Of a DNA stretch of 41,285 bases, positions 1 to 41,285 are shown one piece after another; within the stretch, counting starts at the first letter, position 1, and every line of letters begins with the position of its first letter. The notes beneath the pieces are model-generated. The model was not told where the DNA came from. It saw only the letters and a program-made list of their open reading frames with translations, and did not search any database. The translations under genes were made by a program, and so were the position numbers. Source of the stretch: a virus. The stretch covers positions 1-41,285 of the IMG/VR virus record IMGVR_UViG_3300031237_000264. One strand, 5' to 3'.

Positions 1-801
1 CTAGAAAAGCTGGCCCAGCTCCGCCGGCGACCAGTTGGTGATGACCAGTTCCCGGCTGGCTTCGGGCCTGCCCTGGGCATTGGCAACGCTGTACTTGATG
101 TCCAGCTCCATCATGTGGTGCCCGGCGAACGCCCTCCGTATGTCTGGATGGTCGTTGATCGACACCATCACCTTGCCCTTGGCCACCCGCATCACCTCGG
201 CCATCTCCTCGTACTGCTCGAAGCCAAACGGCACGCCGTAGCCCTCCGTTTGCCAGTAGGGAGGGTCCAGATAGAACAGGGTGTGCTCTCGGTCATAGCG
301 GCGCATGCACTCGCGCCAGGGCAGGTTTTCCACGTTGGTGCCGGACAGGCGCAGGTGCGCTGCGGAAAGGTTCTCCTCGATGCGCAGCAGGTTCACCATC
401 GGCGCCGTGGTGGCGGTACCGTAGTTTTGCCCGTCGACCTTGCCGCCGAATGCGTGATGCTGCAGGTAGAAGAACCGTGCAGCGCGCTGTATATCGGTCA
501 GGGGCTCCACCTTGGTCTCCTGCAGCCACTTGAACACCTGGCGCGAAGAGATGGCCCACTTGAAGTGCCGAACGAACTCTTCGAGGTGGTGCTGGACGAC
601 GCGGTACAGATTGACCAGGTCGCCGTTGATGTCGTTGATGACCTCGACGCGGGCCGGCACCTGGCGCAGGAAGTACAGCGCCGCGCCGCCGCAGAACACC
701 TCGACGTAGCATTCGTGGGCCGGGAACAGCGGAAGCAGCTTGTCCGCCAGGCGGCGCTTGCCGCCGAGCCAGGGGATGATCGGGTTGGGATTGCTGAACA
801 T
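1..801 (-). CDS. dam: Dam-type (D12 class) adenine-N6 DNA methyltransferase
   Basis: This predicted SAM-dependent adenine-N6 methyltransferase probably modifies phage DNA to protect it or to alter regulation. Numbering from the ATG at 801 (266 aa), the sequence shows the FxGxK-like PWLGGKRR near residue 10, a SAM-binding EVFCGGAAL around residue 35, NDIN near 56, and the catalytic DPPYW motif near 180. Length fits the D12/Dam family. A TTG at 810 (269 aa) has AAAAAGG only 3 nt upstream and may be the true start; the ATG lies 9 nt further in. It is the last gene of the left-running genome, the place where Mu carries its modification genes com/mom. Recognition of GATC is likely by family but not shown. 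An inverted repeat lies over its ribosome-binding region. Confidence 0.9.
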   Translation of the reverse strand: MFSNPNPIIPWLGGKRRLADKLLPLFPAHECYVEVFCGGAALYFLRQVPARVEVINDINGDLVNLYRVVQHHLEEFVRHFKWAISSRQVFKWLQETKVEPLTDIQRAARFFYLQHHAFGGKVDGQNYGTATTAPMVNLLRIEENLSAAHLRLSGTNVENLPWRECMRRYDREHTLFYLDPPYWQTEGYGVPFGFEQYEEMAEVMRVAKGKVMVSINDHPDIRRAFAGHHMMELDIKYSVANAQGRPEASRELVITNWSPAELGQLF

Positions 802-814
802 GTGGCGCAAAAGC

Positions 815-835
815 CTTTTTAAGGATGTTAAAAAG
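815..835. promoter_or_regulatory. Perfect 8-bp inverted repeat over the dam ribosome-binding site
   Basis: Arms CTTTTTAA (815-822) and TTAAAAAG (828-835) flank a 5-base loop. Read on the minus strand, the second arm contains the AAAAAGG that serves the methyltransferase start. It could be an operator or an RNA hairpin hiding the ribosome-binding site. It is an AT-rich island in GC-rich DNA. Confidence 0.5.
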
Positions 836-915
836 TGGTAGCCTTCGCCCCGCTATGTCGACATGGCAGGGGGCCTTGGCCTTGGCTCACAGCTCACTCT
901 GTGGTCAGGTGACGG

Positions 916-935
916 CCTGGTGTTGACGCACCAGG
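916..935 (-). terminator. Hairpin between tail operon and dam
   Basis: Perfect 7-bp arms CCTGGTG and CACCAGG are separated by 6 bases in the 154-bp gap between the 74-aa tail gene and dam. No T-run follows on the minus strand, so it is a weak or Rho-assisted terminator at best, or an mRNA-stabilising hairpin. Apart from this and the repeat at 815-835, I see nothing else in the gap. Confidence 0.35.
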
Positions 936-955
936 TCGTCGCCCTCTTCACTGCA

Positions 956-1180
956 TCAAATCTCGATTTGCTCGATGGGCAGGTCGGGAGCCTCGCCCTC
1001 GATGACACCGTCACGGAAGAACACTCGGCCGTTGACCGTCGCGGCCCCGCGCGCCTGCTGCAGGCCGCCTCCTGGTAGCTGGATAGTGGCTACGCCTCCA
1101 GCGATGGACACCACCGTACCTACCTGCAGCGGTGGGTCGCCCAGAAGCGCCTTGAGGGCCTTATAGGGATTACCCAACAT
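956..1180 (-). CDS. Small tail-region protein, unknown function
   Basis: This is a 74-aa protein whose ATG at 1180 overlaps the end of the upstream hub-like gene by 11 nt, so it is probably translationally coupled. The sequence looks like a small beta-rich domain (VGTVVSIAGGVATIQLPGGG) ending in an acidic tail. The alternation of short strands and glycines resembles small OB-like domains of phage tail-tip proteins, but I do not recognise a family. Its place at the end of the tail operon suggests a virion or tail-assembly role. I see no membrane segment and no cysteines. Confidence 0.65.
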   Translation of the reverse strand: MLGNPYKALKALLGDPPLQVGTVVSIAGGVATIQLPGGGLQQARGAATVNGRVFFRDGVIEGEAPDLPIEQIEI

Positions 1181-3071
1181 GGGTTTCTACTCCGATGGAT
1201 TGCCAAGCCTCAGGGAAGACCGAGTCGACGGCCGTGCTCAGCACGAGGCCCTTACGAATGACACCTTCGTCGACGTAGCGAACGAAGCGGCCCGGTTCGA
1301 TGATGCCGGTCTCGGCCAGCACGGGCAGACCGAGCGTGACGAGCGCCTGGCTGCCCGTATCGCCCAACACCGTGGTACCTCGCTGCCGAGCTGCGTCGGC
1401 GTGCGTGATTAGTGGGTCAACGATCATAGGGGCCTCGACGTCGCCGGCGGTGCCCTGGCGCGTGACCTGAGCCAGGATGCCCTGTGCTGTGCCTGCAACG
1501 TAGACGCGGTTGTAGCGCGGCTTCTGCACCCACTCGATGCCTTCGCGCCTGGTCACATCCGAAGGCAGCTCAAAGTCCGGCACGACAGCATCCCAGTCCC
1601 AAGGGGCCTTCGGGTAGGTCGGCAGGACTCGAATGATTCTTTGGTTTGGATGTGGCTGGATGTATGCGCCTGCTGCCGCGGCAATGGTGTTTAACGCCGA
1701 GATGTAGCTGCCCTGGTGTGACCAGGCGCCAGCCGGTACCAGCCAATCGGTGATGCGCCAATCGATCTCCCAGCCAATGCTCACGCCGTTCAACGTGAGC
1801 ACGTCGGCCATGAGCTGCTGCGCGGTGCGCGCCTGCGCGTTGCCAAAGGTCTGCTTCACCGCAATCGGCTCGTCAAGCACGGCCGTCTTGCCCCTCCCGG
1901 AGACGCGCAAGGCGGCCGAGCCAAAGGTACGGTCACGAGAGATGCCGCTGGCTAACAGGCGGTATGCGGTGCCATTGATGACTGCCTCCAGCTCGACGGG
2001 CGTGCCGTCTTCGTAGGCCCGGACATAGGGCAACGCCTGCGCTGGCAGGCTCGCCTCGAAGCTCCACGTCCATGATTGCCGATCAATGCGCATGGAGAAC
2101 GATAGCGCTGGCAGCATGACGTCACCATCGACCCTTCGCAACTGCACATCGTTCATGACCATATATACCTTCCTTACAGGCACCACGACCGTTTGTCCCG
2201 GCTCGGGACCACTGGGGCATGGGTTGACGCGAAAATTGAGGGTGATGTCATCGCCCGCAAAATCGAGCCACGGGCAAACAAAGTCCAGCAGCGGTGTGCC
2301 TTCATATGGTGGCTTCGCTGGCTCGGTCGGGGGGGCGGCTTCGTGTCCGCTGGACGGTTGACGCGCTGCCTGCCAGCGGATGCGATTCGCCTCGGAAGTG
2401 AAGCGCCCGCGCTCCCAGCCTTCGCCCCAGCGACGGCGCGCCGCGACAGCCTGTTCATGCCCCAACGCATATGCCTTCCGCAAGTGAGGTGGGTATTCCC
2501 AGATGTCACGCTCCACGGCTATCAGGTGCCGCGCGATTTGCCACAGGCCCACGGCTGCGGCGCTCGCACGCACAGCTTCGTCATGCCGCGCGAGATTGCT
2601 GGCATGTAGGGGGGCAGACTGCTCAAATACCTGGTGCTTTTCGGTCCGGGCATTCCTGGCCTGGCGGATGAGAGCGTTGGTCTGCGCGCCGACGAGCTCG
2701 GCTTGTTGGTACTGGTCCTGGGCGATCCTGCGGAGATAGGCAGATTGCTCGAAGTGTTCGCCGGCGGTGCGGCCCAACGCTGCAGCGGGTCGGAAACGAT
2801 CATCCTTGGCAGCGCTCGGGCCGCGAAAGGTGCGATTGTCGTAGGCAGCGGCAACGTGCACGCTTTGTACCGTTCGAATCTGAAGCCTCATGCTGGCTTC
2901 GCGGACGGCGGGCTTCTGCGCTTCACTGCTGATCCGGAGGACAGGGGCAGGCTTGCTCAGCCGCAATACCGCAGTGGCCTGCGGCGCGTCGTCGCTGAGC
3001 GAAAAATTTAACTCTACACGCCCGCCTTCAGGCTGCGTGTATGGGCGCTTGAAATTGAGATCGGAGCTCAA
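1170..3071 (-). CDS. Tail-tip / hub-like protein
   Basis: This 633-aa protein sits near the distal end of the tail operon, where siphoviruses encode tail-tip hub and related proteins. The C-terminal half (about residues 290-633) has the long beta-rich composition and a VQKPRYNRVYVAG segment typical of hub/late-control-like proteins. The N-terminal third is rich in Arg, Ala and Gln and predicted helical, which is unusual for a hub and may be a separate domain. The apparent start is TTG at 3071, sharing a TTGA overlap with the stop of the upstream gene. The next ATG in frame is about 60 codons in, so the start is uncertain. Two TTA leucine codons here (at 1690 and 3007) lie in the TTTAAC motif. 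The specific hub role is inferred mainly from position. Confidence 0.7.
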   Translation of the reverse strand: MSSDLNFKRPYTQPEGGRVELNFSLSDDAPQATAVLRLSKPAPVLRISSEAQKPAVREASMRLQIRTVQSVHVAAAYDNRTFRGPSAAKDDRFRPAAALGRTAGEHFEQSAYLRRIAQDQYQQAELVGAQTNALIRQARNARTEKHQVFEQSAPLHASNLARHDEAVRASAAAVGLWQIARHLIAVERDIWEYPPHLRKAYALGHEQAVAARRRWGEGWERGRFTSEANRIRWQAARQPSSGHEAAPPTEPAKPPYEGTPLLDFVCPWLDFAGDDITLNFRVNPCPSGPEPGQTVVVPVRKVYMVMNDVQLRRVDGDVMLPALSFSMRIDRQSWTWSFEASLPAQALPYVRAYEDGTPVELEAVINGTAYRLLASGISRDRTFGSAALRVSGRGKTAVLDEPIAVKQTFGNAQARTAQQLMADVLTLNGVSIGWEIDWRITDWLVPAGAWSHQGSYISALNTIAAAAGAYIQPHPNQRIIRVLPTYPKAPWDWDAVVPDFELPSDVTRREGIEWVQKPRYNRVYVAGTAQGILAQVTRQGTAGDVEAPMIVDPLITHADAARQRGTTVLGDTGSQALVTLGLPVLAETGIIEPGRFVRYVDEGVIRKGLVLSTAVDSVFPEAWQSIGVETHVG

Positions 3072-3475
3072 GCCTCAACCAACGATGCAACCGCTGCGCT
3101 GACTTCACCGCCCTCATAGAGCTGCGCGTCGCGCATCTCGACGTCCGCTCCGCTTTCCTCGGGGCCGATGTCGAGATCCGCAACGAAGACACCGTCGCCG
3201 TTCGTGATGCGCGCCCAGGAGGCTACGCCGGTCTTCAGCGCCAATACCGGGCTGCCCATCTGCAATGTGAGCGTGGTCCCTGATACGGGACCGGCCGATG
3301 GCTTGGCGAAGCGGATAGCCGCCAGTTTTACCTGCGTGGTTACAGCATCGCCTTTTGCGCTGGGCCGTGTGCCGTCGTAGATGTTGAGGTAGCCGGCGGT
3401 GCTGGCCGAGTCGATGGCATCCGTCATCGCTTTCAACCTATTGGCGATCACCGCATCGGAGAATTCGAGGGTCAC
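3068..3475 (-). CDS. Small tail protein, unknown function
   Basis: The 135-aa product starts at ATG 3475, which overlaps the stop of the upstream fibre gene by 4 nt (ATGA), and its own stop overlaps the next gene by 4 nt. The N-terminus is a short helical segment (residues 1-25). The rest looks beta-rich (LTLQMGSPVLALKTGVASWARI, VFVADLDIGP), which suggests a compact beta-sandwich. Similar-sized proteins sit between fibre and hub genes in B3-type siphophages, so a structural or assembly role is likely. No enzyme motif is visible. Confidence 0.65.
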   Translation of the reverse strand: MTLEFSDAVIANRLKAMTDAIDSASTAGYLNIYDGTRPSAKGDAVTTQVKLAAIRFAKPSAGPVSGTTLTLQMGSPVLALKTGVASWARITNGDGVFVADLDIGPEESGADVEMRDAQLYEGGEVSAAVASLVEA

Positions 3476-5646
3476 GAGATGGCCTCCTCATCGGCAACAT
3501 CGATCACCACCGGCTCGGCGAGATTGAACTTGCGCACAGCCGCCCACTCGACAGACATGGATTGCTCACCCGCCTGAGCAAACACCGCGTAGGTAGTAAC
3601 ATTCACGGCGATGGCGCGCGACATAACCAAAGCCCCAGCCACCTTGGCATAGCCCATACCACTGGCACGCCCAACTTGAATCAGTCCGGGGTTGTTACCG
3701 ATCTTCGGGCTGAAACGGTACGGATCGTTTGCCGCCTCCTCCGGGGGATTCGTACCTGCACACAGTACAGAAGTCGTGGTGTTATTCAGACCAGAAGCCG
3801 CGTTACACAAGGCCAGCACAGTCTGGGACAAAGAAGTATCGCCCCATCCCACTGCGAGAGCCCGCCGATTGTTCTTGGTGCTTAGGGCCGGGACGATTAT
3901 GGGAGTACACAGCACCTCATATCCATCCGAATACTGGCGACTAAATGCGGCCAGCTTGGCATTCACGCTGAGAGAGGCATCCAAAGTCAGTACACCCCCT
4001 TGCTGATAGATGCTGGTGCTGGGGTTGCCCAGCGGCAGGTACAGGTTGGAGGCAGGAACTCCATCCGCCGAAAAGTCAGCGAACTCCAAGAAAGTCGCTG
4101 CCCCATTGCAGGGTCGAGCTGAGAAGTTCCTGTAGGTGGCGTACAACGTGTAGTCAGTGCCCAAGTCCCCCGGAATCTTCACCCAGAAAGTGGCCACCCT
4201 ATTCGGGGCCGCGCCCTCCACCTTCTCCACCCAGCAGTCCAGTATGGAAGACCCGCTGGCATCAAGCCACTGAATGTCCCCAGGCACCCCGGCAGTGGCA
4301 GGGAAAGTTAAGCAAGACACAGGAAAATCGGCCCCAACTGCAGAGGAGGATTCTCCCACCTTGATTCGAACAGTGTTTCCGGCTCCCGCCCCGGCCACGC
4401 CGGACAGGGTGACGGCCTTCCTCATATATTTCACCGTGACCGCCACATTCGCCAACGGCGTAATCTGATCTTGAATCACTCCGTTGTACACGCCGCTGCC
4501 ATCATGGGCTACCACGTAATATTTCTGGGACGGGTCTAGGTCGAGGAACGAGTAAGACCCGTCCGGGCCGCTGGTGGTCTTGCCAACGATACGATGGTCA
4601 CGCGCGCGGAAGCACACCACCACCTGATTCGGGTAGATCACGTTGTTGACCTTCACTACGCCCGAGATAGAACCAATGCCCCCGTCGAAATACTTCAGGG
4701 TGTATCCCAACGGCTGGCTGTAATTTGGCACTCTGGCATAGGGAACCGTAACCAGTCGCTGCTGTACACCATCGGTACCAGCCACCAGACCGATGGAGTT
4801 GTCGATCACGTAGGGCGGGTTCATGTTTTGCGGCAGGCTGCCGTGGTCATTGACAGACCCGGTGAACTCCGCGCTCTCGATCAGGTCTCCGATGATCCAA
4901 CTTTGCACGGTGTCTACCGTGGTCTTGGTCATCGAGAAATAAAGCGTGCCCCCACGGATGGCGTTGGGCAACTGCACTCCGAAGTCTGCAGCACTCTGGA
5001 GCCCGGTATTGAAGCTGGGGCCGAAAGCCGGGGTCAAGGCCCCGACCCCATTTGCTGACGCCTCGTAAGGCACCCAGGTGATCGTCACCTGTGGCAGCCA
5101 AGAGGTGGCAGGCCAAGAGTCCAGACCAGCTCCGGAGCCATTGGTGCTGTAGACCACCAAGCTCGCCAGCTCGTAGCTGTTGCCGTTCTTGGAATACGCC
5201 TTGCGGATCACGCCGCTTTTCTGAAAACCAGTACCGCCCGGGTTGCCCATAAGCAAGGCAAGTAGCGGGGAGAAGGCGCGCAACCCTACCAGATTTCCGC
5301 GATTCACCTCCATGCAGAACATGCCAATTACCGGCCATCCTCCGTACAGCATGGTGGGGGCGCCATCCACCTTCGTGAGAAAAGTCAGCCGAGTACCATC
5401 TGCTGCAGGGATCAAACTCCCTGCCCTTACTACCGAGTCAAGCCCCCGTGGCCCAGCAAGACGAACTCCAAAGGAGCTGAACTGAGCAATCCCCTGAATG
5501 CCGGTGCCCACGGCCGTTATCGTTGATGCGACGGTTTCCTGATCTGCCACAGATGCAACCAGCCCTGGCTTGGTTACTCCAGTGATGCCCGGAGCCCAGC
5601 TGACAGCATTACCGTTCCCATACCGAGGAATCAACAGCGTCGTCAT
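3472..5646 (-). CDS. Tail fibre / adhesin-like protein with CarboxypepD_reg-like and DUF2341-like domains
   Basis: This 724-aa protein is probably displayed at the tail tip and may contact the host surface. Residues 1-310 are a beta-rich region with no family I recognise. About 326-400 (SGVVKVNNVIYPNQVVV, then SGPDGSYSFLDL) fits a carboxypeptidase-regulatory-like beta-sandwich. About 440-510 (DIQWLDASGSSILDCWVEK, then FWVKIPGD and YTLYATYRN) fits DUF2341, common in surface proteins. The last 200 residues look like a lectin-type beta-jellyroll. It follows two paralogous tail genes and, with them, uses noticeably more A/T-ending codons than neighbouring genes, suggesting separate acquisition. 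Receptor binding is an inference. Confidence 0.7.
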   Translation of the reverse strand: MTTLLIPRYGNGNAVSWAPGITGVTKPGLVASVADQETVASTITAVGTGIQGIAQFSSFGVRLAGPRGLDSVVRAGSLIPAADGTRLTFLTKVDGAPTMLYGGWPVIGMFCMEVNRGNLVGLRAFSPLLALLMGNPGGTGFQKSGVIRKAYSKNGNSYELASLVVYSTNGSGAGLDSWPATSWLPQVTITWVPYEASANGVGALTPAFGPSFNTGLQSAADFGVQLPNAIRGGTLYFSMTKTTVDTVQSWIIGDLIESAEFTGSVNDHGSLPQNMNPPYVIDNSIGLVAGTDGVQQRLVTVPYARVPNYSQPLGYTLKYFDGGIGSISGVVKVNNVIYPNQVVVCFRARDHRIVGKTTSGPDGSYSFLDLDPSQKYYVVAHDGSGVYNGVIQDQITPLANVAVTVKYMRKAVTLSGVAGAGAGNTVRIKVGESSSAVGADFPVSCLTFPATAGVPGDIQWLDASGSSILDCWVEKVEGAAPNRVATFWVKIPGDLGTDYTLYATYRNFSARPCNGAATFLEFADFSADGVPASNLYLPLGNPSTSIYQQGGVLTLDASLSVNAKLAAFSRQYSDGYEVLCTPIIVPALSTKNNRRALAVGWGDTSLSQTVLALCNAASGLNNTTTSVLCAGTNPPEEAANDPYRFSPKIGNNPGLIQVGRASGMGYAKVAGALVMSRAIAVNVTTYAVFAQAGEQSMSVEWAAVRKFNLAEPVVIDVADEEAIS

Positions 5647-5650
5647 CGGG

Positions 5651-6838
5651 TTACTCCCACGGCCCGGTCATGTCGATGAACACTCCACCAACACTGGTAT
5701 TACTGCCTTGTGCGCATGGAACGTACATGGCCTTCCTCATTCCAGATGGGAGAGAGACGGGCATGACCGCCATCGCGGCAAAGGAGAACACCGTGCGATG
5801 CAAGGGATAAAAGATACCCTTCAAATAGCCCCTCATAGCGATGTACCCGGTCGTGTATTCGATGATAGTCATCGGGCTCAGGCCTACAGCATTGGCCACC
5901 GCTGCAAGATCATTGGCCCCGAAAGTCTGGTTGGACCCTGAGAAGACATTGCTGGCAGCCAAGGCCACAGAACAATGGTAGGCGCGTCCGAATAGCACCC
6001 CTCCACCAGTTCTAGACGTGTACCCGGCATAAGTGGCCGAAGGCAATATGGCGCAATTACCCTGCGAATACGAGTTTGCGTAGGTGATTGCGGAAGTCAG
6101 CGGGCTGATGCTGCTCTCGGCTAGCAGGTAAACATTGCCGATTTCTGCGGGATTCACCGAAGCGAAGTCACCGAAGTAGTACAGGTTGTACACGAACAAC
6201 CCAGAGTTGCTGAATGTGAACAAGAAAAACCGCTTGTCGTCTCCAACCAAGACATACCGGCTAACTCCTGCACCCGCAGTAGTACCCTTGCACCAGCTCG
6301 TGGTCTTAGTAAAGACCGTGGGAGTTCCAGGCCAGATTCCGGTGCCGGCTGTGATGGAGGTCATGGCCTCTGCACCCCATACAGCAGCTCCGAAGGTGGT
6401 CGTATCGTCGATCACCAGGTAGTTCTTCTTCGAGGTGGCATTCAGCGAGCGATAGGCCGCCAGGTTCGTCCCCGAGAACGGCTTCTCCCATCCCAGCGGG
6501 GCCTGCTTGACCGTGATCGTGCCGGTGGCAGTAGCCGGGGCGCCAGTGATGGCAAACGTGAACGTGTTCAGGTCAGGGGCGCTCAGGACCTGGAACTCGC
6601 TGTTAAATACTGCTTCATTGGCGTTGGCAAACAATACCCACATATCGGGCATGAACCCGTGGTTGTTGCAGATCACAGTGGCAATGCCTCCGCTCACTGC
6701 AATTGATTGCAGAGTCTGCAGGTTGGCACCGTTGACCAATGCCGAGTCCAGAAATGCAATCAGATTCCCTGCCACGATGCTAGCTGCCGTAAGACCGGCA
6801 TGCCTGGCGGAGTCGAAGCACTTGATATTCGCAGTCAT
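5651..6838 (-). CDS. Tail protein, paralogue of the adjacent upstream gene
   Basis: This 395-aa protein is clearly related to the neighbouring 392-aa product. Both have an N-terminal half with an HG-x-x-x-G/D turn, a (N/S)EAVFN or NESVFN segment, then GAPA(T/A)ATG, a QA-x-L-x-WEK-x-FS motif and (T)NLA-x-YRS. Its ATG (6838) abuts the TAA of the paralogue, so the two are co-translated. The N-terminal part resembles small beta domains found in virion proteins; the C-terminal half is Ala/Gly/Ser/Tyr-rich without recognised motifs. A structural role in the tail tip or fibre is inferred from position and duplication. Codon use is more A/T-rich than in the tape measure or capsid genes. Confidence 0.7.
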   Translation of the reverse strand: MTANIKCFDSARHAGLTAASIVAGNLIAFLDSALVNGANLQTLQSIAVSGGIATVICNNHGFMPDMWVLFANANEAVFNSEFQVLSAPDLNTFTFAITGAPATATGTITVKQAPLGWEKPFSGTNLAAYRSLNATSKKNYLVIDDTTTFGAAVWGAEAMTSITAGTGIWPGTPTVFTKTTSWCKGTTAGAGVSRYVLVGDDKRFFLFTFSNSGLFVYNLYYFGDFASVNPAEIGNVYLLAESSISPLTSAITYANSYSQGNCAILPSATYAGYTSRTGGGVLFGRAYHCSVALAASNVFSGSNQTFGANDLAAVANAVGLSPMTIIEYTTGYIAMRGYLKGIFYPLHRTVFSFAAMAVMPVSLPSGMRKAMYVPCAQGSNTSVGGVFIDMTGPWE

Positions 6839-8017
6839 TTACATGCTCCAGGGGCCGGTCACGTCGAATCCATTTAACCCGTTTGCATTGCCGGAGCTCT
6901 GAATGGTCACTAGAGCGATACTCCTGCCGGGCAACTCGGGGGAGACCACCATCTGCTCAGCGGGGATGTTACTTGCCGCCCCAAAATTCACAGGAATAAA
7001 CAACGCGCCCGGAATGTTCCCTCTCAAGCCAAGCCCCTCCCAGAGTTGGCAGGGGAACAGCGTGATCACATTACCCGCCCAGTTGGGCCACGGAGAGCCT
7101 GCAGCCCCGCTGGCGGCAGCCGCAGAGTTGCAATTGATACTTCCTTTTGACCCCCAGGTAATCGAAGGGTATGTCCCCATCATGTTGCGCAGAATCGCCG
7201 TAGACCCGCCAGTGGTAGCCCCTGGGTTGAAGTTTCCGTAAGCGACAGCGGACCCTGGATAGGTCTCCAAAATAGCTGAATGGTTGCCCAGGAACATGGC
7301 GTTGTAGGCGTCACCTACCTTGTAGGAACGAAACTCTCCCATTCCATACCAAGCCCGAACGTTCGGGCTGGCCGTGTTAAATGCGGGCAGGAAATAGAAC
7401 AGCCTGGAGTTACCAATGACGATCCAGGGTTTCGCTGTGGTTTCTGCCGCCACGCCCGATTGCCACACCCCGTAAGCCTGCCCAGCCACGGCGCTGTGGT
7501 CCCCTCCAACCCCGGTGGACACCGAGTTCATGGACTCATACATCCGCATCCGTGCCCAGTAAGCGAACGTGTTGTCCACGCTCAGCACCGGCTTGATAGA
7601 GCGCGGGTCAGTGGACCTGTAGCAGGCCAGGTTCGTATTGGAGAACTGCTTCTCCCAGTTGAGGGCGGCTTGCTTCGACGTGATCGAACCACCAGTGGCC
7701 GCAGCGGGGGCTCCAACAGGGGCCACACAGGTGTAGGACACCGGAGATGGGACCGTCTGCACGACGAACTCATCGTTGAACACCGACTCATTGGCACCGG
7801 CAATAGCCAACACTTGGCCGACCACCATGCCGTGGGCAGTCGTGGTCGTCACGGTCATCACGCCGTCCGCCACCGTAATTGATTGCACGGCTTTCGAGTT
7901 GTACCCGTTCAGCAGCACAGCATCCAGCAGACCGATGATGGAGCCGGCCGCCCCGATTAGCGAGGGAGCACCGGCATCCGTGCTACGAAATACTTTGATT
8001 GCGTCAGGCAGGCTCAT
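6839..8017 (-). CDS. Tail protein, paralogue of the adjacent downstream gene
   Basis: This 392-aa tail protein shares its layout with the 395-aa product immediately downstream. Around residues 50-100 it has a beta-domain with TTAHGMVVGQ and ANESVFNDEF, followed by GAPAAATGG, a QAALNWEKQFS motif near residue 117 and NLACYRSTDP near 127. The tandem pair probably arose by gene duplication followed by divergence. They could form a hetero-oligomeric tip or be alternative adhesins. It starts 2 nt after the stop of the 1221-aa gene. The last residues (FDVTGPWSM) echo the DMTGPWE end of its paralogue. Function is not established. Confidence 0.7.
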   Translation of the reverse strand: MSLPDAIKVFRSTDAGAPSLIGAAGSIIGLLDAVLLNGYNSKAVQSITVADGVMTVTTTTAHGMVVGQVLAIAGANESVFNDEFVVQTVPSPVSYTCVAPVGAPAAATGGSITSKQAALNWEKQFSNTNLACYRSTDPRSIKPVLSVDNTFAYWARMRMYESMNSVSTGVGGDHSAVAGQAYGVWQSGVAAETTAKPWIVIGNSRLFYFLPAFNTASPNVRAWYGMGEFRSYKVGDAYNAMFLGNHSAILETYPGSAVAYGNFNPGATTGGSTAILRNMMGTYPSITWGSKGSINCNSAAAASGAAGSPWPNWAGNVITLFPCQLWEGLGLRGNIPGALFIPVNFGAASNIPAEQMVVSPELPGRSIALVTIQSSGNANGLNGFDVTGPWSM

Positions 8018-8019
8018 GA

Positions 8020-11000
8020 TCAGGCGTCCACGTCACCACGGATTTGCAGGCGGAAGGAATCGCTTTGGCTTGACGCCGCGCTCTGAAGCACAGTGCGGGC
8101 CATCCAAATTGGAAAGTTGGCGGCGGCGGTGTTAAACCGGAGCACGTTCCCGGCCGCCCAACCGCCCCCCCAGCCTGTCGCGCGCAGCGTGAAGTAAGGC
8201 AGGCCGGTGCTTGGGTTGGTCGGGATGCAGTCCGCGCTGACGGCGCCGGTGGCCACCTGGCCAACCGACTCCCCGATGACCTGGAAATTCTGGCTGTCCG
8301 TGAACCGTAGCGCCCACCGCTCCTGCAGGCAGGACTTGTCCGTCAGCACCAAGGGGTACGTCGCAAAGTTGTAGGCCGAACTCGGCGCGCCGCCGACCGG
8401 GGCATCTGCCCAGGCGTTTCCCCATGTGGTCTGGGTGAAGTTCAGGGACATGCGTGCCTGCAGATCGCCCATGATCAACGCCGACGACACCTGCGTTTCA
8501 TTGGCGGGGTAGTCGTGCGTGAGCTGGCGCATCAGCGTGAGCTGGCCGGTAATCTGCACGTCGGACAGAAGGGCCATGTCTTCGATGCGGTTCTCGACGT
8601 AGATCGGCGCCACCATTCCCGTCGTGTTGACCGTGCCGAATGTCAGCTTCCCCGCGTCCAGGTCGGTCGTGTACATCGACGGGTCCATCACGACCGGGTT
8701 CGGCCTGGTGCTGTCGATGACGCGGATCTCGGCCACTCGCGTGCGGCCGACGTCGACGATGAGGCCGCTGGCCGGCGTCACCGCCTGGCGCGCGGTGTGG
8801 TGCACCACGGCCACGTCGCCCTGACGGTAGATCGGGACACGACCGTCCTGTGGCAAACGCACAGGGTCCAGCCCAAGCAACGAGGCATCGAGCGGCAAGT
8901 AGGTGTAGGCGACTGCGTTAAACAGAAGCTGGTCGGCGAAGACTGGCAGGGGCTGGAAAATCTTCCCGTCAGCGGTCACTGCCGCGGCGTTGTACCAGAT
9001 CGCGTTCTCGTTCCCTGCCGCCGTCACCATTGCGCCGAAGCGCATCTTCACGACACCGGATGCGTAGTCGATGACGCCGGAGCACTTGCCGTCGATGTTC
9101 AGTCTGCCGGTGCTGTCGGCTGTCACGCTGTAAGGCGTGCCGGCCAGCGGTACCACTCGAACCTGCAGCGATCCAGGGCGCACAGGCGCGGCCGGAACTC
9201 GGAAGACGATCCAGTCTGCCGGCTGCCCCGTGACCGTCGTCAGCAGCGCCCTCATGGTGACGGCGTTGCTGCCTCCGGCCGGCCAGCCCGTCAGCGACAC
9301 CACGCCCGTGCCGTAGACAATGGTGCCGACCTGCGTTGCGGCGCCCGTGGCCGGGTCGAGATCGGTGTAGATGTAGCCCGAGCGGTCGAAGTAGTTCTTG
9401 TCGCCCCAGGTGAATAGCACCGAGCCGGGCACAATGGGTTCGTCGAAATTGCGCGTGATGTCGAACGTCAGATTCGACAATGCATAGGTCTGCCGCGTCG
9501 TGGCAGTGGTCTGCCCCACCACCATGTACTCCACGTCTACCGAGCCTGTCAGATCAACGGGGAACGTTGCCGCCGCATCGTAGTAGCTCAGTCCGGTCAA
9601 CGTGTTTCGGTAGACCGGGTCATTGCTGCCGGTGGCAGCGTCGAGGAACCCGCTGTTCGCCGACTTCGCATAGCCCATCAGCTCGGACTGGTAGACGGGC
9701 TGGGGCACGCTGACAATCGTGTCCGGGTTAAAACCGATGACGCCGGTGCTGTAGTTCACCGCGCCGCCCGTCACGGCAATGAGCGAGCCATTTGCCTGCG
9801 GGCGGCCGAGAACGCCGTTGCCATCGTCGCGGGCATCGATGTACGGGTCCACCGAGATGTACTGCATCGCCGCCGGCACATTCGAGATCGTCTCGTAGTC
9901 CGCGATGACCACGTTCCACCGCACGCGCACCGAGTTGGGCAGGATATTGATGTCATCGAGCGGCAGGCTCAGCTTGCCCGTGCCGTCACGGGACGGCGCT
10001 GCGAAGGTCTTTTTCTTCTTGAGGCCGTACTGGTAGTCCAGCGTGAACACCGTTCCGACAGCCGCCACCACGTTCGGTGTGAGCTCGACCTGGTAGGCGC
10101 CATTGACCCACCGTACATAGCCCGTCCCATCTCCGGCCAAAACGCCCATCGTGTTGGCGGTTGCAACGTAGTTGCCGCCGCCCGGGTTCGGCCAGGTGAT
10201 GCTGACGCTGTTCTGGATGAGCGTCTGGTCGTTGCCCTGGTCGATATTGAACAGCACGCGCGGCGCCTGGATCGTGTTCGCCGTGCGGTCGAAGTATTGC
10301 GACGGCGTCGACCAGAAGAACATGACGGATGAACCGACGTCGGGCAGCGCGCCGAGCGTCACGATTACGGTGCCGGTGACGTAGTTGATGGTGCCCGCGC
10401 CGACCGAGGTGTCGCCGCCCTTTAGCACGCCAATGGTGCCAGTGCCGCCCTGGTCGTTCAGCTCGAACCAGTTGCCTTGGGCCATGAAGGCGACCCGCAG
10501 CGCCCGTGGATTGGGCGGAGGATTCAGCGTGATGGTGTAGAGGCTCGCGCGCGTGGAGGCGTCGACGTCGATGGATGCACTCTCCGATACCTTGATCGGG
10601 CTGGCCGCCGCGACGAAGTTGACCGTGAGCGTGCCGGACACGGACGCCGTGATGGTGAACTTCCCCTGCACATAGTCGATGCTGCCGATCACCGACCCGT
10701 TTTGCACGATGTTGCCCGTGCCATCGTCAGCCGGCGTGCCGGTGGCGTTGATGGAGAAGCTGCCCGGCTTGATCCCGATGCCGAGGTAGAGCGTGGTCGG
10801 CCAGGCCGCCGAGATCACCAGGGGACGCGACAGCACGCTGCCGACAGGAACTATCGGCGCCATATTGCCGGCGGCGTTCAAGTCCGCCAGGGCCGTCTCC
10901 GACTGCGCGGCCGGCACCAGTTGCGAGTAGATGGAATCGACCACTACCCGGATGTCCCCCGCGGATGCGGCCTGGACCATCTTCTGGATGCCGTAGTAGA

Positions 11001-11685
11001 CCGCTGCATCTGCGACGCGCGTATCACGACACACCGCGATCGCCTTCAGGTCGTCGTAGGGGCTCGCCACCGGGCCGACGAAGTCGTAAAGCAGCTTGTT
11101 CGCAATGGTGCAGGTGACAACAACCGCGGTCCATTTAACGTTGGCCGATGTCGTGAACTCGCGCGTGACCGACTCGACCTTGGTGACGCGAACATACTGA
11201 GAGTATTCCGTGGCCAGCGACTCATAGGCGACGAGGCAAAGCGTTTGCCCGACCTTGGGCAGCGGGTCGGCCGGCTTCTGCAGGATCTGGATCGCCTTCT
11301 GACCCGTCAACTGAGTTTCCAGGAGCTGGCCCGGCCATTTGATGCCCTTGGTGACATAGCTCTCGACGCGGTTTCTTGCATCGGTGCGCACGTCCGACCA
11401 GGACTTGGTAGAGAACAGGGTCAAGGAAACGGCCGGATCTTCCGGCCCTCTCAGCACGATGGCATGCGCGCCGAGGTAGCTGTCGGTGTTGGTCACTTGC
11501 ACCGACGGATATGCCTTGCGCAACGCGATGCGGCCGTACACGCGGTCCAGCTCTGAGACGTCCGGGAAGAGGTTGTTCGACGCACCGTCGACCACTTCGT
11601 TGGCGGTGATGCGGCCACCACCGTTGTCGGTGTCCAGGAGGACTTCCGACTTCATCAGTTTGATGTCACCCGACTGGATGGCCAT
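8020..11685 (-). CDS. Large tail-tip structural protein with repeated beta modules
   Basis: This 1221-aa protein lies two genes downstream of the tape measure, where long siphophage tail-tip proteins are encoded. Residues 1-290 look like a distinct alpha/beta domain. From about 300 on, a short motif of the form G-x-I/V-x-Y-x-x-G-x-V recurs at residues 334-344, 429-441, 640-650, 786-797 and 868-879, with a weaker copy near 526. This suggests a string of homologous beta-sandwich modules. No protease, hydrolase or chaperone motif is visible. The ATG at 11685 follows the previous stop by 3 nt. It probably forms the tail shaft tip or fibre; this rests on position and repeat architecture. Confidence 0.7.
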   Translation of the reverse strand: MAIQSGDIKLMKSEVLLDTDNGGGRITANEVVDGASNNLFPDVSELDRVYGRIALRKAYPSVQVTNTDSYLGAHAIVLRGPEDPAVSLTLFSTKSWSDVRTDARNRVESYVTKGIKWPGQLLETQLTGQKAIQILQKPADPLPKVGQTLCLVAYESLATEYSQYVRVTKVESVTREFTTSANVKWTAVVVTCTIANKLLYDFVGPVASPYDDLKAIAVCRDTRVADAAVYYGIQKMVQAASAGDIRVVVDSIYSQLVPAAQSETALADLNAAGNMAPIVPVGSVLSRPLVISAAWPTTLYLGIGIKPGSFSINATGTPADDGTGNIVQNGSVIGSIDYVQGKFTITASVSGTLTVNFVAAASPIKVSESASIDVDASTRASLYTITLNPPPNPRALRVAFMAQGNWFELNDQGGTGTIGVLKGGDTSVGAGTINYVTGTVIVTLGALPDVGSSVMFFWSTPSQYFDRTANTIQAPRVLFNIDQGNDQTLIQNSVSITWPNPGGGNYVATANTMGVLAGDGTGYVRWVNGAYQVELTPNVVAAVGTVFTLDYQYGLKKKKTFAAPSRDGTGKLSLPLDDINILPNSVRVRWNVVIADYETISNVPAAMQYISVDPYIDARDDGNGVLGRPQANGSLIAVTGGAVNYSTGVIGFNPDTIVSVPQPVYQSELMGYAKSANSGFLDAATGSNDPVYRNTLTGLSYYDAAATFPVDLTGSVDVEYMVVGQTTATTRQTYALSNLTFDITRNFDEPIVPGSVLFTWGDKNYFDRSGYIYTDLDPATGAATQVGTIVYGTGVVSLTGWPAGGSNAVTMRALLTTVTGQPADWIVFRVPAAPVRPGSLQVRVVPLAGTPYSVTADSTGRLNIDGKCSGVIDYASGVVKMRFGAMVTAAGNENAIWYNAAAVTADGKIFQPLPVFADQLLFNAVAYTYLPLDASLLGLDPVRLPQDGRVPIYRQGDVAVVHHTARQAVTPASGLIVDVGRTRVAEIRVIDSTRPNPVVMDPSMYTTDLDAGKLTFGTVNTTGMVAPIYVENRIEDMALLSDVQITGQLTLMRQLTHDYPANETQVSSALIMGDLQARMSLNFTQTTWGNAWADAPVGGAPSSAYNFATYPLVLTDKSCLQERWALRFTDSQNFQVIGESVGQVATGAVSADCIPTNPSTGLPYFTLRATGWGGGWAAGNVLRFNTAAANFPIWMARTVLQSAASSQSDSFRLQIRGDVDA

Positions 11686-11688
11686 GCG

Positions 11689-12087
11689 TTAAATCTCCAT
11701 GAAGCGCAGTGTGACCAGGAAGGGGTCGGTTGGATCAGGCGACGGAAAGCCCTTGACCGGGCGGGATTCCATCGCGGTGTCTTCATGCCGGAAAACGACA
11801 GTCCTGGCCGGCACATAGTCAAGTTCCAGCGTCATCTCCAGCCCCTGAATCTCCGTCCAGCTATGCAGCGCGTCGACCGTCTCACGGTCAATCCAGGCCA
11901 TCTCGTCGGCCGGGGGCTCCAGCGTGATCGGGCGTCCTGCCTGGCGCATCGCTGTCTGGCGAATCAGTGCGCCCGTCAGCGAATACGTGGACGTCGAGAC
12001 TGCGCTCGACCAGCTATGCTCGTCGGACCACAGCAGATCGTGCGGAAGATCCAGGGCTATCCCGGTTGTCTTGTTGGTCAGCTTCAT
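11689..12087 (-). CDS. Tail protein following tape measure (distal-tail-like), unknown family
   Basis: This 132-aa protein starts at ATG 12087, overlapping the tape measure stop by 4 nt. The sequence starts with MKLTNKTTGIALDLP and has predicted strands through EMTLELDYVPARTVVFRH and a terminal VTLRFMEI. That is consistent with a small beta-barrel protein capping the distal tail. The gene following the tape measure in lambda-type and B3-type phages usually encodes a tail-tip component, and I infer the same here. Its TAA stop is part of an ATTTAAC motif. No catalytic residues are evident. Confidence 0.65.
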   Translation of the reverse strand: MKLTNKTTGIALDLPHDLLWSDEHSWSSAVSTSTYSLTGALIRQTAMRQAGRPITLEPPADEMAWIDRETVDALHSWTEIQGLEMTLELDYVPARTVVFRHEDTAMESRPVKGFPSPDPTDPFLVTLRFMEI

Positions 12088-15000
12088 GAGGCGGCTCGGC
12101 CTTGGGCAGTTTGAAGAATGCGGATAAAGTCGTTTTCGTCGCGCGGGTCGATGTCGGCCGTTATCGTGCGGCCGCCGGATACCAGATCGATACGGACACG
12201 GCGCGCCGGGGTCGTGGACTCGGCCGCTGCCCGGGCGGCATCGTTGGCGGCGGTGGTGCTCCGGTCGACGCTCTGCACCAGGTTGTCGCTCAGGGTCGAG
12301 GGCTGGTTGGCGGCCTCCTGGCGAGCCAGGCCGGCGGCATCGGCCAGATCCTTGCGCTGTTGATCGGCGGCGCGATTGGCTTCGTCGATGGCGGCTTGGC
12401 GCTTCGTGCGTTCTTCCTCGGCGATGTTGGCGAGCGTGCGCTTGTGGATCTCTTCCAGGTCAGCCAGCGACTCCTGGCGGCTGGTGGCCAGCTCGGAAGC
12501 AGAGCGCGCCACTGCCGAGCGTTCGGTGTCGGTCTGGGCCTGAGCACGCGCCGTTGCCAGCTTGGCCTCGGCGAGCTTGTACTCGACCTGCAGGTCGTCC
12601 ACTCGCTGGCGATACCGGCGCTCCTCGATCTCGGCTTCGCGGCCCTGCAGGCGCAGCAGCTCATCACGAATGCTGGCTGCGTTGTTCGCAAAGCTCGCCG
12701 AAGACGAGATGGCATCGCGCGAACTCTGGCGGATGGCATCGCCCACGCCGGCGTAGCCCTTCGCCAGCAGCTTTGCCGCATCGGCGCCGCGTAGCGCTGC
12801 CTCGGACTGCTCCTGCAGCCGCTGGCGGCCTTCAAGGACTTCCACCTTCACGCGCGCTGCGGCGGTCGCCATGCTGTTGAGGGCGGTGGAGATGCCGATA
12901 GCGTCGCCAATGGGGCGGCTCGACAGCAGGCCAGAGAGCTCCCCGCGAGCGGCCTGCAACTGCATCGCCATGCGCCCGGCTGCTGTGGTCGGCGCCTGGA
13001 GTGCTCCGGTCAGCTCGCTGAACCGCTGGGTTGCCTCCTCGCCCAAAGCGCTCACGCCGCTGCGGATGTCGTTGATGACGGCCGCGACGCCACCGCCCAC
13101 GCTGCCAACGTCGCCGACGACCTTCTGTGCGCCATCGCCCGCCCGCCGGGCGTCTCTGGCCGCGTCCTGCGCGGATTCCGACACCAGCGCCCAATCGTCG
13201 GCCAGCGACTTGGCCTGAATGGAAGCCTGCCGACTTTCCTCGGCGAGCCGTGCTGCCTCGTCGGCGGCGCGTTGCGCTTGCTCGGCCTGCAGGCGCGCAC
13301 TGTCGGTGCCCTCGGCCTGGGCCTTGCGTGCAGCCTCCTTTGCCGCGACCTGGGCGGCGACGGCGTCGGCCGCATCCTGCTGCGCGCGTGCTTCCGCTTC
13401 GGCAGCGGCAAGGTTGGCCTCGGCCACGGCGGTGCCTTCGCGCTGCAGTTGGATGTAGGCACGCACCACGTCGTTGTCGGCGCGATGGGCCTCCGATTGC
13501 GCCTGCGCCACCGATGTCTGGTCTTTGGCCGCCTGGACGGACTGCGAGGACAATTCGCGTAGGCGGTTCTCGACCCGGGCGAACGCCGTCTCCATCGCGT
13601 CGCCGGCCAGCTTGCCACTGGCACCCAGCAGCTCCAACTGCGCGCGCGTCGCCTGCAGCTCCTGGGTGGTCTTGGCCGCGTCGATCAGCCTGTCCGTGGC
13701 CGCCCGGATCTCCGGAGCCTTCGCGCGCACGTTGGTGGCCAGCAGATCGAAAGCCGCCTGAATGTCCGTGAACTGCTTGGACAGCCCGGTCTGGGCGCCG
13801 TCGAGCGACAGCCCGAGTTTGTCCAGAGCCAGCTTGAGCGTGGTGTCGAGAACGAGCGCCAGGCGCTGGGCGTCTGCGCCGGCCGAGCCGAAGGCGGCGT
13901 TGGCCGCGATCTGGAGGCGAGTAAGGCCATCGAGCTGCAGGCTGCCCAGCTCTTTCTCGATGGCCGTGCGGATCTGTGTTGCGGATGCCTTGCCGCGAGT
14001 GCCCAGCTCGTCGAGCGTGGTGAACACGGTCTGGATGCTGGTCACGCTGTTCGCGTTAAATCCCTCGAACACCTTGCCCAGAGCGGTGGCGACCTCCGGG
14101 CTCTTTGCGATCTGGGCGTCGAATGCTGCCAGGAGGCGATTTACCGCCGGCAGGACCGCCATCTCGACGGCGGTGGACGTGGCGCGCGTGGCGTTGTCCA
14201 GGGCGGTCAATCCTTCGTTGGTCGCGGCTATTGCCGTCGCCCATTTCTGCGTTTCGCGCTCTGCCGCGGATTGCTGCTGGGTCAGCAGCTTGACCATGTC
14301 GGCATTGTTGCGGCCGCTCTTTTCCTGCTGCACCTGGTAGCCGAGCAGCTCCTGCGTGCGCATACCCAGGCCGATCTGGGCCGCTTCCAGGGCCTTCTTG
14401 GCCGTCAGTTCATCTCGGTACGCGGCCAGTTGCTGCGGCGTCAGCCTGGCAATATCCTCGGCCGTCTTGACCTGGACGTTGGCATAACGCTGCTGGGCGT
14501 CGATGGTGGCCTGCAGGGCCGGCAGCTGGCGCTGCAGCTCGGCGGCGCGCGTTTGTTCCTGCTGCGACAGCTTCCGGTGCTCAAGTGCGTAGTCCGCAAT
14601 CGCCTTCGCGCCGGCCCGCGCCGCCTCGATGCCGATCAGCCCGATTGTCAGGTAGACATTCACGCTGGACAACGCCATCGCCGCGGTTCGCAGCTTGCCG
14701 ATCTCTGCGCCGGTTTCCGCGGCGCGCCGGCCGCTTTCGGCCAGGCCGCTGGTGAGCTTGCCGACGATCAGGCCGCCAGCAACGATCTTCGCCAGGCTGG
14801 CGAGCTCCCCGGAGAGTTTCGCGGCGGCAATGGCCATGTCGCCCAGGGCGATGCCGGCGGTCTTCAGGGCTTGCTGCACCTGCGGGTCCGCCAGCTTCTC
14901 GGACAGGATGCGGGCGGCTTCAGCAAGGCGCTCGTTTAACCCAGAGCGGCCTACCGTGGCCGCTGTCTCGAAGACGGTGTTCTGCAGGCGGGCGAATTCG

Positions 15001-16877
15001 GCGCGCGCGGAGCCCACGGCCGAGGGCAGACCGTCCTGGAAGGTCTTGCGCAGCTCGGCGGCGAAACGGGGCAGGAACACGTCGGACGCCACTGCCCCCT
15101 GCTCGAGCAGCTGCGACAGGCCCTGCGTGGTGGTGCCCATAGCACGCGCGGCGATCTGGAACGCCCCAGGCAGGCGCTCGCCGAGCTGGCCTCGCAGTTC
15201 TTCCGCGGCCACAGTGCCTTTGCTGACCATCTGCTGGATTGCCAGGAGCGCACCGGATGCCTCATCGGTCGACAGGCCAAGCACCGATGCTGCCTCGCTG
15301 ACAGCGGAGAAGATGTCGCGGGTCTTCTGACCCTCCAGGGCGGTGCCCCGGGTAGCCGCGGCCAGTTTGGTGTATTCCTGGGCGGCACTCGCCAGGTTCA
15401 AGCCAAGGCGGTCCGCCTCGGCACGCACGAAGGCGAACTCCTGGGCCGCCCGCTCAGAGGTGCCGACAACCGACGTCAGGCCGGTCAGAATCCTGTCCAG
15501 CGTCAAGGCGCCCGTGATGGCGGCGCGCGCGGCCTGGAGGGCACCCTGGAACGTCAGGTAGGCGCCGGCCGCGGCCAGCAGGTTCTGGGTAAGCCCCGAG
15601 ATTGCACTCGACCCGCCTGCGGCCGCCGGCGCGGTCGCGCTCATCTCCGCGTTGAGCTCGCGCATGCGCACACGGGTCGCGGCGGCGACGCGCGTCAGCT
15701 CGGCCCCGGAGAGGTTCGCCGTGGACGACAGGCGGGTGTATGCGGCCTGGGTCTCGGCCAGCTCGCTGCGGATCGCCGCAAGCGAGCGCACCCCCAGGGT
15801 CTGGTACGCCTGTTCGTTCCCGGCGCCGGCCAGTTCGCGCTTGAGTGCGGTGACGCGCTCGCGCGTGGCGGCAATCGCACGCGCCTGTTCCTCGGCCGAC
15901 AACTGGCCGGACCGCGACAGTTGTCGGTAGGCGTCTTGGGTGCGGGTGATTTCCGCACGGATGTCGGCGAACGCGCGCACGCCGAGCGTCCGGTATGCCT
16001 CGGCGGCTGCGGCGGCCCGGCCGCCCTGGAGCTGGTCGGTCAGATCTGCGATCTTGGCCTCGGCTGCCGCCGCGGCCTGGGCGAGCTCAGTGCCGGTGAG
16101 GCGGCCGGACCTGGCGAGCGTCGTGTAAGCCGTGCTGGTCTTGGTGATCTCGTCGCGCAGGCTGGCAAACGAGCGCATGCCCAACTGCGCAAAGGCATCG
16201 TCGAAGCCGGTGCCGCTGAGTTCGCGCTGCAGCTCGGCGACGCGAGCTGCGGCGGCTTCGGCCGCGCGGCTCAGTTCCTCGGCCGATAGCTTGCCGCTGG
16301 CCGACAGGGTGTAGTAGGCAGACTGCGTGCGCGAGATCTCGGCGCGGATGTCCTGGAAGGACCGGACGGCGAGCGTGCGCCAGGCGCCGCCCAGGTTGTC
16401 GGTGCTGAGTTGGCGATTGAGCTGCCCAATGGCGTCGGTTGCCTGCCGAGCAGCGCGAATTTGCTCGTCGGCAGAGATCTGCCCGGATCTCGCCAGCGAC
16501 TTGTATGCGTCTTCGATGGAGGCGATCTGAGCACGGATGTCCGTGGCGCTCTGCAGCCCGAGAGTGCGATAGGCGGCGCCAATATCGTCCGATGCAGCCC
16601 TTGCCCCGGCGCGCATCGTGTTAAACGATTGAGTCGCCTCCGCCGCAGCGCCTTCAAGGGCGCGCACGAATTGCTGCGTGGCCGCCGTAAGTGCCTGGAC
16701 ATCCCGGGCGCCGTCCTGGCCGAGGGTCTGGTATGCCTCGCCAATGCCGGTTGAGGCGGCCTTGGCTCCATCGCGCATGGCGTTAAACGACTGTGTGGTC
16801 TCACTCGTCGTGCTGCCCAGCGCGCGCACGAATTCCTGCGCAGCCAGCTTGAGCCTGAGAGTGAGTTCCAGATCCAT
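12084..16877 (-). CDS. Tape measure protein
   Basis: At 1597 aa this is the longest gene and sets tail length. At about 0.15 nm per residue the family rule would predict a tail near 240 nm, longer if anything than is usual for B3-type phages. Residues 13-107 hold two copies of a 54-residue unit. Residues 103-412 hold five tandem units of roughly 60 residues beginning with a (Y/W)RTLGV-R-like motif. Residues about 440-645 match the tape-measure N-terminal domain (LDRILTGL through AAQEYTKLAAATRGT, SKGTVAAEELRGQLGERLPGAF). A hydrophobic stretch near 755 and long Ala/Gln/Glu coiled coils follow, especially at 1200-1560. The start ATG at 16877 has AGGTAG upstream. Confidence 0.93.
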   Translation of the reverse strand: MDLELTLRLKLAAQEFVRALGSTTSETTQSFNAMRDGAKAASTGIGEAYQTLGQDGARDVQALTAATQQFVRALEGAAAEATQSFNTMRAGARAASDDIGAAYRTLGLQSATDIRAQIASIEDAYKSLARSGQISADEQIRAARQATDAIGQLNRQLSTDNLGGAWRTLAVRSFQDIRAEISRTQSAYYTLSASGKLSAEELSRAAEAAAARVAELQRELSGTGFDDAFAQLGMRSFASLRDEITKTSTAYTTLARSGRLTGTELAQAAAAAEAKIADLTDQLQGGRAAAAAEAYRTLGVRAFADIRAEITRTQDAYRQLSRSGQLSAEEQARAIAATRERVTALKRELAGAGNEQAYQTLGVRSLAAIRSELAETQAAYTRLSSTANLSGAELTRVAAATRVRMRELNAEMSATAPAAAGGSSAISGLTQNLLAAAGAYLTFQGALQAARAAITGALTLDRILTGLTSVVGTSERAAQEFAFVRAEADRLGLNLASAAQEYTKLAAATRGTALEGQKTRDIFSAVSEAASVLGLSTDEASGALLAIQQMVSKGTVAAEELRGQLGERLPGAFQIAARAMGTTTQGLSQLLEQGAVASDVFLPRFAAELRKTFQDGLPSAVGSARAEFARLQNTVFETAATVGRSGLNERLAEAARILSEKLADPQVQQALKTAGIALGDMAIAAAKLSGELASLAKIVAGGLIVGKLTSGLAESGRRAAETGAEIGKLRTAAMALSSVNVYLTIGLIGIEAARAGAKAIADYALEHRKLSQQEQTRAAELQRQLPALQATIDAQQRYANVQVKTAEDIARLTPQQLAAYRDELTAKKALEAAQIGLGMRTQELLGYQVQQEKSGRNNADMVKLLTQQQSAAERETQKWATAIAATNEGLTALDNATRATSTAVEMAVLPAVNRLLAAFDAQIAKSPEVATALGKVFEGFNANSVTSIQTVFTTLDELGTRGKASATQIRTAIEKELGSLQLDGLTRLQIAANAAFGSAGADAQRLALVLDTTLKLALDKLGLSLDGAQTGLSKQFTDIQAAFDLLATNVRAKAPEIRAATDRLIDAAKTTQELQATRAQLELLGASGKLAGDAMETAFARVENRLRELSSQSVQAAKDQTSVAQAQSEAHRADNDVVRAYIQLQREGTAVAEANLAAAEAEARAQQDAADAVAAQVAAKEAARKAQAEGTDSARLQAEQAQRAADEAARLAEESRQASIQAKSLADDWALVSESAQDAARDARRAGDGAQKVVGDVGSVGGGVAAVINDIRSGVSALGEEATQRFSELTGALQAPTTAAGRMAMQLQAARGELSGLLSSRPIGDAIGISTALNSMATAAARVKVEVLEGRQRLQEQSEAALRGADAAKLLAKGYAGVGDAIRQSSRDAISSSASFANNAASIRDELLRLQGREAEIEERRYRQRVDDLQVEYKLAEAKLATARAQAQTDTERSAVARSASELATSRQESLADLEEIHKRTLANIAEEERTKRQAAIDEANRAADQQRKDLADAAGLARQEAANQPSTLSDNLVQSVDRSTTAANDAARAAAESTTPARRVRIDLVSGGRTITADIDPRDENDFIRILQTAQGRAAS
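15642..16571 (-). repeat. Five tandem ~60-aa repeats in the tape measure gene
   Basis: This covers tape measure residues 103-412. Each unit starts with a TLG/TLA-type turn followed by RSF-x-x-I-R-x-E-I, then a TQ-x-AY-x-x-L-S-R-SG-x-LS-x-E motif and an Ala-rich helix ending in L-x-(R/A)-E-L. Units begin near residues 103, 166, 229, 295 and 358. DNA-level identity appears lower than protein-level similarity, so the array is old. Confidence 0.75.
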
Positions 16878-16907
16878 GTCGTCTACCTGAGTCGCGGGAG
16901 GAACCTA

Positions 16908-16924
16908 GTGCGGTTTAACCGCAC
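16908..16924. promoter_or_regulatory. 17-bp palindrome upstream of tape measure, centred on TTTAAC
   Basis: GTGCGGTT and AACCGCAC are perfect 8-bp arms around a single central T, 31 bp before the tape measure ATG and just after the frameshifted chaperone ends. It could be a protein-binding site or an RNA stem (6 bp with a TTTAA loop). Confidence 0.45.
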
Positions 16925-16934
16925 CGCACCAGGC

Positions 16935-17374
16935 TTACTTCTTGTGAGCTTCTTTGAGATCCGCCAACGCGCTGAGATAGACCCTGTACGGGTAATCCCA
17001 GGCGTTGGGATGGCCGAGCCGGATCAGGGCGCAGACACTGCGCTCGAAGGCGGCGAGGCGGTGCTCCGGCCGTTGCGCGCGCCGATCTCCGCCAGGCGCT
17101 CCCGCAGGTCGAAAAAATGCGAGTTCACCTCCTTCATGCCCGCGATGACCTTGTTGATCGCCGAAGGGGTCAGGCTCGCCACGGCATCGAGGGTGATGTC
17201 CGACATCAGGAGCAGCTCCCGCAGGGACACGTCGCGGAACAGCAGCAGGTCGACCACATCCTGGTCCGCATGCGGCTGCGTCAGGTCGGCGAACCAGACG
17301 CGGATCTCGGCCACCGTCAGCTCACGGACAGTGACCGGGTTCGGATCAAGCGGAATTACCTTGGTGAGATGCAT
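16935..17374 (-). CDS. Tail assembly chaperone GT-like fusion by -1 ribosomal frameshift
   Basis: The minus strand reads T TTT TTC at 17117-17111, in the 0 frame as CAT TTT TTC, a textbook X XXY YYZ slippery heptamer. Slipping back one base gives an open frame to a TAA at 16935. It encodes EHRLAAFERSVCALIRLG, then HPNAWDYPYRVYLSALADL, resembling the T-like C-terminal domains of other chaperones. The fusion would be 146 aa against 116 aa unshifted. Frameshifted G/GT chaperones are well established in lambda-type tails; use of this site is inferred. Confidence 0.8.
17024..17374 (-). CDS. Tail assembly chaperone, 0-frame product (lambda G-like)
   Basis: This 116-aa protein sits between tail tube and tape measure, the standard place for tail assembly chaperones, which hold the tape measure during tail polymerisation. 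It begins MHLTKVIPLDPNPVTVREL and is acidic and helical in the middle. The sequence from about residue 89 to the 0-frame stop is low-complexity, while an overlapping -1 frame continues with a better-formed domain. That is the pattern expected of a G/GT frameshift pair. The start ATG is 24 nt after the tail tube stop region. Confidence 0.85.
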   Translation of the reverse strand: MHLTKVIPLDPNPVTVRELTVAEIRVWFADLTQPHADQDVVDLLLFRDVSLRELLLMSDITLDAVASLTPSAINKVIAGMKEVNSHFFDLRERLAEIGARNGRSTASPPSSAVSAP

Positions 17375-17398
17375 GGCGGGCCTTTTCCGTTATTTCCG

Positions 17399-18157
17399 TT
17401 ACTGCGCCGCTACCGGGACTCGCACGATGCGCCCGAACTGGCCGAACTCGGGGGTGTACGGGCGGCTGGGGTCGATCAGCGCCTCGCCCGAGATCTCCAT
17501 GCCGGCGATGTCCGTGCTGATCAGGGAGAGCTCCTTGAGCGGGTCGGTCGACACCTTGTAGAACTCGACAATGACCGGCGCGTTGTTCTCGGCCAGGTTG
17601 ATACCTTCGTACCGCAGGAAGATCTCGGGCTGGGGCGCGGTGAACACCGATACGGATTCGACGGCGCCGTGGGTATAGGCGGCCTTGAAGGGCTGCACCA
17701 GGGTGCCCACGTTCTTGAGGGTGATCGCACCGAAGACCGGGTCCACCTCGTAGTTGGCCTCCGGGACCGTCGCCGGCGTGCTGGCCGAATCGGTCAGGAC
17801 GACGTCGGATACGCCGGGGTAGCTCAAAGCCACGCGATCACCCGCGATGAGGCCCGCCGGCAGCGCTTCGCCGGTGGCGCTGCCCGATGCCACCTTGCTG
17901 GTGGTGCCATAAAGCGCCAGCGCCAGGTTGTCGTTGGAGCGCTCCATCAGGGTCATGGACAGGGTGAGGCCCTTTGCCGTGACGATCTTCTTGGCGCTGG
18001 CGGCCTGGCCGGAATAGGATTCCTTGCGTTCCTTGGTTTCGGTAGCCAGCGTCGCCTTGAAATCGCTGACATCGAGCAGCCAGCGCAGGGCTTTGGTCAC
18101 GCCGTTCAGACGGAGCGCGGCATAGACCTTGCCTTGCCCGTAGAAATAATCGCTCAT
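17399..18157 (-). CDS. Tail tube (major tail) protein
   Basis: The 252-aa product forms the stacked rings of the tail tube. It starts MSDYFYGQGKVYAALR and contains FKATLATETKERKESYSGQ and LTLSMTLMERSNDNLALAL, patterns typical of siphophage tail tube proteins of the kind found in Mu-like siphophages. It lies directly before the chaperone and tape measure, as expected. An AAAGGAG ribosome-binding site precedes ATG 18157 by about 7 nt, consistent with high expression. No separate sheath gene is present, supporting a non-contractile tail. Confidence 0.85.
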   Translation of the reverse strand: MSDYFYGQGKVYAALRLNGVTKALRWLLDVSDFKATLATETKERKESYSGQAASAKKIVTAKGLTLSMTLMERSNDNLALALYGTTSKVASGSATGEALPAGLIAGDRVALSYPGVSDVVLTDSASTPATVPEANYEVDPVFGAITLKNVGTLVQPFKAAYTHGAVESVSVFTAPQPEIFLRYEGINLAENNAPVIVEFYKVSTDPLKELSLISTDIAGMEISGEALIDPSRPYTPEFGQFGRIVRVPVAAQ

Positions 18158-18195
18158 CTTGATGCTCCTTTGGGTTGCGGATGCGGGGCCGGCGT

Positions 18196-18405
18196 TTAAC
18201 GCTGGCGGCTGCGGGTGGCGGTGTCGGTGGTGTCGGCCACCTCGGTGGCTGCGGTGGAGGCGGCCAGCTTGCCGATGCCCTTGGCTTCGAGCCAGGTGGC
18301 ATCGGTCGGCGGCACTGCGATGGTCTTGCCCTCGGCGTGCTGCTCGCCGGCATGCTTGTGGTCGCGCTGCAGCGTGACCAGGACTTCCGTGGTTTTCTCG
18401 GTCAT
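18196..18405 (-). CDS. Small connector/tail-region protein
   Basis: This 69-aa protein starts at ATG 18405, 4 nt inside the end of the upstream gene. The N-terminal half (EVLVTLQRDHKHAGEQHAEG, then VPPTDATWLEAKGI) resembles small proteins found beside the tail terminator in Mu-like phages, with an RDH-x-HAG core. The C-terminal 20 residues are Thr/Ala/Arg-rich and probably disordered. The TAA stop falls in a TTTAAC motif. Its role is unknown. Confidence 0.7.
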   Translation of the reverse strand: MTEKTTEVLVTLQRDHKHAGEQHAEGKTIAVPPTDATWLEAKGIGKLAASTAATEVADTTDTATRSRQR

Positions 18406-18857
18406 GTCTTTCCCAATACGAGGTGAGAGGTTCGAAACGTGAAGGGGTAGTAGCCGTAGCCGTCCCGATAGCCAGGCTTGGCGCCAGGCGCGCGGCGCAG
18501 CGCGGTTAAACCCTGACCTGGTGCCCAGCCCGTGAGTGCCTTGAGCATCTTGGCAATCAGCGGGCCGGCTTTCCTGCGCGCGCCTTCGCCGGTGGTCACG
18601 GTGCCAGCGTGCTTCACCACCAGGACCACCATCCAGAGCTGGTGGGTGAGCTGGGCTGGACCGCCGCCCTGCGCGGCCGCGCCCTGGGGCACTTCGTCTC
18701 CCATGTAGATCACATGCGCAACGGGAGTCGCCTTCGTCCAGTCCTTCGCGGACTCCAGCGTGTCGGCGGTCAGCACATAGCGCAGCTCGGGCAAGGACGC
18801 CTTGAGCCGCTCGACCAGGAGGGGCTCGCCGACCAGGTAGTCTTCGGTGGGGCTCAC
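18402..18857 (-). CDS. Gp37-like / tail terminator-type protein
   Basis: This 151-aa protein, placed between the Gp36-like connector and the tail tube, is where Mu-like phages encode Gp37 or a tail terminator that caps the tube at the head-proximal end. Visible features are an N-terminal helix (LVGEPLLVERLKASLPEL), a core strand pair (LTHQLWMVVLVVKHAG) and a C-terminal GYYPFTFRTSHLVL strand, a fold plan consistent with terminators. It overlaps genes on both sides by 4 nt. A TTA leucine codon at 18505-18510 lies in a GTTAAA motif. The family assignment is moderate. Confidence 0.65.
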   Translation of the reverse strand: MSPTEDYLVGEPLLVERLKASLPELRYVLTADTLESAKDWTKATPVAHVIYMGDEVPQGAAAQGGGPAQLTHQLWMVVLVVKHAGTVTTGEGARRKAGPLIAKMLKALTGWAPGQGLTALRRAPGAKPGYRDGYGYYPFTFRTSHLVLGKT

Positions 18858-19273
18858 CAGTTGCCTCCGCCGAAGTCGTTGCGGCCCTGGGACACCTGCA
18901 CCGTGTCACCCGTCTTCGCCACCGTGCCGCTGTCGTCCAGGCCGAGAGACAGCTTGCCGTCTGCAATGCCACGCAGCAGCTTGACCTGGCTCGCATACCG
19001 GATCGCGGCGGCATGCTTTTCCTGGATGTCCATGTACAGGTGGTAGCGCGCGAGATCGAGCGCCACGCGGCGAAGCACCGAGGGTGTGCTGGCCAGCGGC
19101 AGCGAGTAGCGGGCGACCAGGTAGGTGTTGATCTCGGCGGCGGCCTCGGAGATCGCGCCGGCCACGCGGGCCGCATCGATTTCCCCGGTGGGCGGATCGG
19201 CTTTGTCCGTGAGCTCGATGAGCTCGTCGGCGCCGAACGTCAGCACGAGATCGTCCAGGGTGCAGTAGGTCAT
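18854..19273 (-). CDS. Gp36-like protein (DUF1320), head-tail connector region
   Basis: The 139-aa protein begins MTYCTLDDLVLTFGADELIEL and continues with VAGAISEAAAEINTYLVARY, a classic DUF1320/Mu Gp36 pattern in which helices resemble head-completion adaptors. It includes a RVALDLARYHLY helix around residues 68-80. Proteins of this family lie between capsid and tail genes and are thought to take part in head-tail joining. It starts 6 nt after the upstream stop and overlaps the next gene by 4 nt. Confidence 0.85.
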   Translation of the reverse strand: MTYCTLDDLVLTFGADELIELTDKADPPTGEIDAARVAGAISEAAAEINTYLVARYSLPLASTPSVLRRVALDLARYHLYMDIQEKHAAAIRYASQVKLLRGIADGKLSLGLDDSGTVAKTGDTVQVSQGRNDFGGGNW

Positions 19274-19279
19274 GGCCGC

Positions 19280-19744
19280 TTAGCTTTGCTTCTTGCCAGT
19301 GGCCGGCTTGGCCTGTTCCGCGGCGGCGGCCTGGGCGGCTGCCGCCATCTGTTCCGCTTGAGCGGCCGCCGCCGCGCCGGCTTCTTCCCGGGCGACCAGG
19401 TCGGCCTCGCGCTCGTCGAGCTGCAGCTTGCGGTCGTTCAGCTCGGCCTGGAAGTCGGAGAGCGTTTTCTCCAGCCGCGCGAGCTGGTCCGAGCGCGCCT
19501 GGATCTGTGCCAGCGTGAGCGTGCCGCCATCGCCCGGCGCGGCATCACGCAGCGTGCCGTCCTCGTTCATCACCATGTCGGTTTCGAACGCGACCAGCGA
19601 CGGGTCATCGACGAGCTGGGCGAGAACGTGCGAAGGAAGCGTGTCCAGCGGGATGTTTTTCGGAACGGCACCGAATTCCATGCCGGCGCGACGAAACCCT
19701 TCGCGCTTGGCGACCACCCGCAGCACCTTGACTACTTTGGCCAT
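19280..19744 (-). CDS. FluMu N-terminal-domain protein with coiled coil
   Basis: This 154-aa protein has an N-terminal region (VVAKREGFRRAGMEFG, followed by hydrophobic turns to about residue 50) typical of the Mu-like prophage FluMu N-terminal domain. A coiled coil of about residues 80-120 (LARLEKTLSDFQAELNDRK) and a long Ala/Gln-rich tail follow. It lies just downstream of the capsid gene, separated by a hairpin, and has a GGAGGG ribosome-binding site before ATG 19744. A minor head or assembly role is likely; the biochemical function is not known. Confidence 0.75.
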   Translation of the reverse strand: MAKVVKVLRVVAKREGFRRAGMEFGAVPKNIPLDTLPSHVLAQLVDDPSLVAFETDMVMNEDGTLRDAAPGDGGTLTLAQIQARSDQLARLEKTLSDFQAELNDRKLQLDEREADLVAREEAGAAAAAQAEQMAAAAQAAAAEQAKPATGKKQS

Positions 19745-19777
19745 TTGGCCCTCCTGATATGGTTGATTCTGGTTGCA

Positions 19778-19806
19778 CCGGAGCCCAGCTCGGCCGAGGG
19801 CTCCGG
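19778..19806 (-). terminator. Strong hairpin downstream of the major capsid gene
   Basis: Perfect 9-bp GC-rich arms (CCGGAGCCC and GGGCTCCGG) flank an 11-base loop in the 121-bp gap after the capsid stop. No T-run follows, so it may be a partial terminator or protect the abundant capsid mRNA from 3' decay. Confidence 0.5.
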
Positions 19807-19865
19807 GTCGCGCTTCCCCCGCGTTTACGGCATCACGCGGTCATACGGGGCGGGAGGTGTCCCGA

Positions 19866-20933
19866 TTAGGCAAGCCAGGGCGTCACCAGGACGTCCACCA
19901 CGTCGCGGTTGATGTTGGTGGCGCCGGCCGCGTTCCGCTCGGCCTTGACCACCTCCAGTGCCTGGGCGCGCATGCTGGGGGGCACCACCAGGAGCTTCGG
20001 GCGGATGCCCAGCGGATTGCCGTTGTCGCCCTTGGTGGACTGCATCGCCGCATAGGCATCGTTGAATGCCTGGCCGTCCAGGGCTTCCCGGCTGGCATAG
20101 GCCAGTTGCCAGAGGCCGAAGCCGACGTTGCTGCGGGCGTCGACGCCGTAGACGTATTCCTTCCGGTTGAAGACGTTGTCGTCGTCTTCCTTGTCGCGGG
20201 CCACGAAGTTGTACGGCTTGCGCACCTGGTAGATGATCGGCTTGATCACGCGGGTGGTGTCCAGCAGGAACCACGGGGTACCGCTGCCGCCCTGGAAGTT
20301 GGATACCGAGGCGGTGCCGCTGCCCGGCGCCATCACGGGGTGATCGGTATCGAAGAAATACTGGCCGTCGTAGCACGCACGGTTGAAGCCGTTCTTGAGC
20401 AGGCCCCAGGTCAGGATGTCCGGATGTTGCTTGGCGTCTTGTCCCAACTGGGAGACCGCGGGCGTGTACAGGCCATAGGTATCGTCTTCGATGGTCCTGC
20501 GCGGAATACCGATGGTGTTTTCCCACTCCTTGTTCTTGATGGTGAAGTCGTGGGTACCCAGGTTCTGCACCACGCGATCACCGATCCATTCGCGGAAGCT
20601 AGTGCTCTGACCGAGCCAGGGATAGACCTCTTGACTGGTGGTCGACGGCACCTGCATTGCGATCTGCGCGTAGTCGGAGGGCGCGCCCGCGAAAGCGTTC
20701 TGGAAGGTCAACTTGAAGCCGCGGAACATGGCGTCCAGGTTCGCGCGGTTGATCAGCATGCCGGCGGCCGCGAAGCCCAAGGCGCGCTCGTCGGGCACGA
20801 AAAGACTGGACACCAGGGCGGGCGCCGAGGCCGCGTGCGGCATGAGCAGGTGCACGACCAGGACGGTGGCGATGGCGGCGGCCGCGGCCGCGGCAAAGAG
20901 CAGCAAGCCAGCCGAGCGGAGAGAGCGTTTCAT
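19866..20933 (-). CDS. Major capsid protein (Mu T-like) with N-terminal hydrophobic extension
   Basis: The conserved capsid domain begins at residue 59 (MLINRANLDAMFRGF) and includes REWIGDRVVQNL, KEWENTIGIPR, DTYGLY and YDGQYFFDTDHPVM, diagnostic of the Mu T family. The full ORF is 355 aa, against about 297 aa from that internal methionine, close to Mu T. The first 58 residues form a signal-peptide-like segment: basic MKRSLR, a hydrophobic stretch at residues 9-31, then HAASAPA. The ATG at 20933 has AGGAG 9 nt upstream, whereas the internal ATG at 20759 has no ribosome-binding site, so translation of the extension is favoured. Protease I could trim it. It is an unusual feature. Confidence 0.9.
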   Translation of the reverse strand: MKRSLRSAGLLLFAAAAAAAIATVLVVHLLMPHAASAPALVSSLFVPDERALGFAAAGMLINRANLDAMFRGFKLTFQNAFAGAPSDYAQIAMQVPSTTSQEVYPWLGQSTSFREWIGDRVVQNLGTHDFTIKNKEWENTIGIPRRTIEDDTYGLYTPAVSQLGQDAKQHPDILTWGLLKNGFNRACYDGQYFFDTDHPVMAPGSGTASVSNFQGGSGTPWFLLDTTRVIKPIIYQVRKPYNFVARDKEDDDNVFNRKEYVYGVDARSNVGFGLWQLAYASREALDGQAFNDAYAAMQSTKGDNGNPLGIRPKLLVVPPSMRAQALEVVKAERNAAGATNINRDVVDVLVTPWLA

Positions 20934-20967
20934 GGGATGAGGCTCCTGAAGTGGAAGGGGGGGGGTG

Positions 20968-21375
20968 TTACAGGGCGATCCAGACGCCGCCGGCATCCAC
21001 GTCCCGGACCTTGCCGGCCACGGAGCGCGTGGCGGTGCCGTCCGTCTTTGCGACGGTCTGGTCGTCGACGATGTAGGCGTCCTTGCCGACGTCGGCCAGC
21101 GTGATCTGGTCGGCCGCGGCCGAGTTGTCGAAGCGCCAGACCTCGCCGCGGCGAACCGGCACCAACACGGCACCGTTGGCGCCGCTGGTGTTGTCGACTG
21201 GCTCCTCGGCGATGCCGACCGAGATCAGGCCGGTGGCGGTCCGGCCGGGAGCGGCCCAGCCGCCGTCCAGTACCACCTGGGTGCCTGCGAAAATGCGCAC
21301 GCCGGCCTTCGCCGGGAAGGCGAAGTTGGTCCCGGCGCGGCGCGGGGTGTTGCGATCTGCTACTGCAGCGGACAT
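20968..21375 (-). CDS. Small head protein (decoration-like)
   Basis: This 135-aa protein lies between the protease/scaffold and capsid genes, where many phages encode a capsid decoration or stabilising protein. The sequence is beta-rich and glycine-rich (FAFPAKAGVRIFAGTQVVLD, then GLISVGIAEEPVDN), similar in style to DUF2190-type head proteins. ATG 21375 has GGAG 6 nt upstream; an ATG at 21381 has a poorer context. No cysteines or membrane segment. The decoration role is inferred from position and composition. Confidence 0.7.
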   Translation of the reverse strand: MSAAVADRNTPRRAGTNFAFPAKAGVRIFAGTQVVLDGGWAAPGRTATGLISVGIAEEPVDNTSGANGAVLVPVRRGEVWRFDNSAAADQITLADVGKDAYIVDDQTVAKTDGTATRSVAGKVRDVDAGGVWIAL

Positions 21376-21430
21376 GCCCATCTCCTAGAAATGAAAGGCA
21401 ACGGTAGGACGGCGACCAAGTCGGCCGCGG

Positions 21431-22000
21431 TTATGCCTGCTCGGCCAGGCTCTTTTTGTAAGCTTCGGGATCGATGCCCATCGACCGGCAGACCGCCAGC
21501 TCGCCTTCCGACAGCTCGGTACGCGGCTGACCGGACGGGGTCTTGCCTTCGGTCTGCATGCCCTTCAGTGCGGCGATGGGCTGCGCCTTGTCCAGGAAGG
21601 CCCGCAGCGATGCGATGTCCTTGGCGCCGAGCTCCTTGGCCCAGCTTTCCTGAGCCGGCAGCAGCTTGCCGGTGCTCAGCGCGCCGGCGACCAGCTCGTC
21701 GACGTCGCGCCCTTGGACTTGCGCGCTGAGCGCTGCGACCTGTTGCTGCACGGCCGCCATCGCCTCGATGGGCACGTACATGGCCGGGTCGACATGGCCG
21801 CCGCTGGACTTCAGCGCGGCGATCTCGGCATCCTTGCCGGCGATGGTGGCCACCTTGGTATTCAGGGCGGCGATCTCGGTGTCCTTGGCCTGGGCCGAGT
21901 CGGCCAGGGCCTTCAGCGCCGTGAGGCCGGCGGTGGCGCCGGCTTCGGTGTGGTCGTTCAGGCCGAGTTTCTTCAGCAGGTCAATAAGCCACTGGGGCAT
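21431..22000 (-). CDS. Nested in-frame scaffold (Mu Z-like) from internal start
   Basis: Inside the protease gene, ATG 22000 (Met177 of the long form, MPQWLIDLLKKLG) is preceded by GAGGAG 6 nt upstream, a better ribosome-binding site than that of the long form. This start yields a 189-aa protein consisting of only the scaffold domain. In Mu, gene Z is an internal in-frame scaffold of gene I, and the same nested arrangement is strongly suggested here. It would supply excess scaffold over protease. Confidence 0.8.
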   Translation of the reverse strand: MPQWLIDLLKKLGLNDHTEAGATAGLTALKALADSAQAKDTEIAALNTKVATIAGKDAEIAALKSSGGHVDPAMYVPIEAMAAVQQQVAALSAQVQGRDVDELVAGALSTGKLLPAQESWAKELGAKDIASLRAFLDKAQPIAALKGMQTEGKTPSGQPRTELSEGELAVCRSMGIDPEAYKKSLAEQA

Positions 22001-22528
22001 GGTGTTCTCCTCGTCGAGGGGGAGTTGGAAATGCGCTGCCGCCCGCAGCGCAACTTCGGACATTCCATCCAGGGCGGGGAAATTGGTCAGGGCTGCGTGC
22101 AGGATCTGCAGCACCTCGCCGGTATGGCGGTCGTAGGTGAAGACGGGGGACAGGTAGATGTACTCGCGTGCCCCAATCATCTGGCGGGCGCGGTCCGTCC
22201 AATCGGTATCGATGGCGAACAGACCATTGCCTTCGCGCCAATCCATCTGTTTGAAGAAGCCGGCGGCTGGGGCAGGCTGGCCGTTCTTCTCAGCGTTGAG
22301 GGTCTGGTGCTCGTAGTCGATGACGATGCGCCGGGCGTCGGCGTTGGCCTGAGCGATCAGTCGCTGGGCGACCTCAGCCGTGCAGATCCAGGCCGCACAT
22401 TCGGTCGGTCGGCCATCGCGAGCGCGGAAGCTGCCAGCAGGCAGCAACTGCAGCGGGGCCACCTCGCCGGCATCGGTCAGGGTGACTTCGAAAGAGAGGG
22501 TGGCAACGCCAACGGCAGTTCGCTTCAT
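21431..22528 (-). CDS. Mu I-like prohead protease / scaffold precursor
   Basis: This 365-aa protein follows the Mu I design: an N-terminal protease domain, then a scaffold domain. The protease part (residues 1-170) has the IDYEHQT motif with His74 and a YLSPVF motif with Ser127, the likely catalytic pair of the Mu I-type family. The scaffold part from about 177 is an Ala/Lys/Glu-rich coiled coil (KALADSAQAKDTEIAALN). The ATG at 22528 has a weak ribosome-binding site and a hairpin directly upstream. It acts during prohead assembly, cleaving scaffold and perhaps capsid termini. It is the first gene after a 255-bp gene-free gap. Confidence 0.9.
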   Translation of the reverse strand: MKRTAVGVATLSFEVTLTDAGEVAPLQLLPAGSFRARDGRPTECAAWICTAEVAQRLIAQANADARRIVIDYEHQTLNAEKNGQPAPAAGFFKQMDWREGNGLFAIDTDWTDRARQMIGAREYIYLSPVFTYDRHTGEVLQILHAALTNFPALDGMSEVALRAAAHFQLPLDEENTMPQWLIDLLKKLGLNDHTEAGATAGLTALKALADSAQAKDTEIAALNTKVATIAGKDAEIAALKSSGGHVDPAMYVPIEAMAAVQQQVAALSAQVQGRDVDELVAGALSTGKLLPAQESWAKELGAKDIASLRAFLDKAQPIAALKGMQTEGKTPSGQPRTELSEGELAVCRSMGIDPEAYKKSLAEQA

Positions 22529-22530
22529 GT

Positions 22531-22549
22531 CGCCATCGTGCCGATGGCG
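22531..22549 (-). promoter_or_regulatory. Inverted repeat overlapping the protease gene ribosome-binding region
   Basis: CGCCATCG and CGATGGCG are perfect 8-bp arms with a 3-base loop, ending two bases before the protease ATG. As RNA it would form a hairpin covering the initiation region and could lower full-length protease translation relative to the internal scaffold start. It could instead be a DNA operator. Confidence 0.5.
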
Positions 22550-22567
22550 ACGCTACAAACACAGATG

Positions 22568-22586
22568 GAAGCGTTTCAGGGGGGAG
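22568..22586 (-). promoter_or_regulatory. 19-bp late-junction element, copy 2
   Basis: The plus strand has GAAGCGTTTCAGGGGGGAG, matching 18 of 19 bases of the copy at 30431-30449. It lies 39 bp upstream of the protease gene at a junction between gene blocks. It is a candidate activator site for late transcription, possibly for the Mor-family protein. Confidence 0.5.
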
Positions 22587-22650
22587 GCACCCCGGGGGAA
22601 TCTTGCGTATGCGAGGTGGGGATGTCGGGCGCGATGGCCGCGCGGAGGCA

Positions 22651-22679
22651 ATTTAACCGCTGTTTAACGGGCCGATCAA
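22651..22679 (-). promoter_or_regulatory. Candidate promoter with two tandem GTTAAA sites
   Basis: On the minus strand TTGATC (22679-22674) and TTAAAT (22656-22651) are separated by 17 bp, each matching the sigma70 hexamer at 4 of 6 positions. Two GTTAAA motifs start 11 bp apart inside this region, on the same DNA face. It lies in the gap before the protease gene. The promoter match is modest. Confidence 0.35.
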
Positions 22680-22783
22680 GCTCCGTCCGCCTCGTCGCCG
22701 GTGCAGGGGCGGAAAATGGCACGTAAACGCCTCAGATCGCCTCGCAGGTTGGTTCCCTTATCTGGCGTGGCTTTCCGGGCGAT

Positions 22784-23254
22784 TTACGGGGCCGACAGGT
22801 AGTCCCCCATGAATTCGAGGATGTCGGTTCGCGCATCCGGTGTCAATTGCTTGTCCTCGGTGATGGGCAGCATGGGCCGGGCCGGGATCTCGGTCTTGTG
22901 ATCCCGGCCGGCCATGCCGCCTAGCTGCTGAATCGCCGCCTGGACCTTGTTGGACCCGACCTGTGCATAGTCCGACCCGGAGTCCGGGGTGAAGCTCGCT
23001 GCGAGCTCGCCCGTCACCTGGAGGATGCGCCCTGGCCAGGTTCCGTCCTTGGTGCGGGCCGCCTTGGTCGAGTCGGCGAGATCCCGCCATTTCGTGGGGT
23101 CGCCCTGGGCCGCGAACGCAGCCTCGGTGTGCGACAGCAGGATGCTGGCGATATGCTGCATCGCCGGCTGTGCGTCCGTCGCCCGGTTGGCGAGCTGCTG
23201 CAGCACCGCCCGGATCTGCGTGTCGTCGACGTCCAGTTGGATGAGATCTGCCAT
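22784..23254 (-). CDS. Virion morphogenesis protein (Mu G-like)
   Basis: The 156-aa product begins MADLIQLDVDDTQIRAVLQ and contains GDPTKWRDLADSTKAAR and a conserved GRILQVTGELAASF followed by GRDHKTEIPARPMLPI, all hallmarks of the Mu G / phage virion morphogenesis family. In Mu this protein is linked to head or tail completion. It is separated from the F-like gene by a 164-bp gap and from the protease by a 255-bp gap, both unusually large here. AAGGA lies 10 nt before ATG 23254. The longer open frame upstream lacks any recognisable domain and is rejected. Confidence 0.9.
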   Translation of the reverse strand: MADLIQLDVDDTQIRAVLQQLANRATDAQPAMQHIASILLSHTEAAFAAQGDPTKWRDLADSTKAARTKDGTWPGRILQVTGELAASFTPDSGSDYAQVGSNKVQAAIQQLGGMAGRDHKTEIPARPMLPITEDKQLTPDARTDILEFMGDYLSAP

Positions 23255-23418
23255 TTGAGGGCTTTCCTTGTTTCGTCTATAGTGGGGGTTGCCGCCGTGA
23301 CGACAGAAAGTCGCCGGGCTGTTCGCGGGGGCCGCTTCTACGCGGTCGCTACATGAGGGACTCCGGATAAGGCCATCAGGCAGTAGCTCCGGGATGGCGC
23401 CCCTCCACGGCGGCACTT

Positions 23419-24786
23419 CTACTCAATCTTCCCCATCAGCACCTGGTAGCGCCCCGAGTTGGCCAGGTCGCCTTTCTCCGCCAGGCCAGCCGTCCGTACT
23501 GCGTTGCGCACCAGTTTTTCCCGCCCCTGCTTGTCCCGTGTCTGTTGTGCGTAGTCCACACGAATCACCACCTTGGCGAGCTGTGAGCCTGGCGCGTCCG
23601 GAAAGACGTAGATCAACGCAGGGTCTTCGGTGTCCCACAACACCGCCTCCGCATTCGCCAGGCTTTGGGGCAGGCTGAGCAGTCCTTCCTGGGAGAGTGC
23701 CCAGCCACGGGCGGCCTTGGTATCGCGTGCCAGGTGCAGCAGCTCGGCATCGCGCAAGGTCAGCGCCGCGGTTTGTGGCCGCACGCCGAGCTCGCCCAAC
23801 CGCGCGAGCACCTCCGGTTTCAAGGCACCCACCACGCGGTAGTTGTTGCTGGCCTTCCCCGCGTCGATCACGGTGGCGGCCCAGGTGCGGAACTCGGCGG
23901 CGATCTGGGGCAAGACCAGACGCATGGCCGCGTCCATTGCGCGCGCGCCGAGCTCCGGATCGGCGAACTCCACCTTGCGGGCCAGGATCAGGGCTGACTG
24001 CTCCAGGGCGGCCGCGCCGGGGTTGAAGTTAAATCCGACATCGGGATAGAAGGTGATCGGCTTGCCGTCGTGCGTGATCCGCACTCCGGTCACTTCCGCT
24101 CGGTAGATCTCGCCGGTGCGGGGGTCGGTGCCAGCATCCAGTTCGCGCGTGACCAGCAGGCCCTCGCTGGAAGAGACCACCAGGCCAAGCCGTTTCATTT
24201 GCCGTTCGGACAACGCCACCACGCGGCATCGGCAGTTGTACCCATTCGGTGGGAACAGCGTTTGCCAGATCGGGTCATCCCAGCGGAAGACACGGCCATT
24301 TAACGCCGCATGGGAGGGCCGGGTGCGGCCGTCCATCACTGCCACGTACATCCAGTACGGGGCAAAGCGCACGTTGGCCAGCATCTGCTTATAGCGCCCG
24401 GCCATCATCGCGCTCTGCATGTTGGTGCGATAGATGGTCTCCAGCCGGCGCGGGCTGCCCAACTGCGCGACCTCGGCCTCGCCAGCGCCGTCGACGATGA
24501 TCTGCTTGCCCCACCATCCCTTGGCCTGCAGGATGGGTGTTAAATTCTTCTTGAAGGTGGCGAGAGTGCTGCCAGTCTCCAGCGCCCGCTCAAGCGCTCC
24601 CCGGATGTCTTGGAGGATGTCCAGGCGGGCGGCCTTGGCAACGGTGAATGCCTGGACATGCGCGGCGTCCCGGACCTCAAACCAGTTCCAACTGATCTGG
24701 AACCCCTTCTGTTTCACGAAGGCGATGGCATCCTCGGGCTTCATGCCAAAGATGGCACGCACATCGGTGGCGGAGAGAGAAGGCAC
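23419..24786 (-). CDS. F-like head morphogenesis protein with C-terminal nuclease-like domain
   Basis: This 455-aa protein has the Mu F / SPP1 gp7 domain in residues about 50-190. It includes LETIYRTNMQSAMMAGRY, VMDGRTRPSHAALNGRVF and the FPPNGYNCRCRV signature. Residues about 305-455 are an added domain (ALTLRDAELLHLARDTKAA, LIYVFPDAPGS, LAKVVIRVDY), which resembles the PBECR-type nuclease domains (Barnase/EndoU/colicin-like) known at the ends of such minor head proteins. If active, it could be ejected with DNA. The start is GTG at 24786, 3 nt after the portal stop. The nuclease assignment is tentative because catalytic residues cannot be confirmed by eye. Confidence 0.85.
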   Translation of the reverse strand: MPSLSATDVRAIFGMKPEDAIAFVKQKGFQISWNWFEVRDAAHVQAFTVAKAARLDILQDIRGALERALETGSTLATFKKNLTPILQAKGWWGKQIIVDGAGEAEVAQLGSPRRLETIYRTNMQSAMMAGRYKQMLANVRFAPYWMYVAVMDGRTRPSHAALNGRVFRWDDPIWQTLFPPNGYNCRCRVVALSERQMKRLGLVVSSSEGLLVTRELDAGTDPRTGEIYRAEVTGVRITHDGKPITFYPDVGFNFNPGAAALEQSALILARKVEFADPELGARAMDAAMRLVLPQIAAEFRTWAATVIDAGKASNNYRVVGALKPEVLARLGELGVRPQTAALTLRDAELLHLARDTKAARGWALSQEGLLSLPQSLANAEAVLWDTEDPALIYVFPDAPGSQLAKVVIRVDYAQQTRDKQGREKLVRNAVRTAGLAEKGDLANSGRYQVLMGKIE

Positions 24787-24789
24787 GGA

Positions 24790-26373
24790 TCAGGCTGCCG
24801 ATTCGTCGTCTGCCGCCAGGCGCCCGACCAGGTCGGCGGCGAACAGCATGTTGGAAAGCGTTTCCTGCAGTTGGGTGTCGTCCATGTTCGGGAACGCATC
24901 GGCCAGCAGGGCCAGCACCGCATCGGGACTGTCGGCGGCCTGGACCTGCGCAAGCAGGTTGACCATCAGCGCCGCGGCCTGGTCCTGCAGGCCGCCATTG
25001 GCACCCAGGCGGGTCACGGCTCCATCGAGCAGGGTCTGGTCGGGGAAGGACGGCTCCGACGCCGCGCGCAGCGCCGCCCGCGCCGCGGCCGGCGGCTCGG
25101 GCGGCGTCACGGGAGCAGCACTCCGGCGAGCCAGGATCGGCTCGTCGGCCTGGCGGTCCGGGACGCCGAATTTCCGCCGTGCCCACTGCTGCGGCACCTC
25201 CAGCCCCACGTCGACCATCTTGGGTATGGCGTCCGACAGCGCGGCGATGTCCTCCGGCTCCCGGGCATCGAATACCAGGCGCGGCCGCCGGCGGGGATCG
25301 TCGATGGTCTGCCCGTTTAACACCAGGATCGGGAACACCAGGTCACGAGACAGGGTTGGGCCGAGCTGGCGGCAATCCGAGGCGGACAGATCATGCCGTA
25401 CCTCGTTGTGAACGTTGCCCAGGGCATTGGTGGAGCTCTTGCCGTCCGCCTGACTGGTCAGCGTGCCGCCAAGGATCGCCTTGGACATCGAGCGTTCCAT
25501 CAACTCGACCATCGCCTCGAATGGCACTTCCGTTCCCACGGCGGCATTCTCGAAGTCGATGGACATGGTGTCAGGGATGATCCCGGCCGCAGAGTGCCCC
25601 AGCTGCGTGACCGCGCGCAGGAGCGCAGCCTTTTCCGCATCGCCCGAGCCGGAGGGGTATTTCCCCAGGCGGAGAGGCATGCCGTAGATCTCCAGCAGCT
25701 CGGCCAGATCCCGCACCGCGTAATTCTTGAACAGGTACGGGAATGCCAGGATGCGATGCAGGCCGGCTCGCGCCACGTAGCCCGACTTCGCGCGATGGAT
25801 GTGCCTCACCCAGCCGAAGGGGATCAGCTCGGCCCCATCCGGAGAGTTGTCGCACAGATGCAGCGCATTCTGGTCATACTGCGAGACCTGAAACCATGAC
25901 TGCGGCCGATGGTGAAGTGATTTGGGGAGCCATGTGCGCCCCAACTGCTGCCACTCGATCTCCAGGCAGGAGAAGCCGTGGCCGATGCCGTCCAGCGCAT
26001 CGAGCAGGATGTCCTCCCAGCCCGCGAGATCGGTCATGAGCTCCGCTGCGAATTCGGCCTGCTTTTTCTCGGCGGCGCTCGCGTTCGGCGGTGGCTGGAT
26101 CGTCCAGTCAATCGACAGGATGGCACGCTTGCGCTTGCTCATCTCGGCGAACAGGTGCGCGTCGCGCTCTTCCATATCCGCGAAGAGTTCGGCCTGCGCC
26201 TGGAGGTTGCCTTTCTCGGCTTCCTCCAGGATGCGCACCAGCTTCATCGGCGTCAGGCCGCGTGCCGGGTGATTGGCGTACTCGCGCTGGAGCTGGGTGA
26301 GCTGTGCGGTCTGCGGCTCGGCCAGGACGCGCCGGTCGATGGGCTTGCCGTATTGGTCAAGAATGGTCGCCAT
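24790..26373 (-). CDS. Portal protein (DUF935, Mu gp29-like)
   Basis: The 527-aa protein is the DUF935-family portal, the dodecameric ring through which DNA is packaged and ejected. Characteristic segments are TPMKLVRILEEAEKGNLQAQ, a LFADMEERDAHLFAEMSKRK stretch, ILSIDWTIQP and GFSCLEIEWQ. The acidic/polar C-terminus (after about residue 450) is variable, as in the family. Its ATG at 26373 comes 4 nt after the terminase stop. It precedes the F-like gene, matching Mu order. Confidence 0.92.
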   Translation of the reverse strand: MATILDQYGKPIDRRVLAEPQTAQLTQLQREYANHPARGLTPMKLVRILEEAEKGNLQAQAELFADMEERDAHLFAEMSKRKRAILSIDWTIQPPPNASAAEKKQAEFAAELMTDLAGWEDILLDALDGIGHGFSCLEIEWQQLGRTWLPKSLHHRPQSWFQVSQYDQNALHLCDNSPDGAELIPFGWVRHIHRAKSGYVARAGLHRILAFPYLFKNYAVRDLAELLEIYGMPLRLGKYPSGSGDAEKAALLRAVTQLGHSAAGIIPDTMSIDFENAAVGTEVPFEAMVELMERSMSKAILGGTLTSQADGKSSTNALGNVHNEVRHDLSASDCRQLGPTLSRDLVFPILVLNGQTIDDPRRRPRLVFDAREPEDIAALSDAIPKMVDVGLEVPQQWARRKFGVPDRQADEPILARRSAAPVTPPEPPAAARAALRAASEPSFPDQTLLDGAVTRLGANGGLQDQAAALMVNLLAQVQAADSPDAVLALLADAFPNMDDTQLQETLSNMLFAADLVGRLAADDESAA

Positions 26374-26377
26374 AGTC

Positions 26378-28162
26378 TTACCAGTTGCCTCCAAAGAGGC
26401 CGTTGTCATCTTCGGCACCGGCGTTGCCCTCTGCCATCGAATGGTGGCGTGGCGCCGGCGTGAAGTCGAAGTTCCCGGCGCCGCGACTGATGGCGATGGC
26501 GTGCAGGAGGTGCAGCGCGGTGAGGCCGTCGTAGTGGTGATTGGTCTGCGGCTCCGGCCAGGTGTCCAGCTCGGACAGCAGCTGGGCCTGGCTCGCGTGG
26601 AACAGAATCGTCGGCACGAGCGGATCGGTAACGAACGGCTCTAGCGAATCGATGCGTACCGGGGCTGGCACCGTGGCCGTCACGCCAACGAGCGGCAGCG
26701 CCACGCCCTTGCGTGCCGCGTCCTGGATGAAGGTCTGCCGCGAGTGCTCATAGGCGTTGTTGTTCTCAAAGGCCCAGGCACGGCATTTGAATTCTTGCTG
26801 CGCTGCGATCAGGTCGGAGCTGAGCTTGGAGGGCACACGGCGCTTGATAAGTGCCGTGATCACATGGAGTTTCATGTTCCAGGTGTCCAGGCCACCGATG
26901 ACCAGCGCGGATGGGTCCGACGTTTCCCCCGCGCCCATCGACGGATCGCAGCCGCCGTACATGATCCAGTGGTGCAGGCGGGATACCCAGAAGGTGATCT
27001 TGCCGAAGACCTTCTCGTCTTCCGAGCGCGGATCACCTTGCATCTCGGTGTTGAACGCCTTGCGCGCGGTGGCGCGCTGACGCATCAGCCAGAACAGCGG
27101 GCGGACGGACGGCCACGAGATCACGGCACCCAGCTCCATCTCCACCCGGTGTGCCAGGTAGAACAGGTACGACGGCAGCTCCGTTTCCGGTACCACGCGG
27201 CCGGCCTGTGTCGCGGCCTCGACGAAGGGCTTGTCGTCGTTGAGCATGAGCTGCTCGCATTCCTCCCACAGGTTCATGTGGGTGGGCAGCGTCTCGATGG
27301 CGCGGAAATGGTGGACGGTGTGACCGATGGTGGCCTTGGCGCGCGAGATCGGATCGTCCTTCTGCAGGACCGTGCCGACGCCCATGTATTTAACCGTGCC
27401 GTCCGGCGGTCCCAGATAGTCGATTGCCTTGGTCAACCAGGTCCAGCGGTTGTCCCGCTCGGTCGGGCTCTTGGCTTCCGCATCGGTGATCAGATCGTCG
27501 CCCATGAGCAGCTTGGGCCGGGACGCGCCGTGGAACGTGCCACGGATCGCCTGCTCGGCCCCGAAGGGCTCGACCTTCACGCCGGTCTTGGTGATGATCT
27601 CCCCAACCTTCCAGGTCGGCCCCTTGCCGCACACCTCTGGGAAGTCCAGGGCCAGCGCAGCATTGACCGTCAGCTCGGTCTTGATGACCTCCAGCAGCTT
27701 CGTGGGCAGCTTCGTCTCGGCGCCCAGCAGGATGATGTAGTCGATGAAGGGCGGCAGCTCGCCAGTCCAACCCACCTCCTTGCGGATATCGGGGCGCTGC
27801 AGCAGCCCCTGCACCGCACACCATACCGGGCCGACCTTGGTGAGCATCGACGACTTGGCCTCACCACGAGGCGCGATCCACCATTCTTTAACCCCGCCGG
27901 GCTGGCGCAGGAGTTGCGGAAACCGCGAGCAAAACTGCGCCTGGAACAGCGACGGCGTGCCGCGGATGTGGTGGGGGAAATAGGTGTAGGCGAAGAACTG
28001 GAAGTCGCCGTCGACCAGGACGCGCCGGCGGCGCGCCGCAATCGCGGCCGGACTTGCGTCCAGGCCGCTCTGGAAAGCTTCGATGTCGCGCCGGAGTTTG
28101 CCGCCGAGTTCCTTCAGCTCGTCAAGGAACTCCTTCTCGGAGAGCTTGATCAGGTCAGCCAT
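26378..28162 (-). CDS. Terminase large subunit
   Basis: This 594-aa ATPase/nuclease drives DNA packaging; in transposable phages it is used for headful packaging from host-flanked prophage DNA. The Walker A-like motif is PRGEAKSS (residues 98-105) and Walker B-like is KLLMGDD (about 217-223). A nuclease-domain aspartate is likely in YGGCDPSMG (Asp406), with another acidic site in HHYDGLTALH. The start could be GTG 28168 (596 aa) or ATG 28162; the ATG overlaps the small terminase by 8 nt. The family is Mu gp28-like. Confidence 0.93.
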   Translation of the reverse strand: MADLIKLSEKEFLDELKELGGKLRRDIEAFQSGLDASPAAIAARRRRVLVDGDFQFFAYTYFPHHIRGTPSLFQAQFCSRFPQLLRQPGGVKEWWIAPRGEAKSSMLTKVGPVWCAVQGLLQRPDIRKEVGWTGELPPFIDYIILLGAETKLPTKLLEVIKTELTVNAALALDFPEVCGKGPTWKVGEIITKTGVKVEPFGAEQAIRGTFHGASRPKLLMGDDLITDAEAKSPTERDNRWTWLTKAIDYLGPPDGTVKYMGVGTVLQKDDPISRAKATIGHTVHHFRAIETLPTHMNLWEECEQLMLNDDKPFVEAATQAGRVVPETELPSYLFYLAHRVEMELGAVISWPSVRPLFWLMRQRATARKAFNTEMQGDPRSEDEKVFGKITFWVSRLHHWIMYGGCDPSMGAGETSDPSALVIGGLDTWNMKLHVITALIKRRVPSKLSSDLIAAQQEFKCRAWAFENNNAYEHSRQTFIQDAARKGVALPLVGVTATVPAPVRIDSLEPFVTDPLVPTILFHASQAQLLSELDTWPEPQTNHHYDGLTALHLLHAIAISRGAGNFDFTPAPRHHSMAEGNAGAEDDNGLFGGNW

Positions 28163-28655
28163 AGGCACGCGCCAGCTCGCGGCCGAACGGGTCGAGGATC
28201 TCGGCGAAGACGCCGATCTGGTCGGGGTGGTGTTCCTTCACGAACAACGCCAGGCGCTGCAGGACGTCCATTGCCGTGGCGAGCTCCGACGTCTCGGGCA
28301 GGATGCGCTTGCTGGCCGAGATGGTCTTGTTGTAGGCATCGGCCAGGCTTGCCAGCAGGGAAACCTTGTCGCCGGGCTTGAGCTTCTCGTCCGTCGTGAT
28401 GGATTCCATCGACGCCTGGTACTGCATGACCAGGCCGGCCAGCATCTGGCGCGCGATGTCTTCGATGGTGCCGCCGGCGAGCAGCTGGGCGGCCTGGGCC
28501 TTGTCCCAATCATCGCCGGTCTCCCGCGCATCCGCTTTCCACCGGCGCGCTGTGCCGTAGGACACGCCGGCCTTGGCGGCGGCGAGCTCCAGCGACAGCC
28601 GGTCGAAAACGAACGCACTACGGACCCGGTCCCGGGTCGCTTTGTCGTGGGCCAT
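28155..28655 (-). CDS. Terminase small subunit-like (DUF1804)
   Basis: The 166-aa protein starts MAHDKATRDRVRSAFVFDRL and has LSLELAAAKAGVSYGTARRW, a helix-turn-helix typical of DUF1804, followed by DDWDKAQAA. These proteins lie next to the large terminase in Mu-like phages and are taken as the DNA-recognition subunit. A second helical region (VMQYQASMESITTDEKLKPG) would form the oligomer core. It begins 6 nt after the upstream stop and overlaps the large subunit gene. Confidence 0.88.
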   Translation of the reverse strand: MAHDKATRDRVRSAFVFDRLSLELAAAKAGVSYGTARRWKADARETGDDWDKAQAAQLLAGGTIEDIARQMLAGLVMQYQASMESITTDEKLKPGDKVSLLASLADAYNKTISASKRILPETSELATAMDVLQRLALFVKEHHPDQIGVFAEILDPFGRELARAYG

Positions 28656-28661
28656 AGGTGC

Positions 28662-28883
28662 TTACAGGCCCAGCTTGACTTTTGCGACTGCGACACCGAC
28701 CGAGGTGAACACGGACGCCAGGGCGCCGGCCACGGCGCCGGTGGTTGCGGCCTTCACTTCCACAGCACGCAGGCGGCCGTCCATCTCTTCGAGCTTGCCG
28801 TCCTGGCGCTTCTGGTTGTCCAGCATCACGTCCAGCTTGCCCTCGATGCGGCCCAGCGCCTGAGCCTGCTCTTTGTCGTTCAT
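28662..28883 (-). CDS. Small coiled-coil protein with hydrophobic C-terminus
   Basis: This 73-aa protein has a coiled coil (LGRIEGKLDVMLDNQKRQDG, then LEEMDGRLRAVE) and a hydrophobic Ala/Val/Gly-rich segment near residues 48-68. The form is like the DUF2730-type small proteins found in this place in Mu-like phages, or a small membrane-linked lysis accessory. ATG 28883 overlaps the upstream stop by 1 nt and has GGAG 6 nt upstream. The function is unknown. Confidence 0.75.
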   Translation of the reverse strand: MNDKEQAQALGRIEGKLDVMLDNQKRQDGKLEEMDGRLRAVEVKAATTGAVAGALASVFTSVGVAVAKVKLGL

Positions 28884-29122
28884 CAGGTTCTCCGGGGAAA
28901 CAGTTGTCTGTCCAGGCGAGCCTGGCAGTTGATGCAGAAGCGGCAGCCGGGCACGGCAAGGCGGCGCGCCTCGGGTATGGGGAGCCCGCAATCCGCGCTC
29001 TGGCACGTCACGGCCGACGTGCCAGTGGTGACTCGTGCGCGAATCGCGGCAATGATGGCTTCGCGCTCACGGCGCTCCAGATCGCTGGCGTTGTCGAGCG
29101 CGCGATTACTGAGCACCGGCAC
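28883..29122 (-). CDS. DksA/TraR-type C4 zinc-finger protein
   Basis: This 79-aa protein has the DksA/TraR zinc-finger C-terminus: Cys40 and Cys45, GLPIPEARRLAVPG, then Cys60, Cys63 and Cys66. The first pair is spaced C-x4-C instead of the usual C-x2-C, while C63-x2-C66 is regular, so the metal site may be slightly changed. TraR-like proteins bind the RNA polymerase secondary channel and alter promoter choice. The start overlaps the Rz gene by 17 nt, so it is expressed with lysis and packaging genes. Confidence 0.85.
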   Translation of the reverse strand: MPVLSNRALDNASDLERREREAIIAAIRARVTTGTSAVTCQSADCGLPIPEARRLAVPGCRFCINCQARLDRQLFPRRT

Positions 29123-29699
29123 CTTCTTCGTAGTCGATCAGGCGATTGAGCTGGGCTTCGATCTCCCGGGCACGCGCGCCATAGTCGATGTGGTGGTTCA
29201 GGACGTCGGCTTGATCGACGGCGGCCGGGGCGAGCTCGTCGACTCGCGCAGCGGTTGTACCGGCGTCGGCCGTTTCAGCAGGTACGCCGGTGGCTTGGGC
29301 GGAATCGGGCACTGCAGCGCCGATGGCGGCGTTGTACTCGCGCACCCAGCCGCGAGTGAACACACAAACAGGCAGAGGCTGCGGCGCAGCACTCGGCGCC
29401 GCGCGGTAGACAGACGTGACATTGGGCACCTTGGCATGCTGTTGGGAAGCCTGGTCGGAGATCGCGCGGGTATCGGCGATGAGCTGGCTGGAGAGCAGGT
29501 CGCCGAACTGGAGGCGAGTGCCGAACTGCCGGACAGCCTGCAGCGCGGTGGCTGCGCTGTCCTGTTGCACCTTGGCCTGGTACGTCTGCAGCTCGGCCGC
29601 ACCCTGCGCGGTGCCGCGCGACCATCCGAAGATGACGCCCGCGACGAGGCCAAGGGCCAGCCCCACCAGGCCGTCGTAGATCTGCTGGCTACTCGGCAT
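29106..29699 (-). CDS. Rz-like i-spanin
   Basis: The 197-aa protein has an N-terminal membrane anchor (LVGLALGLVAGVIFGW, residues 11-26), then a helical periplasmic part (QTYQAKVQQDSAATALQAVR) and a PLPVCVFTRGWVREYNAAIG motif typical of Rz-type proteins in B3-like phages. It would be an inner-membrane spanin that works with the embedded Rz1-like lipoprotein to fuse inner and outer membranes after murein degradation. The start at 29699 overlaps the holin-like gene by 11 nt. Confidence 0.82.
   Translation of the reverse strand: MPSSQQIYDGLVGLALGLVAGVIFGWSRGTAQGAAELQTYQAKVQQDSAATALQAVRQFGTRLQFGDLLSSQLIADTRAISDQASQQHAKVPNVTSVYRAAPSAAPQPLPVCVFTRGWVREYNAAIGAAVPDSAQATGVPAETADAGTTAARVDELAPAAVDQADVLNHHIDYGARAREIEAQLNRLIDYEEGAGAQ
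29198..29422 (-). CDS. Rz1-like o-spanin lipoprotein nested in Rz
   Basis: In a different frame within the Rz gene, ATG 29422 (preceded by AAGGTG 5 nt away) begins a 74-aa protein: basic start MSRLSTARRRVLRRS, hydrophobic LCLFVCSLAA, and a lipobox ending LAAGC with Cys27. The mature 48 residues are proline-rich (STTPPSALQCPIPPKPPAYL). This is the classic form of Rz1, a small outer-membrane lipoprotein often fully embedded in Rz. An alternative ATG lies at 29437 with poorer context. Confidence 0.85.
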   Translation of the reverse strand: MSRLSTARRRVLRRSLCLFVCSLAAGCASTTPPSALQCPIPPKPPAYLLKRPTPVQPLRESTSSPRPPSIKPTS

Positions 29700-29922
29700 T
29701 GGGGAATCTCCGGTTGCGCGCGACCTGGGCGAGGCGCATCAGCGCGGTGTAGCCACCGACCGAGCCGAGATAGGCCCACCAGATTTCCGGGCTGAGCTGG
29801 TTTTCCCAGCCCGCACGCACGAACAGGATGGTGGCGACCAGGTTCGCCACGTTGGGCCAGAGCTTGGTGTGCGAGAGCCGCCCGGTGTTCGCGTCGGTGA
29901 TGAGTTCGACCAGGCGCTTCAT
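29689..29922 (-). CDS. Holin-like small membrane protein
   Basis: This 77-aa protein has two likely membrane segments (about LWPNVANLVATILFVRAG, then IWWAYLGSVGGYTALMRL) with charged ends. The size and place between endolysin and Rz/Rz1 fit a small holin, which would permeabilise the inner membrane at lysis time. ATG 29922 overlaps the endolysin stop by 4 nt. The holin role is inferred from context. Confidence 0.75.
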   Translation of the reverse strand: MKRLVELITDANTGRLSHTKLWPNVANLVATILFVRAGWENQLSPEIWWAYLGSVGGYTALMRLAQVARNRRFPNAE

Positions 29923-30359
29923 GCCAGGCCCGCCAGCCACATGGCTTCGTTGATCACGGACTCGCTGTAGGGCTGCTGGCCGTTCTCATGCTGGATGATC
30001 CCCATGACCAGGCCGCGCATGATCTTCAGGTTGGTCACGTCGATGTGCACGTTGGGATTGACGCCGACCGTGTGAGCGACGGCGGCGATGTATGCCTCGG
30101 TGTCGTTCTCGCTCTCGGGTGCCCAGCGGCTGATGATCTCCCGGACCGTGTCGATACCGGGATAGCCGACGCCATTCTTGCCGGTCTTGCTGCCGTAGTT
30201 CACCAGGATGCGGCAGATGGCGCGAATGCCGAACCGCGCCTCGGTGAACTGGCAGAACGCGGGATCGGTGCGCATGTACGTCGGGACCAGGCCCTGCCAG
30301 TCATCGGCCCAACGGATGTTGCCGGGATTGTTGTTTCGGATGCCGCGCGGCTGTGCCAC
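29919..30359 (-). CDS. Endolysin, P5-like lytic murein enzyme
   Basis: This 146-aa protein begins MAQPRGIRNNNPGNIRW, the signature of phage lysozyme/transglycosylase proteins related to structural protein P5 of phage PRD1, followed by DPAFCQFTEARFGIRAICRI and a YPGIDTVREIISRWAPESEN segment. It should cleave peptidoglycan. There is no signal peptide, so release needs the downstream holin-like protein. The start is GTG 30359 with AGGGGG upstream. It is the first gene of the late block after the hairpin and 19-bp element. Confidence 0.85.
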   Translation of the reverse strand: MAQPRGIRNNNPGNIRWADDWQGLVPTYMRTDPAFCQFTEARFGIRAICRILVNYGSKTGKNGVGYPGIDTVREIISRWAPESENDTEAYIAAVAHTVGVNPNVHIDVTNLKIMRGLVMGIIQHENGQQPYSESVINEAMWLAGLA

Positions 30360-30430
30360 GAATTTCCCCCTGAAATGAGATGCTCTTTTCGGGGATCAGT
30401 CTCGCGTGTACGGTGCCCACTTCGGAGAGT

Positions 30431-30449
30431 GAAGGGTTTCAGGGGGGAG
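30431..30449 (-). promoter_or_regulatory. 19-bp late-junction element, copy 1
   Basis: The plus strand has GAAGGGTTTCAGGGGGGAG, 18 of 19 identical to the copy at 22568-22586. It lies between the hairpin that ends the early/middle transcript and the endolysin gene (start 72 bp downstream). A binding site for the late activator is the simplest reading. Confidence 0.55.
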
Positions 30450-30460
30450 CCATCAATGAC

Positions 30461-30486
30461 GAAGCCCCGCGCGAGGGCGGGGCTTC
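30461..30486 (-). terminator. Hairpin at end of early/middle transcript
   Basis: Perfect 10-bp GC-rich arms (GAAGCCCCGC and GCGGGGCTTC) with a 6-base loop stand 15 bp after the mor stop. There is no clear T-run on the minus strand, but the arm strength and place between the mor and endolysin genes argue for transcription termination. Confidence 0.6.
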
Positions 30487-30501
30487 ATGGGAAAGGCGGG
30501 G

Positions 30502-30945
30502 TCAGAACAGTGTAGCCTGAGATTCTGGCGAGCGTCCATGCCGGTCGGTTTCCTTGAGAATCATCCAGATCATGCGATCCGACTTGCGATAGAGGGGCGC
30601 AAGCGCGGCGACGGCTCGCATTGCGCCATGCCCTTCCTTCTGGGTCAGGCGGTCGAAGTCGGCGCGGATCTGGCGATTGCGCAGCTCCCGCAAGGCTTCG
30701 TCGCACAGCGCGATGTACAGCTCCCGGTTTCCGTACAGATCGACCATCTTCATGGCGGCCTCGTCGCCGATCTCCCGCGCCAGGCTTTGGAATTGGACTT
30801 CACCAGCCTGGCTGCGGCGCAGCGGCACGCGGAAGGTGCCGCCGCCAAAGACCTTCACCAACTGCAGCGTGGCGACCACGCCGATGCTGTCCAGGATCTG
30901 CTGGATCGCGTTCGGCAGCAGCCCCTTGACGTCGAGCAGCTCCAT
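30502..30945 (-). CDS. mor: Mor-family transcription activator
   Basis: This 147-aa protein matches the Mor/C family: LVKVFGGGTFRVPLRR (a GGG-x-x-x-(V/I)P turn), then MKMVDLYGNRELYIAL and a C-terminal helix-turn-helix-like region. Mor in Mu turns on the middle promoter and C the late promoters; only one such protein is seen here, so it may do both. ATG 30945 has GGAGGTG 3-4 nt upstream. Its target may be the 19-bp element found downstream and at 22568. Confidence 0.82.
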   Translation of the reverse strand: MELLDVKGLLPNAIQQILDSIGVVATLQLVKVFGGGTFRVPLRRSQAGEVQFQSLAREIGDEAAMKMVDLYGNRELYIALCDEALRELRNRQIRADFDRLTQKEGHGAMRAVAALAPLYRKSDRMIWMILKETDRHGRSPESQATLF

Positions 30946-30946
30946 G

Positions 30947-31342
30947 TCACCTCCCATTGCGGTTGGCATCTTTCTGCAGCGCCGCGGTGATGCGCCAGAG
31001 CTGATCCGGCGTGCACCAATCGAGCTTGTCCACCTGGAACATGCGGCGGGCCATCGCGTCGGCATACGACCAGGGCCGCTTCGCTTCGGCCAGGAGAGCC
31101 TCGATCTTGCCGATGAGTGCATTGCGGTCCCCGGCCGGCGTCGGCCGCCGGCCGAAGTTGCGCACCGGCTTGAAGCCGCAGTTCTCCAGGTGGCGCAGCA
31201 CCTTGGCGGCACCGAGCGGTGTCAGCTCTTTCGACGAGGACACGCCGCCGACGCTCAGCAGCATTGCGCGATAGGCGTCGTCGTCCATTGCCAACTGCTT
31301 CTTGGCGACGTGGATCTTGGCGATGGTGGTGTTCGTGACCAT
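30947..31342 (-). CDS. gemA: GemA-like protein (Mu gp16, DUF1018)
   Basis: The 131-aa protein contains TTIAKIHVAKKQLAMDDDAY, then RAMLLSVGG and AAKVLRHLENCGFKP, diagnostic of the Mu gp16/GemA family. GemA in Mu modulates host gene expression and DNA supercoiling; the same role is inferred. Downstream it is spaced 1 nt from mor, so the two form a middle-gene pair. ATG 31342 has GGAGGG within the end of the upstream gene. Confidence 0.85.
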   Translation of the reverse strand: MVTNTTIAKIHVAKKQLAMDDDAYRAMLLSVGGVSSSKELTPLGAAKVLRHLENCGFKPVRNFGRRPTPAGDRNALIGKIEALLAEAKRPWSYADAMARRMFQVDKLDWCTPDQLWRITAALQKDANRNGR

Positions 31343-31346
31343 GTTC

Positions 31347-31559
31347 TCAGCCCTCCGCGCCATCTCGCATGGCCGCGATGATCTTCTTTTGCACGTCGTG
31401 GAGAAAGCCCCTGACGCGCACGGTCTTGCCGGTGTCGAGAGTAATCTCCACGCCGTAGTCGCCGTTGTAGTCGATCTGGTGCAGGGACAGGATGCGCTCG
31501 CCGACGACGTGAACCGGGGTTCCATACACGCCATAGGCTGTCAATTCAATGAAGGTCAT
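31347..31559 (-). CDS. Small early protein, unknown
   Basis: This 70-aa protein has a beta-rich pattern (MTFIELTAYGVYGTPVHVVG, then VEITLDTGKTVRVRGF) and a C-terminal helix (LHDVQKKIIAAMRDG). It starts at ATG 31559 with a 4-nt overlap with the upstream gene. I do not recognise a family. The strand-turn layout suggests a small SH3- or OB-like domain. Confidence 0.65.
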   Translation of the reverse strand: MTFIELTAYGVYGTPVHVVGERILSLHQIDYNGDYGVEITLDTGKTVRVRGFLHDVQKKIIAAMRDGAEG

Positions 31560-31891
31560 GCGACACCGTCCTTGGATGCACCCGCTCCGCTTCTCATGGA
31601 GAAAGCGTTGCGCATCCTGATGACCATCACACTGAAGTCGTTGCGACAGGAAAGATCTTTTCCTGCCGGATGGCGACGCTCCCACCGCTCCACCTTCTTG
31701 GTGAACCGATCCCAGGCAGCATCGTTCTCCGGCGAGTCTTCGATTGGTGGCACATCCTGAGGCCGCTTGCGATCATGGGCGATGCACTTATCCCGGAATT
31801 CCTCAGCTGACCGCTTGTCGAAGAACCCACAGATAGGGGTACTTCCCTCATACGAAGTGTCGGCCATGACCAGATAAATGGTGCGTTTCAC
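31556..31891 (-). CDS. Early protein, unknown
   Basis: This 111-aa protein begins MKRTIYLVMADTSYEGSTPI and continues with CGFFDKRSAEEFRDKCIAHD. The first 45 residues look like a small alpha/beta domain. The middle is acidic and the end is Ala/Gly/Ser-rich. It overlaps both neighbours by 4 nt. No enzyme motif is seen; it could be a host-takeover protein, but this cannot be shown from the sequence. Confidence 0.65.
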   Translation of the reverse strand: MKRTIYLVMADTSYEGSTPICGFFDKRSAEEFRDKCIAHDRKRPQDVPPIEDSPENDAAWDRFTKKVERWERRHPAGKDLSCRNDFSVMVIRMRNAFSMRSGAGASKDGVA

Positions 31892-32742
31892 AGCAGCTCC
31901 TCTTGCGCGCTCCTGGCGGCATCGATCTTCGCGCGCACATCGTCAATCGTCGTCGCGCGGTCCACGTTAAATACTGCCTGGATAGCCCTCTGCTCTGCCG
32001 TCATGGGCTCGTCGTTGATATAGGCCAGCATCGCGCCCATGAGAGCGACGAAGCGAACCGCATCGTGGCCGTCCTGGTGGCAAGGCTGCGCCGCAGCCGG
32101 GAGGGCACGAATCCCCTCCGCGACCTCGTACAGTTCCGCGCTGTATTCCTCGTGGGTCACGGAGCAAAACTCGAACGTGCCCGTATCTGGATCAGCTGCG
32201 CCAAACTCCGAATCGTGGTCCTCTCGGCGCTTGTCCACCCACTTCGCAGCAGCTTCGATGCCGTCCGCGAACGTCAGCGCCTTGGCGCTCGGTTGCAGGG
32301 TGACAGAGTGGCGCAATGCCCATTCCGCCTTTTGCGCCGGACCCATTGTGTATCCGGGCCGATCATCGGGGAGTTGGTCCAAGGCATCGAGTGCATTCGA
32401 CAATGCATCGAAGGAGCTGGAGTCCAACACGTGGATACGACCGTCCTCACCCTCGCGTTCTTCGGAGTCTTCCAATGCGAGGAACGCAGTGGATGCCACC
32501 TTGACCAGCAGGTCAACGACGGCCCGATTTGGCGCCACTTTAGAGGACTCCTCGGGAGAGGGGATGTCCGCGGCGCCGGTCGCAATGGCGCCGGTCGCTG
32601 CCGCGACGGCAGCGCATGCTGCTCGACGCATCGTTTCCTGCGTCGACAGGGGAAATTGGCCCCACGTCTGCCCGTTGGCCCACGCCTCCGGGTAGAGCAC
32701 CTGGCAAACCGCAATCGCGGCGCGCTCTTTCTTTGTGTCCAT
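31888..32742 (-). CDS. Early protein, unknown
   Basis: From ATG 32742 (with GGAG 5 nt upstream) this encodes 284 aa, beginning MDTKKERAAIAVCQVLYPEA. It is helical and acidic, with Cys residues at scattered positions and a terminal helix DDVRAKIDAARSAQEEL. A longer upstream reading frame is low-complexity Arg-rich and is not believed. No known family is recognised. The GTTAAA at 31966 codes Phe-Asn. Confidence 0.65.
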   Translation of the reverse strand: MDTKKERAAIAVCQVLYPEAWANGQTWGQFPLSTQETMRRAACAAVAAATGAIATGAADIPSPEESSKVAPNRAVVDLLVKVASTAFLALEDSEEREGEDGRIHVLDSSSFDALSNALDALDQLPDDRPGYTMGPAQKAEWALRHSVTLQPSAKALTFADGIEAAAKWVDKRREDHDSEFGAADPDTGTFEFCSVTHEEYSAELYEVAEGIRALPAAAQPCHQDGHDAVRFVALMGAMLAYINDEPMTAEQRAIQAVFNVDRATTIDDVRAKIDAARSAQEELL

Positions 32743-32759
32743 AGTCACTCCGTTTCTGA

Positions 32760-33455
32760 TTACGTGAGCCTCAGGGCGGGCGTAGCCACCCCGTCGATGC
32801 CGCGATGGAGCACGGCGCCCCTTCCCGCTTGGTATCCACTCCATTGGTCGTCTGCGACATCGACGCCGCGGCCAGGCTGGCGACATGTCGTCGTCAGCGT
32901 CTTGGTGACGGCATAGTTGGCACGTATGTAGGCGTCGATGGCCAGGCTGCTTGCCTGCGGAATTGCGATGTCCTCGACCAGGCCGCGCACTGCGTGCACC
33001 CATCCCTCGCAGAACACGTCAGCCCGGGCGACCTTGTTCTTGGGGCCGCATCGCTTCAGCTCGGTCTTGATGTACGTCGTGCGGGATTTGCGCAGTTGAC
33101 GGCCGAGCACGCCATATGTGTACTGTGCGATGGTGGCAGCAGCACCCATGCCGATGAATGCATACCCACCCGCGAAGTGCTCTCCCATGACTTGCGTCGA
33201 GAAGACCATGTCGCACCCGAAAGCCGAAGCGATCATGCTAACCAGGGCGACCTCATAACGCGGCGGGCGCTGGGTGGCACAGCTCCGGCCCCATGCTTCC
33301 TCGACATCGACCGCGGCCAGCTCGTCGGCACTGATGTCATGCATCGCCATTAGCTTCTGCGCTTGGCGCATCGCCGCTGCCGCCTCGTGTGGATTGTCCG
33401 ATTCGGCCAGCGCGAGGCACTTCTTGATCTTGTCCAGAACGGTATTGCGGTCCAT
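32760..33455 (-). CDS. DUF2786 protein
   Basis: The 231-aa product begins with a DUF2786 region (LDKIKKCLALAESDNPHEAA, then AMRQAQKLMAMHDISADEL). The middle (VALVSMIASAFGCDMVFS, AAATIAQYTYGVLGRQL) also follows this family's usual layout. DUF2786 proteins occur in many phages without a known biochemical role. It has GGAG-like GAGAAACG before ATG 33455. A hairpin lies between this gene and the one upstream. Confidence 0.8.
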   Translation of the reverse strand: MDRNTVLDKIKKCLALAESDNPHEAAAAMRQAQKLMAMHDISADELAAVDVEEAWGRSCATQRPPRYEVALVSMIASAFGCDMVFSTQVMGEHFAGGYAFIGMGAAATIAQYTYGVLGRQLRKSRTTYIKTELKRCGPKNKVARADVFCEGWVHAVRGLVEDIAIPQASSLAIDAYIRANYAVTKTLTTTCRQPGRGVDVADDQWSGYQAGRGAVLHRGIDGVATPALRLT

Positions 33456-33503
33456 CGTTTCTCCTATGGCTGCTCATCAGTGCCGAACCACCACGCCCGG
33501 CAG

Positions 33504-33523
33504 ACACCCCAACTGCGGGGTGT
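33504..33523 (-). terminator. Hairpin between early genes
   Basis: Perfect 7-bp arms ACACCCC and GGGGTGT with a 6-base loop lie just downstream of the 72-aa gene. No T-run follows on the minus strand, so it may attenuate rather than end early transcription. It stands in a 75-bp gap. Confidence 0.4.
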
Positions 33524-33530
33524 TTCGCAC

Positions 33531-33749
33531 CTACGCGTCTTCCCAGCGGTAGCTCGGTGGCCCGAGGTGGGCCAGCTCGCCGCCGGCCGCATCGAGCAGC
33601 TTGAATTTCAGGCGGCCGATGGAAGCCTTGACCAGCGCCTCGCAGGCCGCTTTAACTTCCTGTTCGTGAGCGGCGCCACAGCGCAGCACGTTCGACCAGG
33701 AGCCGCTGCTGTTCAGCTTCAGTTGCATCTCGGTGAAGTCCTTGTCCAT
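33531..33749 (-). CDS. Small early protein, unknown
   Basis: The 72-aa protein runs from ATG 33749 (AGGAGA 7 nt upstream) to TAG. It begins MDKDFTEMQLKLNSSGSW and has a central helix (EQEVKAACEALVKASIGRLK) and a C-terminal beta segment (FKLLDAAGGELAHLG). Val-Lys is coded by GTT AAA within the dispersed motif. No family is recognised. Confidence 0.65.
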   Translation of the reverse strand: MDKDFTEMQLKLNSSGSWSNVLRCGAAHEQEVKAACEALVKASIGRLKFKLLDAAGGELAHLGPPSYRWEDA

Positions 33750-33759
33750 CGTGGATCTC

Positions 33760-34044
33760 CTAGCGCAGGCGGAGCACGGGGCTCGGTTTGTTTTCCAGGG
33801 TGAGGTCGTCATCGCGGCTGTTGCCCGGCTCTCGCTGGCGGATGTGCTGCGGTTTAACCATTTTCAGCTGCACTTCCGGTTGCTCGCCGATGACGAATTG
33901 CGGCGGCGAGTAGCCTGTCTGCTCACATTCCACGGCATTGGTCATCAGCTCCACAAGCTTCATTCCGCCAGAGGCGGGAAGGAGATATTCCCGATAGCCA
34001 ATGCGCACGACACACATGGGGACAGCCTTCTTCGTGGTTGCCAT
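33760..34044 (-). CDS. Small early protein, unknown
   Basis: This 94-aa protein begins MATTKKAVPMCVVRIGYREY and contains LVELMTNAVECEQTGYSPPQ and a basic end. The pattern of strand-helix-strand suggests a small alpha/beta domain. It starts 9 nt after the stop of the DUF3164 gene, so it is expressed with it. No catalytic motif is seen. Confidence 0.65.
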   Translation of the reverse strand: MATTKKAVPMCVVRIGYREYLLPASGGMKLVELMTNAVECEQTGYSPPQFVIGEQPEVQLKMVKPQHIRQREPGNSRDDDLTLENKPSPVLRLR

Positions 34045-34053
34045 CTGTGCCCC

Positions 34054-34677
34054 TCAGATCTTGGCAAGGTCGAGCGAGATAGGGCGGTACTCTTCCGTGT
34101 CGCCCACACGCTCGTAGAAGCGGACATAGGTCTTGGTGCCAACAACCTGAACGCTGTCGCTGATGGCGAACATGGCCTGTTTCCACCGCTTGTCCTGGAT
34201 GTCCAGGCGGCGCAGCGACAGGATGCGGCCGTGGTTGAGCTTGCCTTCCTTGTCGGTGTCGAAGGCGCCCTGGATGATGGTCTTGATCTCCGCGCGGGAG
34301 CCTTCCGTCCATTCGGCGAGCAGCTCGTCGATGATCTCCTTGGCGGCCTGCAGGCGCTCGTCGAAGGTGATGTTGTCCGCCCGCGCGATCTGCACCTTCA
34401 GGGAGCCATCGAACGAGAACAGGGTGACGTTGCCCTTGGCGCCGCCGACCTTGGCGCCGTACTCCTCTGCGGACATAGAGATGAATGCCTCGATGTCACC
34501 GAAGACGCGCTTCTTGAAGTCGACCAGGAGGTCGTGGTGCCGCTTGGCGAGAGCGGCCAGCTCGCCGACGATCTGGTCGCGGGTGCGGTCGATGGGTTTA
34601 ACCATCGCCTCGGGAATGAGCCGGGCGCGAGCGTCTTTCAGGTAGCCCGCGGGAATGCTGATTGCGGCTTGGGTCAT
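34054..34677 (-). CDS. DUF3164 protein
   Basis: This 207-aa protein matches the DUF3164 pattern: IPAGYLKDARARLIPEAMVK, then IVGELAALAKRHHDLLVDFK, and a conserved DIQDKRWKQAMFAISDSVQV with a TKTYVRFYER. DUF3164 genes are common in Mu-like phages near the early DNA-protection genes, but no activity is known. There is no Gam-like gene in the window, and this may occupy that functional niche; that is speculation. Confidence 0.88.
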   Translation of the reverse strand: MTQAAISIPAGYLKDARARLIPEAMVKPIDRTRDQIVGELAALAKRHHDLLVDFKKRVFGDIEAFISMSAEEYGAKVGGAKGNVTLFSFDGSLKVQIARADNITFDERLQAAKEIIDELLAEWTEGSRAEIKTIIQGAFDTDKEGKLNHGRILSLRRLDIQDKRWKQAMFAISDSVQVVGTKTYVRFYERVGDTEEYRPISLDLAKI

Positions 34678-34694
34678 GCGCTTCTCCAGTTGAA

Positions 34695-35027
34695 CTAGTG
34701 TTGGGGATGGGACTGCGGTGCCGCGCTGCCGTAGAACACCGGCGCAACCTTGCTCTGCAGGTTGCGAAGGGCCACGTAGCGGGCGTTGTGAGCATGGTGG
34801 TGAAGGGCCGACAGCGCCGACGGCGTGATCCAGTCGACCGATTCAGCGAAGGTGATCAACGCCACTGCCATCGCAGTCGACTCAAACACCGTGGCGATGG
34901 TCTCGGCGTCACCAACCGCATAGAGGGCGCCGAAGTAGCCGATGGCGAGCTGCTGCAGCTCTGCGCGCCAGACAACCGGCTCCCTGGCAACGCGCTGGAA
35001 GTCAGCTTGAAGGCTGGTGATGGTCAT
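34695..35027 (-). CDS. Early protein, unknown
   Basis: From ATG 35027, overlapping the upstream stop by 4 nt, this encodes 110 aa beginning MTITSLQADFQRVAREPVVW. It is mostly helical (AELQQLAIGYFGALYAVGDA, ALSALHHHAHNARYVALRNL) with a His-rich segment near residue 75. A longer upstream frame is low-complexity and rejected. No family is recognised. Confidence 0.65.
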   Translation of the reverse strand: MTITSLQADFQRVAREPVVWRAELQQLAIGYFGALYAVGDAETIATVFESTAMAVALITFAESVDWITPSALSALHHHAHNARYVALRNLQSKVAPVFYGSAAPQSHPQH

Positions 35028-35605
35028 GCGCTTTCTCCTGCTTGCTTGGCTTTGTGGATGCCTGCCGCCCGCAGAACGCTCTCGGGGACGGCGGCGCGCG
35101 GCGCTGGCTGGTTGAGGGTGGTGGCCTGCATGCGCGAGGGGGCGGTGCCCGCACCGGCATGGCCCGCGCGCTGTGCCTCCGTGCGCTGCTCGGCCTTCGC
35201 GGCGGTCTTGTTCGACATGCCCACCACGATGGCTGTCAGGTAGCCGTGGGATTTCAGGGGCAGTTGCAGCGCGCCGCGGTCGCGCCGGGCGAGCGTCTCC
35301 TCCATCGCCTGGCGCCAGTAGTCGAGCGGCGCCGGCCAGACGGTGCCGTTGCTGTCCGCGATGGTGCCGCCGCGGATCATCGGCACCAGCTCGCCGAGCA
35401 GTGAGGCAACGCGCTCGAAGCGCATCTCGGTCTTGGCCGGCGCGAACAGGCCGACGTAGCCCAGCAGGGGGCGCAGCAGCCGCTCGCCCTCGGGGCTGGC
35501 CTGAATCAGCTTCAGGATGGCGTCGCGCACGCCCTCGTGCGCGAAGACCACATCGAGGGTCAGCGCGTTGCGGCAGACCGGGCACTTGAAACTCGGGATA
35601 GCCAT
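35024..35605 (-). CDS. Early protein with N-terminal zinc-ribbon-like CPVC
   Basis: This 193-aa protein begins MAIPSFKCPVCRNALTLDVV with a CPVC knuckle at residues 8-11. A single CxxC suggests half a zinc site or dimeric metal binding. The middle includes a LLRPLLGYVGLFAPAKTEMR segment and helices; the last 60 residues are Ala/Gln-rich. It is coupled to the 19-aa ORF upstream by a 1-nt overlap (TGATG). Similar genes occur in Mu-like phages, without known function. Confidence 0.7.
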   Translation of the reverse strand: MAIPSFKCPVCRNALTLDVVFAHEGVRDAILKLIQASPEGERLLRPLLGYVGLFAPAKTEMRFERVASLLGELVPMIRGGTIADSNGTVWPAPLDYWRQAMEETLARRDRGALQLPLKSHGYLTAIVVGMSNKTAAKAEQRTEAQRAGHAGAGTAPSRMQATTLNQPAPRAAVPESVLRAAGIHKAKQAGESA

Positions 35606-35664
35606 CAGTTGGCACCTCCCACGGCCTGGAACACCTGGCCGACGTTGATGTCTTTGTTCTTCAT
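35605..35664 (-). CDS. Possible 19-aa mini-protein or leader peptide
   Basis: ATG 35664 has AAAGGA 7 nt upstream and opens a 19-codon frame (MKNKDINVGQVFQAVGGAN) whose TGA overlaps the next ATG. The ribosome-binding site is good and the next gene has no better site of its own, so this is likely translated and couples to it. The peptide is not hydrophobic. Whether it has its own function is unknown. Confidence 0.45.
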   Translation of the reverse strand: MKNKDINVGQVFQAVGGAN

Positions 35665-35675
35665 GGCTCGTCCTT

Positions 35676-35831
35676 TCAGATGGAAATGCGAGGGGCGGTG
35701 ATGCTGGTCGCCTTGGCGGTGGGCTTGAGGGTCAAGCCGATGTCGAACGCGATCAGGGCCACCAGGAGCGTCCAGACCAGGATGCCGAGCCGCGTATGCA
35801 GGAACTTGCGGAAGCTGAAGCGGGGTTTCAC
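35676..35831 (-). CDS. Small single-pass membrane protein
   Basis: The GTG at 35831 overlaps the upstream TGA (GTGA) and opens a 51-aa frame with a basic N-terminus (KPRFSFRKFLHTR), a membrane segment (LGILVWTLLVALIAFDIGL, residues about 16-34) and a short polar tail. It probably sits in the inner membrane, with a positive-inside N-terminus. Small membrane proteins in early phage regions sometimes act in superinfection exclusion; I cannot show this here. Confidence 0.6.
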   Translation of the reverse strand: MKPRFSFRKFLHTRLGILVWTLLVALIAFDIGLTLKPTAKATSITAPRISI

Positions 35832-36163
35832 GACGCGCTCCCCATGAGCTCCTGCAGGCGGGTAAGCAGCCGGTCGCGTTCCTTGGTGTATTCGAGCTCC
35901 AGCCACACCAGGTTGCGCTCGGCCTGGAGCAGCTCGTTGCGTTGCCACTCGATGTCACGGTTTGCGCGCAGCTGCTCACGTCCCAGGCGGCGCAGGGCGT
36001 ACCGCGTGGCGACGAGCGAGCAAGTGCGGCGGATCTCGGCGCCAATGCGGCGCAGGCCGGCACGCAGTTCCATGCCGATGGGACCATCGAAGCGAAGCGC
36101 CACGGGCAAAACAACGGTGCCGCGTTGGCGGTTGAGCAGGACACTGCGGTGGTTGCGTTTCAT
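35828..36163 (-). CDS. Early helical protein, unknown
   Basis: This 111-aa protein is rich in Arg and Leu: MKRNHRSVLLNRQRGTVVLP is followed by long helices (RYALRRLGREQLRANRDIEW, LLQAERNLVWLELEYTKERD) that look like a coiled coil. It is basic overall, perhaps DNA- or RNA-binding. It overlaps both neighbours by 4 nt. No family is recognised. Confidence 0.65.
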   Translation of the reverse strand: MKRNHRSVLLNRQRGTVVLPVALRFDGPIGMELRAGLRRIGAEIRRTCSLVATRYALRRLGREQLRANRDIEWQRNELLQAERNLVWLELEYTKERDRLLTRLQELMGSAS

Positions 36164-36660
36164 GTGCTCTCCTTTGACGTCAGGTCGATTTGTGGGGCGC
36201 CCACTTCGGGCAACGGCAGGGTCTTGTTGTCGATGGCCGCCATCGGCAGCTCGGCGGCGTCCGCCTTCTTCGCGCGGCGTTTAACCACGATGGGTTGCGG
36301 CGGGATCGGGCGCGGCTTGTACTCGCAGCCCTGGCACGCCTGCCAGTGGTGCATCTTCATGGGGTTGTGATTCGGCGCCTTGCCGTTGGCCTTCTCGCGG
36401 CAGTGCGCGGTGTCGACCCTGGCGCCATCGAACGGGCACACGATGCTCTCGAATGCCTGGCGGTAGCGCCGCTCGATGCGCACGGTGCTGGCCTTGCCGC
36501 TGCCATAGGCGCCCAGGCCGTTGAGCAGAATGGACAACGTCGGGCGAGAGATGCCCATCCGCTCCGCCACCACGGCGACCTTGCTGGCCGCGACCTCGCG
36601 GCGCAGGCCCTGGAACCAGTCGGCGGCCATGTACGCCGGCTTTTTAACCTCACTGTTCAT
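36160..36660 (-). CDS. HTH protein with a Cys4 motif
   Basis: The 166-aa protein has a helix-turn-helix at about residues 26-47 (SKVAVVAERMGISRPTLSIL). Four cysteines follow at residues 75, 87, 109 and 112, the last pair as CQGC, a plausible zinc site. Lys/Arg-rich VVKRRAKK comes later. It is a candidate regulator of early expression or a DNA-binding accessory. It overlaps the upstream gene by 11 nt. The Cys4/HTH pairing is not one I can name. Confidence 0.7.
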   Translation of the reverse strand: MNSEVKKPAYMAADWFQGLRREVAASKVAVVAERMGISRPTLSILLNGLGAYGSGKASTVRIERRYRQAFESIVCPFDGARVDTAHCREKANGKAPNHNPMKMHHWQACQGCEYKPRPIPPQPIVVKRRAKKADAAELPMAAIDNKTLPLPEVGAPQIDLTSKEST

Positions 36661-37291
36661 CGTCCATCCCCTTCGGCTCGATCCACATGACGCGGTTGTA
36701 TTTCGGGTTGGGGTCGAACACCTGGCGGGTGCGCTGGATCATCGGCGCGCGGGGGCCGGTGTCGAGCTTCAGGTAGTAGCGAGCGGGGACCGCACTCCGA
36801 CCAGCGACGGCAGGCTTGGTCTCCTGCAGATACCCGGCGGCGGCCAGGCACAGGACATACGCCTTGGCGGTCTCCTCCAACACGGCGTGCGAAGCGGTGC
36901 TGGAGAATCCAGCCAGCTCGCGGAAGTTGAAGTCGCAGGATGGCCGGCTGAACATGCGGCGCATGGTGCCCCACATGGCTTCTGTGCCACGGCCCTGGGT
37001 GACTAGCTCCCCGCGTTTGTTCACGCGGGGCGCCTCAACGCCGTTATCCCGGACGAGGCGGTAGGTCCGGCGCTTTGCCAGCCGACCCACCGCTTCTTCC
37101 GCGATAACGGTGATGAACTTGCCCGCCAGCAGGCTCTTGATGTAGTCCTCGATGGCGCCTTCCATGCCGCCCACGACCTCGGCCAGTTCGCGCTGCGTGA
37201 AGTGATCTCGGTTCGCGCGAATGGCCTCCCAAATGCGCTGGCGCGGGGACTTTCCCCCCTTGATTTCCAGGCTGGCAGGCTTACGCGACAT
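36650..37291 (-). CDS. Early protein with winged-helix-like N-terminus
   Basis: This 213-aa protein has a possible winged-helix at residues 15-75 (SPRQRIWEAIRANRDHFTQR, then ELAEVVGGMEGAIEDYIKSL, and strands to TYRLV). A second helical domain (TEAMWGTMRRMFSRPSCDFN) follows. It directly follows the B gene, overlapping it by 11 nt, so it is likely expressed with transposition genes. Function is not known. Confidence 0.7.
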   Translation of the reverse strand: MSRKPASLEIKGGKSPRQRIWEAIRANRDHFTQRELAEVVGGMEGAIEDYIKSLLAGKFITVIAEEAVGRLAKRRTYRLVRDNGVEAPRVNKRGELVTQGRGTEAMWGTMRRMFSRPSCDFNFRELAGFSSTASHAVLEETAKAYVLCLAAAGYLQETKPAVAGRSAVPARYYLKLDTGPRAPMIQRTRQVFDPNPKYNRVMWIEPKGMDDEQ

Positions 37292-38051
37292 ACGTTGCCT
37301 CCGCGCCCTTTGCCTTGCGCTTCGTCGTCACGGTCGCGGCCTGGTAGAGCTCGCGGTCGCCCCACAACGCGAGCGTCATCTCCGACTCGGCCTGCATCAT
37401 GGCCTCCTCGTGGATGCGAGCGAGGTTCACGCAGACGCGCCGGACGGACCCAGCGGCCCGCGCGACGACGTGCTCCAGGAGGTCATCTGCTACCGTGACG
37501 CCCTTGCAGTAGATCGGCAGCAGCTTGCGAGCATCGTCCATAGAGACCGACGCGGCTTCGATGCGCGCCAGGACGCGGCTGTCGAATGCCTCCCAGGTCT
37601 TCAGGCGGGCGGGAATGCGCTTGTCGCCCACCAGCAGCATCGTGCCGTGGCTCGCCTCGTAGATGTCGCGCACCAGCTCGATCATCGAGTCGCTGCGCAG
37701 GCAGTTGTTAAATTCGTCGATGATCAGCGGCCGCCGGCTGCTGCGCAGCTGGTCGGCGACCTGGTCGAGCATGTCCGGGATGGTCCGCTCTGGCTCGATG
37801 CTCATCTCGGCGAGGATCTTCGCCAGTAGCGTCTTGCGGTTCCAGGCGCTGCGCACCTGAACGTAGTAGCCACGCATTTCGGTGGCGACGGCGTTGCAGG
37901 CGACGGTCTTGCCGGTGCCCGGGTCTCCGAACATCACACCAATGCCGGGCAGGCCGTTGACGCGGGCCAGCAGCTTCTCCAGGGTCACGGCGACCAGGTG
38001 GAGGTTGGTGATGGGCGCGATCTGATTGACCGTCGCGGTTCGTTGCGTCAT
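37281..38051 (-). CDS. B: Transposition ATPase, MuB-like
   Basis: This AAA+ ATPase, 256 aa from ATG 38051 (AGGAG about 10 nt upstream), delivers target DNA to the transposase and gives target immunity in Mu. The Walker A motif is GDPGTGKT (residues 42-49) and Walker B is PLIIDEFNN (108-116). A SRVLARIE segment after 158 could hold the arginine sensor. It is shorter than Mu B (312 aa), lacking much of the N-terminal region. A longer start at 38090 has no ribosome-binding site. Confidence 0.92.
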   Translation of the reverse strand: MTQRTATVNQIAPITNLHLVAVTLEKLLARVNGLPGIGVMFGDPGTGKTVACNAVATEMRGYYVQVRSAWNRKTLLAKILAEMSIEPERTIPDMLDQVADQLRSSRRPLIIDEFNNCLRSDSMIELVRDIYEASHGTMLLVGDKRIPARLKTWEAFDSRVLARIEAASVSMDDARKLLPIYCKGVTVADDLLEHVVARAAGSVRRVCVNLARIHEEAMMQAESEMTLALWGDRELYQAATVTTKRKAKGAEATYVA

Positions 38052-38117
38052 GATTCGTGCTCTCCTGATGTGTTTGCGCGGCTGGTGCAACAGTCGCGCG
38101 GGATATGGCGGCCGCCC

Positions 38118-40250
38118 TTAGGCGGTTTTCCGCCGGAACGTCCGGAATTCGGCGGTCTCCTGATAGGTGTGCCGCCATTTCTTTGCCTTCTCGCTGTCGA
38201 TTTCCTCCTCGTTGAGGTTCATGAGACGTTCCCACTCGGCCAGTCGGGCCTCGGGGGTTGTCGGTGTGGACCAGGACGGCGCCGGCGTGACCGGCAGCGC
38301 GACTACCTCCGCCTGGGCCGCGATGGGCTCGGTAATCACCACTTCGCGCTCTTGCGCGCGCTGCTCCAACTGCTCGCGGGTGATGTTCAGGAAACCAGGG
38401 CTGACGAAGCTGCCCGGCTGTTCCAGTGCCGGTGTGCCACGCCGCTCCTCGCGGACCTCCTGCAGCTTTGCTTCGAGCCGCTTCTCGCGGCCGGCGGCGC
38501 GGTTGTCCCGCGCGCGTTCGATAACCGATTGCGGCATGTAGTCGTGCTTGTTCGCGTCCAGCTCGGCCGTGCAGATGAATCGGCCGGTGTCGTCGTACAC
38601 CCAGACCATTTGCGGATCGTGGATGTCGTAGCCAACGGCCAGCTGCTCGCCGTGGAACTCCTCCAAGTCGCGGTTGAAGTAGCGGTTGCCGAACAGCTCC
38701 AGCTCGGCCCGGCGCACGGTGCGCAGAGTCTGTGGGCGGAAGAGCGGCTCCGCCTCGTCGTCGTGCACGCGATGGGGCTCGAAGCCGTTCTGGACGAACT
38801 GCTCCCATTTCTCGTTTGGCGTCATGTGCCGGCGGCGCCCGGATACCGAGTCGACGATCTTGGGCAGGCTGCGGTGTGGCCGGTCGTTATAGGCCGCGAC
38901 CTTCTGCTCGGCGAAGTCGACGAATTGCGACCAGGTGAGCAGGGGCATGGCGACGACTTCGCCCTTCGCTGCGATGGCCTTGCGAGAAAGCTTGAACGTC
39001 GCCAGCTTGGCCTCGCGGTCCATGTCGCGGCCCATGTAGCCGGGGATCTCGCGCGCGGCTTTTACCCAGATGGTCTGGTGCAGTTTCTCGATGACGCCGC
39101 GCGCCTGGGAGTTGTACGGCAGGCTGTTGTACATCTCCATGCCAAGGCGGCCCATGAGGCCGGTGGCCTCTTCGGTCATCATGTCGTTGACGTAGCCTGA
39201 GCCGTTGTCGACGTAGAAGATCGCGCAGATGCCCGCGTTGAGGCAGGCGGAGCGCACCGCGTCGAGCACGGTGATTGCGCTTTCTGCCAGGCCGACCGAC
39301 CAGCCGACCACCTTGCGCGTGGCGACATCGACGATGGTGGTGATCTCCGGCCGGAAAGGACGGCCGTGGAGCGGGTGCTGGACCTCGGCGTCGAAGGTGT
39401 GGCCGTCACCGCTGTAAATGTCCCCTGGCAGCAGGTGCTCAAAGCCCCGGCGCACGAAGGGCTTGATCGTCTTGAGCTCGCGCGCGCCCATGCGCCCGGT
39501 CTCCCGGGTCACGTTGCCGATCTTGTCTAGAAAGCGGCGAACCTGATGGATGCTCGGCACCGTGACGCCAGGTAGGCGCTTCAGGTCGTTCGAGAAGCCC
39601 TCGTAGGCGTGGGCCACGGAAGGTTTCTCGGGCCGCTGGTAGTAGCCGAGGAAGAACGGTGCCCATTCGGGCACGGACATGTCCTGTGCCGCGCGCTTGG
39701 GCACCAGGGTGCCGCTGCGCTCGTATTCGACGAATCGCAGGATGCTCCGGACGGAAGGCAAGCCATCCGGGCTGCTGCGGCCGCGCTCGTCCCGGGCCAG
39801 CTTGAGCATGGCGATCATGGACTCGCTGGCAGTGCCCAGCCGCGCCATGTCGAGCAGGATCGTGGCGGCACGCTTCCTGGTGTAGCGCGAGCGTTCCATC
39901 AGGCTGTTGAGAGCGGACAGCACGCCCTTGCGGGCATCGGCCTTGAGGGTCTGCGCCTTGGTCGCATCGATTCGCGGGAGCGCGGCCGTGGGCGCCGGCA
40001 ACATCGGTGCTGCAGCGGTGGCCACCAACCGTTCCCCTGTCTTGGCGCGGATGGCATTGACGATGCTCTGCGGCGGCGCGTACAGACGACGGGTGCCACC
40101 TAGACCAGTCGCCTCAACAGACGGCCAAGCCTCCTTCTCGGCCTTTGTTCGTAGCGCCACTTTGCTGGTCGGCAACCCAGGCAAACGCATGGCTGCCAAC
40201 TCTCCTGCGCTGTAGTGCGATTTGATCGTGGCTTGGGGGCGCGCGCTCAT
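38118..40250 (-). CDS. A: Mu A-type DDE transposase
   Basis: The 710-aa transposase joins phage ends to target DNA. The N-terminus (about residues 10-60) is a Mu-type winged DNA-binding domain (HYSAGELAAMRLPGLPTSKV). The catalytic RNase H-fold core has Asp282 in SGDGHTFD, Asp348 in FYVDNGSG and Glu388 in GVIEKLHQ, matching the Mu DDE triad. The Mu-type C-terminal beta-barrel (about 500-600) and a helical Arg/Glu-rich tail that may contact B follow. The start overlaps the upstream stop by 4 nt. Confidence 0.96.
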   Translation of the reverse strand: MSARPQATIKSHYSAGELAAMRLPGLPTSKVALRTKAEKEAWPSVEATGLGGTRRLYAPPQSIVNAIRAKTGERLVATAAAPMLPAPTAALPRIDATKAQTLKADARKGVLSALNSLMERSRYTRKRAATILLDMARLGTASESMIAMLKLARDERGRSSPDGLPSVRSILRFVEYERSGTLVPKRAAQDMSVPEWAPFFLGYYQRPEKPSVAHAYEGFSNDLKRLPGVTVPSIHQVRRFLDKIGNVTRETGRMGARELKTIKPFVRRGFEHLLPGDIYSGDGHTFDAEVQHPLHGRPFRPEITTIVDVATRKVVGWSVGLAESAITVLDAVRSACLNAGICAIFYVDNGSGYVNDMMTEEATGLMGRLGMEMYNSLPYNSQARGVIEKLHQTIWVKAAREIPGYMGRDMDREAKLATFKLSRKAIAAKGEVVAMPLLTWSQFVDFAEQKVAAYNDRPHRSLPKIVDSVSGRRRHMTPNEKWEQFVQNGFEPHRVHDDEAEPLFRPQTLRTVRRAELELFGNRYFNRDLEEFHGEQLAVGYDIHDPQMVWVYDDTGRFICTAELDANKHDYMPQSVIERARDNRAAGREKRLEAKLQEVREERRGTPALEQPGSFVSPGFLNITREQLEQRAQEREVVITEPIAAQAEVVALPVTPAPSWSTPTTPEARLAEWERLMNLNEEEIDSEKAKKWRHTYQETAEFRTFRRKTA

Positions 40251-40771
40251 TCCGATGCCTTATTCATCTTGCGCATCAGGTGGCCGAACAGCTTCTCGTC
40301 CATCTGGCCTTCAATCGTCTTCTGGCGCGCGCGGATGTGGCGGTCCAGGACTGCCATAGCGCCGAACTCGGCGCAGAGCGCTTCGTCGGCGGTCAGCACC
40401 CTGCGGCTGAAATGCCCGGCCATCCATTCCAGCGGGCTGTAGTCCTGGCAGGCCGTCATCAGGGCCATGAAGGCATCGACCGGAATGCGGCGATCCGCCT
40501 GGCTAGGTGCGACCCACAGGTCGAGGTGAGCCTTGGTGATGGGGCGGGCCACGAGGGCGGTCATGGCATCCGCGACGCGCTCCCGCGACAGCCCCTTGTT
40601 AAACGCGGTGTCGAGGACAGCGGAGAGGGCTTGGCGGATGCCGGCGTCCAGGGCGTTCTCGCCCTTCACCGCGACGGCACCGGCCGGGGTCTCGACGACG
40701 AACACGTCGAAGTTGAGGGGGAGCTGGTTGACGTCCGGCTTGGCGCCGTTCGGCTGGCGGCGTTTCGTCAT
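40247..40771 (-). CDS. Early protein upstream of transposase, unknown
   Basis: This 174-aa protein lies between ner and A. It has a basic N-terminus (MTKRRQPNGAKPDVNQLPLN), a FDVFVVETPAGAVAVKG strand segment and several helices, including one with SRERVADAMTALVARP that resembles a helix-turn-helix or a repeat of the kind seen in DNA-binding adaptors. Similar proteins occur at this place in B3-like phages. It overlaps the transposase by 4 nt. The function is unknown. Confidence 0.72.
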   Translation of the reverse strand: MTKRRQPNGAKPDVNQLPLNFDVFVVETPAGAVAVKGENALDAGIRQALSAVLDTAFNKGLSRERVADAMTALVARPITKAHLDLWVAPSQADRRIPVDAFMALMTACQDYSPLEWMAGHFSRRVLTADEALCAEFGAMAVLDRHIRARQKTIEGQMDEKLFGHLMRKMNKASE

Positions 40772-40773
40772 GG

Positions 40774-40962
40774 TCAGCCTTCCATGACGAAGCGACGGAC
40801 CTGCTCAATCGTGAGCTCGCCGGAGATCAAGCTGGCGAGGGAGTAGACGGCGTAGGCGTACTTGAATTTCTTGTCGCCCATCTCCTTGTTCGGGTTCTTC
40901 ACGGTGTCGAGTTTCGTGTAGATCTTGGCGGCTACTTCGAGGGCGGTTTCGCGGTCTGACAT
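40774..40962 (-). CDS. Small early protein, unknown
   Basis: This 62-aa protein starts at ATG 40962 (GGGAAAG before it) and ends 2 nt before the next gene. It begins MSDRETALEVAAKIYTKLDT and has a second helix (FKYAYAVYSLASLISGELTI). It is helical, with no cysteines and no clear membrane segment. No family is recognised. Confidence 0.7.
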   Translation of the reverse strand: MSDRETALEVAAKIYTKLDTVKNPNKEMGDKKFKYAYAVYSLASLISGELTIEQVRRFVMEG

Positions 40963-40997
40963 GGCACTTTCCCGTTGTTAAAATTGGCGTGAGCGAA

Positions 40998-41285
40998 CTA
41001 CGCGGCGGCTTTAGCCTGGGCGGCGCCGATATACTTGTGGGCGTAACGGGGACGGATACGGCGGCCCTCGGGCGTCCAGCGGGTGGGCCAGAGTTCGTGT
41101 GCGGGGACGCCGAGGAAGTCGCTGATGGCCAGCTCGCCCGAATAGGCGGGGCGGCCAAGTGCATTGCGCACGGTCGACGGGGGCAGGCCGCGCTCCCGTG
41201 CAAGGTCGTTCATGGTGCTGCCGCGCTTGCGGATGGCCGCCTTGATGTCTTCCTTGTGCCACCCAGCTTGCTTCTTTTCGCTCAT
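40998..41285 (-). CDS. ner: Ner-like DNA-binding regulator
   Basis: The 95-aa protein is of the Ner/Nlp type: GWHKEDIKAAIRKRGSTMND, then LARERGLPPSTVRNALGRPA with a helix-turn-helix, and a core ending ELWPTRW. Ner in Mu represses early and repressor promoters at the start of the lytic cycle. It is the first early gene; its ATG is the last base of the window, so its promoter and the divergent c repressor lie outside. Confidence 0.93.
   Translation of the reverse strand: MSEKKQAGWHKEDIKAAIRKRGSTMNDLARERGLPPSTVRNALGRPAYSGELAISDFLGVPAHELWPTRWTPEGRRIRPRYAHKYIGAAQAKAAA

Follow-up and report, generated by a model that had tools for sequence, protein, structure and literature searches.

The window, by which we mean the whole 41,285-nucleotide stretch of viral DNA analysed here, raises the question as to why the tetranucleotide TTAA should occur in almost a single sequence context. 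An exact count on both strands finds 37 TTAA, of which 35 lie in GTTAAA (TTTAAC in the opposite orientation); the other two are TTTAAG at 818 (CTTAAA class) and GTTAAG at 4307 (CTTAAC class), a recount identical to the tally in the first-pass annotation. Sites on the plus strand are at 827–832, 6602–6607, 7376–7381, 8131–8136, 8917–8922, 9727–9732, 11688–11693, 14055–14060, 16620–16625, 16782–16787, 18505–18510, 24028–24033, 24539–24544, 31966–31971, 37707–37712, 40598–40603 and 40977–40982, and those on the minus strand are at 1690–1695, 3007–3012, 6873–6878, 11134–11139, 14935–14940, 16914–16919, 18195–18200, 22652–22657, 22663–22668, 24299–24304, 25316–25321, 27389–27394, 27887–27892, 33651–33656, 33853–33858, 34597–34602, 36280–36285 and 36643–36648. 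This is a 17/18 split between orientations, with every gene on one strand, and the earlier claim that several reading phases are used also holds, with 12 sites read as Phe-Asn, 8 as Val-Lys, 8 with a TTA-Leu codon, and 7 outside genes or at their ends; 8 of the 11 TTA codons in the phage fall within the motif. RTTTAAC is indeed the usual extended form (29 of 35 sites), and the core is best written GTTAAAY in the window and CGTTAAA in most relatives. A boxA/nut-type RNA element is excluded because both strands are used equally, not the transcribed strand only. The CtrA-type arrangement TTAA-N7-TTAA is represented by a single pair (22653/22664), the other 33 sites being solitary, which is not the CtrA pattern; this pair forms a conserved tandem GTTAAA-N5-GTTAAA (22652–22668, minus strand) in the G/protease interval, where phage Mu has its gyrase site.

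The number of sites is far above expectation, as had been estimated by hand. An order-2 Markov model predicts 1.3 GTTAAA in the window, and codon-preserving shuffling of the genes yields 4.0±1.8 (maximum 10 in 500 shuffles) versus 28 observed, so that similar counts are not reproduced. TTAA as a whole is near expectation in the genes (30 observed, codon null 27.2), and contexts other than GTTAAA are scarce (2 observed versus ~23 expected). Selection against these other contexts had been suggested as the cause, but TTAA in general is scarce under the codon null in the non-enriched phages B3 (3 versus 16.7 expected) and DMS3 (6 versus 21.4); the special feature is the GTTAAA surplus, and the scarcity belongs to the high-GC background common to relatives without enrichment. 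Most sites are intragenic, with a density of 0.5–2.4/kb inside genes versus 2–6/kb between them. Their spacing matches random placement (gap CV 0.92 versus 0.96), and no regular or helical spacing was found in the window; the three large gaps remarked upon in the first-pass annotation are real, but by this measure nothing special.

The surplus is a property of phages and not of their hosts. In Undibacterium, GTTAAA constitutes 43–52% of TTAA in related Mu-like prophages versus 11–15% in the chromosome, its density falls at the prophage edges, and in the genomes G007, G008, G177 and G173 the density outlines the prophages. Host chromosomes are at expectation (56 observed versus 53, and 50 versus 50), and the idea of a host-wide bias is therefore rejected, being contradicted where the host is known. 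Three relatives carry a surplus by the codon null (41 versus 14.9, 76 versus 25.0, and 73 versus 18.9), and by the same null GTTAAA is the top 6-mer in the window, in these three and in most further relatives, with CGTTAAA the top 7-mer in G173. Enrichment is absent from B3, DMS3, RcapMu and Mu (codon null 3 versus 2.7 in DMS3 and 0 versus 1.6 in B3), and the cultured phages DMS3, JD024, RcapMu and Mu have no strong CGTTANN word. Aligned phage pairs within the enriched set keep 36% of sites versus 14.5% of other one-GC hexamers, a 2.5 times higher retention, and towards relatives outside this set 1.3% of sites are kept versus 5.8% of control hexamers. GTTAAA is almost certainly a selected, phage-specific motif. 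A Dam-like methyltransferase was rejected as its cause, as it is missing from the strongly enriched G007 prophage, and so were the portal and other structural genes, since G379 and G177 are enriched despite different head genes.

The window phage is a Mu-like transposable siphophage (D3112/Casadabanvirus-like), an assignment based on homologues of MuA and MuB, a Mu-type terminase, portal, minor head protein and GemA. The early genes lie on the minus strand and include a MuA-type transposase (38118–40250), a MuB-type AAA+ target protein with a Walker A motif at residue 55 and without an N-terminal HTH (37281–38090), a phrog_2030 transcriptional regulator (36650–37291), and a 166-aa HTH and CxxC zinc-type protein (36160–36660; phrog_2119 profile match, E 5.6e-33), which we refer to as the candidate reader; a Ner-like HTH repressor (40998–41285, minus strand) is truncated by the record end. 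The candidate reader gene is just downstream of MuA-MuB in the early replication operon, apart from the repressor, with the phrog_2030 regulator between it and MuB, and it contains the two sites at 36280 and 36643. The order MuA-MuB-phrog_2030 regulator-reader recurs in RcapMu. The HTH is of the long-loop type (NGLGAYGSGKAST), and the protein has a conserved C-terminal peptide, or tail (IDNKTLPLPEVGAPQI); a first scan, in which genome contigs were queried with the tail protein, gave no match.

Among about 100 loci, the GTTAAA word co-occurs with one subtype of the phrog_2119 HTH/zinc protein. In a blind test with 80 loci recruited through reader-protein similarity alone, all 11 loci with the tail are enriched 3.6–10x (tail versus no tail, Mann-Whitney p 5e-6), and the pooled long-loop classes are 5.4–6.3x enriched versus 1.21x for the 64 short-loop loci; the loop-type loci L223 and L228 are only weakly enriched. 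Other reader clades pair with variant words, namely CGTTAGA (for example 15 versus 1.1 expected in L284) and CGTTACC (15 versus 1.1 in L273, and 22 versus 2.8 in the G779 prophage, whose host has 3 versus 2.8 over 80 kb). The tail is present in most GTTAAA-type readers. Because DMS3, JD024, RcapMu and G246 encode the reader yet show no strong word, membership of the reader family does not require dispersed sites. The first-pass proposal of dispersed sites for a phage protein thus gains support, alone among the explanations discussed above, and the small HTH/zinc protein is probably the reader of GTTAAA.

There are some hints as to where this putative reader came from. Its HTH resembles the Mu MuB N-terminal domain (2mqk) with a structural Z of 5.9, tied with other lambda-repressor/LacI HTHs, and by profile with E 0.01 in the PDB (again tied with other HTHs) and 7e-4 among phage ORFs; VIA-align results were restricted to structures found by Foldseek, and a first Foldseek search with a shallow reader model gave weak generic HTH matches only. 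Fewer than 70 residues precede Walker A in 68 of 69 MuB ORFs, compared with 100 in Mu and 155 in B3, both of which have an HTH there. The distribution is complementary, the stand-alone reader occurring where MuB has no such N-terminal domain, and in the first 12 kb of Mu the sole match to the reader family is MuB's own. These comparisons are suggestive of the reader HTH being a stand-alone counterpart of the Mu MuB N-terminal DNA-binding domain.

Because the sites exceed codon and Markov expectations, are specific to phages, are preferentially conserved and occur together with one protein subtype, we interpret the GTTAAA words as dispersed recognition sites maintained by selection, with the candidate HTH protein as their reader and with the role of a self-label for the transposition machinery, a reading to which we give a probability of roughly 45%. 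During replicative transposition the putative reader would coat the 30–95 sites of a phage genome, marking the 37–41 kb as self and giving them a single-domain organisation, and MuA/MuB would in consequence not insert into the labelled genome (genome immunity or 'Mu domain'); the conserved C-terminal peptide probably docks a conserved partner. This self-labelling role of the reader in transposition is offered tentatively, and we are equally cautious about the broader picture, in which clade-specific 7-base self-labels (CGTTAAA, CGTTAGA, CGTTACC) running through coding sequence and a MuB-derived HTH reader may amount to sequence-coded genome immunity.

The same protein could instead read the sites to silence or compact the prophage in the manner of stoperators or a nucleoid protein, damping lysogen transcription. 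The phage specificity of the sites, their higher density between genes and the precedent of L5-type stoperators (PMC9283540) are consistent with such a role, but it is rather improbable given that the sites have no orientation to transcription, whereas L5 stoperators are orientation-dependent, that they are mostly intragenic, that the reader is encoded in the early replication operon and not beside the repressor, and that early operators are unlike the word. It is also conceivable, though unlikely, that the reader tethers phage DNA through its C-terminal peptide to a conserved partner such as gyrase, SMC or a replication/segregation factor, as Noc and SlmA do. The peptide IDKVTLPLPEVGAPQI is kept while the remainder of the reader drops to 37% identity, and the conserved site pair occupies the interval where Mu has its gyrase site; moreover, MuB is not an obvious partner of the peptide because it differs between carriers (39% identity between the window and the carrier G007, versus 64% between the window and the non-carrier G246). 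Against tethering, tail-less readers also pair with words, both CGTTAGA and CGTTACC, and CGTTAAA in L231/L233.

A further proposal, which we consider quite unlikely, is that MuA, MuB or the Mu-type repressor reads the word. Word-variant labels require three changes on each of the MuA, MuB and reader trees, and this equal fit indicates that the early module is inherited as a unit and that the tree does not favour the reader over the other two; in addition, the early operator repeats of G007/G008 contain GTTAAG, close to GTTAAA. However, repressor/MuA operators differ among the relatives sharing CGTTAAA (the window ends before its own operator), other carriers having the unrelated CAATAC, AAGTGTTAC, AGTGAATTCA and GGAACACTT while the word stays the same, and for this reason the repressor and MuA are unlikely readers and the operator was rejected as the source of the word. 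The MuA end repeats are also rejected, as they are TTTGCRARATAATTGTC, without the word, and MuB here has no specificity domain. Although the trees cannot separate the three proteins, MuA/MuB similarity was rejected as the determinant since identity does not follow enrichment: L159–L162, with MuA/MuB 62–71% like those of the window, are little enriched, and G379 (55%/37%) is strongly enriched. A host-imposed cause, such as a host-wide bias in oligonucleotides, a DNA-binding protein of the host or pressure from restriction, might be suspected as many strong carriers come from one host genus and the window strongly avoids hexamer palindromes. It is nonetheless very improbable, since host chromosomes are at expectation, enrichment is absent from other prophages of that genus (L119, 9 versus 7.8 expected; the HK97-type L132–L137, ~1–2x; L131, 19 versus 9.7), the word changes with phage clade, and restriction depletes sites and does not add them. 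No more probable is a phage-specific mutational process yielding the word without function; the use of both strands and all open phases would fit, but among enriched phages the sites outlast control hexamers, which they fail to do in comparisons with phages outside the set, and a 7-bp specificity that follows the clade of a DNA-binding protein is hard to obtain by mutation.

If the self-label reading is true, replicative transposition tells self from host by a sequence-coded label. How a Mu-like phage spares its own 37-kb genome over many jumps is a long-open question; MuB accounts only in part for the avoidance of self-insertion by Mu (PMC7350765), and the feature distinguishing Mu DNA from other DNA is unknown (PMC2837660). 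For phage Ab30, sequencing of packaged flanks put self-insertions at 0.4% (PMC5977238). The window supplies a candidate genome-wide selected sequence feature together with a candidate reader adjoining MuA/MuB, and the natural variants of word and reader make the question of genome immunity directly testable. For computational use, the word delineates prophages within the host chromosome, and genome statistics alone could reveal the specificity of a reader. A literature search covering few subscription journals gave no apt precedent for such motifs scattered over a phage genome.

Several known systems nonetheless bear comparison. DNA uptake sequences and Chi are likewise short words over-represented genome-wide, but it is the host genome that is enriched in them, and Chi is oriented, whereas the window word is enriched in the prophage only. 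Noc, SlmA and MatP similarly combine short specific sites over one replicon with one protein and a possible partner, but mark bacterial chromosomes, act on division or segregation, and belong to other protein families. The stoperators of L5 and cluster A mycobacteriophages (PMC9283540) are also ~25–35 short asymmetric genome-wide sites with a phage HTH reader; they differ in being intergenic, oriented with transcription and bound by the immunity repressor, whereas the window sites are unoriented (17 versus 18) and mostly intragenic, are not the early operator in relatives (the window ending before its own), and have as candidate reader a non-repressor protein of the early operon. A further comparison is with the genome immunity or 'Mu domain' of Mu (PMC2837660, PMC7350765, PMC3820752). 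Dispersed specific sites are neither described in Mu nor found there by us, and its HTH is fused in MuB whereas the window phage has a separate HTH protein; both are MuA/MuB phages, however, a conserved central element occupies the same gene interval in each, and both need a means to distinguish ~37 kb of their own DNA from that of the host.

Our recount of the window (41,285 bp, 64% GC) is identical to that of the first-pass annotation, which had reported 37 TTAA tetranucleotides, all but two named exceptions lying within GTTAAA or its complement TTTAAC. An order-2 Markov model predicts 1.3 copies of this hexamer where 35 are counted, although in short GC-rich loci such expectations become unstable when counts are very low, and the results from synonymous-codon shuffles, with proteins kept, are firmer. 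Within genes (called with a simple predictor of our own rather than taken from curated annotation) there are 28 copies against 4.0±1.8 in 500 shuffles (maximum 10), so that the codon-preserving shuffle, on which the claim had been staked, does not give similar counts, and GTTAAA ranks first among all 6-mers for enrichment over this null. Seven further copies lie outside genes, 8 of the phage's 11 TTA codons fall within the motif, and both orientations are equally frequent while the genes are all on one strand. The TTAA total is close to the codon null, and contexts other than GTTAAA are therefore scarce; this scarcity is common to phages B3 and DMS3 and is background, which disposes of selection against other TTAA contexts as the cause and leaves the GTTAAA surplus as the specific part.

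The window belongs to a Mu-like transposable siphophage whose MuA, MuB, terminase, portal and minor head protein are all of D3112 type and which also encodes a B3-like Dam-type methylase. The proposed comparison with B3/D3112-type relatives gives 0 copies of GTTAAA in B3 and 3 in DMS3. The nearest portal relatives are in Betaproteobacteria, Undibacterium foremost, and in two Undibacterium genomes the share of TTAA that falls in GTTAAA is 52% and 43% along the prophage stretch versus 15% and 11% in the chromosome, where GTTAAA counts match Markov expectation (56 versus 53 and 50 versus 50). In genome G007 there are 3–13 copies per 2.5 kb inside the prophage and 0–3 outside, with a drop at the borders, and the density falls likewise at the prophage borders of genomes G177 and G173. 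A host-wide bias, initially offered as one possibility, is thus excluded for genomes with a known host. The nearest early-region relative, the 11.5 kb locus L158, has 11 GTTAAA and 11 GTTAAG (CTTAAC), perhaps a relaxed or shifting word, and four related Mu-like loci (L222, L224, L226, L281) have the Neisseria uptake word GTCTGAA/TCTGAAA as a top 7-mer in place of a CGTTA word.

The sites are also preferentially conserved. Between phages that are both in the enriched set, 446 of 1,227 aligned GTTAAA (36%) are retained versus 14.5% of other one-G/C hexamers, whereas towards relatives outside it only 3 of 233 (1.3%) are retained versus 5.8% of control hexamers; these counts come from nucleotide alignments of non-independent phage pairs and the percentages should not be read as p-values, but they reverse strongly between the two comparisons, and the sites are selected. 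Intergenic density exceeds genic density in all eight phages examined, clearly in seven, which fits the lack of coding constraint between genes.

Two other features of the window DNA deserve mention. Nearly all 6-bp palindromes are strongly avoided relative to the order-2 model (CCATGG 0 versus 49 expected, GGGCCC 0 versus 36.5, GGATCC 0 versus 31, ACCGGT 0 versus 30, CGATCG 2 versus 82), suggesting heavy restriction pressure. The Dam-like methylase (1–810), 70–79% identical to homologues in several otherwise diverged phages and better conserved than every structural gene, looks recently mobile.

Which early protein might read the word? Similarity to the window's MuA and MuB does not track enrichment and was rejected as a correlate: viral loci L159, L161 and L162 (MuA 62–71%, MuB 65% identity) are enriched just 2–5x with few sites, whereas enrichment in G379 (55% and 37%) is strong. 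The repressor and the MuA N-terminal domain should bind the early operator repeats, and these vary among phages with the common word CGTTAAA: they are GTTAAGTG (G007 and G008), CAATAC (G370), AAGTGTTAC (G379), AGTGAATTCA (G177) and GGAACACTT (G173), the window itself ending inside a Ner-like gene before its own operator. The MuA end repeats of G007 are TTTGCRARATAATTGTC, and the putative repressor of that prophage (L078 7247–7687, plus strand, 146 aa) has an N-terminal LPGLP-K HTH domain in common with MuA, just as Mu repressor and MuA share one. Since the operators differ and MuB here consists of the AAA+ domain alone, a small HTH/zinc protein (36160–36660, minus strand; 166 aa) is left as the best candidate reader.

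This protein belongs to phrog_2119 (annotated function unknown), has no Pfam match, and was picked out by a presence table over 16 phages and alignment of one early protein. In every enriched phage of that set its HTH loop is longer and it has a C-terminal extension that ends in IDKVTLPLPEVGAPQI or close to it; in the non-enriched ones, DMS3 included, it lacks both. The reader alignment was then used to collect 80 viral loci by protein similarity alone. Each of the 11 that have the tail shows enrichment (3.6–10x), and pooled enrichment is 5.4–6.3x in long-loop classes versus 1.21x in short-loop loci (n=64). The earlier suggestion of dispersed sites for a phage or host protein thus gains a phage-encoded candidate that co-occurs with the word, to which we infer that it binds. 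RcapMu has the window's gene order of transposase, MuB, regulator and reader, the last annotated as 'LacI-like regulatory protein', and G177 (C13:64208–65010) has tandem paralogues, one short-loop without the tail and one long-loop with it. Several reader-bearing phages, including DMS3, JD024 and RcapMu, have no strong word, and the system has therefore been gained or lost within the family.

An unbiased top 7-mer search over the reader-recruited loci returns CGTTAAA in most tail-bearing phages, CGTTAGA in several short-loop clades and GCGTTAC/CGTTACC in L273; a directed table of words agrees and adds L196 (genome G779) to the CGTTACC type, its prophage having 22 copies versus 2.8 expected, as against 3 copies in 80 kb of host DNA (again 2.8 expected). 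On the reader tree 31 strong word labels require 3 changes, versus 8.2 (minimum 6) when shuffled, but the fit to the MuA and MuB trees is just as good, so that the tree speaks to co-inheritance of word and early module and not to which member reads.

A deeper AlphaFold2 model of the candidate reader (mean pLDDT 83.7) contains a lambda-repressor-like HTH. In structure it is best matched by the N-terminal domain of Mu MuB (2mqk, Z 5.9, 58 residues), which is also second best for the family profile against the PDB (E 0.01); neither match is strong, and other HTHs score as well. MuB's own N-terminus is the sole match to the family in Mu (12 kb scanned, alongside B3, DMS3, JD024 and RcapMu), and MuB-like ORFs of reader-bearing loci have fewer than 70 residues ahead of Walker A in 68 of 69 cases, so the predicted stand-alone and MuB-fused architectures are complementary. 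Two of the sites form a conserved tandem pair (GTTAAA-N5-GTTAAA) in the interval from the G-like to the protease gene, where Mu has its gyrase site. In other relatives, L027 (9226) and L029 (2164), a tandem CTTAAA(A)GGGT repeat of 11 bp directly downstream of the portal gene is possibly a cognate of this pair.

We suggest that the reader marks 30–95 dispersed sites on phage DNA, and that the marked DNA would be held as one domain or kept out of the target pool. The chief rivals are that the sites serve to silence the prophage, or that the reader tethers them to a host partner through its tail. A role for the reader in transposition would have a counterpart in the 'genome immunity' by which Mu protects its own 37 kb from insertion, for which MuB accounts only in part (PMC7350765); the reader may supply here the self-DNA feature that MuB leaves unexplained in Mu.

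Follow-up and report, generated by a model that had tools for sequence, protein, structure and literature searches.

The major capsid protein of the Mu-like phage analysed here begins with a 58-residue leader that almost certainly exists and is translated, and that, judged by its sequence, has the architecture of a Sec signal or signal anchor. Comparison with relatives indicates that the leader is a module that has been repeatedly gained or lost and swapped between capsid genes. Tailed-phage capsid proteins are generally regarded as cytoplasmic. The pattern of leaders suggests that some phage shells begin attached to the host inner membrane. In the reading that we favour, to which we assign a probability of about one half, the leader would be a propeptide that directs the shell protein to the membrane and is then cut off at a conserved junction during head maturation.

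The capsid gene and its start

The window, a 41,285-nucleotide stretch of viral DNA, carries a Mu transposase, an adjoining AAA ATPase, a Mu portal, Mu F, GemA, and a Mu I-type protease-scaffold gene, and can therefore be assigned to a Mu-like transposable phage (Table 1). Its Mu gpT-type capsid gene follows the protease-scaffold gene and then a small head gene. The capsid gene occupies 19866–20933 on the minus strand, running from an ATG at 20933 to a stop at 19866, and encodes 355 residues. Because this is the only gpT gene in the record, it must be the one that builds the shell of this phage. Likewise, a single gpT gene is found in each of 18/18 phage contigs and in all five host genomes that hold five leader loci. 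The Pfam gpT domain (PF10124) covers capsid residues 66–354 (model positions 1–289 of 289, E = 2.4e-121), and the match to the PHROG major head family (phrog_371) begins at residue 59. The 58 residues added ahead of the capsid domain (MKRSLRSAGLLLFAAAAAAAIATVLVVHLLMPHAASAPALVSSLFVPDERALGFAAAG) are followed by a Met at 20757–20759, the first codon of the core, which aligns with the start of leaderless relatives.

The initial annotation of this DNA had placed the start at an upstream ATG preceded by AGGAG, had found the internal Met to be without a ribosome-binding site, and had described the extension as Sec-signal-like, with MKRSLR, a hydrophobic stretch of about 23 residues, and HAASAPA. A motif scan bears out both statements about the starts: TTCAGGAGCCTCATCCC lies directly 5′ of ATG 20933, with the AGGAG at good spacing, and no Shine-Dalgarno motif accompanies the ATG at 20759. 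All of the named elements of the extension are present as well, the hydrophobic part comprising 21 residues. If translation nevertheless began at 20759, the upstream frame would be meaningless and the leader an annotation artefact. The alignment of the internal Met with the start of leaderless relatives fits such a start. The missing Shine-Dalgarno motif at 20759 and the good one at 20933 argue against it, as do the aligned residue, which is Leu or Ile and not Met in 18 of 21 leader genes, and the lack of any hydrophobic in-frame stretch upstream of the 237 leaderless genes described below. We reject an internal start and give the artefact hardly any probability.

Within the protease gene of the window, an internal in-frame ATG at 22000 behind GAGGAG is likely a separate scaffold start, as in Mu I/Z. 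In the tail region, two adjoining genes at 5651–8017 (395 and 392 aa), both assigned to phrog_9998, are probably a tandem duplication.

Table 1. Features of the capsid gene and neighbouring head genes in the window
Feature	Positions	Strand	Basis or remark
Shine-Dalgarno AGGAG of the long capsid gene	20943..20947	-	sequence, motif scan; spacing 9
Leader, 58 residues, start ATG 20931-20933	20760..20933	-	sequence, motif scan, recurrence in relatives
n-region MKRSLR, positive (+3)	20916..20933	-	leader layout analysis
Hydrophobic stretch, 21 residues, mean KD 2.35; AlphaFold helix residues 2-30	20853..20915	-	
Linker HLLMPHAASAPALVSSLFVPDER, with APA↓LV signal-peptidase-like site; AlphaFold confidence low from about residue 33 to 55	20784..20852	-	
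Gly/Ala-rich junction ALGFAAAG, ending directly before the ordinary start Met position; proposed processing after Gly58	20760..20783	-	
Capsid core, Mu gpT family (PF10124), 297 residues and stop	19866..20759	-	
Head gene between protease and capsid, virion structural protein (phrog_1731)	20968..21381	-	
Mu I-type prohead protease and scaffold (PF10123)	21431..22528	-	
Mu-type portal (PF06074)	24790..26418	-	

Recurrence of the leader among relatives

Relatives were gathered in five viral-contig scans and one genome-contig scan, and two loci from phage records were added, for 397 loci in all. Dropping identical cores and cores shorter than 250 aa left 261 distinct capsid cores. Most of these (237) are leaderless and use the usual start position, backed by a Shine-Dalgarno motif; a further six start there without such a motif. 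In sixteen cores, a strong Shine-Dalgarno motif precedes a leader and the usual position lacks a motif-backed start, and one more (L139) has a leader and was flagged as having both starts solely through a weak in-frame GTG. The last is a distant Salinibacter protein. The set of 262 rows used for trees consists of the 261 cores plus the window and L136, less the Salinibacter protein. L136, whose end is partial, was added by hand to trees and leader tables; L214 was omitted from these tables, its leader being identical to that of L134.

The initial annotation had proposed comparing homologous capsid genes for the extension, and it does recur: a leader is present in 19 of 262 distinct cores with the window counted, a figure that is not a rate because later scans were queried with leader genes. 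An in-frame hydrophobic 15-mer (KD ≥ 1.6) was found upstream of none of the 237 usual-start genes, 55 of which have at least 50 open codons there. These comparisons indicate that the window leader is more than a fortuitous open frame. When 399 Burkholderiales genomes were drawn separately, 3 of 20 gpT loci besides the centre genome proved to carry a leader (L429, L430, and L439); six further weak matches in this draw had no core hit and were left uncounted. Judged by length and start, none of 13 phage records has a leader on its annotated gpT gene (15 records were taken of 215 matching, the other two being unannotated).

Layout of the leaders and the Gly/Ala junction

The leaders follow a common plan: a positively charged start, a hydrophobic stretch of 16–25 residues, an acidic linker, and Gly or Ala directly before the usual start Met position. 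An n-region of +1 to +3 followed by the hydrophobic stretch is seen in 18/18 leaders (hydrophobicity was scored with Kyte-Doolittle and Hessa values). Summed over 21 leaders, the segment before the hydrophobic part holds 42 K/R and no D/E, and the linker holds 2 K/R and 39 D/E. The gap from the stop of the upstream head gene to the leader is 12–69 nt in the 17 leaders, out of 18, for which it was measured, within the range of leaderless loci (median 28). Leaders stay inside the interval that separates the core from the upstream head gene, and the spacing there is normal.

An AXA sequence follows the hydrophobic stretch in 17/18 leaders, as compared with 12.1 expected from shuffled tails, and true signal-peptidase sites are therefore only weakly indicated. 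Two leaders have textbook-like sites, APAFA↓AS in L139 and PAMA↓DV in L430. A PEP-CTERM-like sorting motif in the linker was considered and dropped, as it amounted to a single weak match (E 2.9, in L112).

Taken at face value, signal-like n, h, and c regions, the AXA count, and the textbook-like sites would suit a working Sec signal that is cut by host signal peptidase, with part of the shell protein exported for an extracytoplasmic job. Such export conflicts with the single gpT gene of the window, the 18 phage contigs, and the five leader host genomes, because shell protein that is exported would no longer be available to the head. Moreover, several leader genes (e.g., L134) lack any in-frame start close to the core that is backed by a ribosome-binding site and from which a leaderless form could be made. 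We consider true secretion improbable.

Immediately ahead of the old start position, 18 of 21 leaders have Gly and the other 3 have Ala, in a local G+A background of 0.37. The binomial chance of Gly or Ala at this place is 9e-10 for 21 rows, or 5e-5 if 10 are independent, values that serve as a guide only since the rows are related. The residue after the junction is Leu in 14, Ile in 4, and Met in 3 leaders. The usual-start genes have M-[mostly I or L]-[I or V]-N at the aligned place, and cutting at the junction would therefore leave a nearly ordinary N-terminus. Inspection of the protease-scaffold protein by eye revealed no Gly↓Leu site matching the junction.

Structure models

The AlphaFold model of the window protein consists of a single leader helix (residues 2–30), a linker of low confidence, an N-arm helix, and the core, with the leader emerging from the N-arm. 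The core has an HK97-type fold and fits best to the JBD30 procapsid subunit (8rkx_L, TMt 0.89, rmsd 2.4). A second model, of L029 (leader genes only), has a helix at residues 3–22, a linker of low confidence that extends through the Gly-rich junction, and an N-arm helix from residue 55. A junction modelled as flexible would be easy to cut, although flexibility itself is no proof of cleavage.

Neither model (window or L029) contains a second membrane helix. We had also considered a membrane hairpin with its second helix at the Gly-rich junction, for which the models thus give no support. The positive charge past the junction is no argument for a hairpin either, because leaderless relatives are positive there too (1.3 K/R vs 0.27 D/E per sequence).

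The N-arm of the JBD30 shell protein is described as a helix in the procapsid that unfolds on maturation and contacts neighbouring capsomers (PMC11445458). Shell residues 2–14 are described in the mature JBD30 particle (PMC11445458), which indicates that ordinary gpT shells keep their N-terminus. An extension on an arm that links capsomers could be structural, and the leader might accordingly persist in the mature shell, serving as an additional arm or anchor at the N-terminus. A retained leader is hard to reconcile with a junction fixed as Gly or Ala while the remaining leader varies freely, and with the many sisters that are leaderless; we give retention little credence.

Gain, loss, and exchange of the leader

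Leaders occur at dispersed positions in the capsid tree. For 46 cores, 17 of them with a leader, a careful tree needs 11 changes (11–12 over bootstraps), and a larger quick tree of 262 rows has 16, with at least 10 forced; the counted changes do not separate gain from loss. Grouping the leader genes into a single clade was rejected on the 46 cores (p-AU 3.3e-19). The closest relatives differ in this respect, as the sisters of the window, L001 and L081, have no leader, and leaderless sisters exist at ∼80% identity. L079 and L129 are nested in a leader clade and start without a leader and without a Shine-Dalgarno motif, a pattern that looks like leader loss.

The pair L068 and L238 points to exchange. 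Their leaders are 91.7% alike at the DNA level (dS 0.21) and the upstream DNA is 94.8% alike, and their cores are 68–69% alike (dS 1.87). Near-identical leader and upstream DNA on divergent cores implies that the leader moved between divergent capsid genes by recombination at the border of leader and core. The initial annotation had listed a captured segment among three origins of the N-terminus; that idea survives only as a module that is exchanged and lost, as seen in this pair and in the at least 11 tree changes.

In five related pairs, dN/dS is 0.39–0.54 for the leader and 0.13–0.29 for the core, and the leader value is 0.26 for L068/L238. In distant pairs, constraint on the leader is weak, with 0.64 for the window and L082 and 1.08 for L134/L065. 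The leader sequence thus seems to be weakly constrained, as expected where only the layout matters.

It could be speculated that hosts drive the polymorphism, with the leader kept and lost in turn so as to alter the view of capsid-sensing host defences. The 11 or more gains or losses and the recombination of leaders between genes would agree with such alternation, but this analysis tied neither a defence gene nor a host factor to the leader, and we regard the idea as very improbable. A comparison of gene content found no gene common to all six leader phages and absent from five leaderless ones. Many genes found in G001, G002, and G005 alone were set aside, because these three, half of the leader phages compared, have most of their genes in common.

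A proposed role in head assembly

We propose that the hydrophobic helix would draw new shell subunits to the inner membrane on its cytoplasmic side, and with them the prohead as it grows. As the head matures, the leader would then be severed at the Gly/Ala junction, with the Mu I-type prohead protease as the likeliest enzyme. The N-terminus of the cut subunit (MLIN/LVVN...) would match that of leaderless relatives (MIIN...), and the head would be freed for packaging. For the other two origins offered by the initial annotation, a delta-like piece removed by the protease and a membrane-tethered assembly intermediate, a mixture of the two appears to fit best, given the signal-like layout and the conserved small residue at the junction. 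Several points count against a membrane propeptide. An ordinary Sec signal would direct the shell protein into the periplasm, a compartment in which heads cannot be filled, and leaderless sisters at ∼80% identity manage without a leader. The lack of a leader-specific gene in the phages compared, the lack of a matching Gly↓Leu site on inspection of the protease-scaffold protein, the weak constraint in distant pairs, and the single hydrophobic helix of the models count against it as well.

A wider form of this proposal, which we hold only tentatively, treats the leader as a mobile, swappable membrane signal. Whole proheads would assemble on the inner membrane through the shell and not only the portal, a single Gly/Ala cut would release them with an ordinary N-terminus, and this mode of assembly would be gained or lost as a module.

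Alternatively, the leader might never meet the membrane and could act as an internal self-scaffold: the helices of hundreds of subunits would pack inside the procapsid, aid assembly, and then be removed. The capsid proteins of HK97 and T5 have scaffolding delta domains, and a domain of this kind takes over the role of a scaffold encoded separately (PMC3185693). A protease and scaffold gene lies near the capsid gene, and the conserved Gly/Ala junction could be a cut site. However, leader phages retain a separate Mu I/Z-type protease-scaffold gene, kept over nearly its full length where it was covered, so the leader does not replace a scaffold protein as an HK97/T5-type delta domain does. The charge asymmetry of the leader is also strongly signal-like and its hydrophobicity uniform. 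We consider a self-scaffold rather unlikely.

Relation to known systems

Mu gpT-type capsids (PF10124; Mu 9jod, JBD30 8rkx/8rkc) share the core and the gene order of protease-scaffold, head protein, and capsid with the leader phages, but they start directly at the core; the short form is found in 11/11 annotated capsid genes among 13 of the 15 phage records taken. HK97/T5 delta domains and the phage 7-7-1 propeptide resemble the leader as N-terminal pieces of a shell protein next to a prohead protease. For phage 7-7-1, only C-terminal capsid peptides are described in virions (PMC3517404). Unlike these propeptides, the window leader is hydrophobic, short, and signal-like, and close relatives may have it or lack it; its removal is a prediction.

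Membrane-associated head assembly has precedents. T4 heads start at the membrane via the portal and YidC, and there the portal, not the shell protein, makes the link. SPN3US proheads are described as staying on the membrane without protease, with release tied to proteolysis (PMC7411985). Both assemble heads on the inner membrane, as proposed here. The major coat protein pVIII of filamentous phages is likewise held in the inner membrane before assembly, but it belongs to an unrelated virus type, with a transmembrane helix and extruded virions (PMC3185693).

Our literature search returned nothing in print on Mu-type capsid leaders, their repeated gain or loss, or the junction residue. In the literature searched, signal peptides on tailed-phage capsid proteins appear in a single statement, which reports predicted signal peptides on the capsid proteins of Porphyromonas gingivalis phages (‘Nixviridae’; PMC10367356). 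Those phages differ in having Bacteroidota hosts and inserting into tRNA genes. The term Mu-like is absent from that paper, and its passages on the signal describe no recurrence, junction, or exchange (PMC10367356). The signal or transmembrane passages available from papers on Paracoccus, Variovorax, Aggregatibacter, Xanthomonas PBR31, and Burkholderia KL1/AH2 phages are not about capsid proteins.

With 11 or more gains or losses in a single capsid family, and an end point that is always the same, the leader makes shell-driven membrane assembly testable, and natural pairs at ∼80% identity with and without the leader are available.

Annotation of gpT genes

Gene callers or curators that cut capsid genes back to the recognised domain would discard a genuine segment of the protein. 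The gpT gene of Salinibacter phage M31CR41-3 (L396) was rejected as a leader case, as its sig_peptide label spans the whole gene and the frame ahead of the core is not hydrophobic. That record puts the same label on whole genes, gpT included, and it marks no real signal there. Several gpT-like genes from Burkholderiales (L433–L439) match PF10124 in the order 1–150, 222–289, 152–219, so that the C-terminal half is rearranged. One of them, L439, combines the rearranged order with a signal-like leader in a single gene.
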